Made by a program: the position numbers and the translations under genes
The notes under the pieces: model-generated
Told to the model about the DNA's origin: nothing
The model's input: the letters and a program-made list of their open reading frames with translations, nothing else
Database searches by the model: none
NCBI GenBank assembly: GCA_006503535.1
Contig: QYRS01000003.1
Coordinates: forward strand, 4,526,001-4,590,000
DNA: 64,000 nucleotides
DNA from: Arthrinium phaeospermum
Lineage: Eukaryota > Ascomycota > Sordariomycetes > Amphisphaeriales > Apiosporaceae
Direction: 5' to 3'
Shown here: positions 1-64,000 of the stretch, one piece after another
Layout: each line of letters opens with the position of its first letter
Position numbering within the stretch: the stretch's first letter is position 1

Positions 1-173
1 ATCGCAGCGATTCTAGGCATATTTCTAAAAACAGCAAAACACAACACAGGTGTCTCGATCTCTAGCGGTAGCCTACATAGACTTTTAGTATTTGAGGTAT
101 GCATCTGCCATTTGTGTCGATCGATATTGGGTGGTCCATCTCGGGCAACTGGTTCGTCTCATCGTGATCTCGC
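1..173 (+). promoter_or_regulatory. 5' flank of the sedolisin gene
   Basis: This short AT-richer stretch lies directly upstream of the sedolisin start codon. I see no gene and no clear TATA box in it. It is presumed to hold the promoter and leader by position only. Confidence 0.3.
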
Positions 174-2897
174 ATGATGCAGCCTTACGTTCTTGTCTTG
201 TCTTTCTTTGCGCTCCTGGTCCCCGGGATCCCTGCAACGCCATTGTCCTATGCCGACCCAGATAGTCCGAGCAGCCCCGGGGTCCAGTCGGCGACGACCA
301 AACGGGCGGTTCCCGAAAACCACGTGCAGCATGAACGGCGGACCGTAGAGCAGAGTCGGCGATGGGTGAAGCTGAAGAGGGCAGATGCGCAGGCGACGCT
401 GCCTATGCGGATCGGTCTGACGCAGCATAATCTAGGGAAGGGGCATGAGTTGCTGATGGATATGTGTGTCATATTCTTTTTTTCGATCTCGTACAAATTG
501 TTTAATGAGGAGCACTGCTAAGTGTCTAAATAGCTCTGACCCTACGTCAAAGAACTATGGCAACTACCTCACCGCGACAGAGGTAGCCGACTTGTTCGCC
601 CCATCCAATGCCAGCGTCGCGGCGGTTAGAGAGTGGCTTGTCGGGTCCGGCATTCTGGCGTCGGAAATAGATCTGTCTTTGAACAGGCAATGGGTCCAGC
701 TCGATGTTCCGGTCCGTCAGGCGGAGGAGCTCCTTACGGCCGAGTACCATGTCTACGAGCACGAGGACAGTGGGGCTCAGACGGTGGCCTGCGAAGAGTG
801 AGTATCGTATATGATCATTCAAAGTGATTAGTCATAGTCTTGTTTACCCAGCTACTAACCTCTTCATAAGGTACCATATCCCCCAGCATATCCAGGAGCA
901 CGTCGACTACATCACTCCAGGCATCCGGCTCTCGAGTCTGGGCGATACGCACGAGGCGCGCGGCAGGAAGCGTAGTACTTACACGGGCGGTCAGGGCATC
1001 GACAGGTTCATCTTGCCCGTGGAGAAGATTAATCCCGCGAAGTTCAAGCTTGCCGTGAACCAGACGGGCGCGCCTAATGATGGACCTCGCATCCCATGGA
1101 ACATCCCGTTTCCCCTCGATGGGGACTGTGATAAGTACATCACGCCCGAGTGCATACGACGTAGGATTACCCACTTGAACTTTCTGCGAGTACGTATTTA
1201 TAGATGCTAATAAGTAGAAAGGACTTTACCGTGTACCCAAAGGCACGAAAGCGCACCCGGATAACAAGATGGGCATATTCCAGGGGCTCGGGCAGAAGTA
1301 CACCCAGCACGATCTCGACACGTTCTTTCAGGGTTTCACAGAGTGAGTAACCCCGATTCGATAAAAGTAGTGGAGGTTCTTGAAGGGGAAGGGGCTTACT
1401 GAAAGCTCTGCTGTAGTGGGATTCCCAACGGGACGCACCCCGAACTTCGATCCATCAACGGCGGACTTGGCGTGACAATGGATCTGCGCCTCGCGGGATC
1501 GGAGGCCAATCTCGATTTTCAGATGGCCTACGGGCTTATCTGGCCGCAGCAGACGGTGCTCTACTCCGTTGACGACGAGTACTACCAGGAGAATCAAGCA
1601 GGACCAGACTCTCCGTACAAGGGCTTCTTCAACAGTATGTAGTATGCCCCCTCCCGCATTGTCTAGACTCTCTTCAAGGCCGCAGCTATAAAAAAGAGTA
1701 GACAGCTGATCGCCGTATGCAGATCTCTGGAACGCCATCGACGGCAGCTACTGCACCTCGACCGCCTTCAACGAAACCGGCAACTGCGACCGCCCCGAGT
1801 GCCTGGACCCGTCGTACCCCGACCCCCACCGCCCCAGCCCCGACGGCTACCAGGGCCCGCTCATGTGCGGCGCCCACGCGCGCACCAACATCATCGCCAT
1901 CTCCTACAGCGGCGGCGAGGCCGACCTCCCTTACTCGTACCAGCGGCGGCAGTGCGCCGAGATCCTGAAGCTGGCGCTGCAGGGGACGACGGTGCTGGTG
2001 GGCTCGGGCGACGACGGGACGGCCAGTTTTCGGACGGACCCCGCGCCCAATGGGTGCTTGGGGCCGGGGCATGATGTGTTTCATCCGCAGTTCTTGTCGA
2101 CTTGTCCGTATGTGCTGTCGGTGGGGTCGACAGTGTTGCCGCCGGGCAGGAAGCCTGACGGGAGAGAAGAACGCGATCATGTCGGGTCTTCGTCTTCCTC
2201 GCCGTCACAGAGATGCAGCGCTGAGAGGAACGACAAGAAGGAGATGGAGAAGGAGAAAGACAGCAACAACCCAGAGACCCCAACTGTGCGATTCTCCTCC
2301 GGCGGCGGTTTCTCCAACATCTATCCCCGGCCGCCCTGGCAAGACCGCCACGTCGAGAACTACTTTGCACAAGTCCAACTCCCCTTCGAGGGGTACGATG
2401 GCGGCCGGCCGCGCGAGGGCTTCTTCATCGGCAACCCTTTCGCCACTACCAGCCCTGCTACTACCAACACTACCGACGGCGTCAACGCCACCGGCGGCAA
2501 CGGGCGCTTCAACCGCCTCGGCCGCGCCTACCCCGACGTCGCCGCCAACGGCGACAACTTCGTCATGTCGCACCGCGGCGAGCTCGTGCGCATCGGCGGG
2601 ACCTCGGCCGCCTGCCCGCTCTTCGGCAGCCTGTTGAACCTGGTCAACGAGGAGCGGCTTGCGGCCGGGAAGCGGGCCGTGGGGTTCGTGAATCAGGTGC
2701 TGTACGCGCACCCCGAGGTGTTTCGGGATGTGGTCACGGGCGGGAACCGCGGGTGCGCTGGCGGCGTGGTGGAAGGTTCTGGGTCGCGGGCGGCGAAGCC
2801 GATGGCGTTTCCGGCGGCGCCGGGGTGGGATCCGGTTTCGGGGCTGGGGACGCCGGATTATCCGAAGATGTTGGAGTTGTTTATGAGTTTGCCGTAG
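174..2897 (+). CDS. Sedolisin-family (S53) tripeptidyl-peptidase, secreted
   Basis: This is a secreted serine-carboxyl peptidase acting on extracellular or vacuolar protein at acid pH. Six exons fit phase and consensus: 174-463, 534-797, 871-1160, 1222-1342, 1417-1634 and 1723-2897, giving about 785 aa. The N-terminus is a signal peptide (MMQPYVLVLSFFALLVPG). A pro-kumamolisin domain follows (SKNYGNYLT, then ITPECIRRLYRVPKG at its end). The catalytic Glu and Asp sit in SEANLDF (about E351 and D355), an SGDDG oxyanion-region motif is present, and the nucleophile is in GGTSAACP (about S689). All S53 catalytic signatures are therefore intact. At roughly 570-640 aa there are low-complexity S/K/E and T/N insertions that make it longer than usual family members. 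Two adjacent ATGs (174 and 177) make the exact start uncertain by one residue. Confidence 0.93.
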
Positions 2898-3103
2898 TTG
2901 ACCGAGTTGGCTGTGTTAGTTTCTTTGGAGGTCGCGCTTGCCTTTATGGACAGGAATGGGGTAAGTGGATTCATGTTGGAATAGGGATCGTATTCGTGTA
3001 TTGCTTTGTATTGCAACCTCTCGCGTTCACGATTGATCAGACTGCTGCTGATATTGGTCTGCTCCGAATGCGGTCTATATGATAGTTATCTAACCGTTGA
3101 CTT

Positions 3104-4589
3104 CTACAACTCATCATGTCCCCCCTTTCCATCTTCCTTGTCCTTGACCTCCGGCTCCTCCTCCAACGGAGCGGAAGAAGACCCAGAGCCCTTTGGTGGC
3201 GGCGGCGGCGGCGTCCCGTCCCAGGGCTTCACCTTGCCCGACGCGATCTGCGTGACGAACTGCTCGATGGTCTGGGCCGACAGTGCCTTGGTCTGGTCGA
3301 AGGGGAATACCTGGCCGTAGCTGGGGTTCTGCACCGCCACCGCCGGCAGCACCTCGGGCCGCAAGCCGAGCATGGACACCATGTCGACGTACTCGGCGGC
3401 GTCCACGGTGACGAACAGCAGGTACTCCTCGTACTTGCGTGCGACGGCACGCATGGACGCGGCGTACTCCTCACGCTCGAGGGCGGAGTCAGAGAAGTAG
3501 TAGACGAGGGATTTGCCGGACTTTCGTTTGGTTCGTCAATAAGCACTCTATCCAGGGTTTCCCTCACGACTTTGAAAAAAGAAAACTCACCTGCAAGAGC
3601 TTCCCCTCATTCTTGCGCGACAGCTCCCCAATCAGCGGCGCCATGCACTTCTCCACGAATTTGGATATCGCGTCGACGGCCGTCATGTCCGAGAGCACGG
3701 TCGGCGGCAGGCCCGCGCGGTCCCGGTTGTTGTAGCAGACGACGGCCCCCGGGCTGATGCTGGCGATGGCGCCGAACGAGGCCCGGTCCCGGTACCGGGC
3801 CGCGACGGCGCCGAACAGGGTCTGCAGGTGCGCGTCGCGGGTCGGGTGCAGCTGCGCCATGACCACGACGTCGTCGGCGGCCTGGAACGCCGTCACGGCT
3901 TTCTCGTCCTCCAGCGCCGTGACGGCGGGGCGGGGGGCGCGTTTGAGGTAGGATAGGATGCTGCAAGGGGTTGCGTAAGTGAGATACAGAATGATAATGC
4001 TAGGTTAGGAGATGTGTGTACTTACGCGTTAGGTGTCCTCGGACCTCGATACGGGGTCATCTTGCCCTCGCTGCTGAAATGCCGTATCGCCGGGTAGGAG
4101 ATGACATTGTACTCTTTGCACAGCTCTCTATATCTGTTGCAGTCGACGCTGGCAGTCCACTCGGATTTCTCTTCAACGCGCTCCCATACTGGCGCGAGGG
4201 CTTCGCATGCCGCTCTGATAAGTTTTTAGTCCTGTCTTTCTGGACGTCCAGCACAAAGCCAGGGAGAGAAGAGGTTACTCACGTGGAAGGCTGTGGCCAT
4301 TGTGGGTGAGCTATTTGTCTCAAGCATCTAAAGTACTCAGTGCATAAGAATTGAGATATATCATACCTCTACGACTGTTAAGGCGAAAAGTCAGCAATCA
4401 TTATTATAAAAGTATTGGTGTTGTCCGAGTTTGTCACTGGCCGACTCACTTACACGCTACCAGCATATCTTTGCCCTGTGACAGTCCCAGCTTGAGGGAC
4501 TCGTCCGACACGTGGCTCCATCCGCCATGTCTATGTCCCATCGACGCTGACGCCACCGAAAGCGCGCATAGCGATAATAATAGCTTCAT
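3104..4589 (-). CDS. ER-lumenal thioredoxin-fold / PDI-like protein with HDEL tail
   Basis: The product is an ER-resident protein of the protein disulfide isomerase superfamily. Exons on the minus strand are 4454-4589, 4367-4374, 4283-4310, 4026-4212, 3591-3960 and 3104-3520, which keep one frame and give 381 aa. A signal peptide (MKLLLSLCALSVASA) starts the protein. A thioredoxin domain follows (DMLVAFVEL, then ACEALAPVWERV, VDCNRYRELCKEYNVISYPAIRHF in pieces, YRGPR). Two further b/b'-like thioredoxin segments and an acidic, proline-rich tail end in HDEL, the ER retrieval signal. The classical CxxC redox pair is absent: a single Cys (PPACEALAP) stands in its place, so a chaperone or scaffold role is more likely than oxidoreductase activity. 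Exon 2 is only 8 nt, and exons 2-4 rest on my splice choice; the rest is secure. It diverges from the prolyl 4-hydroxylase gene. Confidence 0.8.
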
Positions 4590-5147
4590 TTTCGGGAAGA
4601 ATATATACTCTTGTATTATATCCTTTTTCTGACAGATTGGAAAAAAAAAGAAAAGTCTTACAGTATATGGTATACTCGTCCAGAACAGCTACGTTAGAAA
4701 AGTTGCTTCCTTGCGACTCGCTCATGACTAGCGGCCAGGGGTTGTCCCTGTTAGAGCTGCAGAGGTGCCGTTGCCGATCAGGGACGGGCTGCAGGCCAGA
4801 GGGGCTCCATGGTCCGACGGGAAGAGCGCTAAAGACCCCTACCTCTGCCTGATTGCCCCTCGCTAGCCCTCCATCTTGGTCGGCAGCAGCACCATTACCC
4901 CGCTGAAACTCGAGCCGGGCCTCTGTGCGCAGACAACTCGCGTTTCAATCCTGCAGTCATGCCTGTTTGATGATGCCTCTCGACCCGAACCATCTGTAGC
5001 TTGCAGCTCCACGAGAATGGGCTGTTACTCCGATATCGTTATCAGGTGGCCAATGGTCTGCCTGTCTACCGGGAGATGATGCCTTTGTCATTCTTGTTTC
5101 CCGATTGCTGGAGCTGAAGCAATCACTACATCCTGCCGATATACACC
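4590..5147. promoter_or_regulatory. Divergent promoter region between PDI-like and prolyl 4-hydroxylase genes
   Basis: These 558 nt separate the two divergent start codons and must carry both promoters. An AT-rich block with TATA-like sequence (near 4600-4625) lies next to the PDI-like start. A weak TATA-like element (gatatacacc) lies just before the hydroxylase ATG. No convincing gene is seen inside. Shared regulation is an inference from the arrangement. Confidence 0.45.
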
Positions 5148-6045
5148 ATGGCGCCATTCAGAGACCTGCTCCTTTTCGCGATCGCGACAGCGACCTGCCT
5201 CGCCCAAAGCTCTGGGGATGCCGACACGCAGAAGCCGCTGATGTCGACCGACGAATGCAGACATCCGGCCTACCAAGCCCACATCCTATCCAAGTCGCCC
5301 TTGGTCATCTACCTGGAAGGGTTCCTGACCCCCGAGGAGCGGGCGCATTTGACAGAAGTCACGTAAGTCAAGAGACCCGAGACAAAGCCCACCGATTACA
5401 CGCTTCTGCCTCCCAATGAACCCGAACGCTGACCGTTGCGACCCCACCACCTCCAGAAAAGACACCTTCACCCACTCCGCCGTCGCCGACGGCGGCTCCG
5501 AGGGCCTGCGCAAGACGCGCACCTCGCAATCGACCAACGTCCCCCGCGACGCCGCCGTCCGCTGCGTCGAGGACCGCGCCCTGCGCTTCCAGGGCTTCGA
5601 CGTGCCGCGCGCGCACCTCGAGCCCGTGCAGCTGGTGAAATACGGCGCCGGCGAGCACTACCACTTCCACACCGACTGGTACACGGACGCGGCGGCGCAC
5701 GCGCGGACGAGCGCGACGGGCGGGAACCGGCTCAGCTCGTTTTTCGCGTACGTCGCGGCCTCGGACGACATCACGGGCGGGGGCACCAACTTCCCCATGC
5801 TGGAGGCGCCGCGCGACGAGCGCTGGTGCCGGTTTGTGGATTGCGACGAGCCTTGGGACCGCGGGGTCACGTTTCGGCCCGTCGTGGGGAATGCGGTGTA
5901 CTGGGAGAACCTGCACCCGGACGGGACCGGGGACGAGCGCAACTTGCACGCGGGCTTGCCCGTCACGAGCGGCTGGAAGATTGGCATGAACATTTGGACG
6001 CGACAGGGTCCGTTGGGCGAGGACATTCGGGGTCCTGACGTCTAG
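5148..6045 (+). CDS. Prolyl 4-hydroxylase (2-oxoglutarate/Fe(II) dioxygenase), secretory pathway
   Basis: This enzyme of the P4Hc dioxygenase family hydroxylates prolyl residues using Fe(II), 2-oxoglutarate and O2. Two exons (5148-5362 and 5457-6045; the intron ends ctccag) give 267 aa. An N-terminal signal peptide (MAPFRDLLLFAIATATCLA) sends it to the ER. The double-stranded beta-helix core shows the iron ligands HxD in HFHTDW (about H143, D145) and the distal His in NLHAGLPVTSGWK (about H236), with K246 as the expected 2-oxoglutarate carboxylate binder. FFAYVAASDDITGGGTNFP is the usual central strand motif. All catalytic residues are present. It has no C-terminal KDEL-type signal, so retention might depend on a partner such as the divergent PDI-like protein; that is inference. 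Confidence 0.92.
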
Positions 6046-6157
6046 AGCACGTGTTTGGGGTGTACGCCCAACAATAATAGCAAAATGAAATCACGAGTCT
6101 TCGACAGAAATACTGGCAACTTGCGAAATTGGTCTACTCGTGTTTGCTTGTTGTCTA

Positions 6158-7898
6158 CTAGCAACCCCCGTAGATCTCGTTCCAAAGCTGCTCGCCCGGA
6201 TCATCGCCCAGGTCAGCCACCGCCTCTTCGCCGCAAGGCCGATAGTTGGCAAGCCAGACAGCGTCGTAGTATTGATCGAACACAACTGGCGTCTGTGATT
6301 AGAAAAGGAATCCAACGCAGCACTGTTAAAGTCCTTAGGGATAGATGGGGGTTTACGTACTATAAGCCCCCCGAATGAAAGTGTCCCCCAACACCCAAGT
6401 CGCCGTCCCCACATCCGCCGGCTGCACGCCCAGCGCGCACCGCCCGCCGAGGTCGATGACGAAGTCGGCGTACTGGACGTCGATGACGACGCCGCCCTGG
6501 TTGAAGCCGAAGTGGACATGGCCGCCGCCGCTCCCGTCTTGGTCGTCGTCGTCGTCGTGGGAACACGAGACGTAGTAGATGCCCTGCTCGGCGTCCAGGG
6601 TGGCGCCGAACTGCTCGGCCATCGCCGCGACGATGTCCGAGTCCATGTACGAAAAGGTCGAGCCCGTGTCGATGAGCATCATCCGCGTGAATCCGGTGGG
6701 GGTGAGCTGCTCGGTGGCTTCGGCGCCGGGGCGGGTGTGGGACAGTGATGTGAGGTTTACCCAGTAGCTAACAACAGTACACCGCTGGATCAGTTTTATC
6801 TTCTATATTACACCCTAAGGTGATTGGGGATTGCCTGTTCCAACATACCCGACTTGGCCGAACTGTTCCATCTGTTCGTCAGGCGAAGGCCAGATCTCGA
6901 CAGGCTCCATCCAGCCCTCGAACTTGTGGTAGTCCACGCCGCCGAAGATGATGTCACCTAATTTTTGCATCAGCTATATGTGCGCTACATTCTAATGAGG
7001 GCATCGGGCGACATACTGTTACCATCCCCTTCACCTCCCAGCCCCACGCTGAATACCCGCTGGCTTATATACTCATCCTCGACCAGACGGTCCAGCATCG
7101 TGGGATAATGTGTGTTGTACCCCTCGCCGTACCCGAGGCCGATCATGCCGGCCCAGACGTAGGCGCTGGCGGTGGCGACGCCGAACTGCTGGCCGGTGAC
7201 GGGCCAGTCTAGATACAGACGCAAATAGCAGTCGTCAGTCTCCGGACCTTACACAGGCGTTTGCTACTTATGGAACTTCGATGCAGAGTCAACACACTCA
7301 CCGTCGTCCCCGAGCGACAGCGTGTCGCAAAAGTACGTCCCCGCGTAGCCGCCCGACCCGAACGAGACCCCGAACCGCGTCGTCAGGTTCTCGGACGTGC
7401 CCGACTCCATGGCCTCGTAGCGGCCCGCCGACGAGCAGAAGGACGGGTTGGCGGCCCGGGCGCAGTCGGGGTTGACGTACAGCTCGAAGGAGGCCGTGTC
7501 GACGACCACCTCGATGGTCTGGCTCGGGCTGCCGAGGTTGACTGTGAAAAGCGGTTAGTCTCTTAAGGTACTTCTGGTCTAATCCATTGCGGGCTGGACT
7601 TGCCGTCCATGAGGTATACGATGCCGCCCTCGTATAGGGAGAGGGGGAGCCTGCCCCAGCGCCGGGCTAAGGCAGTGGCTGTCGTCCCATTGCTGGTGGT
7701 CGCGTTTTTAGTGATCTCGACGCGCTCTTTTCGGACGGCTGCCTTGATGTAATTCCCTGCTCTGGGCGTAGCTGTCGGACGCGGCGGTCTTGCCTGCCCA
7801 CTCGTCGCGTCTACATCACTGGGCTGCACCAGGTCCGCAATGGAGGCGGCAAGGCCCAATACTGGAAGCAACGGGATGAGAATGACACCAAACATCAT
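6158..7898 (-). CDS. Secreted aspartic protease (pepsin family A1, fungal yapsin/OPSB-like) with DTA first motif
   Basis: Pepsin-fold endopeptidase. Minus-strand exons 7604-7898, 7302-7541, 7017-7208, 6849-6957, 6361-6767 and 6158-6285 keep one frame and give 456 aa. The start at 7898 is chosen because it opens a clear signal peptide (MMFGVILIPLLPVLGLAAS); an in-frame upstream extension reaches 8012. A propeptide follows, then the N-lobe (VNLGSPSQTIEVVVDTAS) and the C-lobe (LIDTGSTFSYM). The first catalytic triplet is DTA (about D113) instead of DTG, while the second (about D312) is a normal DTG. The GDIIFGGVDYHKFEG and WVLGDTFIRGAYIVFD motifs are typical of the family. A His-poor, Asp-rich insert (SHDDDDDQDG) sits near 355 aa. 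Intron 1 begins with GCAAGT, a GC-AG intron; all others are GT-AG. Confidence 0.88.
7542..7603 (-). other. GC-AG intron in the aspartic protease gene
   Basis: On the minus strand the donor reads g|GCAAGT and the acceptor TTTTCACAG, joining GAC-G to TC-AAC. This restores the family sequence YLMDVNLGSP. No GT donor nearby keeps the frame. GC-AG introns with this donor consensus are a known minor class. Confidence 0.75.
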
Positions 7899-10296
7899 CT
7901 TGCTCGGTTCGAAGATGTGCTCATACGTACCCAGCCGCAAGATGTTGCGTCCTCTCGAGGATGTTCTCACTGGAGGCTTGTCGGACTTCCGGCTCATTTC
8001 TTGTGCCGCCACCTCAATATTGCCGAATAGATCCTACGGTTGAAATGAGAGACAACGTAATCCTCCAAAAGCAACGACATTGATGCATGTCATGATCGAT
8101 GGGGGTTGGGTTCTGCAAATTCCTCCGCCAATCTAATCCGCCTCTAGTCCCCTCCTCCCACTTGTCATAAAAAGGACCTGCCAATCTCCATTATGACGAA
8201 TCTGCCAGCAAGTGTATACAAATTGCCGCGATGAACATGTCAGTGAGTACGCGTCTGCCCGTTGTTGATCTGGAAAAAGCAAATCCCGCCCTGCAGTCTG
8301 CGTCCGACTATCGGCGGGCGTTGTGGGAGAATTGGGGAAAAGGGGACACCACACGACACAAATAGAGAGCATGTTCCAGAGTGCGGCAGGTTATAGCGAG
8401 ACAGAAGAGGTTGAGACTGATTTATCCGTCACAGGAGTCAAGATTGTCTTTCGTCAGACTCCATGCCCAACCCCTTGTCCCCTCTCCCACAGTGGACGTG
8501 GTTGGAGCAAAAACCCATGCGGGTAAATGGCAATAATCCCCAACGGCGATATATCGCGGAGCGGGTAGCAACGTCAAGGTCTGTTCCCGATGACCCGGCC
8601 AGCCGACGGGGCCGGAGCAGTCCGCATTCGGATGGCGGCTCGTGCTGGCATGCGGCAACGTTACCAGGAGGTGTTGCGTGATCTGGCATCATTCTTGGGG
8701 TATAATGAGAGGTGCGGCAAAGCGAAATACTCACCGCGACGCCCGTGGTTTAGATATTTTAACCCCTCTTTTCAAGGTCTAATTGCACTGGCATCTGTAT
8801 CCAATGATTTGAGGGCTCTTTCGATGGCTGTTTCTGCGAACCTTCTCCAGTTCTATACTTAACCCAAGACACCGTCTTTGCGGCTACGGTGCACAGACAT
8901 GGCATTCGTGACCCCTTTCCAGCCACGTATTCTTGCAGTTTCTAGATAAGCAACGCCCAGGATACGATTCATTTTCTCTGAGACAAGACCAACGTCCACC
9001 TGTTCTGCGTGTATACCTTTCATCGGCACCGGAAGCTCTGTTGGTAGACTGTTGAGACTTCGCCAGTTTACCAGCCCTCGAGCAATGCCACAAGTAATCG
9101 CCCCAACCCACTGCAGTTACTTGTGCTTCATCCTAAAACTCTTTCCCCCCTACAATTGCCCGCAGGCCTTCATTGACAGCATGGAGCTTCATGTCGCGGA
9201 GGTATCCTCCCGGCCATTTGACATGAACATCAAGATGCAGATGTTTCGCGACCATGACGTTGAAAGTGTAATAGACTCGATGCAGGGAGGGTCTTCCCGC
9301 CCGATTCGGGGGATTGACACTGCATATGCAGCGGGGATTAAGTATCGGCATTTCAGGTTAACATTCAGTAGACCTGCCGCTTGCCTGGCTCCAACGGTCT
9401 TTACTGTAGGGATGGCACTACTCTAGCAGCAGCAAAGCCTCATCGTTACGCATGGCGGCATGGCTTTTGAGGCCTGCATTCGCGCATTTCACTGACATCC
9501 AATTGCCTTGCCTTTGCATACCTACTGTGCATGCAGACCAGTATTGCCCGCTGTCACGTCATCAATCGTGACAGCTTCGAGAAGGCTAGGATCGAACGAA
9601 CTAACAGCTCGTTACCCCGCCTGAGCAAATCGAAGCTTTCGGTAGCTGGGCGATCATGATACCCACCCTAACCACCAGCAGTGCGGGGTCTATCTGCAAG
9701 CACTCTAATAGACGACCCCTTTTCATTGGCTGCTCGCCATAGCTATGCCCAGAACCAACGAACGATTATCTTGGGGGCGCTCTTACCTGCATGGGTAACA
9801 CAAGGACAAGAGCTGACCTCGGGATCAGCCCAGGCAAGCTGGCAAGCTGGCCTTCTCCCGCCTTTTGCGGGCAGCTAGATAGACGGCTCTACTTCCTCTG
9901 CTCACTTGAGTAAGGTCCAGAACCGACATCAGTGTTCCGTCAGACGTCAAAGGCGTGTTCGCTGCAGGTAAGCCATGCCAAGCCATGCGATGATAGGCTC
10001 TGTTTACGCTTATGGATGCACAGCCAGAACGTTCGGCGGATCGACGAGCTGTCATCGGAAGAATGACACCTAGGCAAGGCTGTCTAGTATGCATGTTGGA
10101 AGGCTCAGCAAGGTAGGCAAAGGTCTCTGCAGGTGTGACATTGCTCTCTCTGTACGGTCAGCCATATATGCTCAAGGCCGCTGCGCCCTTCGTGTATCTG
10201 CCCTTTCCCCTCCACCGTGGACTTCTGAGCTCGTCCATTCAGCGATGAACCACATAGAAACATTTCACTTAGAATATTAGAATTACATATCGAACC
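7899..10296. other. Intergenic stretch without recognised genes
   Basis: About 2.4 kb lie between the protease start and the phosphatase-like gene. Short open frames occur (for example about 124 codons at 9052-9426), but none has recognisable motifs, a supporting intron structure or family features. I see no clear repeat or transposon. The end nearest 10297 should contain the promoter of the downstream gene. Confidence 0.5.
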
Positions 10297-12170
10297 ATGG
10301 CTCCCAACGTTTTTCGCACACTAGCGACGGCCTTGCTGCTCCTGGGGTTGGGAGGAGAGGCCGAGGCGGACCAGATTGTGTGGTCCTCTTTTGCTTACAT
10401 CCTCCACGGCGAGCGCACGCCCCTCTCCACCGACTCCCTGTCGGCCACCCTCACCACGTACGGGGCCCAGCAGATGTTCGCACAGGGGCAAATGTTCCGA
10501 GACCGCTACCTGTCCAGCACAAGCTCCAGCACCGACGACGATGGGAACGTCACCGACAGCTTTCCCATTGTGGGCCTGTCGCGGCGAGCGCTGGACAACA
10601 GCCAGCTAGACATCATGACCAACACTGACACCTTCAACGTGGCCTCGGCCATGGCTTTCATGCAGGGGCTGTACCCGCCGGCGCCCGGGGCGTTTGTGGA
10701 GAACGATGGGGGCAGGAACGCCTCGACTCTCGCCAATGGGTCGTTGGTGGACTTTCCGTTGGATGGCTACCAATACCCCAACATCCAAGCGACTTCCTCA
10801 CTAGACGAGAGGTCATTCCAGTACGCATAACACAGACAACACATCTCACATTCAGGTCAAGATACTAACTCGAAAGCAGAATGCAGGGGCAGGTGTCGTG
10901 CTCGACATACATGGGCTCCCAACTCGAGGCCTCCGACGACGAGATCATCCGGCGCAACACCAACGAGAGCGTGGAGCTGTACAAGGAGCTCAGCCAGACC
11001 ATCTTCGCCGGCACCGCCCCCTTCGAGCAGTCCTCCTCGGCCGACAACTTCTACGACCAGGCCTACGACCTGTGGGACTACGCCGCCTACCAGTACACCC
11101 ACAACGCCACCGTCCGCGCCGGGCTCGGCGCCGACGTTTTAGATCGGCTCGGGCGGCTGGCGAGCGACCAGCAGTTCGACTACAACGGCAACCTGACGGC
11201 GTCGGGGCTCCAGCCGGGCGACCGGATCCGCGCCATCGCGGGCCGGACCCTGGCCGCCCGCGCGGCGGCCCAGCTGCGCTCGCAGATCGCGGGCGGGTTC
11301 CCGCACAAGCTGTCGCTGATGGTCGGGTCCTTCGAGCCGATGCTGGCCTTCTTCGCGCTGTCGCAGCTGGCCGACGACGCCTCGTCCTCGCTGCGGTTCC
11401 GGACCATCCCCGCGCCCGGGTCGGCCATGGTGTTTGAACTGTTCAGCGTATCCGACAATAACGACGACAGCAGCAGCACTCCTCCGCAGTACCCCGCCGA
11501 GGACGACCTCTGGGTCCGCTTCCTGTACCGGTACGGCACCGACGCCAGCGCGCCGCTGGTCGAGTACCCCATTTTCGGGCGGGGCAACTCGCAGTCCAGC
11601 ATGAAGTGGTGGGACTTCCGCAGCCAGATGGACGACATCGCCGTCGACGACCTGTCCGAGTGGTGCCGGCTCTGCAGCGCCCCCACGCTCTTCTGCGCCG
11701 GCATCGAGGCCAACGCGGCCGACGGCAACAGCTCCTCGGCGCCCAGCTACTCCGGCGGCAGCTACGGCCGCATCCGCAGCCGCATGTCCCCCACCGTCGG
11801 CGGCGTCATCGGCGCCATCGTGACGCTGGGGGTACTCACCCTCGCCGGGATCGCCGCTTTCTTCCTGGGCGGGCTTCGGGTCCGCCGGCGCGGCCGGCGG
11901 CAGGATGCGGGGGTGCAGCGGAGCAGCAGTCTTGGCGGCTTCAAGGGCGCCGAGAAGATGGCGTCGGATAAGGACCTGTCCTTGGTCCGGGGCGGCGGTC
12001 GGCACGAGCGCGTCGGCAGCTGGGAGATGGGCGGGCCTGCAGCGCCGCAGAACGTGGCCACCCGGAGCGACAGGGAGACGACGTTCGGCGCCACTGTGGT
12101 GAGACAACTGAATGACGACGGTGTGAGCATCATGGAGGAGGAGCCTGTGAAGCCTCGCGAGGCGGTTTAA
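10297..12170 (+). CDS. Membrane-anchored histidine-phosphatase-fold protein, probably catalytically inactive
   Basis: Two exons (10297-10820 and 10880-12170) give 604 aa. The order is signal peptide (MAPNVFRTLATALLLLGLGG), a histidine acid phosphatase-like ectodomain, a single transmembrane helix (VGGVIGAIVTLGVLTLAGIA, about 505-525) and a basic cytosolic tail. In active members the first motif is RHGxRxP; here it reads LHGERTP, so the phosphate-binding Arg is replaced by Leu. The usual C-terminal HD motif region reads GSFEPMLAFFAL, lacking the HD pair. Several N-glycosylation sequons (NAS, NGS, NES, NAT) fit a surface location. I think I recall LHGERTP-type homologues from other ascomycetes, which would make this a conserved pseudoenzyme rather than a recent loss, but that memory is not checked. 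The fold assignment is good; the role is unknown. Confidence 0.85.
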
Positions 12171-13317
12171 AGTGTCCCAGCAACGGCAGTGGCTCTCTTG
12201 CCGGGGCTCTGCTACGTCTAAAGTTGTGGGAAACTGCGAGGATGGGCCAACTAGTGAACAGGCGCTGTCCTGGGTACACCACTTGTGGCATCAAGCAGAG
12301 TTGGTCCGTTCCAGGGCAACGTGTACATACCTCTATATAATGAACATCAAGTAGACAGTCGACAAGATGGAATGACCCCGAAATACTATATTACATTCCT
12401 TTTGTTCTACCGTGAACTGAAATAAGATGGAACGCATACTGTCGTTGATAGTAGGCAGAAACGCCATTGGACTCCGTCCAATTCTAGCACTCAGAGAGCC
12501 CGCCGGCGCGCCACACAATTAGCATCATGCTGCTCAGATATTTTGGAGAACCTAAGGGCTCGCGAACCGGTGTGATGAAAACGGATGACACTTCAAGGGG
12601 CTGTTTAGATCAGGTGTTGCTGAGCCCCCTTGACCCGGCTGCTGAGTTGCTCAGCTCTCTCGGGTTCGGTTTCGGACTCGGTGTCGGACCTCGTGGAGCT
12701 AACAATTCTGGCCAGTCAATGTGTCGTTTGTAACTATTCAAAGAGCGAGCAAGCAAGCTTTCTCGCTACCGATTGCTACTTCATGTCGCCTTGCCACCTT
12801 AGGTCCACGACAATGATTCGTCCCCTTACATGCTTACAGGGCCCTGCGTTGGCACCATCTCGCTTCGGGTCTGGATATGTGAAACCACAGCCAGGCCTGT
12901 CCGCTCAGTGCCTGGGATCAGGACCAGGTTGTATGAGTACTCGAACACGCCCAGGATGATTAAGCTTGTCTGATGCAATGGCATAGTCGATTGGATGCCA
13001 TAGCACAACATGTCTGGAATATGGCTGCATTCTCACGCATTCTAGTCGTAAACGACATTGAAGCAATGTGCCCTCCTTTTGCGCAGTCACCTAATCGTAG
13101 ATCCCTTGCGCCAAGAGCGCGTATAAAGTCATGTGCGCCCACGCAAGATTTATTGGTTATTTGACACATCGAAGATATGTTTGATATTCAGCACAGTTGA
13201 TGATCGCTTGAAAAGCCAGTATCGGCCCTTTAAACCACTGCCATATCGCATCAACAGCCCAAACGCCTGGTGGGACACAGGTGAACTCGGTGACATAGTA
13301 CCTTCCAACCATCATCC
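12171..13317. other. Intergenic stretch without recognised genes
   Basis: This stretch of 1.15 kb holds the 3' end of the phosphatase-like gene and the promoter of the 7TM gene. The open frames inside are short and show no family features. Nothing else was recognised. Confidence 0.5.
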
Positions 13318-14452
13318 ATGGACAACGCACACCGAGCGTCTGCCATTGCGCAGATCGTCTTCTACGCCCCCATGGTGCCCATCATGCTCTATGTTGGGAT
13401 CCGCGCCTGGAAGTACGGGCCCCGCATGGCCTGGTATCCCGCAATGGCATTCGCGGGTGGTAAGCATGACGCTCCCGACTGAACGAGGTCTTGCGGAAAG
13501 GTGTGACTGAAAGCCACTCTGTGAACATACAGTCCGACTCGTAGGCGGCGCCCTCGTCCTCGCCAGCCAGCACGGCCCCAAGAACATCCGCCTGATCACG
13601 GCCACCATCGTCTTGTTGAACCTCGGCCTCGTCCCGCTCCTCATGCCCTTCCACGCGCTGACCCGCATCGTGTACGTTACGCCAGCCTCCCTTTTCGTCG
13701 TCGGCATACACTTCGATATACCTAGCAAACAAGACCCGCTAACAGTCCCCTTGCCAAAGTCTGGAGGCGACCTTCCCGCAAAACAAGAGGGCGAAGCGGT
13801 TCATCAGCGTCACCCACTGGCTGCTCCTCGCCGCCGTCGCCCTCCTCAGCGCCGCCGGCGGCCTCACGGGCCACACCGACATGGCCGATACGCAGTCGAT
13901 CCTCTCCAAGGTCGCGTACTTCGAGTTCGTCTCCGTGCTCCTGGCGCTCGTCGCGATGGCGGCGTGGCTGAGCTTTTGGAGGGGCGACCAGATCCCAGAC
14001 GGCCAGATCATTGTGAGTTGCCGACTAAGACACCTTCTGCAGCTTCACCACCCAGGATCCTGGTTCTTGGGGCCCGAGACTCCTATTTGTTCACTTTGGC
14101 GGAGGGTGAAAGCTAATGAGAACTAATCTCTCTTTAGTACACCCAATGGCTGTTGATCAGTTCCCCTTTCCTGTTCATCCGGGCCGTGTTCGGTGTCATC
14201 AGCGTGTTTGAGGCCGCCGGCGCCAACATCCGCACGTCCATCTGGAGCCCGATGTTCGGCAGCGCCCTGCTGTTCTCGCTTATGGCTCTGCTGCCCGAGT
14301 ACATCGTGCTCTGTGTCTTCGTATACTTGGGCATCCACCGGGTCTCGACTGCCGACCGGTATGGCTTGGTAGCACAAAAGGGGTTCTTCAAGAGGACTGA
14401 CGACACCAAGACGAAGGGGCACCAATCTCCCGGGTCAGCTGCGATGGCTTGA
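13318..14452 (+). CDS. Seven-transmembrane fungal membrane protein (DUF7702-like)
   Basis: Four exons (13318-13459, 13533-13671, 13760-14012 and 14138-14452) join in phase to give 282 aa. Seven hydrophobic segments are visible: AQIVFYAPMVPIMLYVGI, the GVRLVGGALVLAS region, ITATIVLLNLGLVPLLMPF, THWLLLAAVALLSAAG, FEFVSVLLALVAMAAWLSF, WLLISSPFLFIRAVFGVISV and ALLFSLMALLPEYIVLCVFV. This layout, the WKYGPRMAW loop after helix 1 and the PEYI motif in helix 7 resemble the fungal DUF7702 family, for which I know no function. It is a plasma-membrane or organelle integral protein. The acceptor of exon 3 (AAAG at 13756-13759) is the weakest splice call. Confidence 0.78.
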
Positions 14453-14723
14453 TGTGTCGAATCGAAGTACGAAGGAGCAGTTTCTCGCAATAATGTAAAC
14501 TTGGGCCGAACGGGAAAGACGGGCATGTGGGAGAGGGCAATACACGAGTTCAAGATAGATCATATGTGGTCATCAATCTAAAACTTGCTACAGCTCACAT
14601 CAGCACACCGATTCTAACACTTGATTAACATGCAATGCTCGACTTATGAATTACGCGCTTGCCCTTACGCCCCATCTCAAACACCAAGCCGATATCCCTA
14701 GTGGGTGGGCATTTTGGACGCTA

Positions 14724-16348
14724 CTAATCGCCTAGCTCGGAAACCGCTGAAGGGGACGGGGCTAGGTCTGCCTCTTCATCGTTGGAAGAGGAAGTGTCAA
14801 CAGCTGATGCCCCGTTTTGCGACTCGATATCGCCTGTTTGGGCTCCAGAAGGAACACAAGCGTCCTGTGGCTGTAGTCTTGACCGCTTCGCGCCCAAGGT
14901 TCGAGCTCGAACAGTAGACGCAGCACTACCAATGCCATGCTTGGAGTTCCCCTTCGCGCTGGACTCACTTGCCGGGCTGCGAGCGACCGAGCGCGCTTGG
15001 TCTCTTTCAAACTCCACCAGCGCAACCTGCCCGAAAATCCACTGAAGCTGCTTGTCCAGCCGCTCGTGCTCCGTGCGCCGGCGCTCGTAGTCGTCCACCG
15101 CCTGGTGGAATTCCGCAAAGTGCCGCTCCCGCTCCCGCAAGGCGTCGAACGCCGTCCACACCTCCTCCACCTGCTCCTCCGCCTCGACCGCCCGTTGCTG
15201 GCGCTTGGACAGCGACGCAGAACAAGACAGCGACGGCGCCGCCTCCTCCTCCGCTTGTGGTGGTGGGGACTTCTTCAGTTTGTCCAGGTCCGACTCGGCG
15301 GTGGCCAAGGTCTTTTCCAAGTGGCGGCTTGCGGCGTGTTGCACGCGGCTCGACGCCCGCTGCGGACGTACTCTTGGGTCTCGGACGGCTTCAGCGCGAC
15401 CGCCTCGAGCGTCCCCCACGCCTCGTCGTACGTCGGCTGCAGGAGCCGGACCCCCACCTCCGCGCGCTCCAGGAAGCAGTGCGCGAAGAAGGCGTACTCG
15501 AACCACGTGGCCAACATATCCTGCTGCTCGAGGTCTTCGTTGAACGCGAACCAATACTGATTGAACCCGTTCTTAAACTGAAACTCCCTCACCGAGTCGA
15601 GATAGCCCGCGAACCCGGGCTTTTGACCGCGCTTCTTCTGGCGCTGCAGGAAGAGCTTGATCATCTTTTCGACATCGAAATGCAGATGTTTCTGTTTGTC
15701 GGTGCTGCCTCTAACCCGGCGCTGCCAATGCAGGAACCCCTTCCAGTGCGACCACTGTCGTTCGTACAGCAGCACCTTCCACCCGTGCGGGTTCCCTGCC
15801 ACGTAGTACACCCAGGGCTGTAGCACCTCGCGGCATGTCTTCGGGTTGCGTCGCATAGTCGAGCATCTCGACGGGGTAGCATGGCCGACCCCAGCTTTCA
15901 CCAGTTTCTTGCAATACTCTTCTTCCAAAGGCGCATCGGAAGAGCTCGAGTCTGTGACTGAATCTCCGCTCTGTGACCCACTGTTGTCGGACCCGGTGTC
16001 GAGGTCAGTGCCATGATCAGAGTCGGTGTCGGTCTGGAATTCGGCTTCGGCCCGGACGACCAGCAAGGAGGCGATGACTTCTTCTTGGAAAGCTATGGAG
16101 GTCAACGATCGCGGGGGGTGTTTACACGATCTCTGCATTCCCATCAGCTATGGATAGGGCGTGATTGGGTAACAGGCAACAGAAGTATGGTACCTTAGTC
16201 GATTGATGAAGCTCTCAGGCAGGTTTTCGGGGTCCGCCACTCCTACTTCGTGGCCGTCTCGGTCGAGATAAACATCCAATTCGGCATCGCTGAACGTGAC
16301 GAGATCCCGGGCGAGAAATTCCTCGTCTTCGCTGATATCGTTCGCCAT
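14724..16348 (-). pseudogene. Acidic/coiled-coil protein of an unnamed fungal family, frame broken
   Basis: Exon 1 is 16194-16348 and exon 2 is 16130-14724. The N-terminus (FSDAELDVYLDRDG, ENLPESFINRLR) is followed by a D/S/G-rich acidic stretch. A conserved block comes next (CREVLQPWVYYV, then WKVLLYERQWSHWKGFLHWQ), then a Y/F-rich region and a long C-terminal coiled coil (KRQQRAVEAEEQVEEVWTAF). The frame breaks near 15352-15360: YVRS runs out of frame and the coiled coil resumes (ASSRVQHAASRHLEKTLAT) as if one G were missing from GGG. A second break near 15889-15892 (GGGG) is suggested by comparison with the paralog at 31041-31792. The product would be about 520 aa. The function is unknown; I do not recognise the family beyond this pair. 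It is either a pseudogene or a correct gene with sequence errors. Confidence 0.6.
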
Positions 16349-17744
16349 TCTTATCGACTTTGTCTTTTGCTGAAGAAGGACGGCAGAAACAACAAGCGAG
16401 CAGCAGCTGCTGCTGCTGCCTTGAGATCGAAGTCATGGCGGGCAATCAGCCTGCCATACTTGTGTCACCAGAGTCGAGACGGGAAGGTTGCGGTGATTGG
16501 GACTCGATCGTCCTGTTGCCTAGCCAGCTAGGCGGGTAGGCGCATATTGGCTACTGCCTTTTTGAGAAGGACGTATAGAGCTGGGATATATCCATGGTGT
16601 ATTGTTGGAAACCGAGACCTGGCTGGTGGTCGCTGGCCCGCAATACGGCGATGCTGCAGTCGACATGATGCGAAGTTGATTGGAGAGATTCGCAATTCAC
16701 GTTGACGACTCCACGGTTGGTTAACTGGTTGTGGGTTCCCTTTCTGATGCGGCCCATTGGTTGAGTTGATGATTCCCATCTGCCGATGAATGATGATGTG
16801 GATTTGATCGGTCGATATGAATCTACCCGAAACCGGCTGGACAGATCCCAATTTCCCCGCGATAGCCCTGCCAGGCACCATCTTTAGCGCCCGCTGTGGT
16901 GCCGACCTGCAGGGTTCCACTCAGCCCACTACTAGCTGTAGCCTCTTGGGGGCAAGCGACCGCTAGAATAAACCGCTCTACATTACATCTCTTCTACTCC
17001 GTTTTCATAGCTCTTGATCACCTTTTCTTCAACTACCAACGATGTTGTAGCGAACTGAAACGAGCGCGACACGGCTACAGTGGGCTGGATCGGTCTTGAC
17101 GGACCGTAACGAGCCAAGTAGATTGATCACGTCAACCTCATCAGCACCAATGACGTTCGCGAACTCTTCCATGATGGCGACTTCCGCTCACTGTGATGTG
17201 ATAGAATTTTCGTGACCGTGCCAAAGACGCCAAGAATATGGCGGTCAGCCGAGCCCTTGTAGTACAATGCAGGGAAGGGCTGTTGGCTGAGTCCCGCCAC
17301 ACATCACCCCTCGCCATGGGCAGAAATGAGGGCCCAGACATAAGTAGCCTGGTTAGCAAAAGAAAGACACTGAGTCGCTTGGCGCTATGCCACTATCTGC
17401 AGGAAGAGGAGGCTACAATGCATCATATCCAAGGCACTGGTAACGAATGCCTTCCTGGTCCATTGATTGGCCATCTGCCACCTTCATCCGCCATCGATGC
17501 TGTGCGCTGGATGCAGCCCGATCAAAGATCTGACCACTGCGTTTAATATAGCAAGGCACTTGGCTGCCGTGTTACCGCGGAGCAGACGAATAGTAGCCAA
17601 TGATAGTACAGAGCTCAGCATCGAGTAGTCCCAAGACGTCAGGCATGGAGAAGAAGAAAATGGCCCAACTCGCTCCTGAAAACTCATCCCACGTCCCTGC
17701 TTTATTGTCATGAAATCTGAATGTTCCGTGATCCGCCACCCACG
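16349..17744. other. Intergenic stretch without recognised genes
   Basis: This is the promoter region between two divergent genes (14724-16348 minus and 17745-20268 plus), 1.4 kb long. A short CAG/CTG-rich run (agcagcagctgctgctgctg) lies near 16400-16420. Open frames are short and unremarkable. Confidence 0.5.
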
Positions 17745-20268
17745 ATGGATCAAACCTATCGTCTTCTCCCCTATCCACAAACCTCCCACCAGACAGACGT
17801 TTCCAGCATCGAAGGGAGCATTGGTCTAAGCTGCGGGTCCAGGCCCAGCCTTGACGAACAATCCAACAGGTGGCCAGGAAGATACGATGCCCCTCGCGAG
17901 CAAGAATCGGAGCCGACAACTAGGCGCCATGATCAGGTGGACAGGGAATCCGACAGCCGTGGACCGCAGGTTTCGCAAGGGGCCTGGAGCGCCGCCTTGC
18001 CCGCAGATCCCAGCACCGCAAAGCCGGCTTACTGGAACGGCTTGCCGTGGTATCGTTTTGTTGGTGATATTATCAGCATCATACTGTCGATATGCTTTTT
18101 GGGTGAGTCCTTCCCCCTAACCTAAAATTCGAAAAACTGTGAACACACTGGCAACTTTCCCTCAGAGGAGCTGACTCAGAGTAGCCCTTGGCGTATCCAT
18201 CGTTAAACTGCAAGGCCAAAACGAAACGCAGTGGTCCAGGACGGTGGTTCAAGCAACGCAGCTAGCAGCTTCGTTATGGCCTGTCATCTTCTCCGGCATC
18301 GTGGGTAATGCGTTGAGGGTGTATGCCAACTGGAGACTCCAAAAGGGCGAACGGCTTTTGGTAAGTTCACGACCCTGATTTGCGGTCCGAGGCAGGAATA
18401 TTGACACGTTAAAAGCTCCTGGAGCAGCTGCTGGGATCTTTAACTATGGCCAGCACGATTCTTTCCGCATACTTTCTTTCCGCCCTCAACCTATGGACGC
18501 TGTACCTTGTCTTTCTATGGGCTTTCAACCCTCTTGGCTCCCAGGCCTCGCTCCGAAGTGTACATCTCGTCGACCAAGTGACGATCCAGAACGGTCTAGT
18601 GCGGTACGGAAACAGCGTGCGGACGTTTCTCGGCATCGGGTGGGACGAGATGAAACCCTGGAACGAGATAGCCTACTTGACCGCCCTTGCGTCCATGGAC
18701 GCTCCCACTCAGTCCTGCAACGACACCTGCGCCGGCTTCGAGGACCTCGTGGGACGGCTCGGGGGGCCTGGCGGAGCGGCGGTGCGGGCCGCGATGGACC
18801 CGTGGGGCAGCCCCCGGGTCCCCAAGCTCCGTCGTGCGCCTGGCTTCGATCGGGACGACCCGGAGAGGTGGCTCGCCGTGCCTTGGAACGAGAGCGTGCA
18901 GGAGTACAGCAGCCTGGTGGGTGCCCGCTACTACAACTTGGATCCCAAGTTTGTTAGGAATGTCACCTTCGCCATGGGCGACAACTACATCGAAGTGTCC
19001 AATGTAAGTTTCGGGTTGGCCTATCATATCGCGTTCATCAGTGCTAACTCATGCTTGCAAGTGCTCGCAGTGGACCTGCGTAGGCCCCCTGAGAAACAAG
19101 AGTTACTCAGATCCAGTACAGTATGATATGACCGAGGTAAGCGTCCGCGGCGGCTATCTTTGAGAGTCAGCCTATCAGTCTTCCAAGCTGATGTTCGGGG
19201 TTCGCATGCCGACAGGACATGACCGAATGGTTCTCGAAGCACTACAAGTCATTCGACGAGGGATACAACGTGAGCCTGGATAAGGCGCCATACGGCGCCG
19301 CCTTGACGAGCTTTCTCACGGAGGAAACGTTTTCCACGACCACGAAAGAAATGCGTAGATACCAGGCGACTTTTGCCATGGACTATAACAGAATTAAAGA
19401 CACGGATGGTGAGTCGACTTCGGAGATATTCATAGGGATCAAAGGCAACCCGGACTACCCCGGGTGCAACCAAGCATGTGTGACATCATGTGCTGTCCAA
19501 ACCATCCACGTCGACACCGAAGTGTTCTGCATGGCCCAGGGCATCACTGCCCAGTCCCAGTGCGGGGTCCATCGGATACGGCAGATGTCGCAGTCGGATC
19601 TCCAGCGTTATGGTCACGCCAGATTCGACCTGAAACTGGTGTCCCCCGCGGTTGCCTCTTACTTCCTGAAGTACTTCGGGAAAGTGGGAGGCGGAGAGGG
19701 GACGGCCACATTTTCCGAAAGGTTCATGCAGGATCCTTCAGCCGCGTTTGTCAGACACGACAATCCATACATCAATCTATGCAACATCTCGATGGAGCTA
19801 TTCGAGGACCGGCTGGGCTTGATCCTCAACACGTTCCTGGATTCCACCTGGGACCCCCAGGGCGTGTTGGGCGCGGGAGTTCTGAATCCAAGTTTATTAC
19901 GGAACGCGACGTCCACCATGGAGGCCCCGCTCCCGCCCATCTACGCCCTCGATATCCCCTGGATCTCGACCTACTTCGCCGCCACGGCCGTCATGACGCT
20001 CGCCGCCCTCGGCAGCCTCGTGCTGCGGTACCACCTGGTCACGCCGCCGGTCCTGGGCTCGGTGGGCGGCCTGGCCAAGGACTCGCCGTACTTCGCGCAC
20101 CTGCGGCCCGCCGGGAACAGCACCGAGGGCGGCGAGGACGTCTCGAAGCGGCTCCGGTGCGCGAGGGTCGGGATGGTGGACGTCCAGGCCAGCGGAGACG
20201 TGGGGAGGATGGCGCTGGCCCCGGTCGGGATGGGGGAGAAGGTACGCAAGGGCCGGCGGTACGAGTAG
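17745..20268 (+). CDS. Large fungal multi-pass membrane protein with extracellular domain, unknown function
   Basis: Five exons (17745-18102, 18185-18360, 18416-19003, 19062-19136 and 19216-20268) join in phase to give 749 aa. The topology is a soluble N-terminus, then hydrophobic segments (VGDIISIILSICFLALGVSI, LAASLWPVIFSGIVGNAL, ILSAYFLSALNLWTLYLVF), the family hallmark WAFNPLGSQASLRSVHL, a large Cys-containing N-glycosylated middle region (CNDTCAGFEDLVG, CSQWTCVG), and a last transmembrane helix (TYFAATAVMTLAALGSLVL) before a basic tail. Proteins with WAFNPLGxQ-type motifs are common and uncharacterised in ascomycetes; I cannot give a function. Its exon 5 and its 3' flank each have a decayed copy downstream (22137-22290 and 25001-25125). 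The start at 17745 is preferred; 17721 is an in-frame alternative. Confidence 0.83.
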
Positions 20269-20783
20269 ACGGGGGTTTGCGAGGGGCACCACTCATGAGA
20301 CTCGGCGCCAGTTCGCAACATAGCTACTCGGAAATCAACATGAAGGACGCCTTTAAGAAGGACTATACCTTCAATCACACCTAGTATAAATCCAATCGAA
20401 GATTTAGTTGAACAATTGCCTTGGCTGCCTTCTACCTCAGCCTCTTACAAGGCTGGCAGTGACTAATGACCGATGCGGACGACAAAGCCAATGCAAAACA
20501 CACACTCCCTCCAGTACCCTTTTCTGGAACTGCGGCCACATAGTCTGGCCTTACAAAGCGAGAGTACGGGCGCCGTTCCGATTGGATCACTAGTCGGCAG
20601 CAATGATTATTTCCACGAGTCTAGAGAGGTGCTGATAAATCAGGAGAGCATTCCCTCCTTCAACATCCAACTGCAAGCGCCGTGAAAACCTACCAACAGG
20701 ATGACACCATGTTGCAACATAGCTGCTTCATATCCTTCTATCATTTCCACCGTAATGCCACAGCCAGACTTTCCTTCCACTAT
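20269..20783. other. Intergenic region including a flank duplicated at 25001-25125
   Basis: Positions 20308-20440 are clearly related to 25001-25125 (shared ccagttcgcaaca, then ttcaatca-acctag, then caattgc). In both copies a short frame ends in FNHT followed by TAG. The rest is unremarkable and separates two convergent genes. Confidence 0.6.
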
Positions 20784-21717
20784 TCACGCAAGCCGAAACA
20801 TGTTGCTTCTTTGCCAGTCAGCCCATCGTGAGCTTGGGGCTGGGTCAGCAGGCCGGGCAAGGGTATAAGGCCGGGCGGGAGCAGCAGTCCAATTCCTCGC
20901 CGACCGAACATGCATCATCATCAAATCATAAGAAAGCAAAGGGAGCGTCATAAACAGACCCTGGACCTCTTCTTTGTCCAACAGTTCTGGATGGATGTAG
21001 AATGTCTGTAGCACAGCGTCCCTCATCCCTCGATCCGTCTCCACGGTGGATTCGTATACCACCTGCACCGCTTCCAGAAACTCGCTGGAGGCCCAGTGCA
21101 CGGCGGCCGCCTCAACAAATTTGCGCAGTGCAAGTGTCTTTAAGCCGTTGATAAGATACTTTTCCGCCAGTGCGTATACCTTGGTGTGAGTGATCAGCTC
21201 GCTCCCAGGTGGGTATTTTCTCCGCGGGTCCTCTGAAGCGCCGGTTTGGCCGGTGTCTTTGTTATCGACGATGTTTCGGGGCTGTTCTCGGGGATGCGAA
21301 GGATCGTAGTTGAGATGGTAGAAGTAGTAGACCATGAGATCGACAGCCTGGGCATCGTCATCAGAAAGAGTAATCCTGCCAGTCGTTGCCTCCTGGGGAA
21401 GTAAAAATAGATTAATAAGCAAACGAAACAACTCACCGGATGAGCAGCGTAGCCCGAGATGAATGCAACTAACCTTGAACCCATTACGGCATGCCGCAGC
21501 GAAGAAATCGGATCGTGGGCATATGATTGACCGGTGGACTCGATAGTCAGTCCCGCCGCAGGAGATGATCAAATCCGAGTATTCTCCCGTACGATAGAGC
21601 CTTGCAACGACATGGTTAGTATCAGATATGGTACGAGTTTAGCAGTGCGTAGAGCAGAGGGGGTGGACTCAGCAACTTTTGCAAGCCAGCCAGTAGCTCT
21701 GCCGACCATTCCTCCAT
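20784..21717 (-). CDS. BTB/POZ domain protein
   Basis: Minus-strand exons 21677-21717, 21474-21600 and 20784-21392 join in phase to give 258 aa. The BTB fold starts at once (LQKLYRTGEYSDLIISCGG, YRVHRSIICPRSDFFAAAC) and continues through TGRITLSDDDAQAVDLMVYY and FYHLNYDP. A typical fungal BTB C-terminal extension follows (THTKVYALAEKYLINGLKTL, ALRKFVEAA). BTB domains mediate dimerisation and Cullin-3 adaptor or transcription-factor contacts; here no second domain is visible, so the partner is unknown. The start at 21717 gives the short N-terminus (MEEWSAELLAGLQK) usual in this group. The second intron has no in-frame stop (78 nt), so an unspliced reading would also stay open. Confidence 0.88.
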
Positions 21718-22136
21718 CTCAAACGAGGACCCGGAGGACAAGCTTGGTCCTTGTGACTCGACCGTAGATGGTTGCGTTTGGACAGACGCAAGGTGCCCAG
21801 ACGGCTTTGGGAGCGGCACGTCGTAGGGATTGTAAAATGCCGGTAAGGCGTGGTGAAAGACGTGCAAATCGACAGCGTCGTTTCAGCTATGCTCGGATGG
21901 CTGGATGTTATCCCAGGATGCAATTTTCCGACGTAGAAAGATCCTCGTCCCTTGCAAGATATACTCTTGGTCTGGGGGTCTTGGGACATTTTATCCCAGT
22001 ATAATGAACTATTCTAGATGGTCCCAGTCCGTGAACAGAAATGGAACCACCGTGGCTGCGCGGTGTGTGTTTATTGTTGTCACTCAGGGTAGGTCTCCTT
22101 CCTCAGCCAGCTTACAGCCTAAGGGCCTTTTCAATG
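21718..22136. other. Intergenic stretch without recognised genes
   Basis: This is upstream of the BTB gene and should carry its promoter. Coding traces of the decayed membrane-protein copy may begin already near 22080, but I can align only the part from 22137 on. Confidence 0.4.
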
Positions 22137-22290
22137 GTATGTGCCTGGATAAGGCGCCGTATAACGCGGCCTTGACTATCTTTCTCACATAGGAAACGCT
22201 TTCCCAGACGACACCAGAAATGCGTAAATACCAGGCTACTTTTGCAAAGTACTACACCTTAAAAAGAGAAAGCGCTGCTCTGAGGCCGAG
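22137..22290 (+). pseudogene. Decayed fragment of the 749-aa membrane protein gene (exon 5 part)
   Basis: The stretch reads CLDKAPYNAALTIFLT, stop, ETLSQTTPEMRKYQATFAK. It matches SLDKAPYGAALTSFLTEETF and STTTKEMRRYQATFA in exon 5 of the gene at 17745-20268 (near 19275-19385). A premature TAG (in cacataggaaac) and loss of all surrounding coding sequence show it is non-functional. Nucleotide similarity is obvious by eye along about 130 nt. It marks an old tandem duplication. Confidence 0.85.
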
Positions 22291-22853
22291 ATTTGGTAAG
22301 CGTGGGATTCCATTGTATGATGGAATGACAGCGAGGTAACAAGTGGATGGAGGTTGCTCCCGGGTATTGAGCACATGTACATAGCCTCACTTTATGAGGC
22401 CCGAGCTGATTCGGTTTTCGGAAGCTTGACGGATGTGTGTTCCTGTGCGGCTTCTTTTCCCTGTCACTGTTGGGTGTGACCGCGTCATGGAGCCACCAGT
22501 GAACTAGTTGAGATGTGATATAGGACCCACTCGAACATGAGATTTGGGACCTGGATATTGAATCATTGTGAGCTCCAAAACACTAAACCATCTCCTTTTG
22601 ATGGCCAACCCTCTACAACTGTTATCCCGCCTCCTCGCCTAATAAACAGCAAAATTGCTCGACCTCCTATTAATAACAGCAAGCCGACTGCTGCGGATAA
22701 GGCCCTCTTTATTACTAGTAAAACATCCCCTACTACTACAACAGATCCGACGAACGTTCTGTCACCGTTGGCCCTAACGGTCGACCATGACATAGGAGTT
22801 GTCACGCTCACAGATGCCATTATACTCTATACCATCCAAGGCATAGACATACA
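22291..22853. other. Intergenic AT-richer stretch downstream of the carboxylesterase
   Basis: The stretch holds AT- and ACT-rich simple sequence (cctattaataacagc, ctactactacaaca near 22660-22750). A plus-strand frame at 22537-22857 is low-complexity (T/S/P-rich) and I do not accept it as a gene. It may be the remains of a mobile element, but no terminal repeats were seen. Confidence 0.35.
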
Positions 22854-24600
22854 CTAGGAGGACTTCCTAACAGGGTTCTGTACAACCGGGTAATCAGGGA
22901 AGAACGGCCTGTACACCGCCTGACACCGCGAATTATGCTCCGCTGTGGACCCGAGGACGCGGTTCAGCTCGTCTCCCGGCACGCCCAGCTTGGCCAGAAC
23001 ACCGTTGCGAGGCTTGACCCGCTCCCAGCCCGGCCCGGCCGCGGGGTCCTTGATCCAGGCCACGAACCAAGCGTGGACGGCGTCGGCCAGCGCCTGCTGC
23101 GCCGCCGTGACGCCCTGCAGCGACGCGAAGCACTCGTGGCCGCCCAGGAAGAAGGGGATCTCGGTGCCGTGGGTCGGGGCCGTGCCCGGCACGCCGACGA
23201 CGTTGTCGTAGGCGCCGAAGAAGCGGTACTCCCACGTCGGCTGTGCCTCGCTGCGGAGGTCGACGAAGTAGTCGACGGGGCAGTTGAAGCGCGCGTCGCC
23301 GTACTGCGCGCCGCTCATGCGCGACTCGTCGCCCGCAAAGTCGGCGGCGATGTCGTCATAGGCGCCGCGCAGGACGGAGGCGGGGATGTGGGCGCTGTCG
23401 GCGTCGAAAGTCGCGATCCACTCGGAGAAGTTGGCGTTCTCGGCGCCGTAGACGAGGGAGAAGATGGTGCCCTCGCCGTCCGAGTTGCCCGTCAGCAGGG
23501 GCACGTGGGACGGGTACGCGCCGGCGGCGAAGCGGGCCGGGTAGTCGGAGAAGCGCGTGACGTCGTCGACGACGGGCGTGAACCAGGTGTTGGCCGTCGC
23601 GTTGAAGAAGGCCGTCTGCATGGCCAGGGCGTCGACGGCGCGGAGGCACTCGAGCTGGCCGGGGCCGGTGCCGCAGCCGACCTCGGCCGCGACGACGTCG
23701 AGGGCCGCGTTGGTGGGCGCGTAGGCGGGGCCCGAGATGGCGTTGGCGCTCATCTGCACGGCGCCTTTGAGCCAGGTGTCCGGGTGGTTCCAGAGGTAGT
23801 GGTCCACGTGAACGGAGCCGGAGGAGTGGCCGCCGAAGACGATGTGGTCGGGGTCGCCTCCGAACGCGGCGATGTTCTGGTGGATCCAGTCAAGTGCCTT
23901 CTCGACATCCAAGATGCCAAAGTTTTGGCTCTCGCCGTCTCCTCCCAGCTCGGCCGAGTTGGGAGAGGCCCAGATGCTCTCACGCGTGTTGAAACTGACA
24001 AAAATGACGCCGTTGCGGGCAAAATTGTTGCCCTGGAATTGAGGGTTACTGCTGGATCCGGTAACCATGGCACCGCCGTACATGTAAACAAATACCTGAG
24101 CCATGTTAGTTCCGGAAGTATTTCATCACCGCGCAACGGAGGGTATATATGATGGGGGACTCACGGGCAACCTGGCCCCCTGCCTCTTTGATGGAGCCCA
24201 GACGTTCAAGTTCAAGCAGTCCTCATCCTGCCGGCTATACGAAGTGCCCGTGATGGCTTGAGGACACGTCGGCCCGTAGGACGTAGCATTGAAGACAGCA
24301 GCAGACTTCGGGAGGTCTTGGGGGCGTTTCCATCTAGTTCGTAGGTCAGTCATGTATTAGAGAGACGTCTGTCTACTACTAGGCCAGCAAGGAGACCTAC
24401 CGGTTTTGGCCTCCAGTGGACTGGGCAAAGGGGACGCCTAGGAAGACCGAGTTGTTGTGGGAGTCTCGGAATCCATCAACGGTCCCTTGCGGCAACAGCA
24501 CACGCGGCGTCCCGGAGGCGGAGGCGGAGGGCGGCTTCGCGCATGGCGATGCGGCAGCGAAAGACAGGCTAGCAGCGAGCGGCAGGAGCTTGAACAACAT
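22854..24600 (-). CDS. Secreted type-B carboxylesterase / lipase
   Basis: An alpha/beta-hydrolase of the carboxylesterase family (COesterase). Minus-strand exons 24401-24600, 24165-24333 and 22854-24095 give 536 aa. A signal peptide (MLFKLLPLAASLSFAAASP) is followed by GTVDGFRD and FLGVPFAQ, the DEDCLNLNVWAP segment and the nucleophile elbow GGHSSGS (about S214; the family usually shows GESAG). The acidic member lies in the SDGEGTIFSL region and the His in the PTHGTEIPFF region, so the triad is complete. The oxyanion segment reads YMYGGAMVTG where most members have HGGGF. It likely cleaves carboxylic esters outside the cell; the substrate cannot be inferred. The gene sits between two decayed fragments of the neighbouring membrane-protein gene, so it may have landed in, or been captured by, a duplicated copy. 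Confidence 0.9.
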
Positions 24601-25188
24601 GACGGCGGCTCAATCTTGGATTGGATCTCGAAAGCTACCAAAAGAAAGATGAGTTGCAGATCGGATGGCCGACATTTTTTTCTAACGCTGAAGGTAGACC
24701 TGAAGACAGTCACTACATAGAGGATACGGCTCCGAGGCTCCTGATCTAGTGCCGGCCGACACGCCCGATATGGGCAAGGTACGGAGCTGGAGATTTGCAG
24801 CCCACAGTAGTAAGCACTAGGTTACGATACTTGTACATGCTCTCTGCCATTGACGAATCGCCTCCAACGCTAAGAGATCGCCTCGGCTTGGCGCCCCTGG
24901 GTTAGGGGTGTCCGACCGCGCGAGGCCCGATTGGGAGGCGGGCGGGGCAAGACCCGGAAGGTGCGACAGACGCCCGTGGGATCCCATGGACGACATGGTA
25001 CCAGTTCGCAACATATGTAGCTACATGGTTATCGGCATGAACGACAACTTCAAGCACTATGACTTCAATCATACCTAGAGTAAATGCAATTTGTGATATA
25101 GCTGATCAATTGCTTTAGCTACCTTCAAATCTGACCCGTATCTCAATATGATCTTCTTGGCTCACCACACCAATGTACTGCCATAATG
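24601..25188. other. Carboxylesterase promoter region and decayed duplicated flank
   Basis: Upstream of the esterase start. Positions 25001-25125 repeat the 3' flank of the 749-aa membrane protein gene (20308-20440), with substitutions and a 3-nt indel that keeps the short frame ending in FNHT. No other gene is seen. Confidence 0.55.
25001..25125 (+). repeat. Diverged copy of the 3' flank of the membrane-protein gene
   Basis: It aligns by eye with 20308-20440: identical ccagttcgcaaca, then ttcaatca-acctag, then caattgc-ttgg/ttag-ctaccttc. Together with the coding fragment at 22137-22290 it shows that a whole gene copy once stood here and that the carboxylesterase now lies between its remains. 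Confidence 0.8.
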
Positions 25189-28100
25189 TCAAGCTCCGTC
25201 GAATACTAACAGACTATGAACATGAGCACTACCATAACCAGACTTTCTCAACAACTCGCGCCCGCGATGGATGGGAAACTCAGCCACCACCAAGATGCTA
25301 ACATTCTCAGCCCCGACGCCGGCTTCCTTGAGCAGCTGCAACACCGCACACAGCGTCTTCCCCGTCGCCAGCACGTCGTCAACCACCACCACCGACGCGC
25401 CCGCGTGGAAAACGCCCCGGTCCATTTCAATTCTCTTTCCACCGACCCCAGCCGCCGAGTCGCCACCGCTGGACGCCACCGACGAGATGTACGACTGTGA
25501 CTTTCCGGTCGACACCGTGGGCGGCGCGAGCTTGCCGGCCTCGCGGATCAGGGCCAGCGGTACATTCACCCGGGCGGCCAGCGCCGACGCAAAGACGAAC
25601 CCGCCGGCCTCGCAACAGGCCACCGCGTCGACCTGGTTCCAATCTCCGTGGAACTGGTGCAGCAGCTGCTCCGTACACATGGCGAGCCCGCCGGGCTGCT
25701 GGGCGATGTTGAGCACGTGACGGAAGGCGATTCCCGGGCGGGGTAGTCGGGGACGGTGCGGACCATCTGGTAAAGCCAGGAGAGGTCCTCGTGCAACAGT
25801 GGCAGTAATCGGGCTTTGGCAAATTTCTCTGCCGCCTCTCTTCCGGCTCGATTATTGCGGAAGACGAAGCTCGGGCGGTAGTCCCAGTGAGTTGCATCCA
25901 GCTGTCCGTCAACATCTGGGGCGTTCTTCGTGCCATCACCATCAAGGCCGCGGCGGAACCGCCGGGTCTCCTTGCTAACCTTGACACGAATGTCGAAAAG
26001 TCGGCAGTCCGGCCGCAGATGCGCCAAGGTCGCGACCGGCGCCTCGTCTCGCATCCCCGTGATGAACAACACGCGCGTATTATCGTCGTCAGTACTTGGT
26101 AGCAGATCCAGAAAATGCTCCTCCGGCAGGTTTGGGTTCTGCTGCACCTGCCGCTGGAAGAATGCACCCAACGCTTCCCGGTGTTGTTCCTTGTACGGCC
26201 GATCCCACAGCAGGCGATCCAGAGAGGCGCCCGTAGCCGTCGCGTACTCACGTTTGGTCGCATCGCTGATGCCGACAGCATGTACCGGAACACCATTCTC
26301 ATTCAGCAACGAGGCCCAGACGTCGGCGCAGTAGTCTTTGCCGGCGCCGCTGTCTCCGGTGACCAGGATCACGATCTTCGGACCCGTGTGTACTTTCAGT
26401 AGCGGACATGCATAAGGCAGGACGTTGTGGGGGTCCAGGGTGAATTTAAGCCAAGCCAGGTGCCGTCGGTTGGGTCCGAAAGCCGTCGCGGCCAGCGCGT
26501 GGTCCCGGGGTCTGGTCCCAGGTCGGCGGCGTAGACGCCGCTGCTGAAGGGCAGCAGCTCGGACGCGACTCGGTACACCCATCGCACAACGCTGCGGACG
26601 ATCGCTTTTCCGTCTTGGTCGCGTGGCCAGACCCCAGTGATCACACATGCGTAATCCCAATCCCGGCAGCCAAAAGCAGTGCTCTCGGGAGCAACATCGC
26701 CAACCTTTCCGCCACTTTGTAGGAGATGGAGATAGCAGAGGGTGATGGACAGGACTCAATGGCTGCGACTAGAATGCTGGCAACTGGATCTGATCCGATG
26801 TCTTTTAGGAACATGCATCGTTTGAAAGAAGAGGTCTTGCCTCCGCCGTGCCCGCCGTTGATGCCGCTCATGTACATCTCCGTCCCAAACAGGCCCACCC
26901 CATCCACGGTCTGACCATGTTGCTCAGGCCCAAGATCAGCAAACTCAGGAGCATCGATCTTGGAAGAGGCCCCGCCAGTGGAAACGTCGATGCGGGTGAC
27001 GCCGAGAGTCAGCTGGTCGTTTTCGCGGTACAGGTACAGATCTGCAGAGCAATGTCGTGGAAGATTGGTCGCGTGCTCTCCCAACTGACCGAGTCTTGAC
27101 TGCGCCTCCTCGGGCCCGCGACTGAGCGGGAGAACCCAGTTCCGAACCGAATAAGCAGGGGCCGGCTGCGCCCGGAACACGACGCTGACCACGATGCCAA
27201 AGTTGGTTCCGGCGCCCTTGATCGCCCACAGCATGTCCAGGTGTTTGTTCGGGCGCACGGAACCGGCGGGTCGATGTTCATATGGTACGTCGCCAATGCA
27301 CAGGACCTGGCCCGACTTGACGTCTACCAAGACGGCCCCGAGGATGGCATCGCAGGCCAGCCCGTGCAGTCGGGCTAAGTGGCCGATACCTCCTTGCAGC
27401 CAGAGCCCGGCGCCGACGCTGGGGCGAGATCCCAGGGGGACTGTCAAGCCGACCTCCATGGTTTTCCGGATAACATTGTCTGTGTTACAGCCAGCCTCGA
27501 CAACAACCCGCGAATTGGGCTCAGAGGTAGGGCCTGGATATTCATCGTTCTCCGCGGGCGTAAGGATGTGAACTTGACTGAAAGCGCTCATGTCGACCGC
27601 GACAACACCGGGGCGAAGACAGTGCGCGCTGTGGCTCCCGCCTATGACGGTCAAGCCGACTCCATGCTCCAGAGCCCACCGCACGCAGTCCTGGATATGC
27701 CGGATCTCCGTCGGCCTAACGATGGCGGCCGGAGCACAGGCGCGAGCCTCCCAGTTCTTGATCTTTCGGTCTCCCTCCAGCAACGGGACGTGCCTCTGCA
27801 TCCTATCCAGTGAGAATGCTTTCCGATTGAAAACCATCATGACTTCGGGAGCGCTGAACGTGAGATGGCCCGGTGTCGCTTCCTCACGGCAGCCCATGCC
27901 GCGACACACCTCCCGCCACTCCGCTCGGGTAGCCACGTCGACGTCGAAGCCCGTGACGAAACGAGAGAAACGGTCCAGGGTCTCGTCGTCGTCGGTAACG
28001 CTGGCGGTTCCGGTAGGGAACGAGGCAACCCGCTGGCAGACCAACCCGTCCAACCGGAGAGACCCTTCGCGATGGAACACCACCAACGTCCCCCACTCGG

Positions 28101-28638
28101 CGAGGAATTCCCTCAGGGCTCGTTCAATGTATTCATGCTGAGGTTTCATGCCGTACATGCTGCGGCAGAACAGCACGACGCCGTAGTGCTCTTTTTCATA
28201 TGCGTCTGCATACGTCCCTGGATCAAACGGCTCTCGCATGACGCGTAGAGAATTGTAGTATCTGATTAAACGAGGCAGAGGGCGTTCCTCCGCATCACTA
28301 GGACGTAGCCATTCGTCCAACTGGTCAGCGAATAGCTCGTTCGGCTCATACGCAATGTACTTGTGGATCTTTCTTCTCATGGAGTAGGGGAGGTGGCCGA
28401 GGACACTCTTGGGACCAGGCCCGATTTCCAGCACCGAATTGTATTGCGGCCCATCGAAGAGGGGACCCAGCACCTGCACTAGGTTAGGCACGATGAATTC
28501 ATCGTACGTCTGCCGTCCCGAGCCCTGCAATAGGACATCGTAGCCGTCGCGGTACTGGGCTTCGGACAGGTCCTGTTTTGATGTTGCTTCGGTGGCTTTC
28601 TCCTGAAGAGCTACTTTGAGCGATTCGAGAGTAGCCAT
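25189..28638 (-). CDS. Four-domain enzyme: SAM methyltransferase - BBE-type FAD oxidase - P-loop kinase - APRT-like; frame broken three times
   Basis: An intronless gene of about 1150 codons if three single-base losses are set aside. Residues ~1-310 are a SAM methyltransferase of the histamine-N-methyltransferase-like type (SVLEIGPGPKSVLG, SMYGMKPQHEYIERAL). Residues ~300-745 are an FAD-linked oxidase (GGSHSAHC with the likely FAD-linking His; GAGLWLQGGIGHLARLHG; FGPNRRHLAWLK). Residues ~750-960 resemble animal-type phosphomevalonate kinase (P-loop GDSGAGKD, ISDATKREYA, ITGMRDE). Residues ~970-1150 are adenine-phosphoribosyltransferase-like (CCEAGGFVFASALA; PRPP loop VVVVDDVLATGKTL). Frame breaks lie near 26740-26742, 26507-26510 and 25740-25743, each repaired by one extra G on the plus strand. 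The domains are otherwise intact. The combination suggests making and decorating a purine-like or pterin-like nucleotide; the product is unknown. Confidence 0.8.
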
Positions 28639-29297
28639 AGCGGATGTTGGTGATGATGACTAGGCACAGGGGGGAAAGGCAGCCGGGTCTAGGTTTTTAC
28701 CGAATATGGTGAAGGGCTGAATTGATGGCAGGAAGTCAGCCCAGGATATGTAAGTCCTGCAATGTTCACAAGAATTGTTGGGTGGAAGTAGCTCACTTAT
28801 CGGAAAGCGAACTTCGATGGGTAGCCGTACTGTTCTCTTCCGACGCGTACTCACTCGAAAGTGCCATATATGCCGACCTGATTCGTTTTCCCTGCATGTT
28901 TGAGATTGCTCTTACCTCAGCTTGCGTTTGAATGGGCTCACCGGCGTTGGGTGTTTGCAGATAGGCAGCATCGGGGAAACAGCCTCACTTTATGTCGGAG
29001 GCCTACCAACAACGTAAGCAGCATGGATAACACCACCCACCCAACATGTATTAAGCCGTTTCTACTTTGACTCAATTTAATGTGTAGGTGATATCATAAA
29101 ATAATCAAACTGATAGTGTTTGCGAGGCAGGCTGCATTGTCACGCCATTTGGTCAGATGCCAAAGAATGCAGCCAGGACAAAGACAGGATACGGTCAGAC
29201 GAGATGGAATCCTTTCTCTCTCTCTCTCCCTCTCTCTGGAGCTTCTATTCATTTCTACCATACATCTGTGGACTGATCAGGTGAACCCTGGCTACCA
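28639..29297. other. Intergenic spacer with a TC microsatellite
   Basis: This spacer of 659 nt lies between GTP cyclohydrolase I and the four-domain gene, both transcribed leftward, so it holds the promoter of the latter. A (TC)n run broken by one extra C lies at about 29212-29240. No gene was recognised. Confidence 0.5.
29212..29240. repeat. TC dinucleotide microsatellite
   Basis: A run of alternating T and C with one interruption (tctctctctctccctctctc). It is a simple repeat with no evident function. Confidence 0.85.
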
Positions 29298-30146
29298 TCA
29301 TCTTCCCAAGCCGAGCAAAGTGTCGAACTCCTGACGCTTGAACTTGTCATCACTCAGCCGGCCTGCCGAGCTGGTCGTGATAGTCGAGCTTCCAGGCTTC
29401 TGCACTCCCCTGTTACACATACACGCGTGCTTGCACTCTAGAACCACTCTGACCCCCTCGGGCTGCAGCTCGTTCTGTATTGCCAAGCAGATCTCCCGCG
29501 TCAGCCGCTCTTGCATCTGTAGTCTCTGTGCGTAAATATCCGCGATTCTTGCCAGCTTTGACAAGCCGACTACCTTGCCTTTCGGAATGTACCCGATATG
29601 AGCCTGGTAGTCCCGAGTTAGTGCTGGTCTGTGAAGTAGGGTCTATCCCCAAGGTGCTGCTGAAGACAAGACTGACCTTTCCCGTGAATGGCAATATGTG
29701 ATGTTCACACAAGCTGGATATGTCAATGTCGCGAACGATGACGAGTTCCCCGGTGTCGCAATCGAATATGGCCTCATTTACCACCTCCTTGGGCGTCTGC
29801 GAGTACCCTTTTGTGAGGGACAAGATAGCTTCCGCGTATCGATCTGGTGTCTTTTGGAGACCCTGACGGTCTGGGTCTTCTCCAATCAACTCCAGGATCT
29901 GGCGGAAGCAGGCTGCTATGCTGGCTCGTGTGGACTCAGGGTCTGTTTCGCCAGCTAATTGATGGGGTTCTGGGTTAGCATTGGCAAAAGAGTAAGTGTA
30001 GGAAACATGCTAGGGCGCGGTTGCGACTGTGGAGCGGACTTACCGTGGTCGCTGATTCCATTCTGGCCCGGCTTGCGGATCACGGCGGCCGACTTGTAGC
30101 TATCACCATTTCCGTTGGCCGCAGCCTGGGATGAGCTGGACGACAT
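29298..30146 (-). CDS. GTP cyclohydrolase I
   Basis: Converts GTP to 7,8-dihydroneopterin triphosphate, the first step to folate, tetrahydrobiopterin and 7-deazapurines. Minus-strand exons 30044-30146, 29677-29954 and 29298-29603 give 228 aa. Conserved elements are all present: EDPDRQGLQKTPDRYAEA, then DISSLCEHHILPFTGKAHIG (zinc Cys and the active-site His pair), IPKGKVVGLSKLARI, and QMQERLTREI. The C-terminal zinc-Cys region shows CKHACMC followed by NRGVQKPGSST. It therefore looks fully active. The N-terminal tail is short (S/N/G-rich), so the protein is compact. It lies in tandem with, and upstream of, the four-domain gene at 25189-28638, which suggests a pathway-dedicated copy rather than the housekeeping one; whether a second copy exists cannot be seen here. 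Confidence 0.94.
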
Positions 30147-31040
30147 TGATGGCTTGGCTATCAATTCCTAAGCTTGGAACAGAGAGAATTATGCCTTGAA
30201 ACCAGCCTTTCAAGACGAATACTTTGAGAGTCCTGGAGGTGCTGGGTATGTGAAGAAAAGCAATTCGTAAAGCATGAAGAATGCCTATATATTCGACAGA
30301 TTACGATTACGATCCACCAAACCTCCACCACCCCTTTCCGTTTGATCGGATGTGAGCCTGTTCCCACTTCAAGTTTGCGTCTGCATGTAATATGACTCAT
30401 CCAATGCAATCAATCAGCACAACTACTGACTACTTTTTCCTGTTAGTACCCGGCCGCCATGAGTTGCAAACAGAGGGCCGGAGGGATAGCCTCGCTGGTA
30501 GGCCTCTGGCATGCCGACGACATCGACAGCATCCGCGCGTAGACCGCGCCCTGCAAGCACCCGAAGTCCCCCCCAATGCCTTCGACGAGCGGGATTGGCG
30601 GAACGAGATGGCGGTGACGAGAAAGCTCAATCCAGTGTGCGGAAAGAGCACTGCCGCTCGACGCGACTCGACGACATGCCTGTCCATGAAGGGGTATCAA
30701 CGCCTATTACATCTCACACATTGACCAGTCAGCATGCAGCGCACTCTTGCAGGGACAAGACACGGCTGCTCTCCAGTCCACCGCAGCGCACACTCTTGGA
30801 GGCACACCCAGTCTGCTGTTCGTGTGATGTCATTCATTCATTTGGCCAACAACGATACGAGCAGCTTGCGGTTGGTCCCCTCCCATCTAGATACCGCTTG
30901 GTGCTCTGGTGGATTCCCGGCAAGCCGCCTGCTCTGTCTACCACCTGACGGATCTGGATCCGTCACCAACGCAGGCGGCCCTGAGCGTAAAGACAGCGCG
31001 TATAGGTGATGTGATCGAACCAGGTCGATAATCTATCCTG
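30147..31040. other. Intergenic stretch without recognised genes
   Basis: Promoter region of GTP cyclohydrolase I plus the downstream end of the 31-kb paralog. Overlapping open frames at 30430-30950 on both strands have no recognisable motifs. They may be old coding remnants, but I cannot support a call. Confidence 0.4.
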
Positions 31041-31792
31041 TTACTCCGCGTTGGCCACATTCGCCCGGGCGCGGTGTCCGACCTGAAAGCGCTGGGGAAT
31101 CCGTATGCAGGTCATGGAGCGAGGTACCCGACAACGGCGACGAATGAAATGTTGCAAGGCATTGTCAACGGGCAGGTGGGCCGCACTCGCACTGTCATCC
31201 TGATATGCCTTCTGCCACTCACGGAAACCTTGCCAGCTGGAGAGCTGCGTCTGAAATACCTCCCATTCGGGTGGGTTCATGTCGACGCGATACAGCCAAG
31301 GTTGTAGCACCTCACGGTAAGCGCAAGGGTCGTTCATGACGTCTTCCGAGCTCCTCGATCGAATAGCATGGCCGGCCGCCCGCGCGAACCAGTGCCTCGT
31401 AGTGTCTTCTTTCGGCGGAACCGGGCGGGGACAGCGGCGCAGTAGGCGAACGATCGCGTCGCGTTCTCTACCGGGGCCGCCGGTGCCCGAAGTTGCGAGT
31501 AGTCGGGCGGTGACTTGGCCCAGATCTACATCCGGGGAGCGGACGGGCACGTTGGCGCGTTCCCTGCCCTCCAATCAGCTGGGAAAATCATCGTGCAATG
31601 GTTTCATGGGTGCGCTGCATACCTCCGCTGATTGAGGAAAGAATCAGGCAGGTTCACCGGGTCCGACACGTCGCTCACGAACATGCCATGTCTGCGCTTG
31701 CTCTCGTCTAGGATGCCGTCCAGTTCGGCGTCGCTGTACTTGGCAACATCACATGCGAGCGGTTTGTGCCATTCGCCTGCATTGTCCGCCAT
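31041..31792 (-). CDS. Shorter paralog of the coiled-coil family gene at 14724-16348
   Basis: Exon 1 (31623-31792) and exon 2 (31041-31563) give 230 aa. The N-terminus matches the 16-kb gene (SDAELDGILDESK, DPVNLPDSFLNQRR against SDAELDVYLDRDG, DPENLPESFINRLR). The intron falls at the same place and phase. The central block is shared (AYREVLQPWLYRVDMNPPEW, SSWQGFREWQ). The acidic stretch is replaced by an R/P-rich one and the whole Y/F-rich and coiled-coil half is missing, the protein ending soon after. In another frame the DNA also reads HYEALVRAGGRPCYSIEEL, which aligns better with the family than the open frame does, hinting at compensating frameshifts. It may be a pseudogene. Function unknown. 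Confidence 0.55.
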
Positions 31793-34619
31793 TCCGTGAC
31801 AAAATTGTAGACTAGGGTTGGCGGTGATGTCGGCATTGCATCCATGCTGGCAATGAATGCGTCGTCGCTCAGTCTCGCCAGAAAGAGAGAAAGGATGTAG
31901 AGCTGCAGTGTGCGGGGTAGAGCCATGTTGGTTACGACATTCCTGCTGCAGACAGGCAACAATACCACCCCATGCAAGGGGAAACTTGGACCCGGGAAAT
32001 TGGCATTTCAACAAATGGCGAGGCAAATGACGCCCGATCTTTTTTTCTCCTTCGCTCACTTTCATACGAGGCCATGATCGGCCAATATATTGTTGTCAAG
32101 CCCGGGGCTGAACGGCAGAACTCGAGGATAGAAGTACTGTAAGTGTACACATTTCTCCAGGAATCATCCTCATTCGATGGAAGGGGCTTTCTATATTGAT
32201 CGTTTCGTGTCGTCGGGGGCAACCATGTAGGGAACATACTTGTTAGATATCGGGAAGGGAATAAGGCATATTCCCAGTCGATCTAAGCAATAGCGCTGAT
32301 ATTCGCCCGCATCTACCCCGGATAAAGTCATCAGGCTAGCCATCGCGAACGCTGTGTTAGTCCCCGCCGCTTTTACCCCCGCCGACCCCACTGGCGGAAT
32401 CCGCTACTCTACTTACCTCGCAGCACTGGAGCATCGACGGAGGATGGGGATTCCTCCGACCCCCCTTGTCTTGAATTCCGGTCCAGCAAGAGGCCCGGCT
32501 CCCGAAGCTGCTTCGTAGCGGGACGCGATACGAACCAGTGCCAATTCCGGCTGTCAGCATTTTGCGATGATAGCCAGGAAGATTGGTGGTTATGCATTAC
32601 TGGCCCCATCGTGCAAGACCTCAACTGTCGGGCAACATTGGTCGACTTCCCAAGATATGGCTCCAATACTTACCAGGCGGGGACCTAAACGACGAGCATG
32701 TGGAAGACCTCTCAGTGCACACGACGGGTAATACGTGATCCTCTACCACAACGCTGATGCGTCGAAGTACCTTCCGCAGGTGAAAACGGCTCACCCTAAC
32801 ATCAGCGAAACACAGAAGGTCACACTGGTCGGAGGACGGCGCGGCCACTAGTGACAGGCACAGGCTCGGGGCGGTCCGCAGCGCAGCTACTACCATACGC
32901 AAGCTCATGCCGCCAACGCCTCTGGCCATGCATGCGCGCCGCCCTTGGAAAACGTCGTGAGGCCGACCTAGAACCAACTGGGCATAATCACGAGTGATAG
33001 ACCAGCGACAGCATGCTCCAGTGCCATTCGTCATCGACGATCTTGGGCTGGGCGGGCGTGACGACCACCCCCTTTTCGAAGGACCAAGGCTTGAGCCAAT
33101 CGGGGAAATGCAAAAAAGAGGCCCCTTAGCGACAACCGCCGTGCCGCAGCGATCTTGTCAATCACATACCAAAACCAATTCCGGATTTTCAGGGACATAA
33201 TTTGGAATCCGTATCTCATTGCCATATATGCAAATATGAAATCGGGCAAGCTTTCTTCCTTACCAGGCCCTGATGTTGGAACTCATGAACGATAGGTTTA
33301 TTGATGTTGAGCTCGGTCTCTCCCCGAGCTGGAAAACCCCAGGGTCTTTTTGAACTTTGTCTGCGAGCACGGATGCATCGGTTCTTGACAGGGAGACAGG
33401 GCTTTTGATCTTCCCTGCCGCCCATTGAATAACCGACTGAATTATACGCAGCCGAAGATAAGAAAAAATGTCGGTAAAAAGACCTGCTTGATAACGGAAC
33501 CCAGCTATCTGTACCTAGGTAGGCAGCGCGCGGCCCTGATCGACGAACCGGCCGCCCGGATCTACCCGGCTGGAGCAGACCGCTACTGGGAATGCCAAAC
33601 AGCTCTTTTCTCCTGCGCGAGTCATCCAGATAGCGATAGCCACATCGACCAACCCCGATTGGCAACCCCGGCTCTGGGGACCCCAATGCTAGAGCATCGA
33701 TGGCGATGGCAGCATTGGATCATCAGCCTTATTGACGAGTACGACGAGAGTTCATCTCGAAGGCCATTGAGCCACGGGCCAGCCAAACCTTAGCTGCGAA
33801 CTCTTAGCGGAACGCTGCCCGGGGCGGATTGTCACCCACTTTTTGGTGGTGCAGGCCACGCCACGTCAGTGCAGGGCTGCAACGCAACAGCGCATTACAA
33901 GCATTCGGCGGCAGTTGAGATTGCCGAATGGTCGCACAGGACCCGACAAGCTGGACGCCTCCCGCAAGTCAGCGATTAGTCACCGACGTTGACATCTGCA
34001 GCTCTGGCATACATATGGCCTGACTAAAAGCATGGCTGGCCCATCGAAACAATTGCCGAGCTGCAGTTGAAGCTCGCTCGTGTCATGTTGCCTGTCGCGA
34101 GAGGTGAGAAAAACGCAGCATTGAGCCGCCCCACCGGTAACTTCAACGGTGAGGGTCCGCCCTGCAGCAAGTTTTGCCCGTTTTTTGCCCCCAAACTTGC
34201 CCAAGCTGCCCTGGGCCCTTCCCTGGAGCTCCAAGACGCTGCCCCTGGCCTAGCGGACCTGCGGACCCGGCAATTATCGTTAGCGACCGAGCCTCGGCAA
34301 ATTCCATCGCATCGTTCGTCTTTTTCTTGTGGGCGAGCAGGTCCCACGAACCTATTGAAACACCACCCGCGCTACAGCGAACGTCCCGAAGTCGCATTGT
34401 TGTCGAATGATCGTCGGCGGTAGCCAGATTAAAGGGGAACTTAAATTAGTTACCGTCACAATGGACTCGAGGAGGCCGGGCAGGGTCGCAGCTAAATAAA
34501 TACCCGCCGGCGGGCGCAATCAGCAGCAGCGTCGAAGGCGCAAAAAGAAAAGACGACGAAGCCAGCCCGTGTTTTGACAGCCAGCCAGCCATTCTTTCTT
34601 TCCACAACCACCGCCCAAA
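31793..34619. other. Gene-poor stretch with coding remnants
   Basis: Several short frames look like pieces of former genes. On the minus strand near 32190-32390 one reads MTLSGVDAGEYQRYCLDRLG; near 32440-32660 one reads SSWLSSQNADSRNWHWFVSR; near 33000-33140 one reads FPDWLKPWSFEKGVVVTP and ends in SLVYHS. Each is cut by stops within 50-100 codons, and I cannot join them into one gene or name the family. A TATA-like ctaaataaatacccgcc near 34491 precedes the thioesterase gene. Confidence 0.4.
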
Positions 34620-35338
34620 ATGCCGTCTAAAAGAGCCGATATGGTACAATTCGATTGGAGGATGAGCGAGAAGGCGACTCCGGAGGAACGGATTGCCAAG
34701 CTCAAGGAGTATCTCGCATGGGGAAAGTCTCAACCCAGAGACCCCAAGGTAAGTGACGAAGAAGCCGCGGTGCCAAGTCGCGAGGTCGACGGAACGACGC
34801 CCTTCTTGGGAAACGCGTTGCGTCCTCGCGCACGGCTCCTCGCGGCTGTTCCCGAAGCCGCCAGCCCAGCCAGCCCGATCGACATACCAGACCGACTAAC
34901 CCTTCCTTTGCGCCCCAGGACTGGCAAACGTTCATCGAGCCGTACCTGACAGTGCACTCGTACACCTTGACGCCCTTCCCGAGCGTCACCTTCCGCCTGG
35001 ACACGCAGCCCGTGCACGCCAACGGCAGCGGCAACCTGCACGGCGGCTGCACGGCCACCCTCTACGACTTCTGCACCAGCTGGCCCCTGCACCTCATCGC
35101 CAAGCCCGGCTTCTGGCAGCATTTGGGTGTGAGCCGCACCCTCAACTGCACCTACCTGCGGCCCATCCCCATCGGCACCGTCGTCGACATCCACTGCGAG
35201 GCCATCCAGACGGGCGCCAAGATGGGCGTCACCCGCGGCGTCATGCGCCGCGTCGAGAAGGACGGCTCGCTCGGGCCCGTCTTGACCATCTGCGAGCACG
35301 GCAAGTTCAACTCGGATCCCCCGGCGCCCAAGCTGTAA
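34620..35338 (+). CDS. HotDog-fold acyl-CoA thioesterase (PaaI / ACOT13-like)
   Basis: Two exons (34620-34748 and 34919-35338; 170-nt intron) give 182 aa. The HotDog signature [20 protein letters not shown] holds the catalytic-type Asn/Gly and HGG turn that start the central helix. The strands [33 protein letters not shown] and [20 protein letters not shown] complete the fold. Family members hydrolyse acyl-CoA thioesters, often as tetramers, in cytosol or mitochondria. The charged N-terminus ([19 protein letters not shown]) is a helical extension seen in fungal homologues. No organelle-targeting signal is obvious. It stands alone at the border of the gene-poor right half. Confidence 0.9.
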
Positions 35339-37327
35339 GCCGGTCAGTTTTGGAAACGAAATATAGACGATGGTCGCGGGCATTGAGAGAATGCACAGCG
35401 ACTCCATACAGACTCAGGATATCCACTAGAATAGAGGCCGCGCTGAAGCAGCGACCAGCGTGGGCTTAGATAAAAGGTCACATGATTAATCAAGCGTTTT
35501 CGCGCCAATTTCAACATCATGCATTATCAAAGTTCAGGTGCACTCATTTGGCCACCTTCCAGCCACTTTGGACAGTGTTCGCAACAGGAAGCAAATTGAA
35601 ACTGGGACTCCGCTGACGGGGCAAACTGATAGCATTCAGGCCTGCGGCGTGAGGCTGTTAGCTGCTGCCACAGCTTGTCACGAGGACTAAGGATGTATAC
35701 TACATACCTTTTGCGGTATAACGCGGAGACCAGCTTAGTAAGACGACAGAGGAAATGCTCATGACTAATATTGCCTGGCTTTCGGAGACAGCAGCTAGAC
35801 GCAAGTGACCCAAAGGAGGACCACGGTAATATGTGAGAGTTTCACGGTGTGGTGTTCTGTTTATAGAACGGGTCGCGGGTTTCTCTTCCTGGTCTGTGGT
35901 GGAATGGATCTGGGCTTCGGCAAGAAGACTGTGTCAAGAGTTCGCTGCGATCCATTTGCTCTCACCAGGACCTCCCGTTGTCGATGTACTTCGTCAGTGA
36001 TAGGTAGCACACGGGCGGCATCTCACCCCGAGGGGCGGGGTAGCATAGTATCATTACCACCAAACTGCGATTAGGCAAGCATTGTGCTTAGTTTGCGTGT
36101 CGATGGGAAAGTTCCCCAAAAGCTCCCGTCCTGCCCGTCCTGCCCGTCTTTTCCCATGCACCCAACCTTGTCCATGCACTCACTACTGGCTGGCTACCAC
36201 CGTAATTACTGCAGCTGCACATCTGTACTCGATGGTCCTGCCTCGTCGCTCGTGATAAGTAAAGCGCGCCTTGCCCATTGGCCAACATAAGTCCTCAGCT
36301 CTATCGGCAAGAATACAGACCATATACCTCAATGGCCGAAAGAGAGTCACATGTTGAATGCCTCTTCTCGTATCATGCTCGCGTGGTACTGCGGAGTATA
36401 AGGGGCAGGGAGTCTTTCCCAACGGGTCAGAGTCGGTTTGGTTTATCGATGAGCCTTCACGGAACAACCAAAGCCACCTGCAATTAGCGAGACTCTGAAT
36501 GCCATATATAAGAGGGGCATCGTCGCCATCGACAGTCTCTCTAATCGGCTTCAAACTCCTCGCGACTGCCGGTGGTATATGGAACGAATCGTGACCCATG
36601 CTCGTAGTCTGGCGGCCTAGTAGGTAGACCGTGCATTTGTTATACACGTACCGCAGTATGTATAGGTTTGAAAGGAGAAGGAGAAGGTAGCACTACAAAC
36701 AAGGTGAAAGAGCCACATGCAAACCAGGAATAGAGCTTCTGGAAATCATATTCGAAGTCGTCAAGGGGTGGCGGTGTTGTCCACTTGGGTTTCCCTCAGG
36801 CTACGGATTTTGAATATCAGGCGGGTTTGAGAGGCGGGATGATTGGATTACACCGATCGCGCAGAACAGAGATCCTTGATATGTTACACTCACACGGACC
36901 AGACAATTGTTGATATGTCACACTCACACGCACCAGACATTTCTTCATTCGGACCCTACTAACCGATGCAGCCTGCTGCGTGACGTAGCTTGCAGGGGTC
37001 GTGGCTCGGCGCTGGCGGCCGCGCGCGACAGTCAGCTAGCAGACGCAGCTACATATTGTGCTCGGAGGTACAAACTGCCTCCTGCTGAGGTATCCTCCAC
37101 AGCAATCCATCAACTGCGATTGGACGAACTTCACTAAGCTTTTCCGTTCATGCTGCATCGCCAGCCCTCCCTGCGCGCATCAGAAAAGTTGCTGATCTAC
37201 TGTCGAGCCTAGAATATCCCACACCGAAGATTGTACATGCAAGAGAATGCCATATAGGCCAGACAACTAGAGGGCTACCTCTCTATTCTTTTTTCTCCTG
37301 GATCAAGGTAGCTATTCTTACACTGGC
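35339..37327. other. Intergenic stretch, including a 34-nt direct repeat
   Basis: About 2 kb between the thioesterase and the first element of the tandem small-gene array. Apart from the direct repeat at 36877-36944 and short meaningless frames, I see nothing. Confidence 0.5.
36877..36944. repeat. Two tandem copies of a 34-nt unit
   Basis: Unit 1 (36877-36910) and unit 2 (36911-36944) share tgatatgt-acactcacacg and accagaca with a few substitutions. It is a short direct duplication of unknown meaning. Confidence 0.85.
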
Positions 37328-37344
37328 TATATAAAGCACCATGG
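37328..37344 (+). promoter_or_regulatory. TATA/CCATGG core element, array member 1
   Basis: TATATAAAG followed by caCCATGG, 259 nt before the first codon. The same TATAAA-then-CCAT arrangement recurs before members 3, 4, 7, 8 and 9. Confidence 0.6.
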
Positions 37345-37586
37345 CCTGCACATAAACCACGAGATGAAAATTCTCATCGAACACCGAACCCAAGAAAAGC
37401 ACACTTAGTACTGTCCCTTCATATACAACAACACTTTTCTAGACTCTCTCGGTTTCCCTCTGCTATCGTGTTGTCTTCGAGCCTCCTCTCTCCGGGACTT
37501 AGTGTTTCTGAATCCCCTGGTTCTCCTGAACTTGAACACCGTCGACCTGTCTTTCCGCATCAGTGCTTCGGCTTGAACCTGTTACA

Positions 37587-38148
37587 ACGAGCGATTCATC
37601 TCGCCGTCGTATATACGGAGGGTATGTTGTCGCATAGTTCCACCTCTTTTACCCCCATTCCCTCTACCACTTTGCTACATAAGTCCGTCTCCTTGGTGCA
37701 TTTCATTTTCAAGAGCCTCTGTTTGGACAGAGTGGTAGTCACTCTTCTCCATTGATCTCTAGCCAGAAGCCAAGGCCGGATCACTGCCCATAGCCCAAGT
37801 CATCGCTTCCTGACCTATGTGTATTCTCGTCAGGACAGAGACAACTGTCATCGTCATCCCCTTCTACAGGCACCACCGTCCCCAATTCAGTACACCTAGT
37901 CTAAGGAATCCGATGATAGCGAAACCCATTCAAAGCCTTCCCACTTCGTCGCTCAGAACATAGAATCTTCCTCCAAGGCATCAATTTCGCAGCAGAACGT
38001 GGCGTCGTACATGTCGGAAACCAACAGCGGCGGCGACCCTGTTACAGCTCTCTCTCTTCGTCCGTCTACCAAGAACATCGCCGACCGCCGGGCCAAGGTC
38101 AACCAAGACGTGGCTGCAGCATTGACTGTCCTCGAAAAATCCCAGTAG
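37587..38148 (+). pseudogene. Array member 1: small basic protein, ATG replaced by ACG
   Basis: Exons 37587-37621 and 37920-38148 (298-nt intron) would give 87 aa. Exon 1 aligns codon by codon with its siblings, but the start codon position reads ACG, and no in-frame ATG exists upstream before a stop. The rest is open: ETHSKPSH, then SYMSETNSGGDPVTALSLRP, then RRAKVNQDVAAALTVLEKSQ. So it is either a recent pseudogene or uses a non-AUG start. The 3' intron is clear: donor GTAAGT at 38181, 32 nt after the stop, branch ctgactaac and acceptor ending at 38274. Confidence 0.7.
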
Positions 38149-38274
38149 ACCAAACACCGCGGCTTTCTATGGAATCAGATGTAAGTTATATGCCAACATA
38201 AGCTTGGCTCTTAGCCTTAGGAACCACGTCCCGATATCATCATTGGCCAACAGACCTGACTAACAAGCATACAG

Positions 38275-40230
38275 TGCGGATGTAGTGCAAGCACCGTCCC
38301 CTCACCTAAATGCCCTATCCTCACAAATTTCCGATGACACAAGGCTAAGCTTATCGGCTTCGGCAGCTGCCGAATTGACCCAATAGAGTGGATTCAGGCC
38401 TAACGCGTGGGGCTAACAGGATTGTCGCACTGGGCTATCCTTTGCTACTTACAGGCGTACCTGATCACTTGCTAGGATCTAGCCGCCAGATAGGGAAGAT
38501 CACTGGATATGTCCATTTTCATGGTTCATTGCACCGATACGTACTGCTTCGAATCGCAGTTCAAAGCCATTGGTCATTGGAGAGATGGAGCACAGCTGGG
38601 AATTCCTAACTTATTGTTATATGAATTGACATCTTCCGTTCCGACTTCACCGTTTCTTGTTGATCAATTGTGCCCAATGACATCTGTTCCTGGATGCGAC
38701 TCATCGGAGACTCACTTTCCAATGCCATCTGATGGCCCCAAGTTAGTTTTGTTTGATAGAAGCTTAGAAGCCGAGTAGATAATTTTGAAATTTCTCCGAC
38801 CCGACCACTGGGTTAGTTTTGCAGACTGTCAAGTGGGCGTGTAAGTCACTCAATAAATGTTTGCAGCTAGATACATTGCTTTGTGCGAGATTGGGGATCA
38901 AACCCCGGGTCCGTGATAACTGTCCTCTTGCGGTGCAAGATGCGAGTCTACGTGGGTGCATTTCGGTTTGTGACAAATGACTTGGACAATTGGCGATACA
39001 GATGATCTTGGTCGTGATCCCCGACGGAAGGGATGCTGCTTAGCCACATTGATACATTCTCTTGAGTGCTTCATGGCCACTCTTAGCCACTCACTCTTAA
39101 GTAAGCTTACCTGACGCCACATTGCGTGCATGCTTAGCTCTAGAGCCTACGAATGTCGCAATGGCCTTGCCGGTGTTCCGTCAGTTCCACTGCGCCCAAC
39201 AATGGGTTCTTATCGTAGTAGGAGAGGGGCATGTTTCTTTCTAACGGACGAGAGTCGAGTCAGTGTCAACATGATGGGCTTCACCGGGCAAGGCGAACCT
39301 GCTGCGATTGAAGAAAAGCTGAATGTGAATAACCAGAGAGTGTGCGCGAGGCCGTCACTATTTGTGATCTTTGTCTTTGGATTCAATCCTTGCCACAGCC
39401 CAAACACCAAAATCTGTCGAAATATCAGCATTCTTTCGTAGCCTGGTGTCCTGTCATGTTGTTCACTTGTTTTATTCCGCATGTAGTGCGATGTTGATTG
39501 GGAGGTAACGCAATATGAAGAACAGGAAGACAGAATCAATAATAATAATCTGGTAGAGATAGAGAAGAGAGAGGTGTCTTTTGATTTCTTAGAGGCTACG
39601 GTTCTAATCCAGCGACCGTTAACACTTAATCAAGGGAGTCGACAATTAATCGAGTGAATTTCAAGAGGGAGTTGGGATCCGATTGCACCCCCCGCGTATA
39701 GTTGAAATGGTGAACGGGCACACATAGGAACATGAGTGGAAAGCGGAGCGACGGGATAGAGACTGGAGTTGCAACGGCGATTTTCAAAGGCGTCACAAGC
39801 AATAGGTTCAGCAAAAAGTTGTCGCAGAGGGGCGAGCGAGCAGGGTAACAAAAGATGTACCGTCTACCTCGCTCAAGACCGCCACTAACGCTCGACAAAT
39901 AGTACTGGTACCGCCAGAATTAGCCTTGTGCCCTGGCACACGATTTCGGGCAGCTCTTGTGATGGCTACAGTCGACCGTTGCAGGCAGCAAGGATCTCGG
40001 AAAGCGCGACCGCCAATCGCCTGCTAAAAAGGAGGCAGGCTGTCCAATGAGAGGTTTGGTCCATCGGCATGGATCCACCACCATCAGCAACTCCTGAAAT
40101 ACTCTCGTGGTTGCTACACCGAAAGTAGAGCAGAAAGAAGTGCTGAATAGCCCTTCGGAGCAAATAGATCTTGCCTCTTCGTCTTCCTGTTGATTGGAAG
40201 GATTCTGGGCTGAGATCGGTATGTGACGTC
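38275..40230. other. Array spacer 1-2
   Basis: No gene recognised. Short frames on both strands lack family features. It contains the promoter of member 2. Confidence 0.5.
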
Positions 40231-40239
40231 TATTTAAAC
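40231..40239 (+). promoter_or_regulatory. TATA-like element, array member 2
   Basis: TATTTAAAC lies 293 nt before the ATG of member 2, a distance like that of its siblings. The CCATGG part is missing, so the call rests on position and AT content. Confidence 0.4.
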
Positions 40240-40523
40240 TAACGACTTCCCCAGCTTCCCCTACGATGGTCGTCTTGAAAGCTCGTCATCAAGCACCAAG
40301 GGGAAAGCAAGCATCATTCTATCGCGCTCCCGAGATCGTAGCATCATTTTGTCCCCCATTAGCTCTCGCCATTGTCATTACAGGAAGAGACCGCCATAGC
40401 CCAAGGTTGTTCTCTGTCCAGATTTCATCCCCAAGCCACCCTGGCCTGACACTGGTCTTCTCAGGACTTGATAGCCACTTGCCTTTCCATCTCCCTGGCT
40501 TATAACTATAGGAATCGTCACAA

Positions 40524-41133
40524 TGGGAGAATCATCTGATCGATGTGTTTATGGAGGGTATGTTGTCTGATGTTTCTTCCCTTGCAAACCTCTTCCATTG
40601 CGATCCTTCTGATGGTGGCCATGTGCCATCCGGCGTCGTAAATGCGGTTCTTTTCATATCATTGCTTTCAAACTACACCACGTGCCAAGTACATAAGGAG
40701 AAGGTACATGTAGCCATCACTAGCCCTCCCGCATTATGGATGGTACCTAGTTCCTAGCTTCCAGATTCCAACCCTTTTTATTGGGGATCTTCCCTGCTAC
40801 CCCTCCTCACCCCACCTTTCCCCTCCAATTGCAATTGGCAGCACTTATGCCTGGCACCTGGAACTGGTCTATCTTGCTGCATACATTCTTATATATAACA
40901 GTGAAACCCCCTCCAAGCGCTCCCACGTCGTCGCCGAAAACACCAGCTCCCCTTCCAAGGCATCTATGGCACGCATGAACGTGAAATCGTACATGGAGTC
41001 TAAGAACGGGGGCGGAGACCCGGTCACAGCTCTTTCTCTTCGCCCCTCGTTGTCCAAGAGCGTCACCGACCGCCAGACAAAGGTTCAGCGCGAGATGGCG
41101 GCATCGCTGGCTGTACTTGACAGGTCTCAGTAG
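40524..41133 (+). CDS. Array member 2: small basic protein of the tandem family
   Basis: Exons 40524-40558 and 40902-41133 (343-nt intron, acceptor TATATAACAG) give 88 aa. The protein reads MGESSDRCVYGG, ETPSKRSH, a linker SSPSKASMARMN, then KSYMESKNGGGDPVTALSL and RQTKVQREMAASLAVLDRSQ. It has all family parts and looks intact. A GTAAGT donor lies at 41166, 32 nt after the stop. The fold is unknown; the C-terminal third should form an amphipathic helix, and the linker is rich in Ser/Lys and likely disordered. No targeting signal is seen. Confidence 0.75.
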
Positions 41134-43701
41134 ACCGCATATGGTGTGCTAAACCTCGATCAGACGTAAGTGTCATGCCATAAGTCGGGATCCCAACCCA
41201 GACATCATTGCTGGCCAATTGTACTGATAAGTGAGTGATACCAAGGGCGGTTTCCATTGGGTGTAACATGCTGCTCCCAACGGCCTGGATGCTGATACTA
41301 GGGGGTGGGATGTCTAGGAGCGTTCTTGTGTAAGTGCTGCGGAGCGGGTACCTGGTTTAACCTCATCTACGGCAGCAGCCGGCGTGGGCAAGTGCCGGAC
41401 GGATAGGGCTACTAGCATCATCGCATCTGGGCCATCTTTACTTATGGTGGTACCTTGCAGATGTGGGTAATCTTCCGACTGGGATCTACCAGCCACAATA
41501 CTGTAATGTATTTTCCCGGCCGTTTTACAATTGACTCTTACGCGAGATTGATGTCTCCTTTTTTTCTTTTGGCCTACTCGCTCGTCCCACAAACGTGCCA
41601 CTGAATGACCTGATCCTTTATCCAATCCACCAAGGTTTTAGTCAGACCAGCGCTTCTCTCGACTCTCTCCGATCACTCACACTCGTGTTCATGTAAATTC
41701 TGAGGCCTGCCATACAATTCTCGGTGTTTTCCTGCGCAACAATTGAGTTCGTTTGACTGCCAACTCGACTGCCTCGCCCAACCTATCCACGCACTCATGC
41801 GCCAATGCCAGTCTTTCATTGCTTGCGAGTTGGCCGACATCCGCTGCGGAATACTCAGGGCTATCTAAGACACTCGAAAATGTTCACTGTCAGTCTCAGA
41901 GGATCGCTTGTCACGCTACGACAACAGGAAACAAGCTGTTGATTGAAGCCAAGTCAAGGCAAGTAAAGGATACTCCGCGGGCCGGTTTGTGTTTGACGCC
42001 GTACGGATCCCTCTACCTAGCATTACCCTGACTGACGTGGTCCTCATCTTAGACACTATGGGGCATAGTTCCCGTTCTCTCGCCTATAGATTCTTCATGG
42101 CCCTCATGGCCAAGCCCGCCGGTCGTTTAGTCAGGAGTGCCTGGTAGTTGGTATTACATCTGCACTACTGTCTTGTCCTGCACTAGACGGGCTGCCTCTT
42201 CTCGACCACCCACGTCAGTTTCCATGTCTAATCACATTGGGCAGTCGCATGTGTAAGGATACTCACGATTGCGGGGTGTGTGCCCGTCTATACGCAAATG
42301 CAAGGGTATGTCAGTCTGAACCTGAGTGCGGATATTATGCCGAAACAAAAGCTTATCTGCGATCATCGTCTGATGGGCTTGCTGCAGAGGCTAGAGCCAA
42401 TGACCATGGGAAAGAACAGATCTGAACCATCCAGGCTCCCTTTGAGGTCACAGATGATGCGCCTCCTGTCTATCCCCCTCATTTCGGCAGCTTCCTCAGG
42501 GCAGATCTCCTATCAGTCTATACCACTACCTATCAGCCCAGCCAGGACGCTCCTGCAACGTCATCGTGTCTGCAATACGAAGCGAAAGCTTGAAGAGTCA
42601 GCAGGACACTGGTATGCTGCATCCACCATGTTAGCATCCTCAACATCGTTCCTGTCCAGAGTAAAAGCACTTTGCCCGGCAACAACAGCGAGAGAAATAT
42701 GTATTATCTTCCCCCCTCCCCCCACGAGCTGCATCGCGTGAACTATCGCGACTGAGGTGCGGTGACTAGCAACGACATACGAGCGGCTGTTGTCGACTGT
42801 CGCCTGTGTGTGTGTATACTGTCAGGAAGCAGGGCGGCATTCCCAATTCACACGGATAGGATTCGATGGTGTGATGACCAAAAACACCGCCAGTGCGAGG
42901 ATGATTGACGTGGTAGAGACAAGCAGCGACCCCATTGCTACTGGCAAGAAGGGGAATGGCGTGCACATTACCAGCTACAGACTTTGCAATTCGCATTCTG
43001 CCAACCGTTTAATGCCGTCCTCAGTTCGTTTCAGCTGCATCCAATGGTTGGGATTGTCTTAGCCGCTTCCAGCTATCTACTTGCGAGTGGCCCAGCTACT
43101 TGACCTGCCGACAGCTCGATACTGGTGTCCGGCGAGGAGGTCGTCGTCCCAAGGAGGTTTTGATGGCAACATCGACCAATGCTGCTGTACTGATGTCAGA
43201 GAATGAATCTCGGCCCTTGAGCAGATCGCGGCCACACTCGACAATGTTTGCACCTCTTCTTGTCGATGTTCCTGCATTAGTGTCAGGATTTCGGTGAGCT
43301 CAAAGCAAGGGAAGAGGAGGGGGTGCATACCCACATCCAGTACTACATGGACAAAGAGCCGTGTACAACTGGCACTACAAGACCGGGAAAATACGGACAT
43401 GATCTGATCCCACCTTACCATCCGCCCGGTCCCCGTCCTCCACCTGTGATTGGGTCCCACATCAAGTCCACCAGTTATGGCCTGTGAAATATGACCGGCC
43501 TCTATTGGAGGACGCGATGCCTGAGGATATCTTGATAGATGCTGTGCGTCTGATACTAACGTGCGAGCGATGCAATTCCCCGTGCAGTGTGATTTGCTGG
43601 CCGGTACTTGCATTTTCTCGCTCATGCTACTCCAAGAGGTAGGTAGCAGGTTCAAGAGTCGAACTCGAACGGACAGGCTTGGACCGAATGTGGTGCTGCT
43701 C
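41134..43701. other. Array spacer 2-3
   Basis: About 2.6 kb without a recognised gene. A minus-strand frame of 192 codons (43077-43655) has no motifs and a composition unlike the confirmed genes, so I do not call it. Confidence 0.5.
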
Positions 43702-43716
43702 TATAAAGATCCATGG
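43702..43716 (+). promoter_or_regulatory. TATA/CCATGG core element, array member 3
   Basis: TATAAAG followed by atCCATGGG, 280 nt before the ATG of member 3; same layout as at members 1, 4, 7, 8 and 9. Confidence 0.6.
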
Positions 43717-43981
43717 GCTTTCCTCCTCTTTCTCAGTGTTGTTGGAAGCTCCCATCATCGAAGAACAAGCAAGGCCAGGCGAGAGAGCTCATCTTCTTGG
43801 CTACCTATTCTGTTCATCGCCTCTCGATTACTTTTGTGCATCGAATGCTACAGACCCCATACTGTCACCTCTGCCCACTACTTGTCTATTCTATTGCACA
43901 TCTACTCGCCTGATTTTGACCCTCCTTGGTACCCCCGGCTTGTCTACTGCATTCAAGCTCGTATACTCCCACGGCCTAACG

Positions 43982-44575
43982 ATGACTCGTTCATCTGAGC
44001 AAAGTATCTATGGAGGGTATGTTGCTGCGATCATATTACCTTCTCGCTCCTCTTGGCTCTCTGTTCTCTCTCTCAACATCTACGCCCTTTAAGTGTCCGA
44101 GTTCTTCTCCCTAAGCCAAGACCCTTGGCTGGGAAAATGACCGTCCTGATTCCATTCATGAATCACATACGCAAGCCCTCTCCCGCCCAGCCATCTTCAT
44201 AGTGGTTCGACTTGTTGAGTACGACAATCGACTGCCTTGTCTCATTGACATCTTCACTCCTTTTTTAGCCCTCTTCCATCGTTACCTGAGTAGGTAGGAT
44301 GCTGAAGCTGGGAGCTCATTGTCGTTGTTGATCTGGATGCTATGATACTCACACAGAATAGCGAGACCCCATCCAAGCCCTCCCATGCCATCGATGAGAG
44401 AATCAAGTCCTCCAAGAAGTCAATTGCGAAGGGGGAAGTCGACTCGTACATGTCGACCATCAACGGGGGAGGGGATCCAGTGACGGCCGTGGCCCTGAGA
44501 CCAGGGTCCTCATCTGGGAGCGCTGCCGAACGGCGGGCCAGGATCGAGCGTGAGATGGCCAAGGTCTCGAGATAG
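43982..44575 (+). CDS. Array member 3: small basic protein of the tandem family
   Basis: Exons 43982-44016 and 44362-44575 (345-nt intron) give 82 aa. The protein reads MTRSSEQSIYGG, ETPSKPSHAIDE, SSKKSIAKGE, then SYMSTINGGGDPVTAVALRP and RRARIEREMAKVSR. It is the shortest intact member because the C-terminal helix ends early. A GTAAGT donor follows the stop by 49 nt (44625). Exon 1 and its surroundings closely resemble member 6, suggesting a more recent common origin of these two. Confidence 0.77.
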
Positions 44576-45084
44576 ATGTAGCATTGGCAGGGTCCCATGG
44601 AGCGTACATTGCAACAAGCTGGATGTAAGTGTCGTTCACTGCGCATGCTTGGCTTCCAGAAGCAGCGTCCAGTAAGGTTAGATCTGGTCGGGGTGTGGAA
44701 TGTCCGAATGGGGGTGGCGGCACCTATCCAATGAGATAGCTAGGAGGGTGACAACGTTATCCCATGTTTCCAGCAAGCCAGGATGACGGGCTGGGCTGCC
44801 CGTCCTTCTAACTGTGAATAGACTAAACCCATGCATGACTGCAGTTCCGAGTCGTCTTGGCGACCATCCACTAGGCTCAAAACGGTACACTGAAGCTTCG
44901 ACTGGACTGGAAAAGGAGCCTGTCATCTCTCTAAATGACGACAGCACGGTACAGATACGTGCCCATTAACCACCGTTGAAGTGTTTCCCAGCTTTTGTAC
45001 ATCTGCCTGCTTCGTATTATATATATGCATGTTCGAGTACTCGGGGGCAGTCCAGCGAGCAAGGCCAGACCGAAAATGACAATC
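44576..45084. other. Array spacer 3-4
   Basis: Shortest spacer of the array; it holds the 3' intron of member 3 and the upstream region of member 4. No other gene seen. Confidence 0.5.
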
Positions 45085-45098
45085 TATAAAGTCGCCAT
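45085..45098 (+). promoter_or_regulatory. TATA/CCAT core element, array member 4
   Basis: TATAAA followed by gtcgCCAT, 448 nt before the ATG; the longest leader in the array. Confidence 0.55.
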
Positions 45099-45532
45099 TT
45101 CCTCCCCGGCTGTTTCTGTCCGATTGTTGTCGGAGGCCACATCGAATCCGAGAGGAAATCGAGAACAGATAGAGCAAGCAGATTTCTTCTCAGTCAGTTT
45201 CCATTTGGCAAGCGATCTTTCTTCACATATCACCGCATCCTACCCACTTCCCCCCACGAACACCAGTTGCTGTTCTTAGCCAATCACCAGACCAACGCGA
45301 GAACACCCCCAAGCAGGAAAACGCAGCGCGTATTCCTGACAGCGCTACTAATACGTATGGACATCCTCCTGCCACCCAGCAAGTCGCCGCGTCGAATACA
45401 TCTAACATCCTACCCTATAGCTAGCACTGTTTTGTCCCGTTGCGCACCTGCTTCTCTAGTCACCACCTATTTGACATATCGCCACTTCATCTACGACACC
45501 TGAGCTTACAAGACCCCTCGCCCTACGTGTCA

Positions 45533-46204
45533 ATGGCTGGTTCATCCGACCAAAGTGTCTACGGAGGGTATGTTACAGAGTCTATTTGACTGCGTTGTCA
45601 CCCCTATCGTCTACTCCAGGAGCAACACAGTCTCGTCCTTGGCAGAGTTCTCCCATATCGCATATGCTATTGACTCGAGTGAGTCGGCTCTCAGACTCCC
45701 CAGTCGACACCCGATGATGTTGAACTTGTCACCTACTCCATTTTCTCCAGCTTATGATGATCATGGATGACAGCCGTTCGCTCTTGCCGTATCGTTCTCA
45801 TTATCTGTGTCTCGGTCACTTCTTCTTCTCTCACTTACTGTCCTCCCCGGGGGTTGGCAGAGCATCCTTGCTGCCCAAATATACTGTATTAGCTACTGAG
45901 ACACATTCCCTCTCTTTGACACTTCACTGCTGTACTTTGGCCATTCCCTGCGTGTCTTATTCAAATCCTGACCCTGAAAAGAGCGACCCCTAGCAAGCCC
46001 TTCCATACCGTTAAAGCTAGGACCCATGGCCCCTCCAAGAAGTCGATGTCGAAAAGGAACACCAAGGCATACATGTCGACCAAGAACGGCGGCGGCGACC
46101 CGGTAACAGCTTTGGCTCTGCGACCCGAGTCCTCGTCGCAGAGCGCGACTGAGCGACAGGAAAGAGTCGCGCGCGAAATGGCCGAAGCACTGGCACAGCT
46201 GTAA
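45533..46204 (+). CDS. Array member 4: small basic protein of the tandem family
   Basis: Exons 45533-45567 and 45982-46204 (414-nt intron) give 85 aa: MAGSSDQSVYGG, ATPSKPFHTV, GPSKKSMSKRN, then KAYMSTKNGGGDPVTALALR and RQERVARE ending MAEALAQL. The acceptor is CTGAAAAG ending at 45981; using the next AG (45984) would bring a TAG into frame, so this choice matters. A GTATGT donor lies at 46264, 59 nt after the TAA stop. The protein is close to the family consensus and looks intact. Confidence 0.77.
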
Positions 46205-49060
46205 TCAACCTACCTGTGTGCGACATAATTCATTGAACGGGCTTGTGGTCTCGTGTTACAAAGGTATGTTACCGCTTGGCTCACTTACATGGAGTAACAA
46301 GTAACACCCGGGAATGCTGAACCTGTGGCTCAATGAGACTCTGGGATGTTGCAACTTCAATTAGACTAATGTGTGTGGACAGGTGGACCACTATACATAC
46401 ATGTAGTACATGTACTCCCCTTGCTTCCATCCCACATTCCGGCGTGGTGGGCGCTGCGACCCACTCATGATAAGGTTGCACGCTGACAACGGGCACAAGC
46501 GAGAAACCAGTCCGTGCCAGTGTATCCTCGTGCCGGCTCAGCCCTGTAAACCAGGGCTTAGGGCGGGCTGGCCAAATAAGACAAGATGAACCGGATCCCT
46601 GGTTGATTGGTGTCAAGGGGCCCATACCCATCCATCATTCACCCAAGATCGCCTTGACGGCTAAAGTGGGACCTGGGGTTTGGAGAGATCGCACAACCCC
46701 AGCTTCTCAGTTTTCCCACGTGTTGTCTGTTTTATGGGATGTGGGTGCAAGGGGCTTGATTCAAACGTCTTGACAATACCCGAGAGTTGGAAAGCACAGA
46801 GAGCACATACGATTCCTACGTTCGTTTCCTTGACCCCCAAATGTTTCCTTACTTCTTCTTGGCTGGCATATATGGAATGTTCAGATTGAGTAGAAAATGA
46901 TATGACATGGACTTGGTTATTCTTGAGATGATCTGCTCTGGAGATCGAGTGCAGCGTGGCTTACCGTTACGAGAATCTCCATTGGTGCGACCTTGGATTG
47001 ATGCAGCTCTCGACATTACACTCTATTCCTCAGTTTGTTCCGATGAAGCTATGTGATGATCTGGCACCCAAGCTTTGCGCCCCTGAAAGGCCAAACTTCT
47101 TGCCTTCAATGCCTAGGCAATCTCGGTTTACGGTGGTTCGTGAGATGCATCGCTGTATTTGGTCTGGGGTACATAAGTGACTCCTGATATCACGGAGAAT
47201 TGGCGATGTTCCTCCGCTCTGAACCATGCGGGGCGGCGCAGAGTGCTAATGGGCCTTCACGTCTATGTAAGCCCAGCTCCCCTGCTAGGCAATTCATCAA
47301 CCGGGATCAAGGATACTCGGAGAAATCGACCCGACAACTTGATGACTCCTACTGTTTTGCGAGATCACATTATTTGTTTAGCATCAGGATAGTCAGCCAA
47401 TACTTACCGCAGAATAATTCAAGCTATCATATTAAGGCATCCGAAAGCTGTTGGACGCTACCTATGACGCCGCAGCACTCAGTGGTTGTAGCATGATAAT
47501 GACTTCAACCTGTACCGCTTCTGCCTGGCTCATTCCCGTCACTTGTCGCACAGCTGATTCCGAGGCACGTTCATTGTTTGACCCAGCCTAGACCAAATCG
47601 GATGTTCCTTTCTGGGGGAATCTCGAACTTCCCGGCTACCAGCTCAGCCTAGCACCAAGCGTAATACCCGTTGTGACGAAATGTGCAAGACCAGACAAGC
47701 TTCTTGTCGTTACATGACGACAACATGCCTGCATCCGGAAGCAAATTGCGCCCGGCAAGGTCCAACTAAGTATGGGAGACTGCGACGCGTGTATGGCTTG
47801 CTATTGCATGAGAATGGGAGTTTTGCATACAAAAACCATGGATGGGTGTTTAGGCTAATTGGCATCACCTCCCATCAGTGTGTCTGCCTGCGGAGGCCTC
47901 CGGTGTCGAGGTCATGCCGTGTAAATCGTAACGTACCTGCTTGTGCTGGCCATCATCGCCAATAGTGGGGTCTACTTTTGCTTACCCCATGGGATTGGCT
48001 ACGGACTGTCCCCCGCACTCACATTCCCACCACCCAAAAAGTTGGGAAGCTACTGCCACCTCTTAAACCCCGCAACAAAGTTTTCTTATAAGGCTCACAT
48101 GCTGCACGATGAGCCCCCCTGCGGCGACCAGTTGATCCTTGAAACACGCCGGAATAGAATAATCAGAAGGCGGTCGCACATGGGAGAGCCAGGAATTGAA
48201 CAACTGACGGCTCGCGGAGCTGGATTGCCCGAGCTCGGCCTGCCGTTTGCGCAGCTTGAAATCAGGGCGCCCACGGAAGGTTATAGAGTCTTTGTTTCCG
48301 GGTTGGAGCCACCGCCGGCACTGACAGGGAAAGTTTTCGGCAGCCAAGACGCTGACAAGTCACAATGGGCGATGTGATGGGGTATCCTACTGATGCGTGG
48401 CTAGTGGGATACCATCACGGTACAGAAGCTCTAGCCTCGAACTGGTAACTCGAGGCCGTTTCTTGTTCCTGCATCGATTTCGGTGAAGAGCCCAGGTTGG
48501 GCACAAACTCGGGATGGGTTGGGACTGGGGGAAACCGGGTATTATTGATGAGATGGTCGAGATGTGGAGCCGCCAGAGCCAAGAGCCTGGATAAGTACGA
48601 CGGCATTGGGCTTGCCCCATCCTCTCATCTCTCCTCCTGCCTGCGTATGGCCCCATGACCCCAGATGATTCACCGACGATATGACAGCTTTTGGCTGCAT
48701 GAAGGGGGCATTTTGACGTCGGCAGGACGTGAGCAGGGGTATGGGCACAAAAGGACGCGGTGGGGTGGGCTTCCGGATGAGGCTAACTCCCCGAGTTCGA
48801 CCGGCTCTTCAGGACTTTCTGGTGCAAGCTTCGCGACGATGCCCCAGGCTGTTGGTGGACCGGCCGGCACCGACGTCGACGCTCCTCAGGCTACAGGCGC
48901 TCAGATCATGGTGTTGCAGACGGCCATTGGCTACGACAAACCCATCATAGCCTGTCACTTCTCTTGACGACATGAAGTTTTTGCTGCTTGCTGATTGACT
49001 GTTTCGTGAGGCCTCAACTTTCAGGCGTGGTATACTGCTCCAGCCAGAGGTGTCAAGTGC
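46205..49060. other. Array spacer 4-5
   Basis: About 2.9 kb. A plus-strand frame at 47943-48377 (about 144 codons) has no recognisable motif. Nothing else supported. Confidence 0.5.
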
Positions 49061-49069
49061 TATATAATT
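49061..49069 (+). promoter_or_regulatory. TATA-like element, array member 5
   Basis: TATATAATT lies 196 nt before the ATG of member 5. The CCATGG part is missing. Confidence 0.45.
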
Positions 49070-49256
49070 CTACAGTTACCTCCCAGCTCTTTTTGGAATC
49101 GTGGGATCGTGGGACAAGCAAAACTAGGGCAAAGCGACCATCTCTGTTTGCAACCCGCTATACATTCTTCTCACTCGCAGCACTCAAATCAAGGCGCGTC
49201 TGCCGTGTAATCTACTTTGCACTTTATATTGAATCTCGACATTCTTCAACTGACCA

Positions 49257-49742
49257 ATGGCTGGTTCTTCATCTGACCAGGCCGTCTATGGCGGGTACGT
49301 TGTACGATGTGTCTATCTTCTCATGCTGCTGAGGGTGACGGGGTCTTTCATTGGTCGGAGTCGGCCGGCTCCTGTGCCACACCTCATACCGCTTGCCCGT
49401 ACGCCTCTCATGTACCTCCCCTTCTTTATCCGCTGTGCCCCTGGCTGTTAATGTATACATACTTGACTCTGCTCCTTTCTGCCCCCTGTCGGTGCAAGCT
49501 TTCATCTCATACATCACAGCGTAACCCCGTCCAAGCCTTCCATCGCCATTGTCGCCAACACCCCATCCCCCTCGGCAGAGTCCATGTCAAAAAGCAAAAT
49601 CGATGAATTTCTGAAGGACGGCAGCCGGGAGAGCCTAGCCGAGCGCAAGGCCAGGGTAGAGCGCGTGGTGGCTGCAGCCTCGGCGGTTCTGCCCCCTGGC
49701 GAACCACGTGGTGGAGTGCATACACGCAATGCACCTAATTGA
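49257..49742 (+). CDS. Array member 5: diverged small protein lacking the central GGGDPVTAL motif
   Basis: Exons 49257-49294 and 49520-49742 (225-nt intron) give 86 aa. Exon 1 has one extra Ser codon (MAGSSSDQAVYGG). Exon 2 opens normally (VTPSKPSIAIV, ESMSKSKIDEFLKDG) but then jumps straight to SRESLAERKARVERVVAAAS: the YMS...NGGGDPVTALALRP block that is almost invariant elsewhere has been lost in frame. The C-terminus is longer (GEPRGGVHTRNAPN). A GC donor (GCAAGT at 49745) follows the stop directly. It may have a changed role or be drifting toward loss, though the frame is still open. Confidence 0.7.
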
Positions 49743-52700
49743 ATGCAAGTATCGTCTAACTGTAGGTGCGTCCCAGCCCGAGTCACTTTCACCGACCTCA
49801 TTCGCAACACAGCCAGTGTAACTTCCGCGCGCTGTGATTGGATGCTATCAACAGACAACCTGTTTGTTCGTCCTGACTGACACATTAATGCAGGGAGCGT
49901 GATATTGAACCACTAGCGTCTTCGCCTTGGAGAGATTAGCGCAGCTAAAAGAAAGCCCCGACAATCTGGGTCGCGTGGGGGGCTGAACCCAGCTAAGTAA
50001 CATTGGAACAAGGTTGATCGACGGCTACCCGCTGAATCTACTTAGCTGGCTGGGTACTGCCGTCATTGGGAAACACTGGGGTCTAGCATTTCCCCGACCC
50101 GAGGCGCCAAGTACGGATTCTTGGGATGACGGGCGTCGCACGGACGCAAGAAGGCGGACTGCGCGGGTATAAGAGTGACCCCTCGAGTCCTCTTTTATTC
50201 CCTTGCAGGAAGATGGGCACATATCTCGCGGATACGTTTCCGAGTGGACAATGGGGCTAGACAAGACTTTGGGCTGGCTTCTGCTGGTGGGCGCATTTGG
50301 TAGTGACAGCGGCGGGTTTTGGGAGGTTTGGCTTCATTGGCGGGGTTGTAAAGTAGCGTGGTGTTACTAGACACAAAATAAAGATGTGGCACGTCTGCAT
50401 GTTCGCGTACGATGCCGCAGCGACCATTGAGATGCTTTGTTTTGAATCGAGAAACTGGGTCGGCGATCACCAGAGCTCATGCTGGAAGGTCCATGGTGGA
50501 CGAGAATGAAAGGCGTAGTGGTTTGGATGTTTTCGGAGCCTTGCCGCACTGCGTCTGGAAGCCTGGCTATATGTTGCTACCGGGGCAAGTCGGTTATTTG
50601 GCAACGGCAAGGCACACATATTAATTTACTATGCGACCAGAGACCAGGGCCGGCTAAGGCTTAACCACCGCGACGAGACCATCATTGGAGTCATACCCGC
50701 CTGCAGCTTGACCGACAGCCAGATAAGTTGCGGATTGGAGTGGCGAAACAGAGCCGAGATGGCTGGTAGGCCGATTGATGAGTCAATCATGCTGAACTGG
50801 TTCATTGTCGTAAATATCGTGTCTAGGCGAGTTCAAGGAAATACAGCTCTGCCTCTGCACCGGGGCGCAACCTTTACTACGAATGTCGAACGTGTTCGTC
50901 CCCCAGAGTTTGGGGCCCAAGGCCCAACAACGTGGGGTGTCCTTGACGGACGGGGCTTGCTCGCACCATCTACTGTCGCGTCCGAACATCCGAGCCAGAG
51001 GGTCACCGGGTAGCGGAAGATGGATCTAGGACTAAATCAACACAATATCTAATCCTGACCTGATTTGATGGGCTCGGAAAAGTAATTATATACTTGAGCA
51101 ATTGGAGTCATAGGTGGTTTGCGATTCCGAGCGAGCAATGCATCATCCCTGAAGGGCGGGGCTGCCTGGAGCCCGACCCGACCCCTCCAGCCTGAAGAAC
51201 CATAGGCGAGGTACTGTATGCACTATTTAGATTTCATGCGATGCTACCCGATGCAGAGCAAAGTGCATATCATCCACCATGCAGTGTGCAGTGACAATGC
51301 ACTGCAGAGGGGATATGTGACGTATCTAGTCGGGCGTGATGAAGATGTCCACCAACCGCGGGCCAGAGCTGCTGGTACGTGCCTACAAAACTTGCGCAGG
51401 ACGAACCGGTTTTGGGGAAGGTGCATGCAGCACGGCATGTACGACATGGCGCCTGACGAGCCCATGATGCATCTGGTCGAGCAACGTCCATTTACTTCTT
51501 ATTAAGTAGAGTAACAAGCGTCAAGCCCGCCAGCCCTGTCCAGAACCCTGCCGCCTGTCTCTCTCCCAACAGGAACTTAACATCCAGCAGCCTGCCCCTG
51601 TGGTGGTGCTTTGACGCGACAAGTTCGTTACCCTCTCCGTGGTAACGAAAAGCCAGCCCTTCAGAGAAATGCCTGCTCTCACACGGGTAAGTGGGAATCG
51701 GATTCTCAAGTCAGATACATCCGCGAATCATCGATGGAGAAACCGGCTAGATCCGAATGGGGTCGACGATACTACTAGCACTGGCCGCCCTTTGGTGCCT
51801 GCGCTCCTGATGTCGGTTTATTTTTAGCACGGGTCTTTGCTGCGCCAGTTACCCGTTTGACTACAAACTCAATTTTGACAGCAATTTCATCTGTTCATCT
51901 TCACATCACACCCCCACGCCCCGAGACCCAGAGGGCAACGTAAGGCTAAGTATCCAGAGTGGGCTCTACGTTTGGAGGCCCCCGTATGCACACAATGGTC
52001 GCCTACCCGGTCTGTGGAATAGAAGGGGATGGACGAAAACTTTCCATTGGCCGATTGGTAAAAGAGGTAAATATTGTCACATCTACAGCAACGCATTGCA
52101 GCCTGGAACAGCAGGGCGTCGAGTAAGAGGAGGAGGTAGCCCATTCCCAATTCAACGCCACGCATCACCGGTAAAGAATGCCTGTTGTCGTGTGTACAGA
52201 CGTGGCAGCGTCCGCCTTGCGCTCGACAGCGCGGTAAAAGGCATTGAACTAGACCAGACATCCATCCAACAAAAGGCCATGCGAGTAGCCGGTGAATCTT
52301 TTACTTCGTATGGTTCGGCAATCAAGTTTCCACGGGGGTTCCCAGCCTTTTCGCCCCGAGTTGACACCACAACCAACACGACGGGCGGAAGTGAAGCTGC
52401 AATAGAGAGAAAGGGGGCGTTTTTGCTCAGGTAAGAGTATCTGAAGTTTATGTCATCATCAACTAATGTTTTTGGGAAGTTAAAACGCTCGAAATGGTTG
52501 ACCGGCACCACCCATGGGTAGTGGCGACTTGCCAGCTTCATACCGTACGGAGTGTCACGATCCCTTATGTCCCATTATCTGGCCTGCATTGACTCTTGGC
52601 CCAATCAAAGCATTTGCAATTCACCGCTTCCAGTCAACCTCTGGAATCCGATGGAATTCTCGACGCCACTGCCTCGGACTGCATCTCCATGCTGTGGTTA

Positions 52701-53575
52701 TGGAAGCAGTGGTGGGCAGATATTCTGCCTAGGTGCCAGGTTCAGTCTCTGCCAATGGTCGTTTCGCTGCCCACCCCCTCTGACTCTCTGGAGGTTGATT
52801 GGAGGTCCATGGCCTCCATCGGAACGACAGACTAGTACAATATGCTTCAATGAGACGACATAAGTACTAGATACCGAGGAGCGACGGCGTTGACAGGTGC
52901 CGGCAGGGGAAAGTATGTGTTTGGTCACCCAGCAGTACCTCTACATCTAGTCTCTCTCCAGGCGATCCAGGGCGAAGAGGGCTTGGGTCTACAATTCACG
53001 GCTCGACTCGGCAACAAGAGTGAGGGCTGGGTCGCATTTCTGGCGATCTATATCGGGACAGATGGACAACTACGCCATAGGACGGGGAAGCGCATGATTG
53101 GTAACAGAGCATGGAGAGCCTGGAGGTGAGCTTGTACCATAGCATCAGGCACAATTTATTTTGTCTACTTTGCTATTATAATCTTTCCTTTTGTGACTTG
53201 CCAGATCTACTCGAGTCACAATGGCATTGGGCTATCGGCTGCTTTGGGCCCCTTGTTCAAACAGGGCGGCCTATTGAGGACCACCTCCTTCACTGGGATC
53301 GAAAGGCATGATCATGTTGACCATCAGGGTTTCTTTTTGCGTCTAATCTGAGGGTTTGCCCGAGTGATGTTCTTTTCGGGCATACCGTAGTGGTCATAGA
53401 GAGACGTTTCTCAGCCTTAACCCAGTGACAAACTCTTTGTCGCGAGAACTAGATCCCATAGATCCAATCACAATCGCAACATAGCGAAAAAGGTCAACTC
53501 AGGAGAATATTGTGAGTCAAGGGAGTCGTGGGCTTCAATGGGATATCCCATTCGTAGAGTTTGAGATTAATTATG
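49743..53575. other. Array spacer 5-6
   Basis: The longest spacer, 3.8 kb. No convincing gene; the open frames are short and on both strands. No exon-1-like or GGDPVTA-like sequence was found here, so it does not seem to hide a tenth member. Confidence 0.45.
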
Positions 53576-53590
53576 TACAAAGTCCCATGG
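53576..53590 (+). promoter_or_regulatory. Degenerate TATA/CCATGG element, array member 6
   Basis: TACAAA followed by gtcCCATGG, 275 nt before the ATG; the T-to-C change weakens the TATA box. Confidence 0.4.
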
Positions 53591-53850
53591 GCGCCCAACA
53601 CTTTCTATCGCTGAAAGTTCTCGTTGAAAGCAAAGAACGAGAAAAGTCAGGCAAGAGCAGTCAGTGTCTCGTTTGATTTAACGATCTTCATTCAAACTTG
53701 TATCCCTACATGAGAACTCATCTTCAGTTAAACGGCATATTTTTGCGAAACTGCGTAATTGATTCATCTGTTCTGAACGTCTTGCTCAACTCCGGCTCTT
53801 CTATTACCGCTAACCTTCCAACCTTTTATACTCTCACGAGCACGCCAACG

Positions 53851-54578
53851 ATGGCTCGTTCATCTGAGCGAAGTGTCTATGGAGGGTATGTTGCATGACC
53901 GTGCTGTTTCTATCTCTTTCTTTTATTCAAACTCCAGACCAGGAAAGAATTTGGGTCTCCCCTGTAGCTACCTCGTGGCTTTACACACATTTTTCTGCCC
54001 ATTTCCATTTCTTCCGGGTGCAGTGAGCTGTTTGAAAAGCCGACCAATCTGCCTTAATTGACCATCCCACATTTTCCTTCCGATCTTTTCTTACACTTAT
54101 CCAATCCGGCAGAGTTGTGAGTCGAAGGGGTTTGTTGTTCGGCTTGCCCAGTGTTCTCCGGTGCTTTTGATTGAAGTCTCAGTCTCATCATGAAGGAATA
54201 TTTTCGACCCCCATCCCCCTTTGCATCGGCTCTTGTCTTGTCAGTTATTTCGGTGGAACGACCGAGACTCACCTTAGCCCGTGAGACTACGTTCGGCGTC
54301 GAACCTGTACCTCATTCTGTCATTTGCGTGTGCCAGATCTCACACATGATGATAGTGAGACTCCGTCTAAACCCTCCCACGCCGTGAAGGACAAATTCAA
54401 ATCTCCCTCCAAGAAGACAATGTCCAAAAAGAAGACGAAGTCTTACATGTCGGACATCAACGGCGGCGGAGATTCTGTCACGGCCTTGACGTTACGACCT
54501 GTATCTCCATCTGCAAGCACGGCCAAACGACAAGCTAGAGTCGAGCGGGAGATGGCCAAATCCCTGGCGCAGCTGTAG
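53851..54578 (+). CDS. Array member 6: small basic protein of the tandem family
   Basis: Exons 53851-53885 and 54356-54578 (470-nt intron, the longest) give 85 aa: MARSSERSVYGG, ETPSKPSHAVKD, SPSKKTMSKKK, then SYMSDINGGGDSVTALTLRP and RQARVEREMAKSLAQL. It is among the members nearest the consensus; GDPV has become GDSV. The GTAAGT donor lies at 54623, 44 nt after the stop. It is strongly basic (many Lys in the linker). Confidence 0.78.
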
Positions 54579-55510
54579 CCCACCCATCCAGATGCTGTAT
54601 GCGCAACACAGCTCTCTCGAGTGTAAGTTGTCTTTCTTTTTCAGGTCATTGGAATAACATCCCGACACCTTTTTCCTTGATTTGCTCCATTTCCGAAATG
54701 AACTACGGCGTTAGTCTGTCGCTGATGTGACGATCTCTGATTGTTGCAGATTTGATTGACTGACACGATGATTGCACAAGATTGGGACGCACTAAAACTT
54801 ACCCGTTGACAGCACGTGGAAACCCCCACCTTCAAGGCTGATTTGCACCAGCGCTGCCTGTCTGCTGAACTTGGGTAGAATCTACAGCCATTACAAAGGT
54901 ATCGCAGGGTTTCACATTGAGGATTTTCGCATCTAGAGGTCCGCATCACAGTCGTCTGCATTGGGTGGTTCTGCTGCACGCACCGGGACAAGAACCAAAG
55001 ATAATCACTACAGTTCTATTCCAGCAAGGAAAAGAGTCATCAAGGAGCGACTTAGGCGAACACATGACCTCAGGACTACTTTAAAAATATACGTACCTTT
55101 ACTGCATTGACTTGGTCGGCTTCTGATTGGCGCTCAGGATGCGAGCCAAGCAACTAGTAGTAGGTCTCTGGGTCTCAAGACCTCGCTTTCTCAGTTCATC
55201 GCCAATTTTCATTCGCCAAGTCCGCATAGCGTATGGCATTAACCAATACGGATAGCCACTGCGTATGGGAATATTCCCCATCCCTAGGCCGTTACCCGCA
55301 AGCAATACATGCATAATGCGGTTATCCCGTATAAGTAATTCACCGCCAAGCCTGTGACACTGCTAGTTCGCCCAGGTCTAAGGAGGGTCCTCCTGCCCTG
55401 CGACCAGTGAGCTTGGAGGGAAAGTGGGCCTACTTTTTCTTCGTTATGGCGGGATCTGGGATTCCATCCCATCGTAGATAATATTTAATACCCCAGTCCG
55501 AGGACTATGA
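54579..55510. other. Array spacer 6-7
   Basis: No gene recognised; it holds the 3' intron of member 6 and the upstream region of member 7. Confidence 0.5.
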
Positions 55511-55528
55511 TATATAAATTCGCCATGG
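55511..55528 (+). promoter_or_regulatory. TATA/CCATGG core element, array member 7
   Basis: TATATAAAT followed by tcgCCATGG, 290 nt before the ATG. Confidence 0.6.
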
Positions 55529-55800
55529 TCTCCTCAGGCCTTGTTACTACACTATTGTTAAATGTCTCTATCGGAAACTACGCCGACTATAGCTTAGCCA
55601 ACATCATTTGTCACTTTGTCCATCATCCGTTTGTGTTCCTTCTTCCCGGCTTATCGAGAACAGTACCTCGGGACCTGGGTTGCAGATACGGACACTCCTG
55701 TCTCTCTATCTACACTGTCTCAACCTGGTCTAAACTTGTCTGTATATAACCCACTTCTTTGCTCCATACGTGGTTTTCAGTACCCATTCTCCATCTTGAA

Positions 55801-56402
55801 ATGGCTGGATCATCTACTCAAAGTGTTTATGGGGGGTACGTTAAATTACATGATTCCTTGCCTCACGACCTTCCTGAGCTTTTATCTACTCTGCCAACAT
55901 TAAGGCTGTCTCATTACATCTCGGGTCCTTGCTAGATTAGACGGCCACGCACTGTTCACTCTCTTCCCAACAGTCTAGAACCCGCTTTCCCATGCCGGTG
56001 ATGTCGGTGATAAGTGTTGTGGATTCATCGCTCACCTAGCATCTCACCACTAAGTACCCAAGTACCTTGCGCAGTCCCCCATCCAAAAATGGACAATTGG
56101 GAACACCATTGTCCAATCATATTCCACTTGTTTCTCGTTACTTGAGTGTGTCGGGCCTTACACAGAACAGTGCGACCCCATCCAAGCCACCCAATGTCAT
56201 TACCGCAAGCACCGAGTCCCCTCCCAAGACCGAGATCTCTCGCAACAGTGTAGAGCTGTACATGGCCATCAAGAACGAAGGTGGAGATCCTGTGACGGCC
56301 TTGGCCCTGAGATCCGACACTCTACATCAAAGCGTAGCCAAACGGCAGGACAGAGTGCAGCGCGAAATGGCGGCATCACTGGAGCGATACGGGAAACCGT
56401 GA
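55801..56402 (+). CDS. Array member 7: small basic protein of the tandem family
   Basis: Exons 55801-55835 and 56171-56402 (335-nt intron, acceptor CACAGAACAG) give 88 aa: MAGSSTQSVYGG, ATPSKPPNVITA, ESPPKTEISRNS, then YMAIKNEGGDPVTALALR and RQDRVQREMAASLERYGKP. Intact and close to consensus, less basic than members 3 and 6. The GTAAGT donor lies at 56432, 29 nt after the TGA stop. Confidence 0.78.
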
Positions 56403-59400
56403 GACGCACACATGGATCCAATGGCTCAATTGTAAGTGACGACGGTTCTGTGGTGGATCGCGATGGATCAATGCTGCGATGTTCCACTGACACAAAATGT
56501 GCAGTGCAGTGCATCCGATCTCATCCGTTTCTTGACAGATTGGCGCAACCAAAAAGTTCAGAAGAGGCCTAAAGTAGTGGGGTATCCACATAATAAGGTT
56601 AGTGTTGGTACCCGTACCTACCAGCTGGCCGGGTCCGTTAGCCAGGTCGGGCCTTTTTCAGCCCAAGCCGGCATCTTCCCTGAAGAGACAGCTGGGCAGC
56701 TAGGTTCTGGAGGGGTGTCTGAGAGGGGTGTCTGAAGGATTACACCGGATAAAGGCCCCAGATCAGCCATCTAGAGTCTCAAGCTTTCAATTCATAACTT
56801 CTCTCATCTACAATAGCCTACTTCACGAGAGTGACATGTCCGCCTATCAATCCCCACGCAAACACCCCGCTGTTTCCCAACGGAAATCGCCAGCATATCT
56901 ATGCGATACCATAATACGACAACTACGGTCAGTCACATCGGTCTATCGTCAGCTGTTCGGTCCTGGTCTCCGGGCTTGAATCACTTAAGTGCATGTCTGT
57001 TTTACTCGGCAGAATCGGCATTCTTTGGTTTGGCACATTCAAACCAGTGATACTAGATATTACCTATGAGAGGACCTTGAGCATGAACCTGACTCATTAG
57101 AATTGAGCGAATCCGAGGTTTCTGTGAGATATCCCCAGGGGCCCTGCCTCTGTCTGCAACGGTACACGTGGTGAAGCCAGACCCTGAATGGCCCAGTCTG
57201 TGTCGCCAATTGACGATGTCGGCAAAACAGAATATCCGCGGCGCGGCTGGTTCGGACTACTCAAGGAAATGGTTGACGGCATTGCCAAGGCTCTCGCTTA
57301 ATGCGATGGTTGATTTGTGACGTGTCAATGATTTGAAACCAAGAAAGCAGAGAATTATGCCTCGTCAACGCTTTTCCGCATAATCACGCACAATGGAGGC
57401 TGCCTCGACCTCGAATCGCCCGGAGATAGTGCGGCCATGACGTGAAGGGGCAGCTTCTTGCAATGCGAAACACACCCAACGGACTCAGGGCAGGGGCCTG
57501 TTCATTGCTGCAAATCGACGCGAGATGCACACGGCTGTCTTCTACACAACTACAACAGTGTCGCTTCCGGTACGATTATATCGCAATGTGATCGAATGTA
57601 GTGGTGCCGATGCAAGTGTTTCGACGTCGCGATGCCCATTAACCTGTCTTTGGAAGAAGAGACTGTAGCTGAGAGATGAATCGCATTGGAGTGATCGTGT
57701 GACGCATTTGCCACGTAAGCTGAATGGGGTCGTAGAAGCCCTTGCCCTCTTTCTTTCGGTCTGACATGGGAAGAAACGAGAGAAATTGGGAAGAGGGGAA
57801 TTGTGATTCACTCTTCCTTCAACTCAAGGAGGCTCTGCGTGGTTCGCCCTCCAGTCCGCCTGTTTTTTTCGGTGGCGCTCAGGCAACCCCGTCATGAGGG
57901 GTAAAACAGGTTCGGTAGGGTTGCGATCTACACTCAAGGCATCCTTGAATGCGCGCCCCACGAATCACTGAGTTAGGCACTCTAGACTTGACAGGGCGAA
58001 CTGCCGTCTTTGGGAAGGGAAAGAGGATATTTTCGGTGAGCAGAAGGCAATGTCTTCCATAAGCGCCTCGTCGACCACATGCACTTGGCTGCCTTGGAGG
58101 AGCTGCCGCGGACCAATCTTACACTGGCTGCCTCGGAGAGATTGCCAGGGACCGATCAATGCAGCTGCCTTGGAGAATGGTCATACAAGATCGTTTTCGC
58201 AATTCCAACAACAGAATTGGATATAAGAGCGCATCAGGTCCCTTCCCCCAGTTTGGACATTTCCCATCTCATATTTTCTTACTCGTCAGGACATAGGTGT
58301 GCGATACGACTTCCCAGGACTGGTGGTATTTAGACATACCGACAACACGACAATTCCATATCCACCCTTCTATATCATCTGCTCTGGCTGCCGTTGGGCA
58401 ACATACACACGATTCAACAGGGGGGACATTGTATCCGTATCCAACGGCTACAACAGACTATGATATTATGATGCACGCAATGGGCAATTGCTGAGCAGGA
58501 AATGTTCTACGGAGGGACGAGATGGAGTCAAGCGAGGGAAATTGGAGGAAACAGACCTCTGGTCAATCACAATTCGTCGTTGGATACGGCTGTTCTGAAT
58601 GCCAGGCCTTTTCAGGTGCCGTTTCAGCTACCCATACTTGATAGATTATGTACCGGTAAACCATTCATCCATATCTGAACCTTGAAAACATGTAGTCTCT
58701 TGTTAGAATCAAACAATAGTTGTTAGTGATGCGCAATTTATAAGGGAGCCTGAGTCTGAGGCGGCAGTCTTTCGTTGCGTTTGCGTACATCCTGTCCTGA
58801 GTTCACTTCGGCTGCTGTCGTTAGACACTATGCGGATACGATGCTGTAGGCGATGACAGGAGCTATCTGGTGAGGATAGGAGGGAGATAACTTGGCACAT
58901 TTCAGAGGAATGTTATACAGCATTACAGATATTTGAAGCATATGAAAAGAAAAGTAAGAAGAAAGGGAACATACTTCCATAAGTCAAAGGATCTCCAGAC
59001 AACGGGGATTTCGTACAGCATGTTCCCCGTAGTTGTTGTATTCCCCGGAAAGACCTTCGGTGCATACTGCGGAGGAGCAAATGATACTTTTGACTCTTAA
59101 CATTTGCATCACCGAGATAGCCAACGTCCAGGTGTGTGTACTTTACATGGCCATTTCTTAGACAACGGCAAAGGGCCAGTGGATGTGGTACAGATGCTGC
59201 ATGCAACTGGCGCGAAACAAGCTTGAGGAGGCGTCGGGGACTGCCATTTACAGACGACATCTTGGGTACTTGTTTCGACCCAGCATATGCGCTGGTCCCA
59301 GAAGGCGTGGCGTCGCATCACATCGAGGAAACAAGGAGGGCCGTGCGCGAGGTGGAATTCGCCCTGATCACGCTTGCTTGCGCATACAATGGGTTGCCAC

Positions 59401-59882
59401 GGCACTTCTCCAGATGCTTAGAGGTCTTTTTAACGAGTGGACAATGCATGCTTGATCTGTACCACTTTTATAGAAGTAAAATTCATGTCGTGAATAAGAT
59501 TTTGAAAGCATGCGCAGGGTAACTTTATAGTTACTTAACGCCGGGAGGTTAAAATAAGAAATTCGATTTTATAATAGCACCTTAGTAAGACCGCCCGGGG
59601 ATGGGAAATCGAAAGTATTGACGTGAGCTGAGTTCTTAATAGCTTGGACAGCTTGGGACGCGCGCCAAATTCTTCGGTGAGCATGGGTACTTAGGCAAAC
59701 ATAAGGCAAGAGGTACCTTCGTACTTGACCAGGCCAAAGAACAAAACCCTATTTAAGACATCAGTTCCAATTGTGGCCTGTGCTTAAGCCTACTAGTAGC
59801 TAGCACTCCTCTGGCCATACCCCTCCAGTCTTCATTACTGTCTCTGTCATTAATATTAAATATAAAACCACCCATCACCAGT
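56403..59882. other. Array spacer 7-8, with short tandem repeat and AT-rich end
   Basis: 3.5 kb without a supported gene. It contains a roughly 38-nt tandem repeat (58087-58176) and an AT-rich stretch (about 59520-59990) that may be a decayed element. A plus-strand frame at 59136-59522 was considered and not accepted. Confidence 0.45.
58087..58176. repeat. Imperfect tandem repeat, unit about 38 nt
   Basis: Two units (58087-58125 and 58126-58163) begin ggctgcct-ggag and contain gcc-ggaccaatc / gggaccgatca; a third partial unit (agctgccttggaga) follows. No function is evident. Confidence 0.7.
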
Positions 59883-59990
59883 TATATAAATGCCATGGCA
59901 TCCTCTAATACTATAAGGATTATGCCGCGAGTACTCTTATTATATTAAAGGACCTACGGCTTTTATCTATATATTGGTATTCTCTTGACT
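59520..59990. other. AT-rich stretch, possible decayed element
   Basis: It is visibly richer in A, T and TpA than the flanks (for example tattaatattaaatataaaa, ttatctatatattgg). This fits a remnant altered by repeat-induced point mutation, but no parental element or terminal repeats can be seen, so it is only a suggestion. Confidence 0.3.
59883..59898 (+). promoter_or_regulatory. TATA/CCATGG core element, array member 8
   Basis: TATATAAA followed by tgCCATGG, 305 nt before the ATG of member 8, within an AT-rich stretch. Confidence 0.6.
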
Positions 59991-60187
59991 CACCTGTCCT
60001 CCGTCTTATACTTGATACGATTAGCCCCGCCACTACACCTGCACTTAAAAGGCCAATCCGATAGAGCTAAAGATATACCTCGAAGTGTTTTATTTCCACG
60101 TCCGAGACAAGTCGACAGGGTTTCTGTTCAAATCCCGAGTTTCTCTTGGAGTCTTCTTCCTAGTCCTTAGACACGAAACTACCAGCA

Positions 60188-60828
60188 ATGGGCGGCTCGT
60201 CAGATCGGTCCGTACGTAGCGGGTATGTATGACACTGTGATCATGTCTCATTCCAACCCGTTTCGTCACATATTCCGTCAGACTCTTGCCCAGCCGTATG
60301 AGGCGCGATGGATATGAAGCCAGTAGCTTTTGTCAGCCTTGTTCGTCTGTGATCCATGTGTTCTATTGCTGCTTTGGCTTCATCAGTGCTGCGAAGCAGC
60401 ATTCTTTCGTATCAATCCCACAGCCATATATAGCAAGTACACTTGAAGGCAAAAGACTTGGAACTGGCTCGAGACTGACCGCCATTGTTCCTAGAGAAAC
60501 CCCCAAAAAGCATTCCCACACGGTTGCTAAGAAGACCAACAAGACGGCATCCAAAACTTCGATGTCCCACGACAAAGTGCAGTCCTATATGTCAACCAAG
60601 GACGCAGGCGGGGACCCTGTGACCGCCGTCGGCATACGACCCGACTCTCCCGCCCAAAGCAGGGCCGACCGCCATACTAAAGTTAAGGGTCAGGTTAAGG
60701 GGGCCCTGCAGAAGCTGGACAAGACTTTGGTAAATGAGCCTCTCCAGTTCCCGGAATGCGATATTGTTTTGGATGATGAAGATTGTGTAAGTGTCAAACC
60801 AACAGAAGTAACGAAGCTGTGTTACTGA
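60188..60828 (+). CDS. Array member 8: diverged, C-terminally extended family member
   Basis: Exons 60188-60222 and 60495-60828 (272-nt intron) give 122 aa. Exon 1 reads MGGSSDRSVRSG, so the VYGG end has changed. Exon 2 keeps ETPKKHSHTVAK, KTSMSHDKVQSYMSTKD, AGGDPVTAVGIRP and an ADRHTKVKGQVKGALQKL helix. The usual stop after the helix is lost and the frame runs on through an acidic tail (VLDDEDC). At 60787 the GTAAGT that in siblings is the 3' UTR donor falls inside this frame; splicing there would give another C-terminus, while retention gives VSVKPTEVTKLCY and a stop. Members 8 and 9 form a sub-group by exon 1 and by ETPxKHxH. Confidence 0.72.
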
Positions 60829-63467
60829 AACAAGAACAGCACAAGCATGGTGAACCTTGAAGACATCCGTCATACCTACCCGAACGGTCGACACACCCTT
60901 GTCTTATTAGCTCCTGCGTCCCGACGCCATGGCTACGTGGGGGCGAAATCCCCCCGATACGGTTAAGTTCGATCGAGACCCCGCCATTCGATACCAAATG
61001 GAGTCAAGCGCAGTTCTGTACATGTGGTTCGAGTGACAGGATCTCACATTGAAAGTACCTATTTCAAGAAGTCTGCCGCCAGGTTGGAGCGGCCCATATA
61101 TACTACTGGAACTGGTTGGTCACAACACACTTGGTCCTGCATCCTCGAGATGACAAGAAGGGGGTATCCCGGCCACATATACGCGGCCGAGGATCTGGGA
61201 TCTGGTTACAATGGATTGCTGGTAGCTGAAATTTGGAGGAAAAAGAGCACAAATGGCCCCTAGCTTTTCCCTTTCCTTTTCCTGCAGTTTTCTGAATTGC
61301 GCCCAGGAGCTTCCTCTGCGCCGCATTTCTCAACACATAATCTTCCTGTTGGCGTTTTCAAATCGGAGGTCTTGATGGGCATCTATCTAATGGCTGTTTT
61401 TTATTATTTCCAATCAGCCCAGCAATATGTTGGCGGCAGCCTGAAACCAGTTGATGGTGACATATTTGGTCCTTCCTCCTCCGCTTCAGAAAATAGCAAT
61501 CCTAGGATCTGTAACTGACTTTTTGAGGGTGTAAAGGCACCATAGTTGCATATGAAAGCTGAAGATGTCCGAAGTGATCTAGAACAAGAGACGGTAATTT
61601 TTTGATGGGTGACTGGTCACTTCGTCAATGAACTGGCGGATGAGAAGATCTTTGGTGGCTCGTTCTGTATGATGCGAACTGGACATGGCTCCCTTGTCGA
61701 AGTTCCGTGTCGCATTTGTTGTTTTCCTTGTGTGTGCGGGTGGACCAAGCTCTGGACATCACTTTGTCCAATGATCCATTCGTATCATACCCCGGTATTC
61801 ATCAACAGCGGTATCTGATGAGGATCCTGTGGCTAGAAGCACCAAACCATGTGGCTATTTCTCAGGTCAGTAGGGCGATCAAGCTGGATTTGGATCCATT
61901 TCCTAGAAAGAAAGGTGTCGGGGCAGCGGCTGGCGGCGTCACCCATTTTACCCCGCCGACATTTTTCTGAACCCGCCTTTCCCCCCATGATGACTGCCGA
62001 CCGTTCCCGCTCTCTTCTACGGGCTTTCCTACATTATCCTGACCAGACAACAGTAGCGGATGTCATGTAAGGGCCATGGAGCATGATGTAGTGAAAAGCT
62101 CCTGTCAGTTGCTCAGAAAACCACCGGAAAGGGGAAATTGAAAATCTGGAAGGCAAATCGTCCAAATTTCTAGGATCATTGATAGGCGCAATGCGTGACT
62201 TTTGATGCGGCAGTAATTGAAGTGAACCACAGCAAACCATCCCTGAATTCGAGTGGTGGCCCAAGAGAGGGCCAAATTGACCGGCTCATAGGGAATGGCA
62301 TTCATAATCGATCTTTGGCTAAGCCACGTCATTAGGTAATCAGGTGGGATGCGGTATTTGGTGGCGTGGGATATGCAGCGACAGCCATTGACAGGTCATG
62401 GACCGCGCTTGATCCAGGAAACTTCTCCAGGGGCTGTCTCGGAGAAAGTCTGTAGGGCTGGCCAGCTTCCTCTGCCGATGGCCGGGCCGCCTCGGATGCG
62501 TCTGCCTGCGAGCCGTTACCTTGCACCAACACCGCCCATTCGATGGTAATCAGGGGCCAGCGCTTGTCATTGCCGCCTTCTGATGGTGAGATTTTCATAT
62601 ATGAAAGCGCGCATCGGTACAAGCTCGCGAGCAGCGGTGGGTTGCCTTCGGATGTGGGTGCAAGCAAGGAAAGACAGGGATGAGCACAAGACGTGCTTTC
62701 CGAAATAGAAAGTACCGCAACCGCGAGCCTTCCTGCAGTCTAGCAAACAAAGCGGACAGCGCGCTTAACGTTGACGTTCCGCATATGCTCTGTCCGCGTC
62801 TATTGCCGCCGTAGACGAGGCGCGCCTCGAGAAGATCGTCCGTCAGCTCACTCCAGAGCACTCTCGCTCCCACTTAATATCATGCAGTTGGGCAATGCAA
62901 AAAAACAGCGGTGAGTGCGGCGCTTGATATCCACGTTCCACCGACTATACATCCGCGCCTATTGCCGCCGTGGGCGAGGCTTTGAGAAAGACCAGTGGCT
63001 TGACAGCAACCTAATGGGGCTGCGGTCTACATCCTTCAATTGCAGTATCTTTCGCTCACTGCCATTGGTATTGGACTGGCTGCTGAAGAGTCCTTGGCTT
63101 TCACAGATGATGGTTTATAGTGTCCATATGGATTCGTCGCACGCAAGCGATGGTTGCTATCGTATCCTATCAGATAAGGTGGTGCGAATAGCTCCCGAAA
63201 GATGCAAGAGGGTTCGTATCAATTATGCCTTGGATGTATTTAGGTCACATCGGGACTTCGTGTAAATAGATGAACTGCCAACATGCATAAGGCTGGTGTA
63301 ATAGTTCAACACGTCTGAAGTATGCGTAGGGCGGTTACACTAGCCAAGCATCTCGTGTCGGTTGAAGCGTCAGCATCGGCAGGTCGATAGCTTACAATGC
63401 TGTTCGCTGCACGTCATATCGGCGTTTGGCAAGGAACAAGTTTCATACTATTTGGTCTGGCACAGAA
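60829..63467. other. Array spacer 8-9
   Basis: 2.6 kb without a supported gene. It contains a partial duplication (62771-62820 and 62927-62977). Confidence 0.5.
62771..62977. repeat. Imperfect direct duplication of about 50 nt
   Basis: The stretches 62771-62820 and 62927-62977 share cgttcc, then tccgcg-ctattgccgccgt and g-cgaggc, with 106 nt between them. Origin unknown. Confidence 0.7.
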
Positions 63468-63480
63468 TATAAATATCCAT
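63468..63480 (+). promoter_or_regulatory. TATA/CCAT core element, array member 9
   Basis: TATAAATATCCAT lies 292 nt before the ATG of member 9. Confidence 0.55.
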
Positions 63481-63759
63481 CAAATGGTCAGAACCTGAAC
63501 GATATGATCTCCTCACGACAAAATGCATGCGAAGATTCCTTGATTTCACCAAGCAGTTACCAGATACTCCATCCAGTGATGCCCGGCATTTAACCAGGCC
63601 CCGGTCCCGTCCGTCTTGCACTCACCAGACTGGCGCCGCCACCACCGCACACGCCGATGCACTGAATCCGGACTCCTGTCTCAAGATCCAATCTTATATA
63701 CAATATCTTATCGATCCCATATTTCTTGTTCCTGAGTCTTGGTTGCGAAACCTTCGGAT

Positions 63760-64000
63760 ATGGGTGGCGCTTCGGATCGTTCCGTGTGTAACGGGTGTGT
63801 GTACCCCGGGAGCGAAATTTCCTTTCCATGTTCACCTCCTATTCCAATTCATGTCCGATCCATTCTAACCAATTATATTTCCAGAGAAACCCCGCACAAG
63901 CACACGCACGCTGTTGCCAAGACGAATGAGTCGCCATCTAAGAGTTCAATGTCTCGCAAGGCGGTCAAAACGTACCTGTCGACCCCGAACGAAGGCGGCG
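63760..64000 (+). CDS. Array member 9: family member cut by the window edge
   Basis: Exon 1 (63760-63794) reads MGGASDRSVCNG; exon 2 starts at 63885 and runs to the window end, coding ETPHKHTHAVAK, ESPSKSSMSRKAV, TYLSTPNEGG. The intron is only 90 nt, normal for this genome, while all other members have 225-470 nt. It pairs with member 8 in sequence. The array may continue beyond the window. Confidence 0.72.
   Translation, partial: MGGASDRSVCNGCVYPGSEISFPCSPPIPIHVRSILTNYISRETPHKHTHAVAKTNESPSKSSMSRKAVKTYLSTPNEGG

Follow-up and report, generated by a model that had tools for sequence, protein, structure and literature searches.

Con-6, a small protein of fungi, carries a short motif in repeated form and has a poorly known function; the gene family described here resembles it as a set of small fungal proteins with a short motif. 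Precursors of fungal RiPPs of the dikaritin type have a signal peptide and, bounded by dibasic sites, a series of repeated core peptides. The class II hydrophobin families of Trichoderma are described in PMC2253510 as shaped by purifying selection and birth-and-death evolution, and hydrophobins as carrying eight conserved cysteines. They are likewise a small-protein fungal family under purifying selection, homology not being claimed, but the proteins studied here have only 0-3 cysteines (nine copies) and lack the hydrophobin pattern. The passages of PMC10999098 consulted do not mention such a family, and the open-licence literature yielded no paper on the family motif, on tandem orphan genes in Xylariales or on lineage-specific tandem gene arrays with repeat-induced point mutation. 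Proteins of the same family with the same core, up to 92 % identical (PG991_011905 against copy c4), are deposited for Apiospora marii under the consecutive locus tags PG991_011905-011909; these and their homologues are annotated merely as hypothetical or uncharacterized.

The window, a stretch of 64,000 nucleotides from Arthrinium phaeospermum, was analysed together with the sequence beyond its end (extended coordinates). Ten related genes lie head to tail, all on the plus strand, between extended positions 37,587 and 65,708, nine in the window and the tenth just beyond it. The locus has a thioesterase gene to its left and Ndc1 and ALG11 to its right. The host is probably an Apiospora near A. 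marii. The features are:

36000..64000, no strand: low-GC stretch holding the array; GC of 2-kb segments 0.46-0.55 in the window, 0.51 for 64,001-66,000
37587..38148, plus strand: c1, predicted exon 1 37587-37621, intron 298 nt, exon 2 37920-38148
40523..41133, plus strand: c2, predicted exon 1 40523-40557, intron 344 nt, exon 2 40902-41133; 88 aa
43982..44575, plus strand: c3, predicted exon 1 43982-44016, intron 345 nt, exon 2 44362-44575; 82 aa
45533..46204, plus strand: c4, predicted exon 1 45533-45567, intron 414 nt, exon 2 45982-46204; 85 aa
49257..49742, plus strand: c5, predicted exon 1 49257-49294, intron 225 nt, exon 2 49520-49742
53851..54578, plus strand: c6, predicted exon 1 53851-53885, intron 470 nt, exon 2 54356-54578; 85 aa
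55801..56402, plus strand: c7, predicted exon 1 55801-55835, intron 335 nt, exon 2 56171-56402; 88 aa
60188..60828, plus strand: c8, predicted exon 1 60188-60222, intron 272 nt, exon 2 60495-60828; 122 aa
63760..64000, plus strand: c9, predicted exon 1 63760-63794, intron 90 nt, exon 2 from 63885
extended 65,155-65,708, plus strand: c10, outside the window

The preliminary description had counted nine head-to-tail copies. Nine were detected in the window, but the ninth runs off its end and reaches its stop only at 64,122 (extended coordinates); in total the array comprises ten genes. The conserved N-terminus and core ascribed to all copies are not found in every one: c1 starts with ACG at 37,587-37,589 instead of ATG, and its frame, open from 37,536 after an upstream stop, offers no in-frame ATG ahead of exon 1; c5 has lost the GGGDPVTALxLRP core, yet its frame is open; and c10 is missing the beginning of exon 1 and lacks a start codon. 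These three copies look damaged, the other seven are intact models encoding 82-122 residues.

The copies were detected with a family profile made from seven spliced copies, c1-c7, in which the first ten residues of c1 are out of frame. All nine claimed copies, c1-c9, were recovered in the window at E <= 2e-10; c1-c7 match the profile by construction, while the matches of c8 (E 1.3e-22) and c9 (E 1.9e-10) are independent of the build. The match to c10 lies past the window end at extended 65,490-65,705 (E 3e-24). Scores of the ten copies ranged from 58 to 127 bits, and five mononucleotide shuffles of 36,001-66,500 reached at best 6.0, 4.9, 4.7, 5.3 and 18.0 bits, the last corresponding to E 2.4e-4. 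A genome search found no eleventh copy anywhere in the 48.4 Mb. In 153 kb searched by tblastn no convincing additional copies or relics appeared; the best unassigned matches (E 0.011 and 0.012) were both outside the array, and inside it no unassigned match had an E value below 2.7.

The two-exon layout of the preliminary description stands as a gene model. A short exon 1 is followed by a phase-2 intron and by exon 2 with the core and the C-terminal helix. The predicted intron follows a ...YGG (RSG in c8, CNG in c9) and has GT..AG borders and an open frame in all nine copies modelled (c1-c9; c10 was left out). Deposited gene predictions read the same junction, and the deposited proteins P0001, P0002, P0009 and P0015 have the spliced N-terminus of the copies here. 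Five of the nine introns have a CTRAY branch site no more than 80 nt from the acceptor. Divergence among the nine copies was scored as the number of matches divided by the length of the shorter sequence, given first for the real and then for shuffled sequences. The coding sequences (0.640 vs 0.563) are kept, while introns (0.658 vs 0.641), 600 bp upstream (0.541 vs 0.533) and 600 bp downstream (0.535 vs 0.536) are near the shuffled level, in line with the diverged introns and spacers reported before. The statement that no other recognisable genes lie between the copies agrees with a Pfam scan of a selection of 10 longer spacer ORFs, none of which matched above the cut-off. Rfam gave no RNA gene match in 36-64 kb and the window contained no tRNA. 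Two spacers were searched for second genomic copies as expected of a mobile element: the c5-c6 spacer (4.0 kb) had none, the c7-c8 spacer (3.7 kb) had a single stray match of 53 nt. A region mutated by RIP was rejected as well, as the composite RIP index is negative over the array (above zero in 8 of 116 array windows vs 45 of 610 overall).

The family is under purifying selection. Among c1-c9 pN was smaller than pS in 36 of 36 pairs, and omega ranged from 0.15 to 0.58, below one in all 34 pairs where it could be computed, as the preliminary description had proposed to check; the values are only rough, because dS is near saturation. Identity by codon position was 0.43 at the third, 0.65 at the first and 0.69 at the second position. 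The missing start codons of c1 and c10, the missing core of c5 and the branch site in just five of nine introns would fit chance ORFs or the relics of a duplicated element without a protein function. Such a decaying or non-coding array is most improbable because of the selection and shuffle results, and the seven intact models, the retention of coding sequence next to introns and flanks near the shuffled level and the homologues in other genera argue against it too.

The proteins are organised around a conserved module in which a helix ending in SYM and an NGGGD turn are followed by the short helix PVTALxLR and then by a longer helix at the C-terminus; the core consensus reads NGGGDPVTALxLR. 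The strict form N-x-GGDPVTAL-x-[LV]-R is present in c1, c2, c4 and c7, thus in four of the ten copies, and a core with one to three substitutions in c3, c6, c8, c9 and c10. In the C-terminal helix one Arg is invariant and a Ser and a Val are nearly so; the corresponding pattern S-x3-R-x3-V occurs in eight of ten copies and is missing from c1 (N for S) and c3 (I for V). Alignments of 70 and 54 rows were hand-picked from 101 homologues, mainly long, odd or end-lacking proteins being left out. In the 70 aligned homologues A55, R59 and R70 were invariant, G49, G50, D51 and P52 were kept in 69, T54 in 68, N47 in 67, V74 in 66 and S66 in 64, and V53 in 67 of 69. By column conservation the best-kept part is the middle of the protein and not the ends, which the preliminary description had stressed.

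The proteins are basic, as described before, with a pI of 9.0-10.4 in all nine copies computed. The preliminary description had suggested binding to nucleic acids or membrane surfaces in view of the K/R/S-rich linker. Such binding, by way of the linker together with the C-terminal helix, could draw on this pI, on K17 (kept in 47 of 55 aligned rows), on the invariant R59 and R70 and on a weak amphipathic signal in helix 3, which had a shuffle rank below 0.1 in 37 % of 70 rows. However, the net charge, +2 to +11 across nine copies, is just +2 to +5 in seven of them, the linker has no invariant column and its lysines are not conserved by column, and the best-kept residues are mostly G, D, P, T and A. 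The amphipathicity of the helices is a weak signal at best: the median shuffle rank was 0.195 in helix 3, and in helix 1 it was 0.715, with 2 % of 64 rows below 0.1. Little support is left for this binding mode, and we regard it as unlikely.

A docking interface is favoured over bulk charge because the core columns are near-invariant and the linker columns vary. Our best explanation, held tentatively, is that the old ten-gene array may encode small soluble intracellular proteins that dock via the conserved core onto a cellular partner. The proteins would remain inside the cell, as judged from the lack of a visible hydrophobic signal stretch. The conserved module would be the docking surface and would fold upon contact with a single conserved partner, each copy might be tuned separately by its Ser/Lys-rich N-terminal tail, and the copies may have been retained since they differ in timing or partner affinity. 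The open frame of the coreless c5 means either that some copies can do without the core or that c5 is decaying.

Family members are hydrophilic (GRAVY -0.44 to -0.89, nine copies) and apparently mostly disordered. Single-chain AlphaFold predictions gave a low-confidence N-terminus, then helix, turn, short helix and helix without a compact fold. The layout was the same in two runs with overlapping alignments, Apiospora P0002 and Xylaria P0057, with a mean pLDDT of 66.6 and 65.3, a pLDDT around 90 in the C-terminal helix only, and a pTM of 0.27 and 0.29. Small size, hydrophilicity, a low-confidence N-terminus and multiple copies are also features expected of conidiation-type developmental or stress proteins, for which Con-6, Con-10 and Hsp12 are the models: disordered protectants abundant in spores or under stress, the copies providing dosage or stage-specific expression. 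Yet a bulk protectant would hardly seem to need so strict a core, and the upstream regions share no promoter word above the spacer background. Homology to Con-6 (PF10346) was supported neither by Pfam scans of 8 and 35 members, which gave no Con-6 row at E <= 10 with filters dropping most matches above 0.1, nor by hhalign of the family profile against the Con-6 ORFs of the genome (probabilities 0.3 and 0.1 on a scale of 0-100; a weak test with single sequences on one side). The genome's own Con-6 matches above the cut-off are on contig C5. A role as such protectants is rather improbable.

The database search, covering proteins of up to 465 aa that share 5-residue words with the family, returned 102 relatives: 59 from Apiospora, 32 from other named fungi and 11 without organism name. 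The named relatives presumably all belong to Xylariomycetidae (three were looked up, the other genera are assumed). Three longer relatives (146-465 aa) were matched, P0031 and P0085 from the existing set and P0102 in addition, and have by eye a single module each; P0031 and P0102 had no match in a Pfam scan. The precomputed Pfam annotation was empty for all 102 homologues listed and so gave no sign of fusions with known domains. UniRef labels P0016 and P0063 as DUF3606 or phage integrase SAM-like; both matched no Pfam family at E <= 10, and neither label came up when 8 and 35 members were scanned. PDB sequences gave no match at E <= 10 with two profiles, and Foldseek against PDB none at E <= 10 for one low-confidence model. 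A dikaritin-type precursor was rejected, since by eye there is a single module without repeated cores and without a hydrophobic leader. In the databases scanned no well-known family was found, and within these searches the picture of a selected family of unassigned role without a described relative is supported.

The fungal group of the named relatives is largely plant-associated. Together with the restriction to this group, the small size, the multiple copies and the damaged ones, this would suit effector-like proteins that are exported without a signal peptide, act on other organisms and diversified as an array. This is quite unlikely, as no signal-like hydrophobic stretch is visible by eye, cysteines are few, selection is purifying and not diversifying, and the core is kept across genera.

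Each of the ten copies has its closest counterpart in another species, clearly so for eight, and position-specific orthologues exist in several Apiospora species. The orthology of the copies is older than the species and their order is partly conserved: in nine genomes with at least four family members each, 82 of 105 untied pairs agreed in order across Apiospora, against a permutation mean of 68.7, and 18 of 5000 permutations reached 82. As the copies are nearest to genes of other species and the order is partly conserved, the array did not arise by recent local expansion; the proposed lineage expansion holds only at the genus level or deeper. Fungi quite often have orphan families in tandem, and what surprises here is rather the motif and how stable the array has been. 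Close duplicates in filamentous ascomycetes are often mutated away, and an old array with position-specific orthologues raises the question why paralogues stay ordered there for so long. It is possible, if doubtful, that the family is scientifically new and was born in Xylariomycetidae, that the 13-residue NGGGDPVTALxLR is a docking element not seen before for a conserved cellular partner and that Apiospora keeps ordered, functionally distinct paralogues. Should the narrow distribution indicated by the searches be real, this would be a clean fungal orphan family with purifying selection and a short motif that hardly varies, and pull-down would be a way to look for the partner of the motif.

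The nearest relatives of c1, c2 and c3 are A. marii PG991_011909, PG991_011908 and PG991_011906, that of c7 is PG984_005407. The listed locus tags form two groups some 200 numbers apart in A. marii PG985 and likewise in A. saccharicola PG996, in contrast to the ten contiguous genes here. Some other fungi also have related genes with neighbouring locus tags, e.g., HD806DRAFT_535110/535111. The C-terminal extension of c8 is shared with P0038 (PG988_004457).

Searching the window (C3:4,526,001-4,590,000 in the 48.4 Mb genome of 19 contigs) with a profile of seven spliced copies revealed nine gene copies, c1 to c9, which share the + strand and occupy the window from 37,587 onwards to its end. A tenth copy, c10, was found in the adjoining sequence at extended positions 65,490-65,705, and no further convincing copy was detected in 153 kb. 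Genome-wide protein searches with three different members matched only array loci at E ≤ 0.1: the first recovered nine of the ten copies (c5 absent) together with two rows elsewhere (E 0.167 and 0.208), the second all ten places, with c5 merely at E 0.8, and the third nine places. A stray copy diverged like c5, itself weak or absent in these searches, may thus have escaped; the search tool gives its counts as lower bounds. The array lies in a stretch of lower GC content (2-kb values of 0.46-0.55 over 36-66 kb); values were 0.52-0.63 to its left in the window and 0.47-0.67, mainly above 0.54, from 66 to 153 kb.

In the predicted gene model, exon 1 contributes roughly twelve residues with the consensus MxxSSxxSVYGG, ending in RSG in c8 and CNG in c9. 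The predicted intron (90-470 nt) splits a glycine codon past its second base, with a GTATGT, GTACGT or GTGTGT donor and an AG acceptor preceding exon 2; five of nine introns have a CTRAY branch site no more than 80 nt from the acceptor. The same junction was read in the deposited Apiospora marii proteins P0001, P0002, P0009 and P0015, which are gene predictions, not transcripts. Exon 2 carries the core (NGGGDPVTALxLR), absent from c5. Copy c1 has ACG at the expected ATG site and no upstream in-frame ATG, and in c10 the beginning of exon 1 is missing. Intact models were obtained for seven copies (c2, c3, c4, c6, c7, c8 and c9; 82-122 residues). The pI was 9.0-10.4 across nine copies. Copy c8 (60,188-60,828) bears an additional conserved tail, since its C-terminal extension LQFPE...IVLDDEDC is shared with A. 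saccharicola PG988_004457 (P0038).

Coding sequences aligned better than shuffled sequence, while introns and 600 bp upstream and downstream hardly did. In pairwise NG86 comparisons of nine copies, excluding c10, pN was below pS in all 36 pairs (means 0.33 and 0.64). Omega was 0.15-0.58 over the 34 pairs with computable dS; finite dS values reached 0.9-2.8, therefore these ratios are rough. The three highest (0.58, 0.52 and 0.52) all involved c5.

Three protein searches, which reach only sequences sharing 5-residue words with the query within a set length range, yielded 102 distinct family proteins: 59 from Apiospora, 32 from other named fungi and 11 from unnamed sources. The closest deposited proteins were from A. 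marii, with 92% identity for c4, pointing to a host related to this species. Lineage look-up placed A. marii and Pseudomassariella vexata in the Amphisphaeriales and Xylaria longipes in the Xylariales, all within the Xylariomycetidae; the remaining genera are presumed to belong there as well. Among the listed homologues no Hypoxylon, Daldinia or Pestalotiopsis name occurred; their genomes may be missing from the database. Deposited names read hypothetical or uncharacterized; the UniRef labels DUF3606 (P0016) and phage integrase (P0063) found no backing in the Pfam scan. No Pfam family was matched at E 0.05 or better by any of eight own exon-2 reads or 35 homologues, and two profiles had zero matches to PDB sequences at E ≤ 10. 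Small orphan genes arranged as tandem families are already familiar; this one is undescribed within the literature and databases searched, but its proteins are already deposited. P0092 of Rosellinia necatrix, also without a Pfam match, apparently comprises by eye two diverged modules, TGDPVT...R and NGGGDPVTALGMR.

In a single FastTree of the ten own copies, 59 Apiospora and five outgroup proteins, which are short and leave many nodes weakly supported in the tree, the nearest neighbour of every own copy was a gene of another species, by a clear margin for c1, c2, c3, c4, c7, c8, c9 and c10 and a small one for c5 and c6. Locus tags follow gene order by convention, and gene order in other genomes was taken from them. 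PG984 tags 5399, 5400, 5407, 5408, 5409, 5410 and 5411 correspond to c10, c9, c7, c4, c3, c2 and c1, the own order in reverse; an eighth member, 5379 (c6-like), is out of order. Across the nine genomes that have four or more members, mutually related and hence not independent, 82 of 105 untied pairs agreed in the better orientation versus 68.7 expected, a value reached in 18 of 5000 permutations. Order in A. marii (PG985) is imperfect (14 concordant versus 13 discordant pairs): of two tag groups, the first is collinear (c4, c3, c2, c1), as is the second (c10, c9, c7) save tag 9720, loosely assigned at a distance of 1.16. Assignments by tree distance were likewise loose (0.9-1.2) for A. arundinis and A. 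kogelbergensis. Because of the cross-species neighbours and the partial order agreement, the array appears to predate the sampled species and to have escaped homogenisation by gene conversion.

The listed family genes carry tags 9512-9515 and 9717-9721 in A. marii (PG985) and 3031-3035 and 3239-3240 in A. saccharicola (PG996), with about 200 locus tags between the groups in each; this suggests a rearrangement with a breakpoint within the array. Five proteins from five Apiospora genomes (P0024, P0027, P0041, P0042 and P0079) formed a subgroup with a node support of 0.977. It had no counterpart among the ten own copies, and four of its five members, sought in the 153 kb, were not found.

AlphaFold models of the homologues P0002 (70 alignment rows) and P0057 (54 rows) agreed in an unstructured, low-confidence stretch from residue 1 to about 28-30, a helix to 46, a short helix from 52 and a helix at 63-84 or 63-88. 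Mean pLDDT was 66.6 and 65.3, pTM 0.27 and 0.29, respectively. A Foldseek search of the PDB with the P0002 model gave zero matches at E ≤ 10, of little meaning for a low-confidence model. The last helix is weakly amphipathic, with a median shuffle rank of 0.195 and 37% of 70 rows ranking under 0.1; shuffle ranks gave no amphipathicity for the first. A docking module would be the best explanation for the core, a short motif near-fixed across genera in an otherwise loose, apparently disordered protein. Lower weight is given to the readings of the protein as a protectant, as surface-binding or as an exported effector.

No flanking gene among the ORFs scanned on both sides points to an array function. 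The neighbours, identified from scanned ORFs and not full gene models, were:
29,413-30,009, left of the array, GTP cyclohydrolase I
34,757-35,338, left of the array, 4HBT thioesterase
right of the array, ORF with a weak NICE-3 match
right of the array, Ndc1 nucleoporin
right of the array, ORF whose 60KD_IMP match does not reach the cut-off
right of the array, ALG11
right of the array, PHO4 phosphate transporter

Further left, a 672-aa ORF (26,641-28,659, - strand) has a FAD-binding domain at residues 310-453 and an N-terminal part that by eye is methyltransferase-like; next to it, a phosphomevalonate kinase domain occurs in an ORF at 25,566-26,768, and a carboxylesterase lies at 22,854-24,122. 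Genome-wide, four DNA methylase-family matches were obtained, including C14:812,602-813,519 and C15:676,527-677,711 (frames of 825 and 1278 aa), and RIP or DIM-2 type enzymes could be among these candidates. The array paralogues, being short and diverged, might be spared from RIP.
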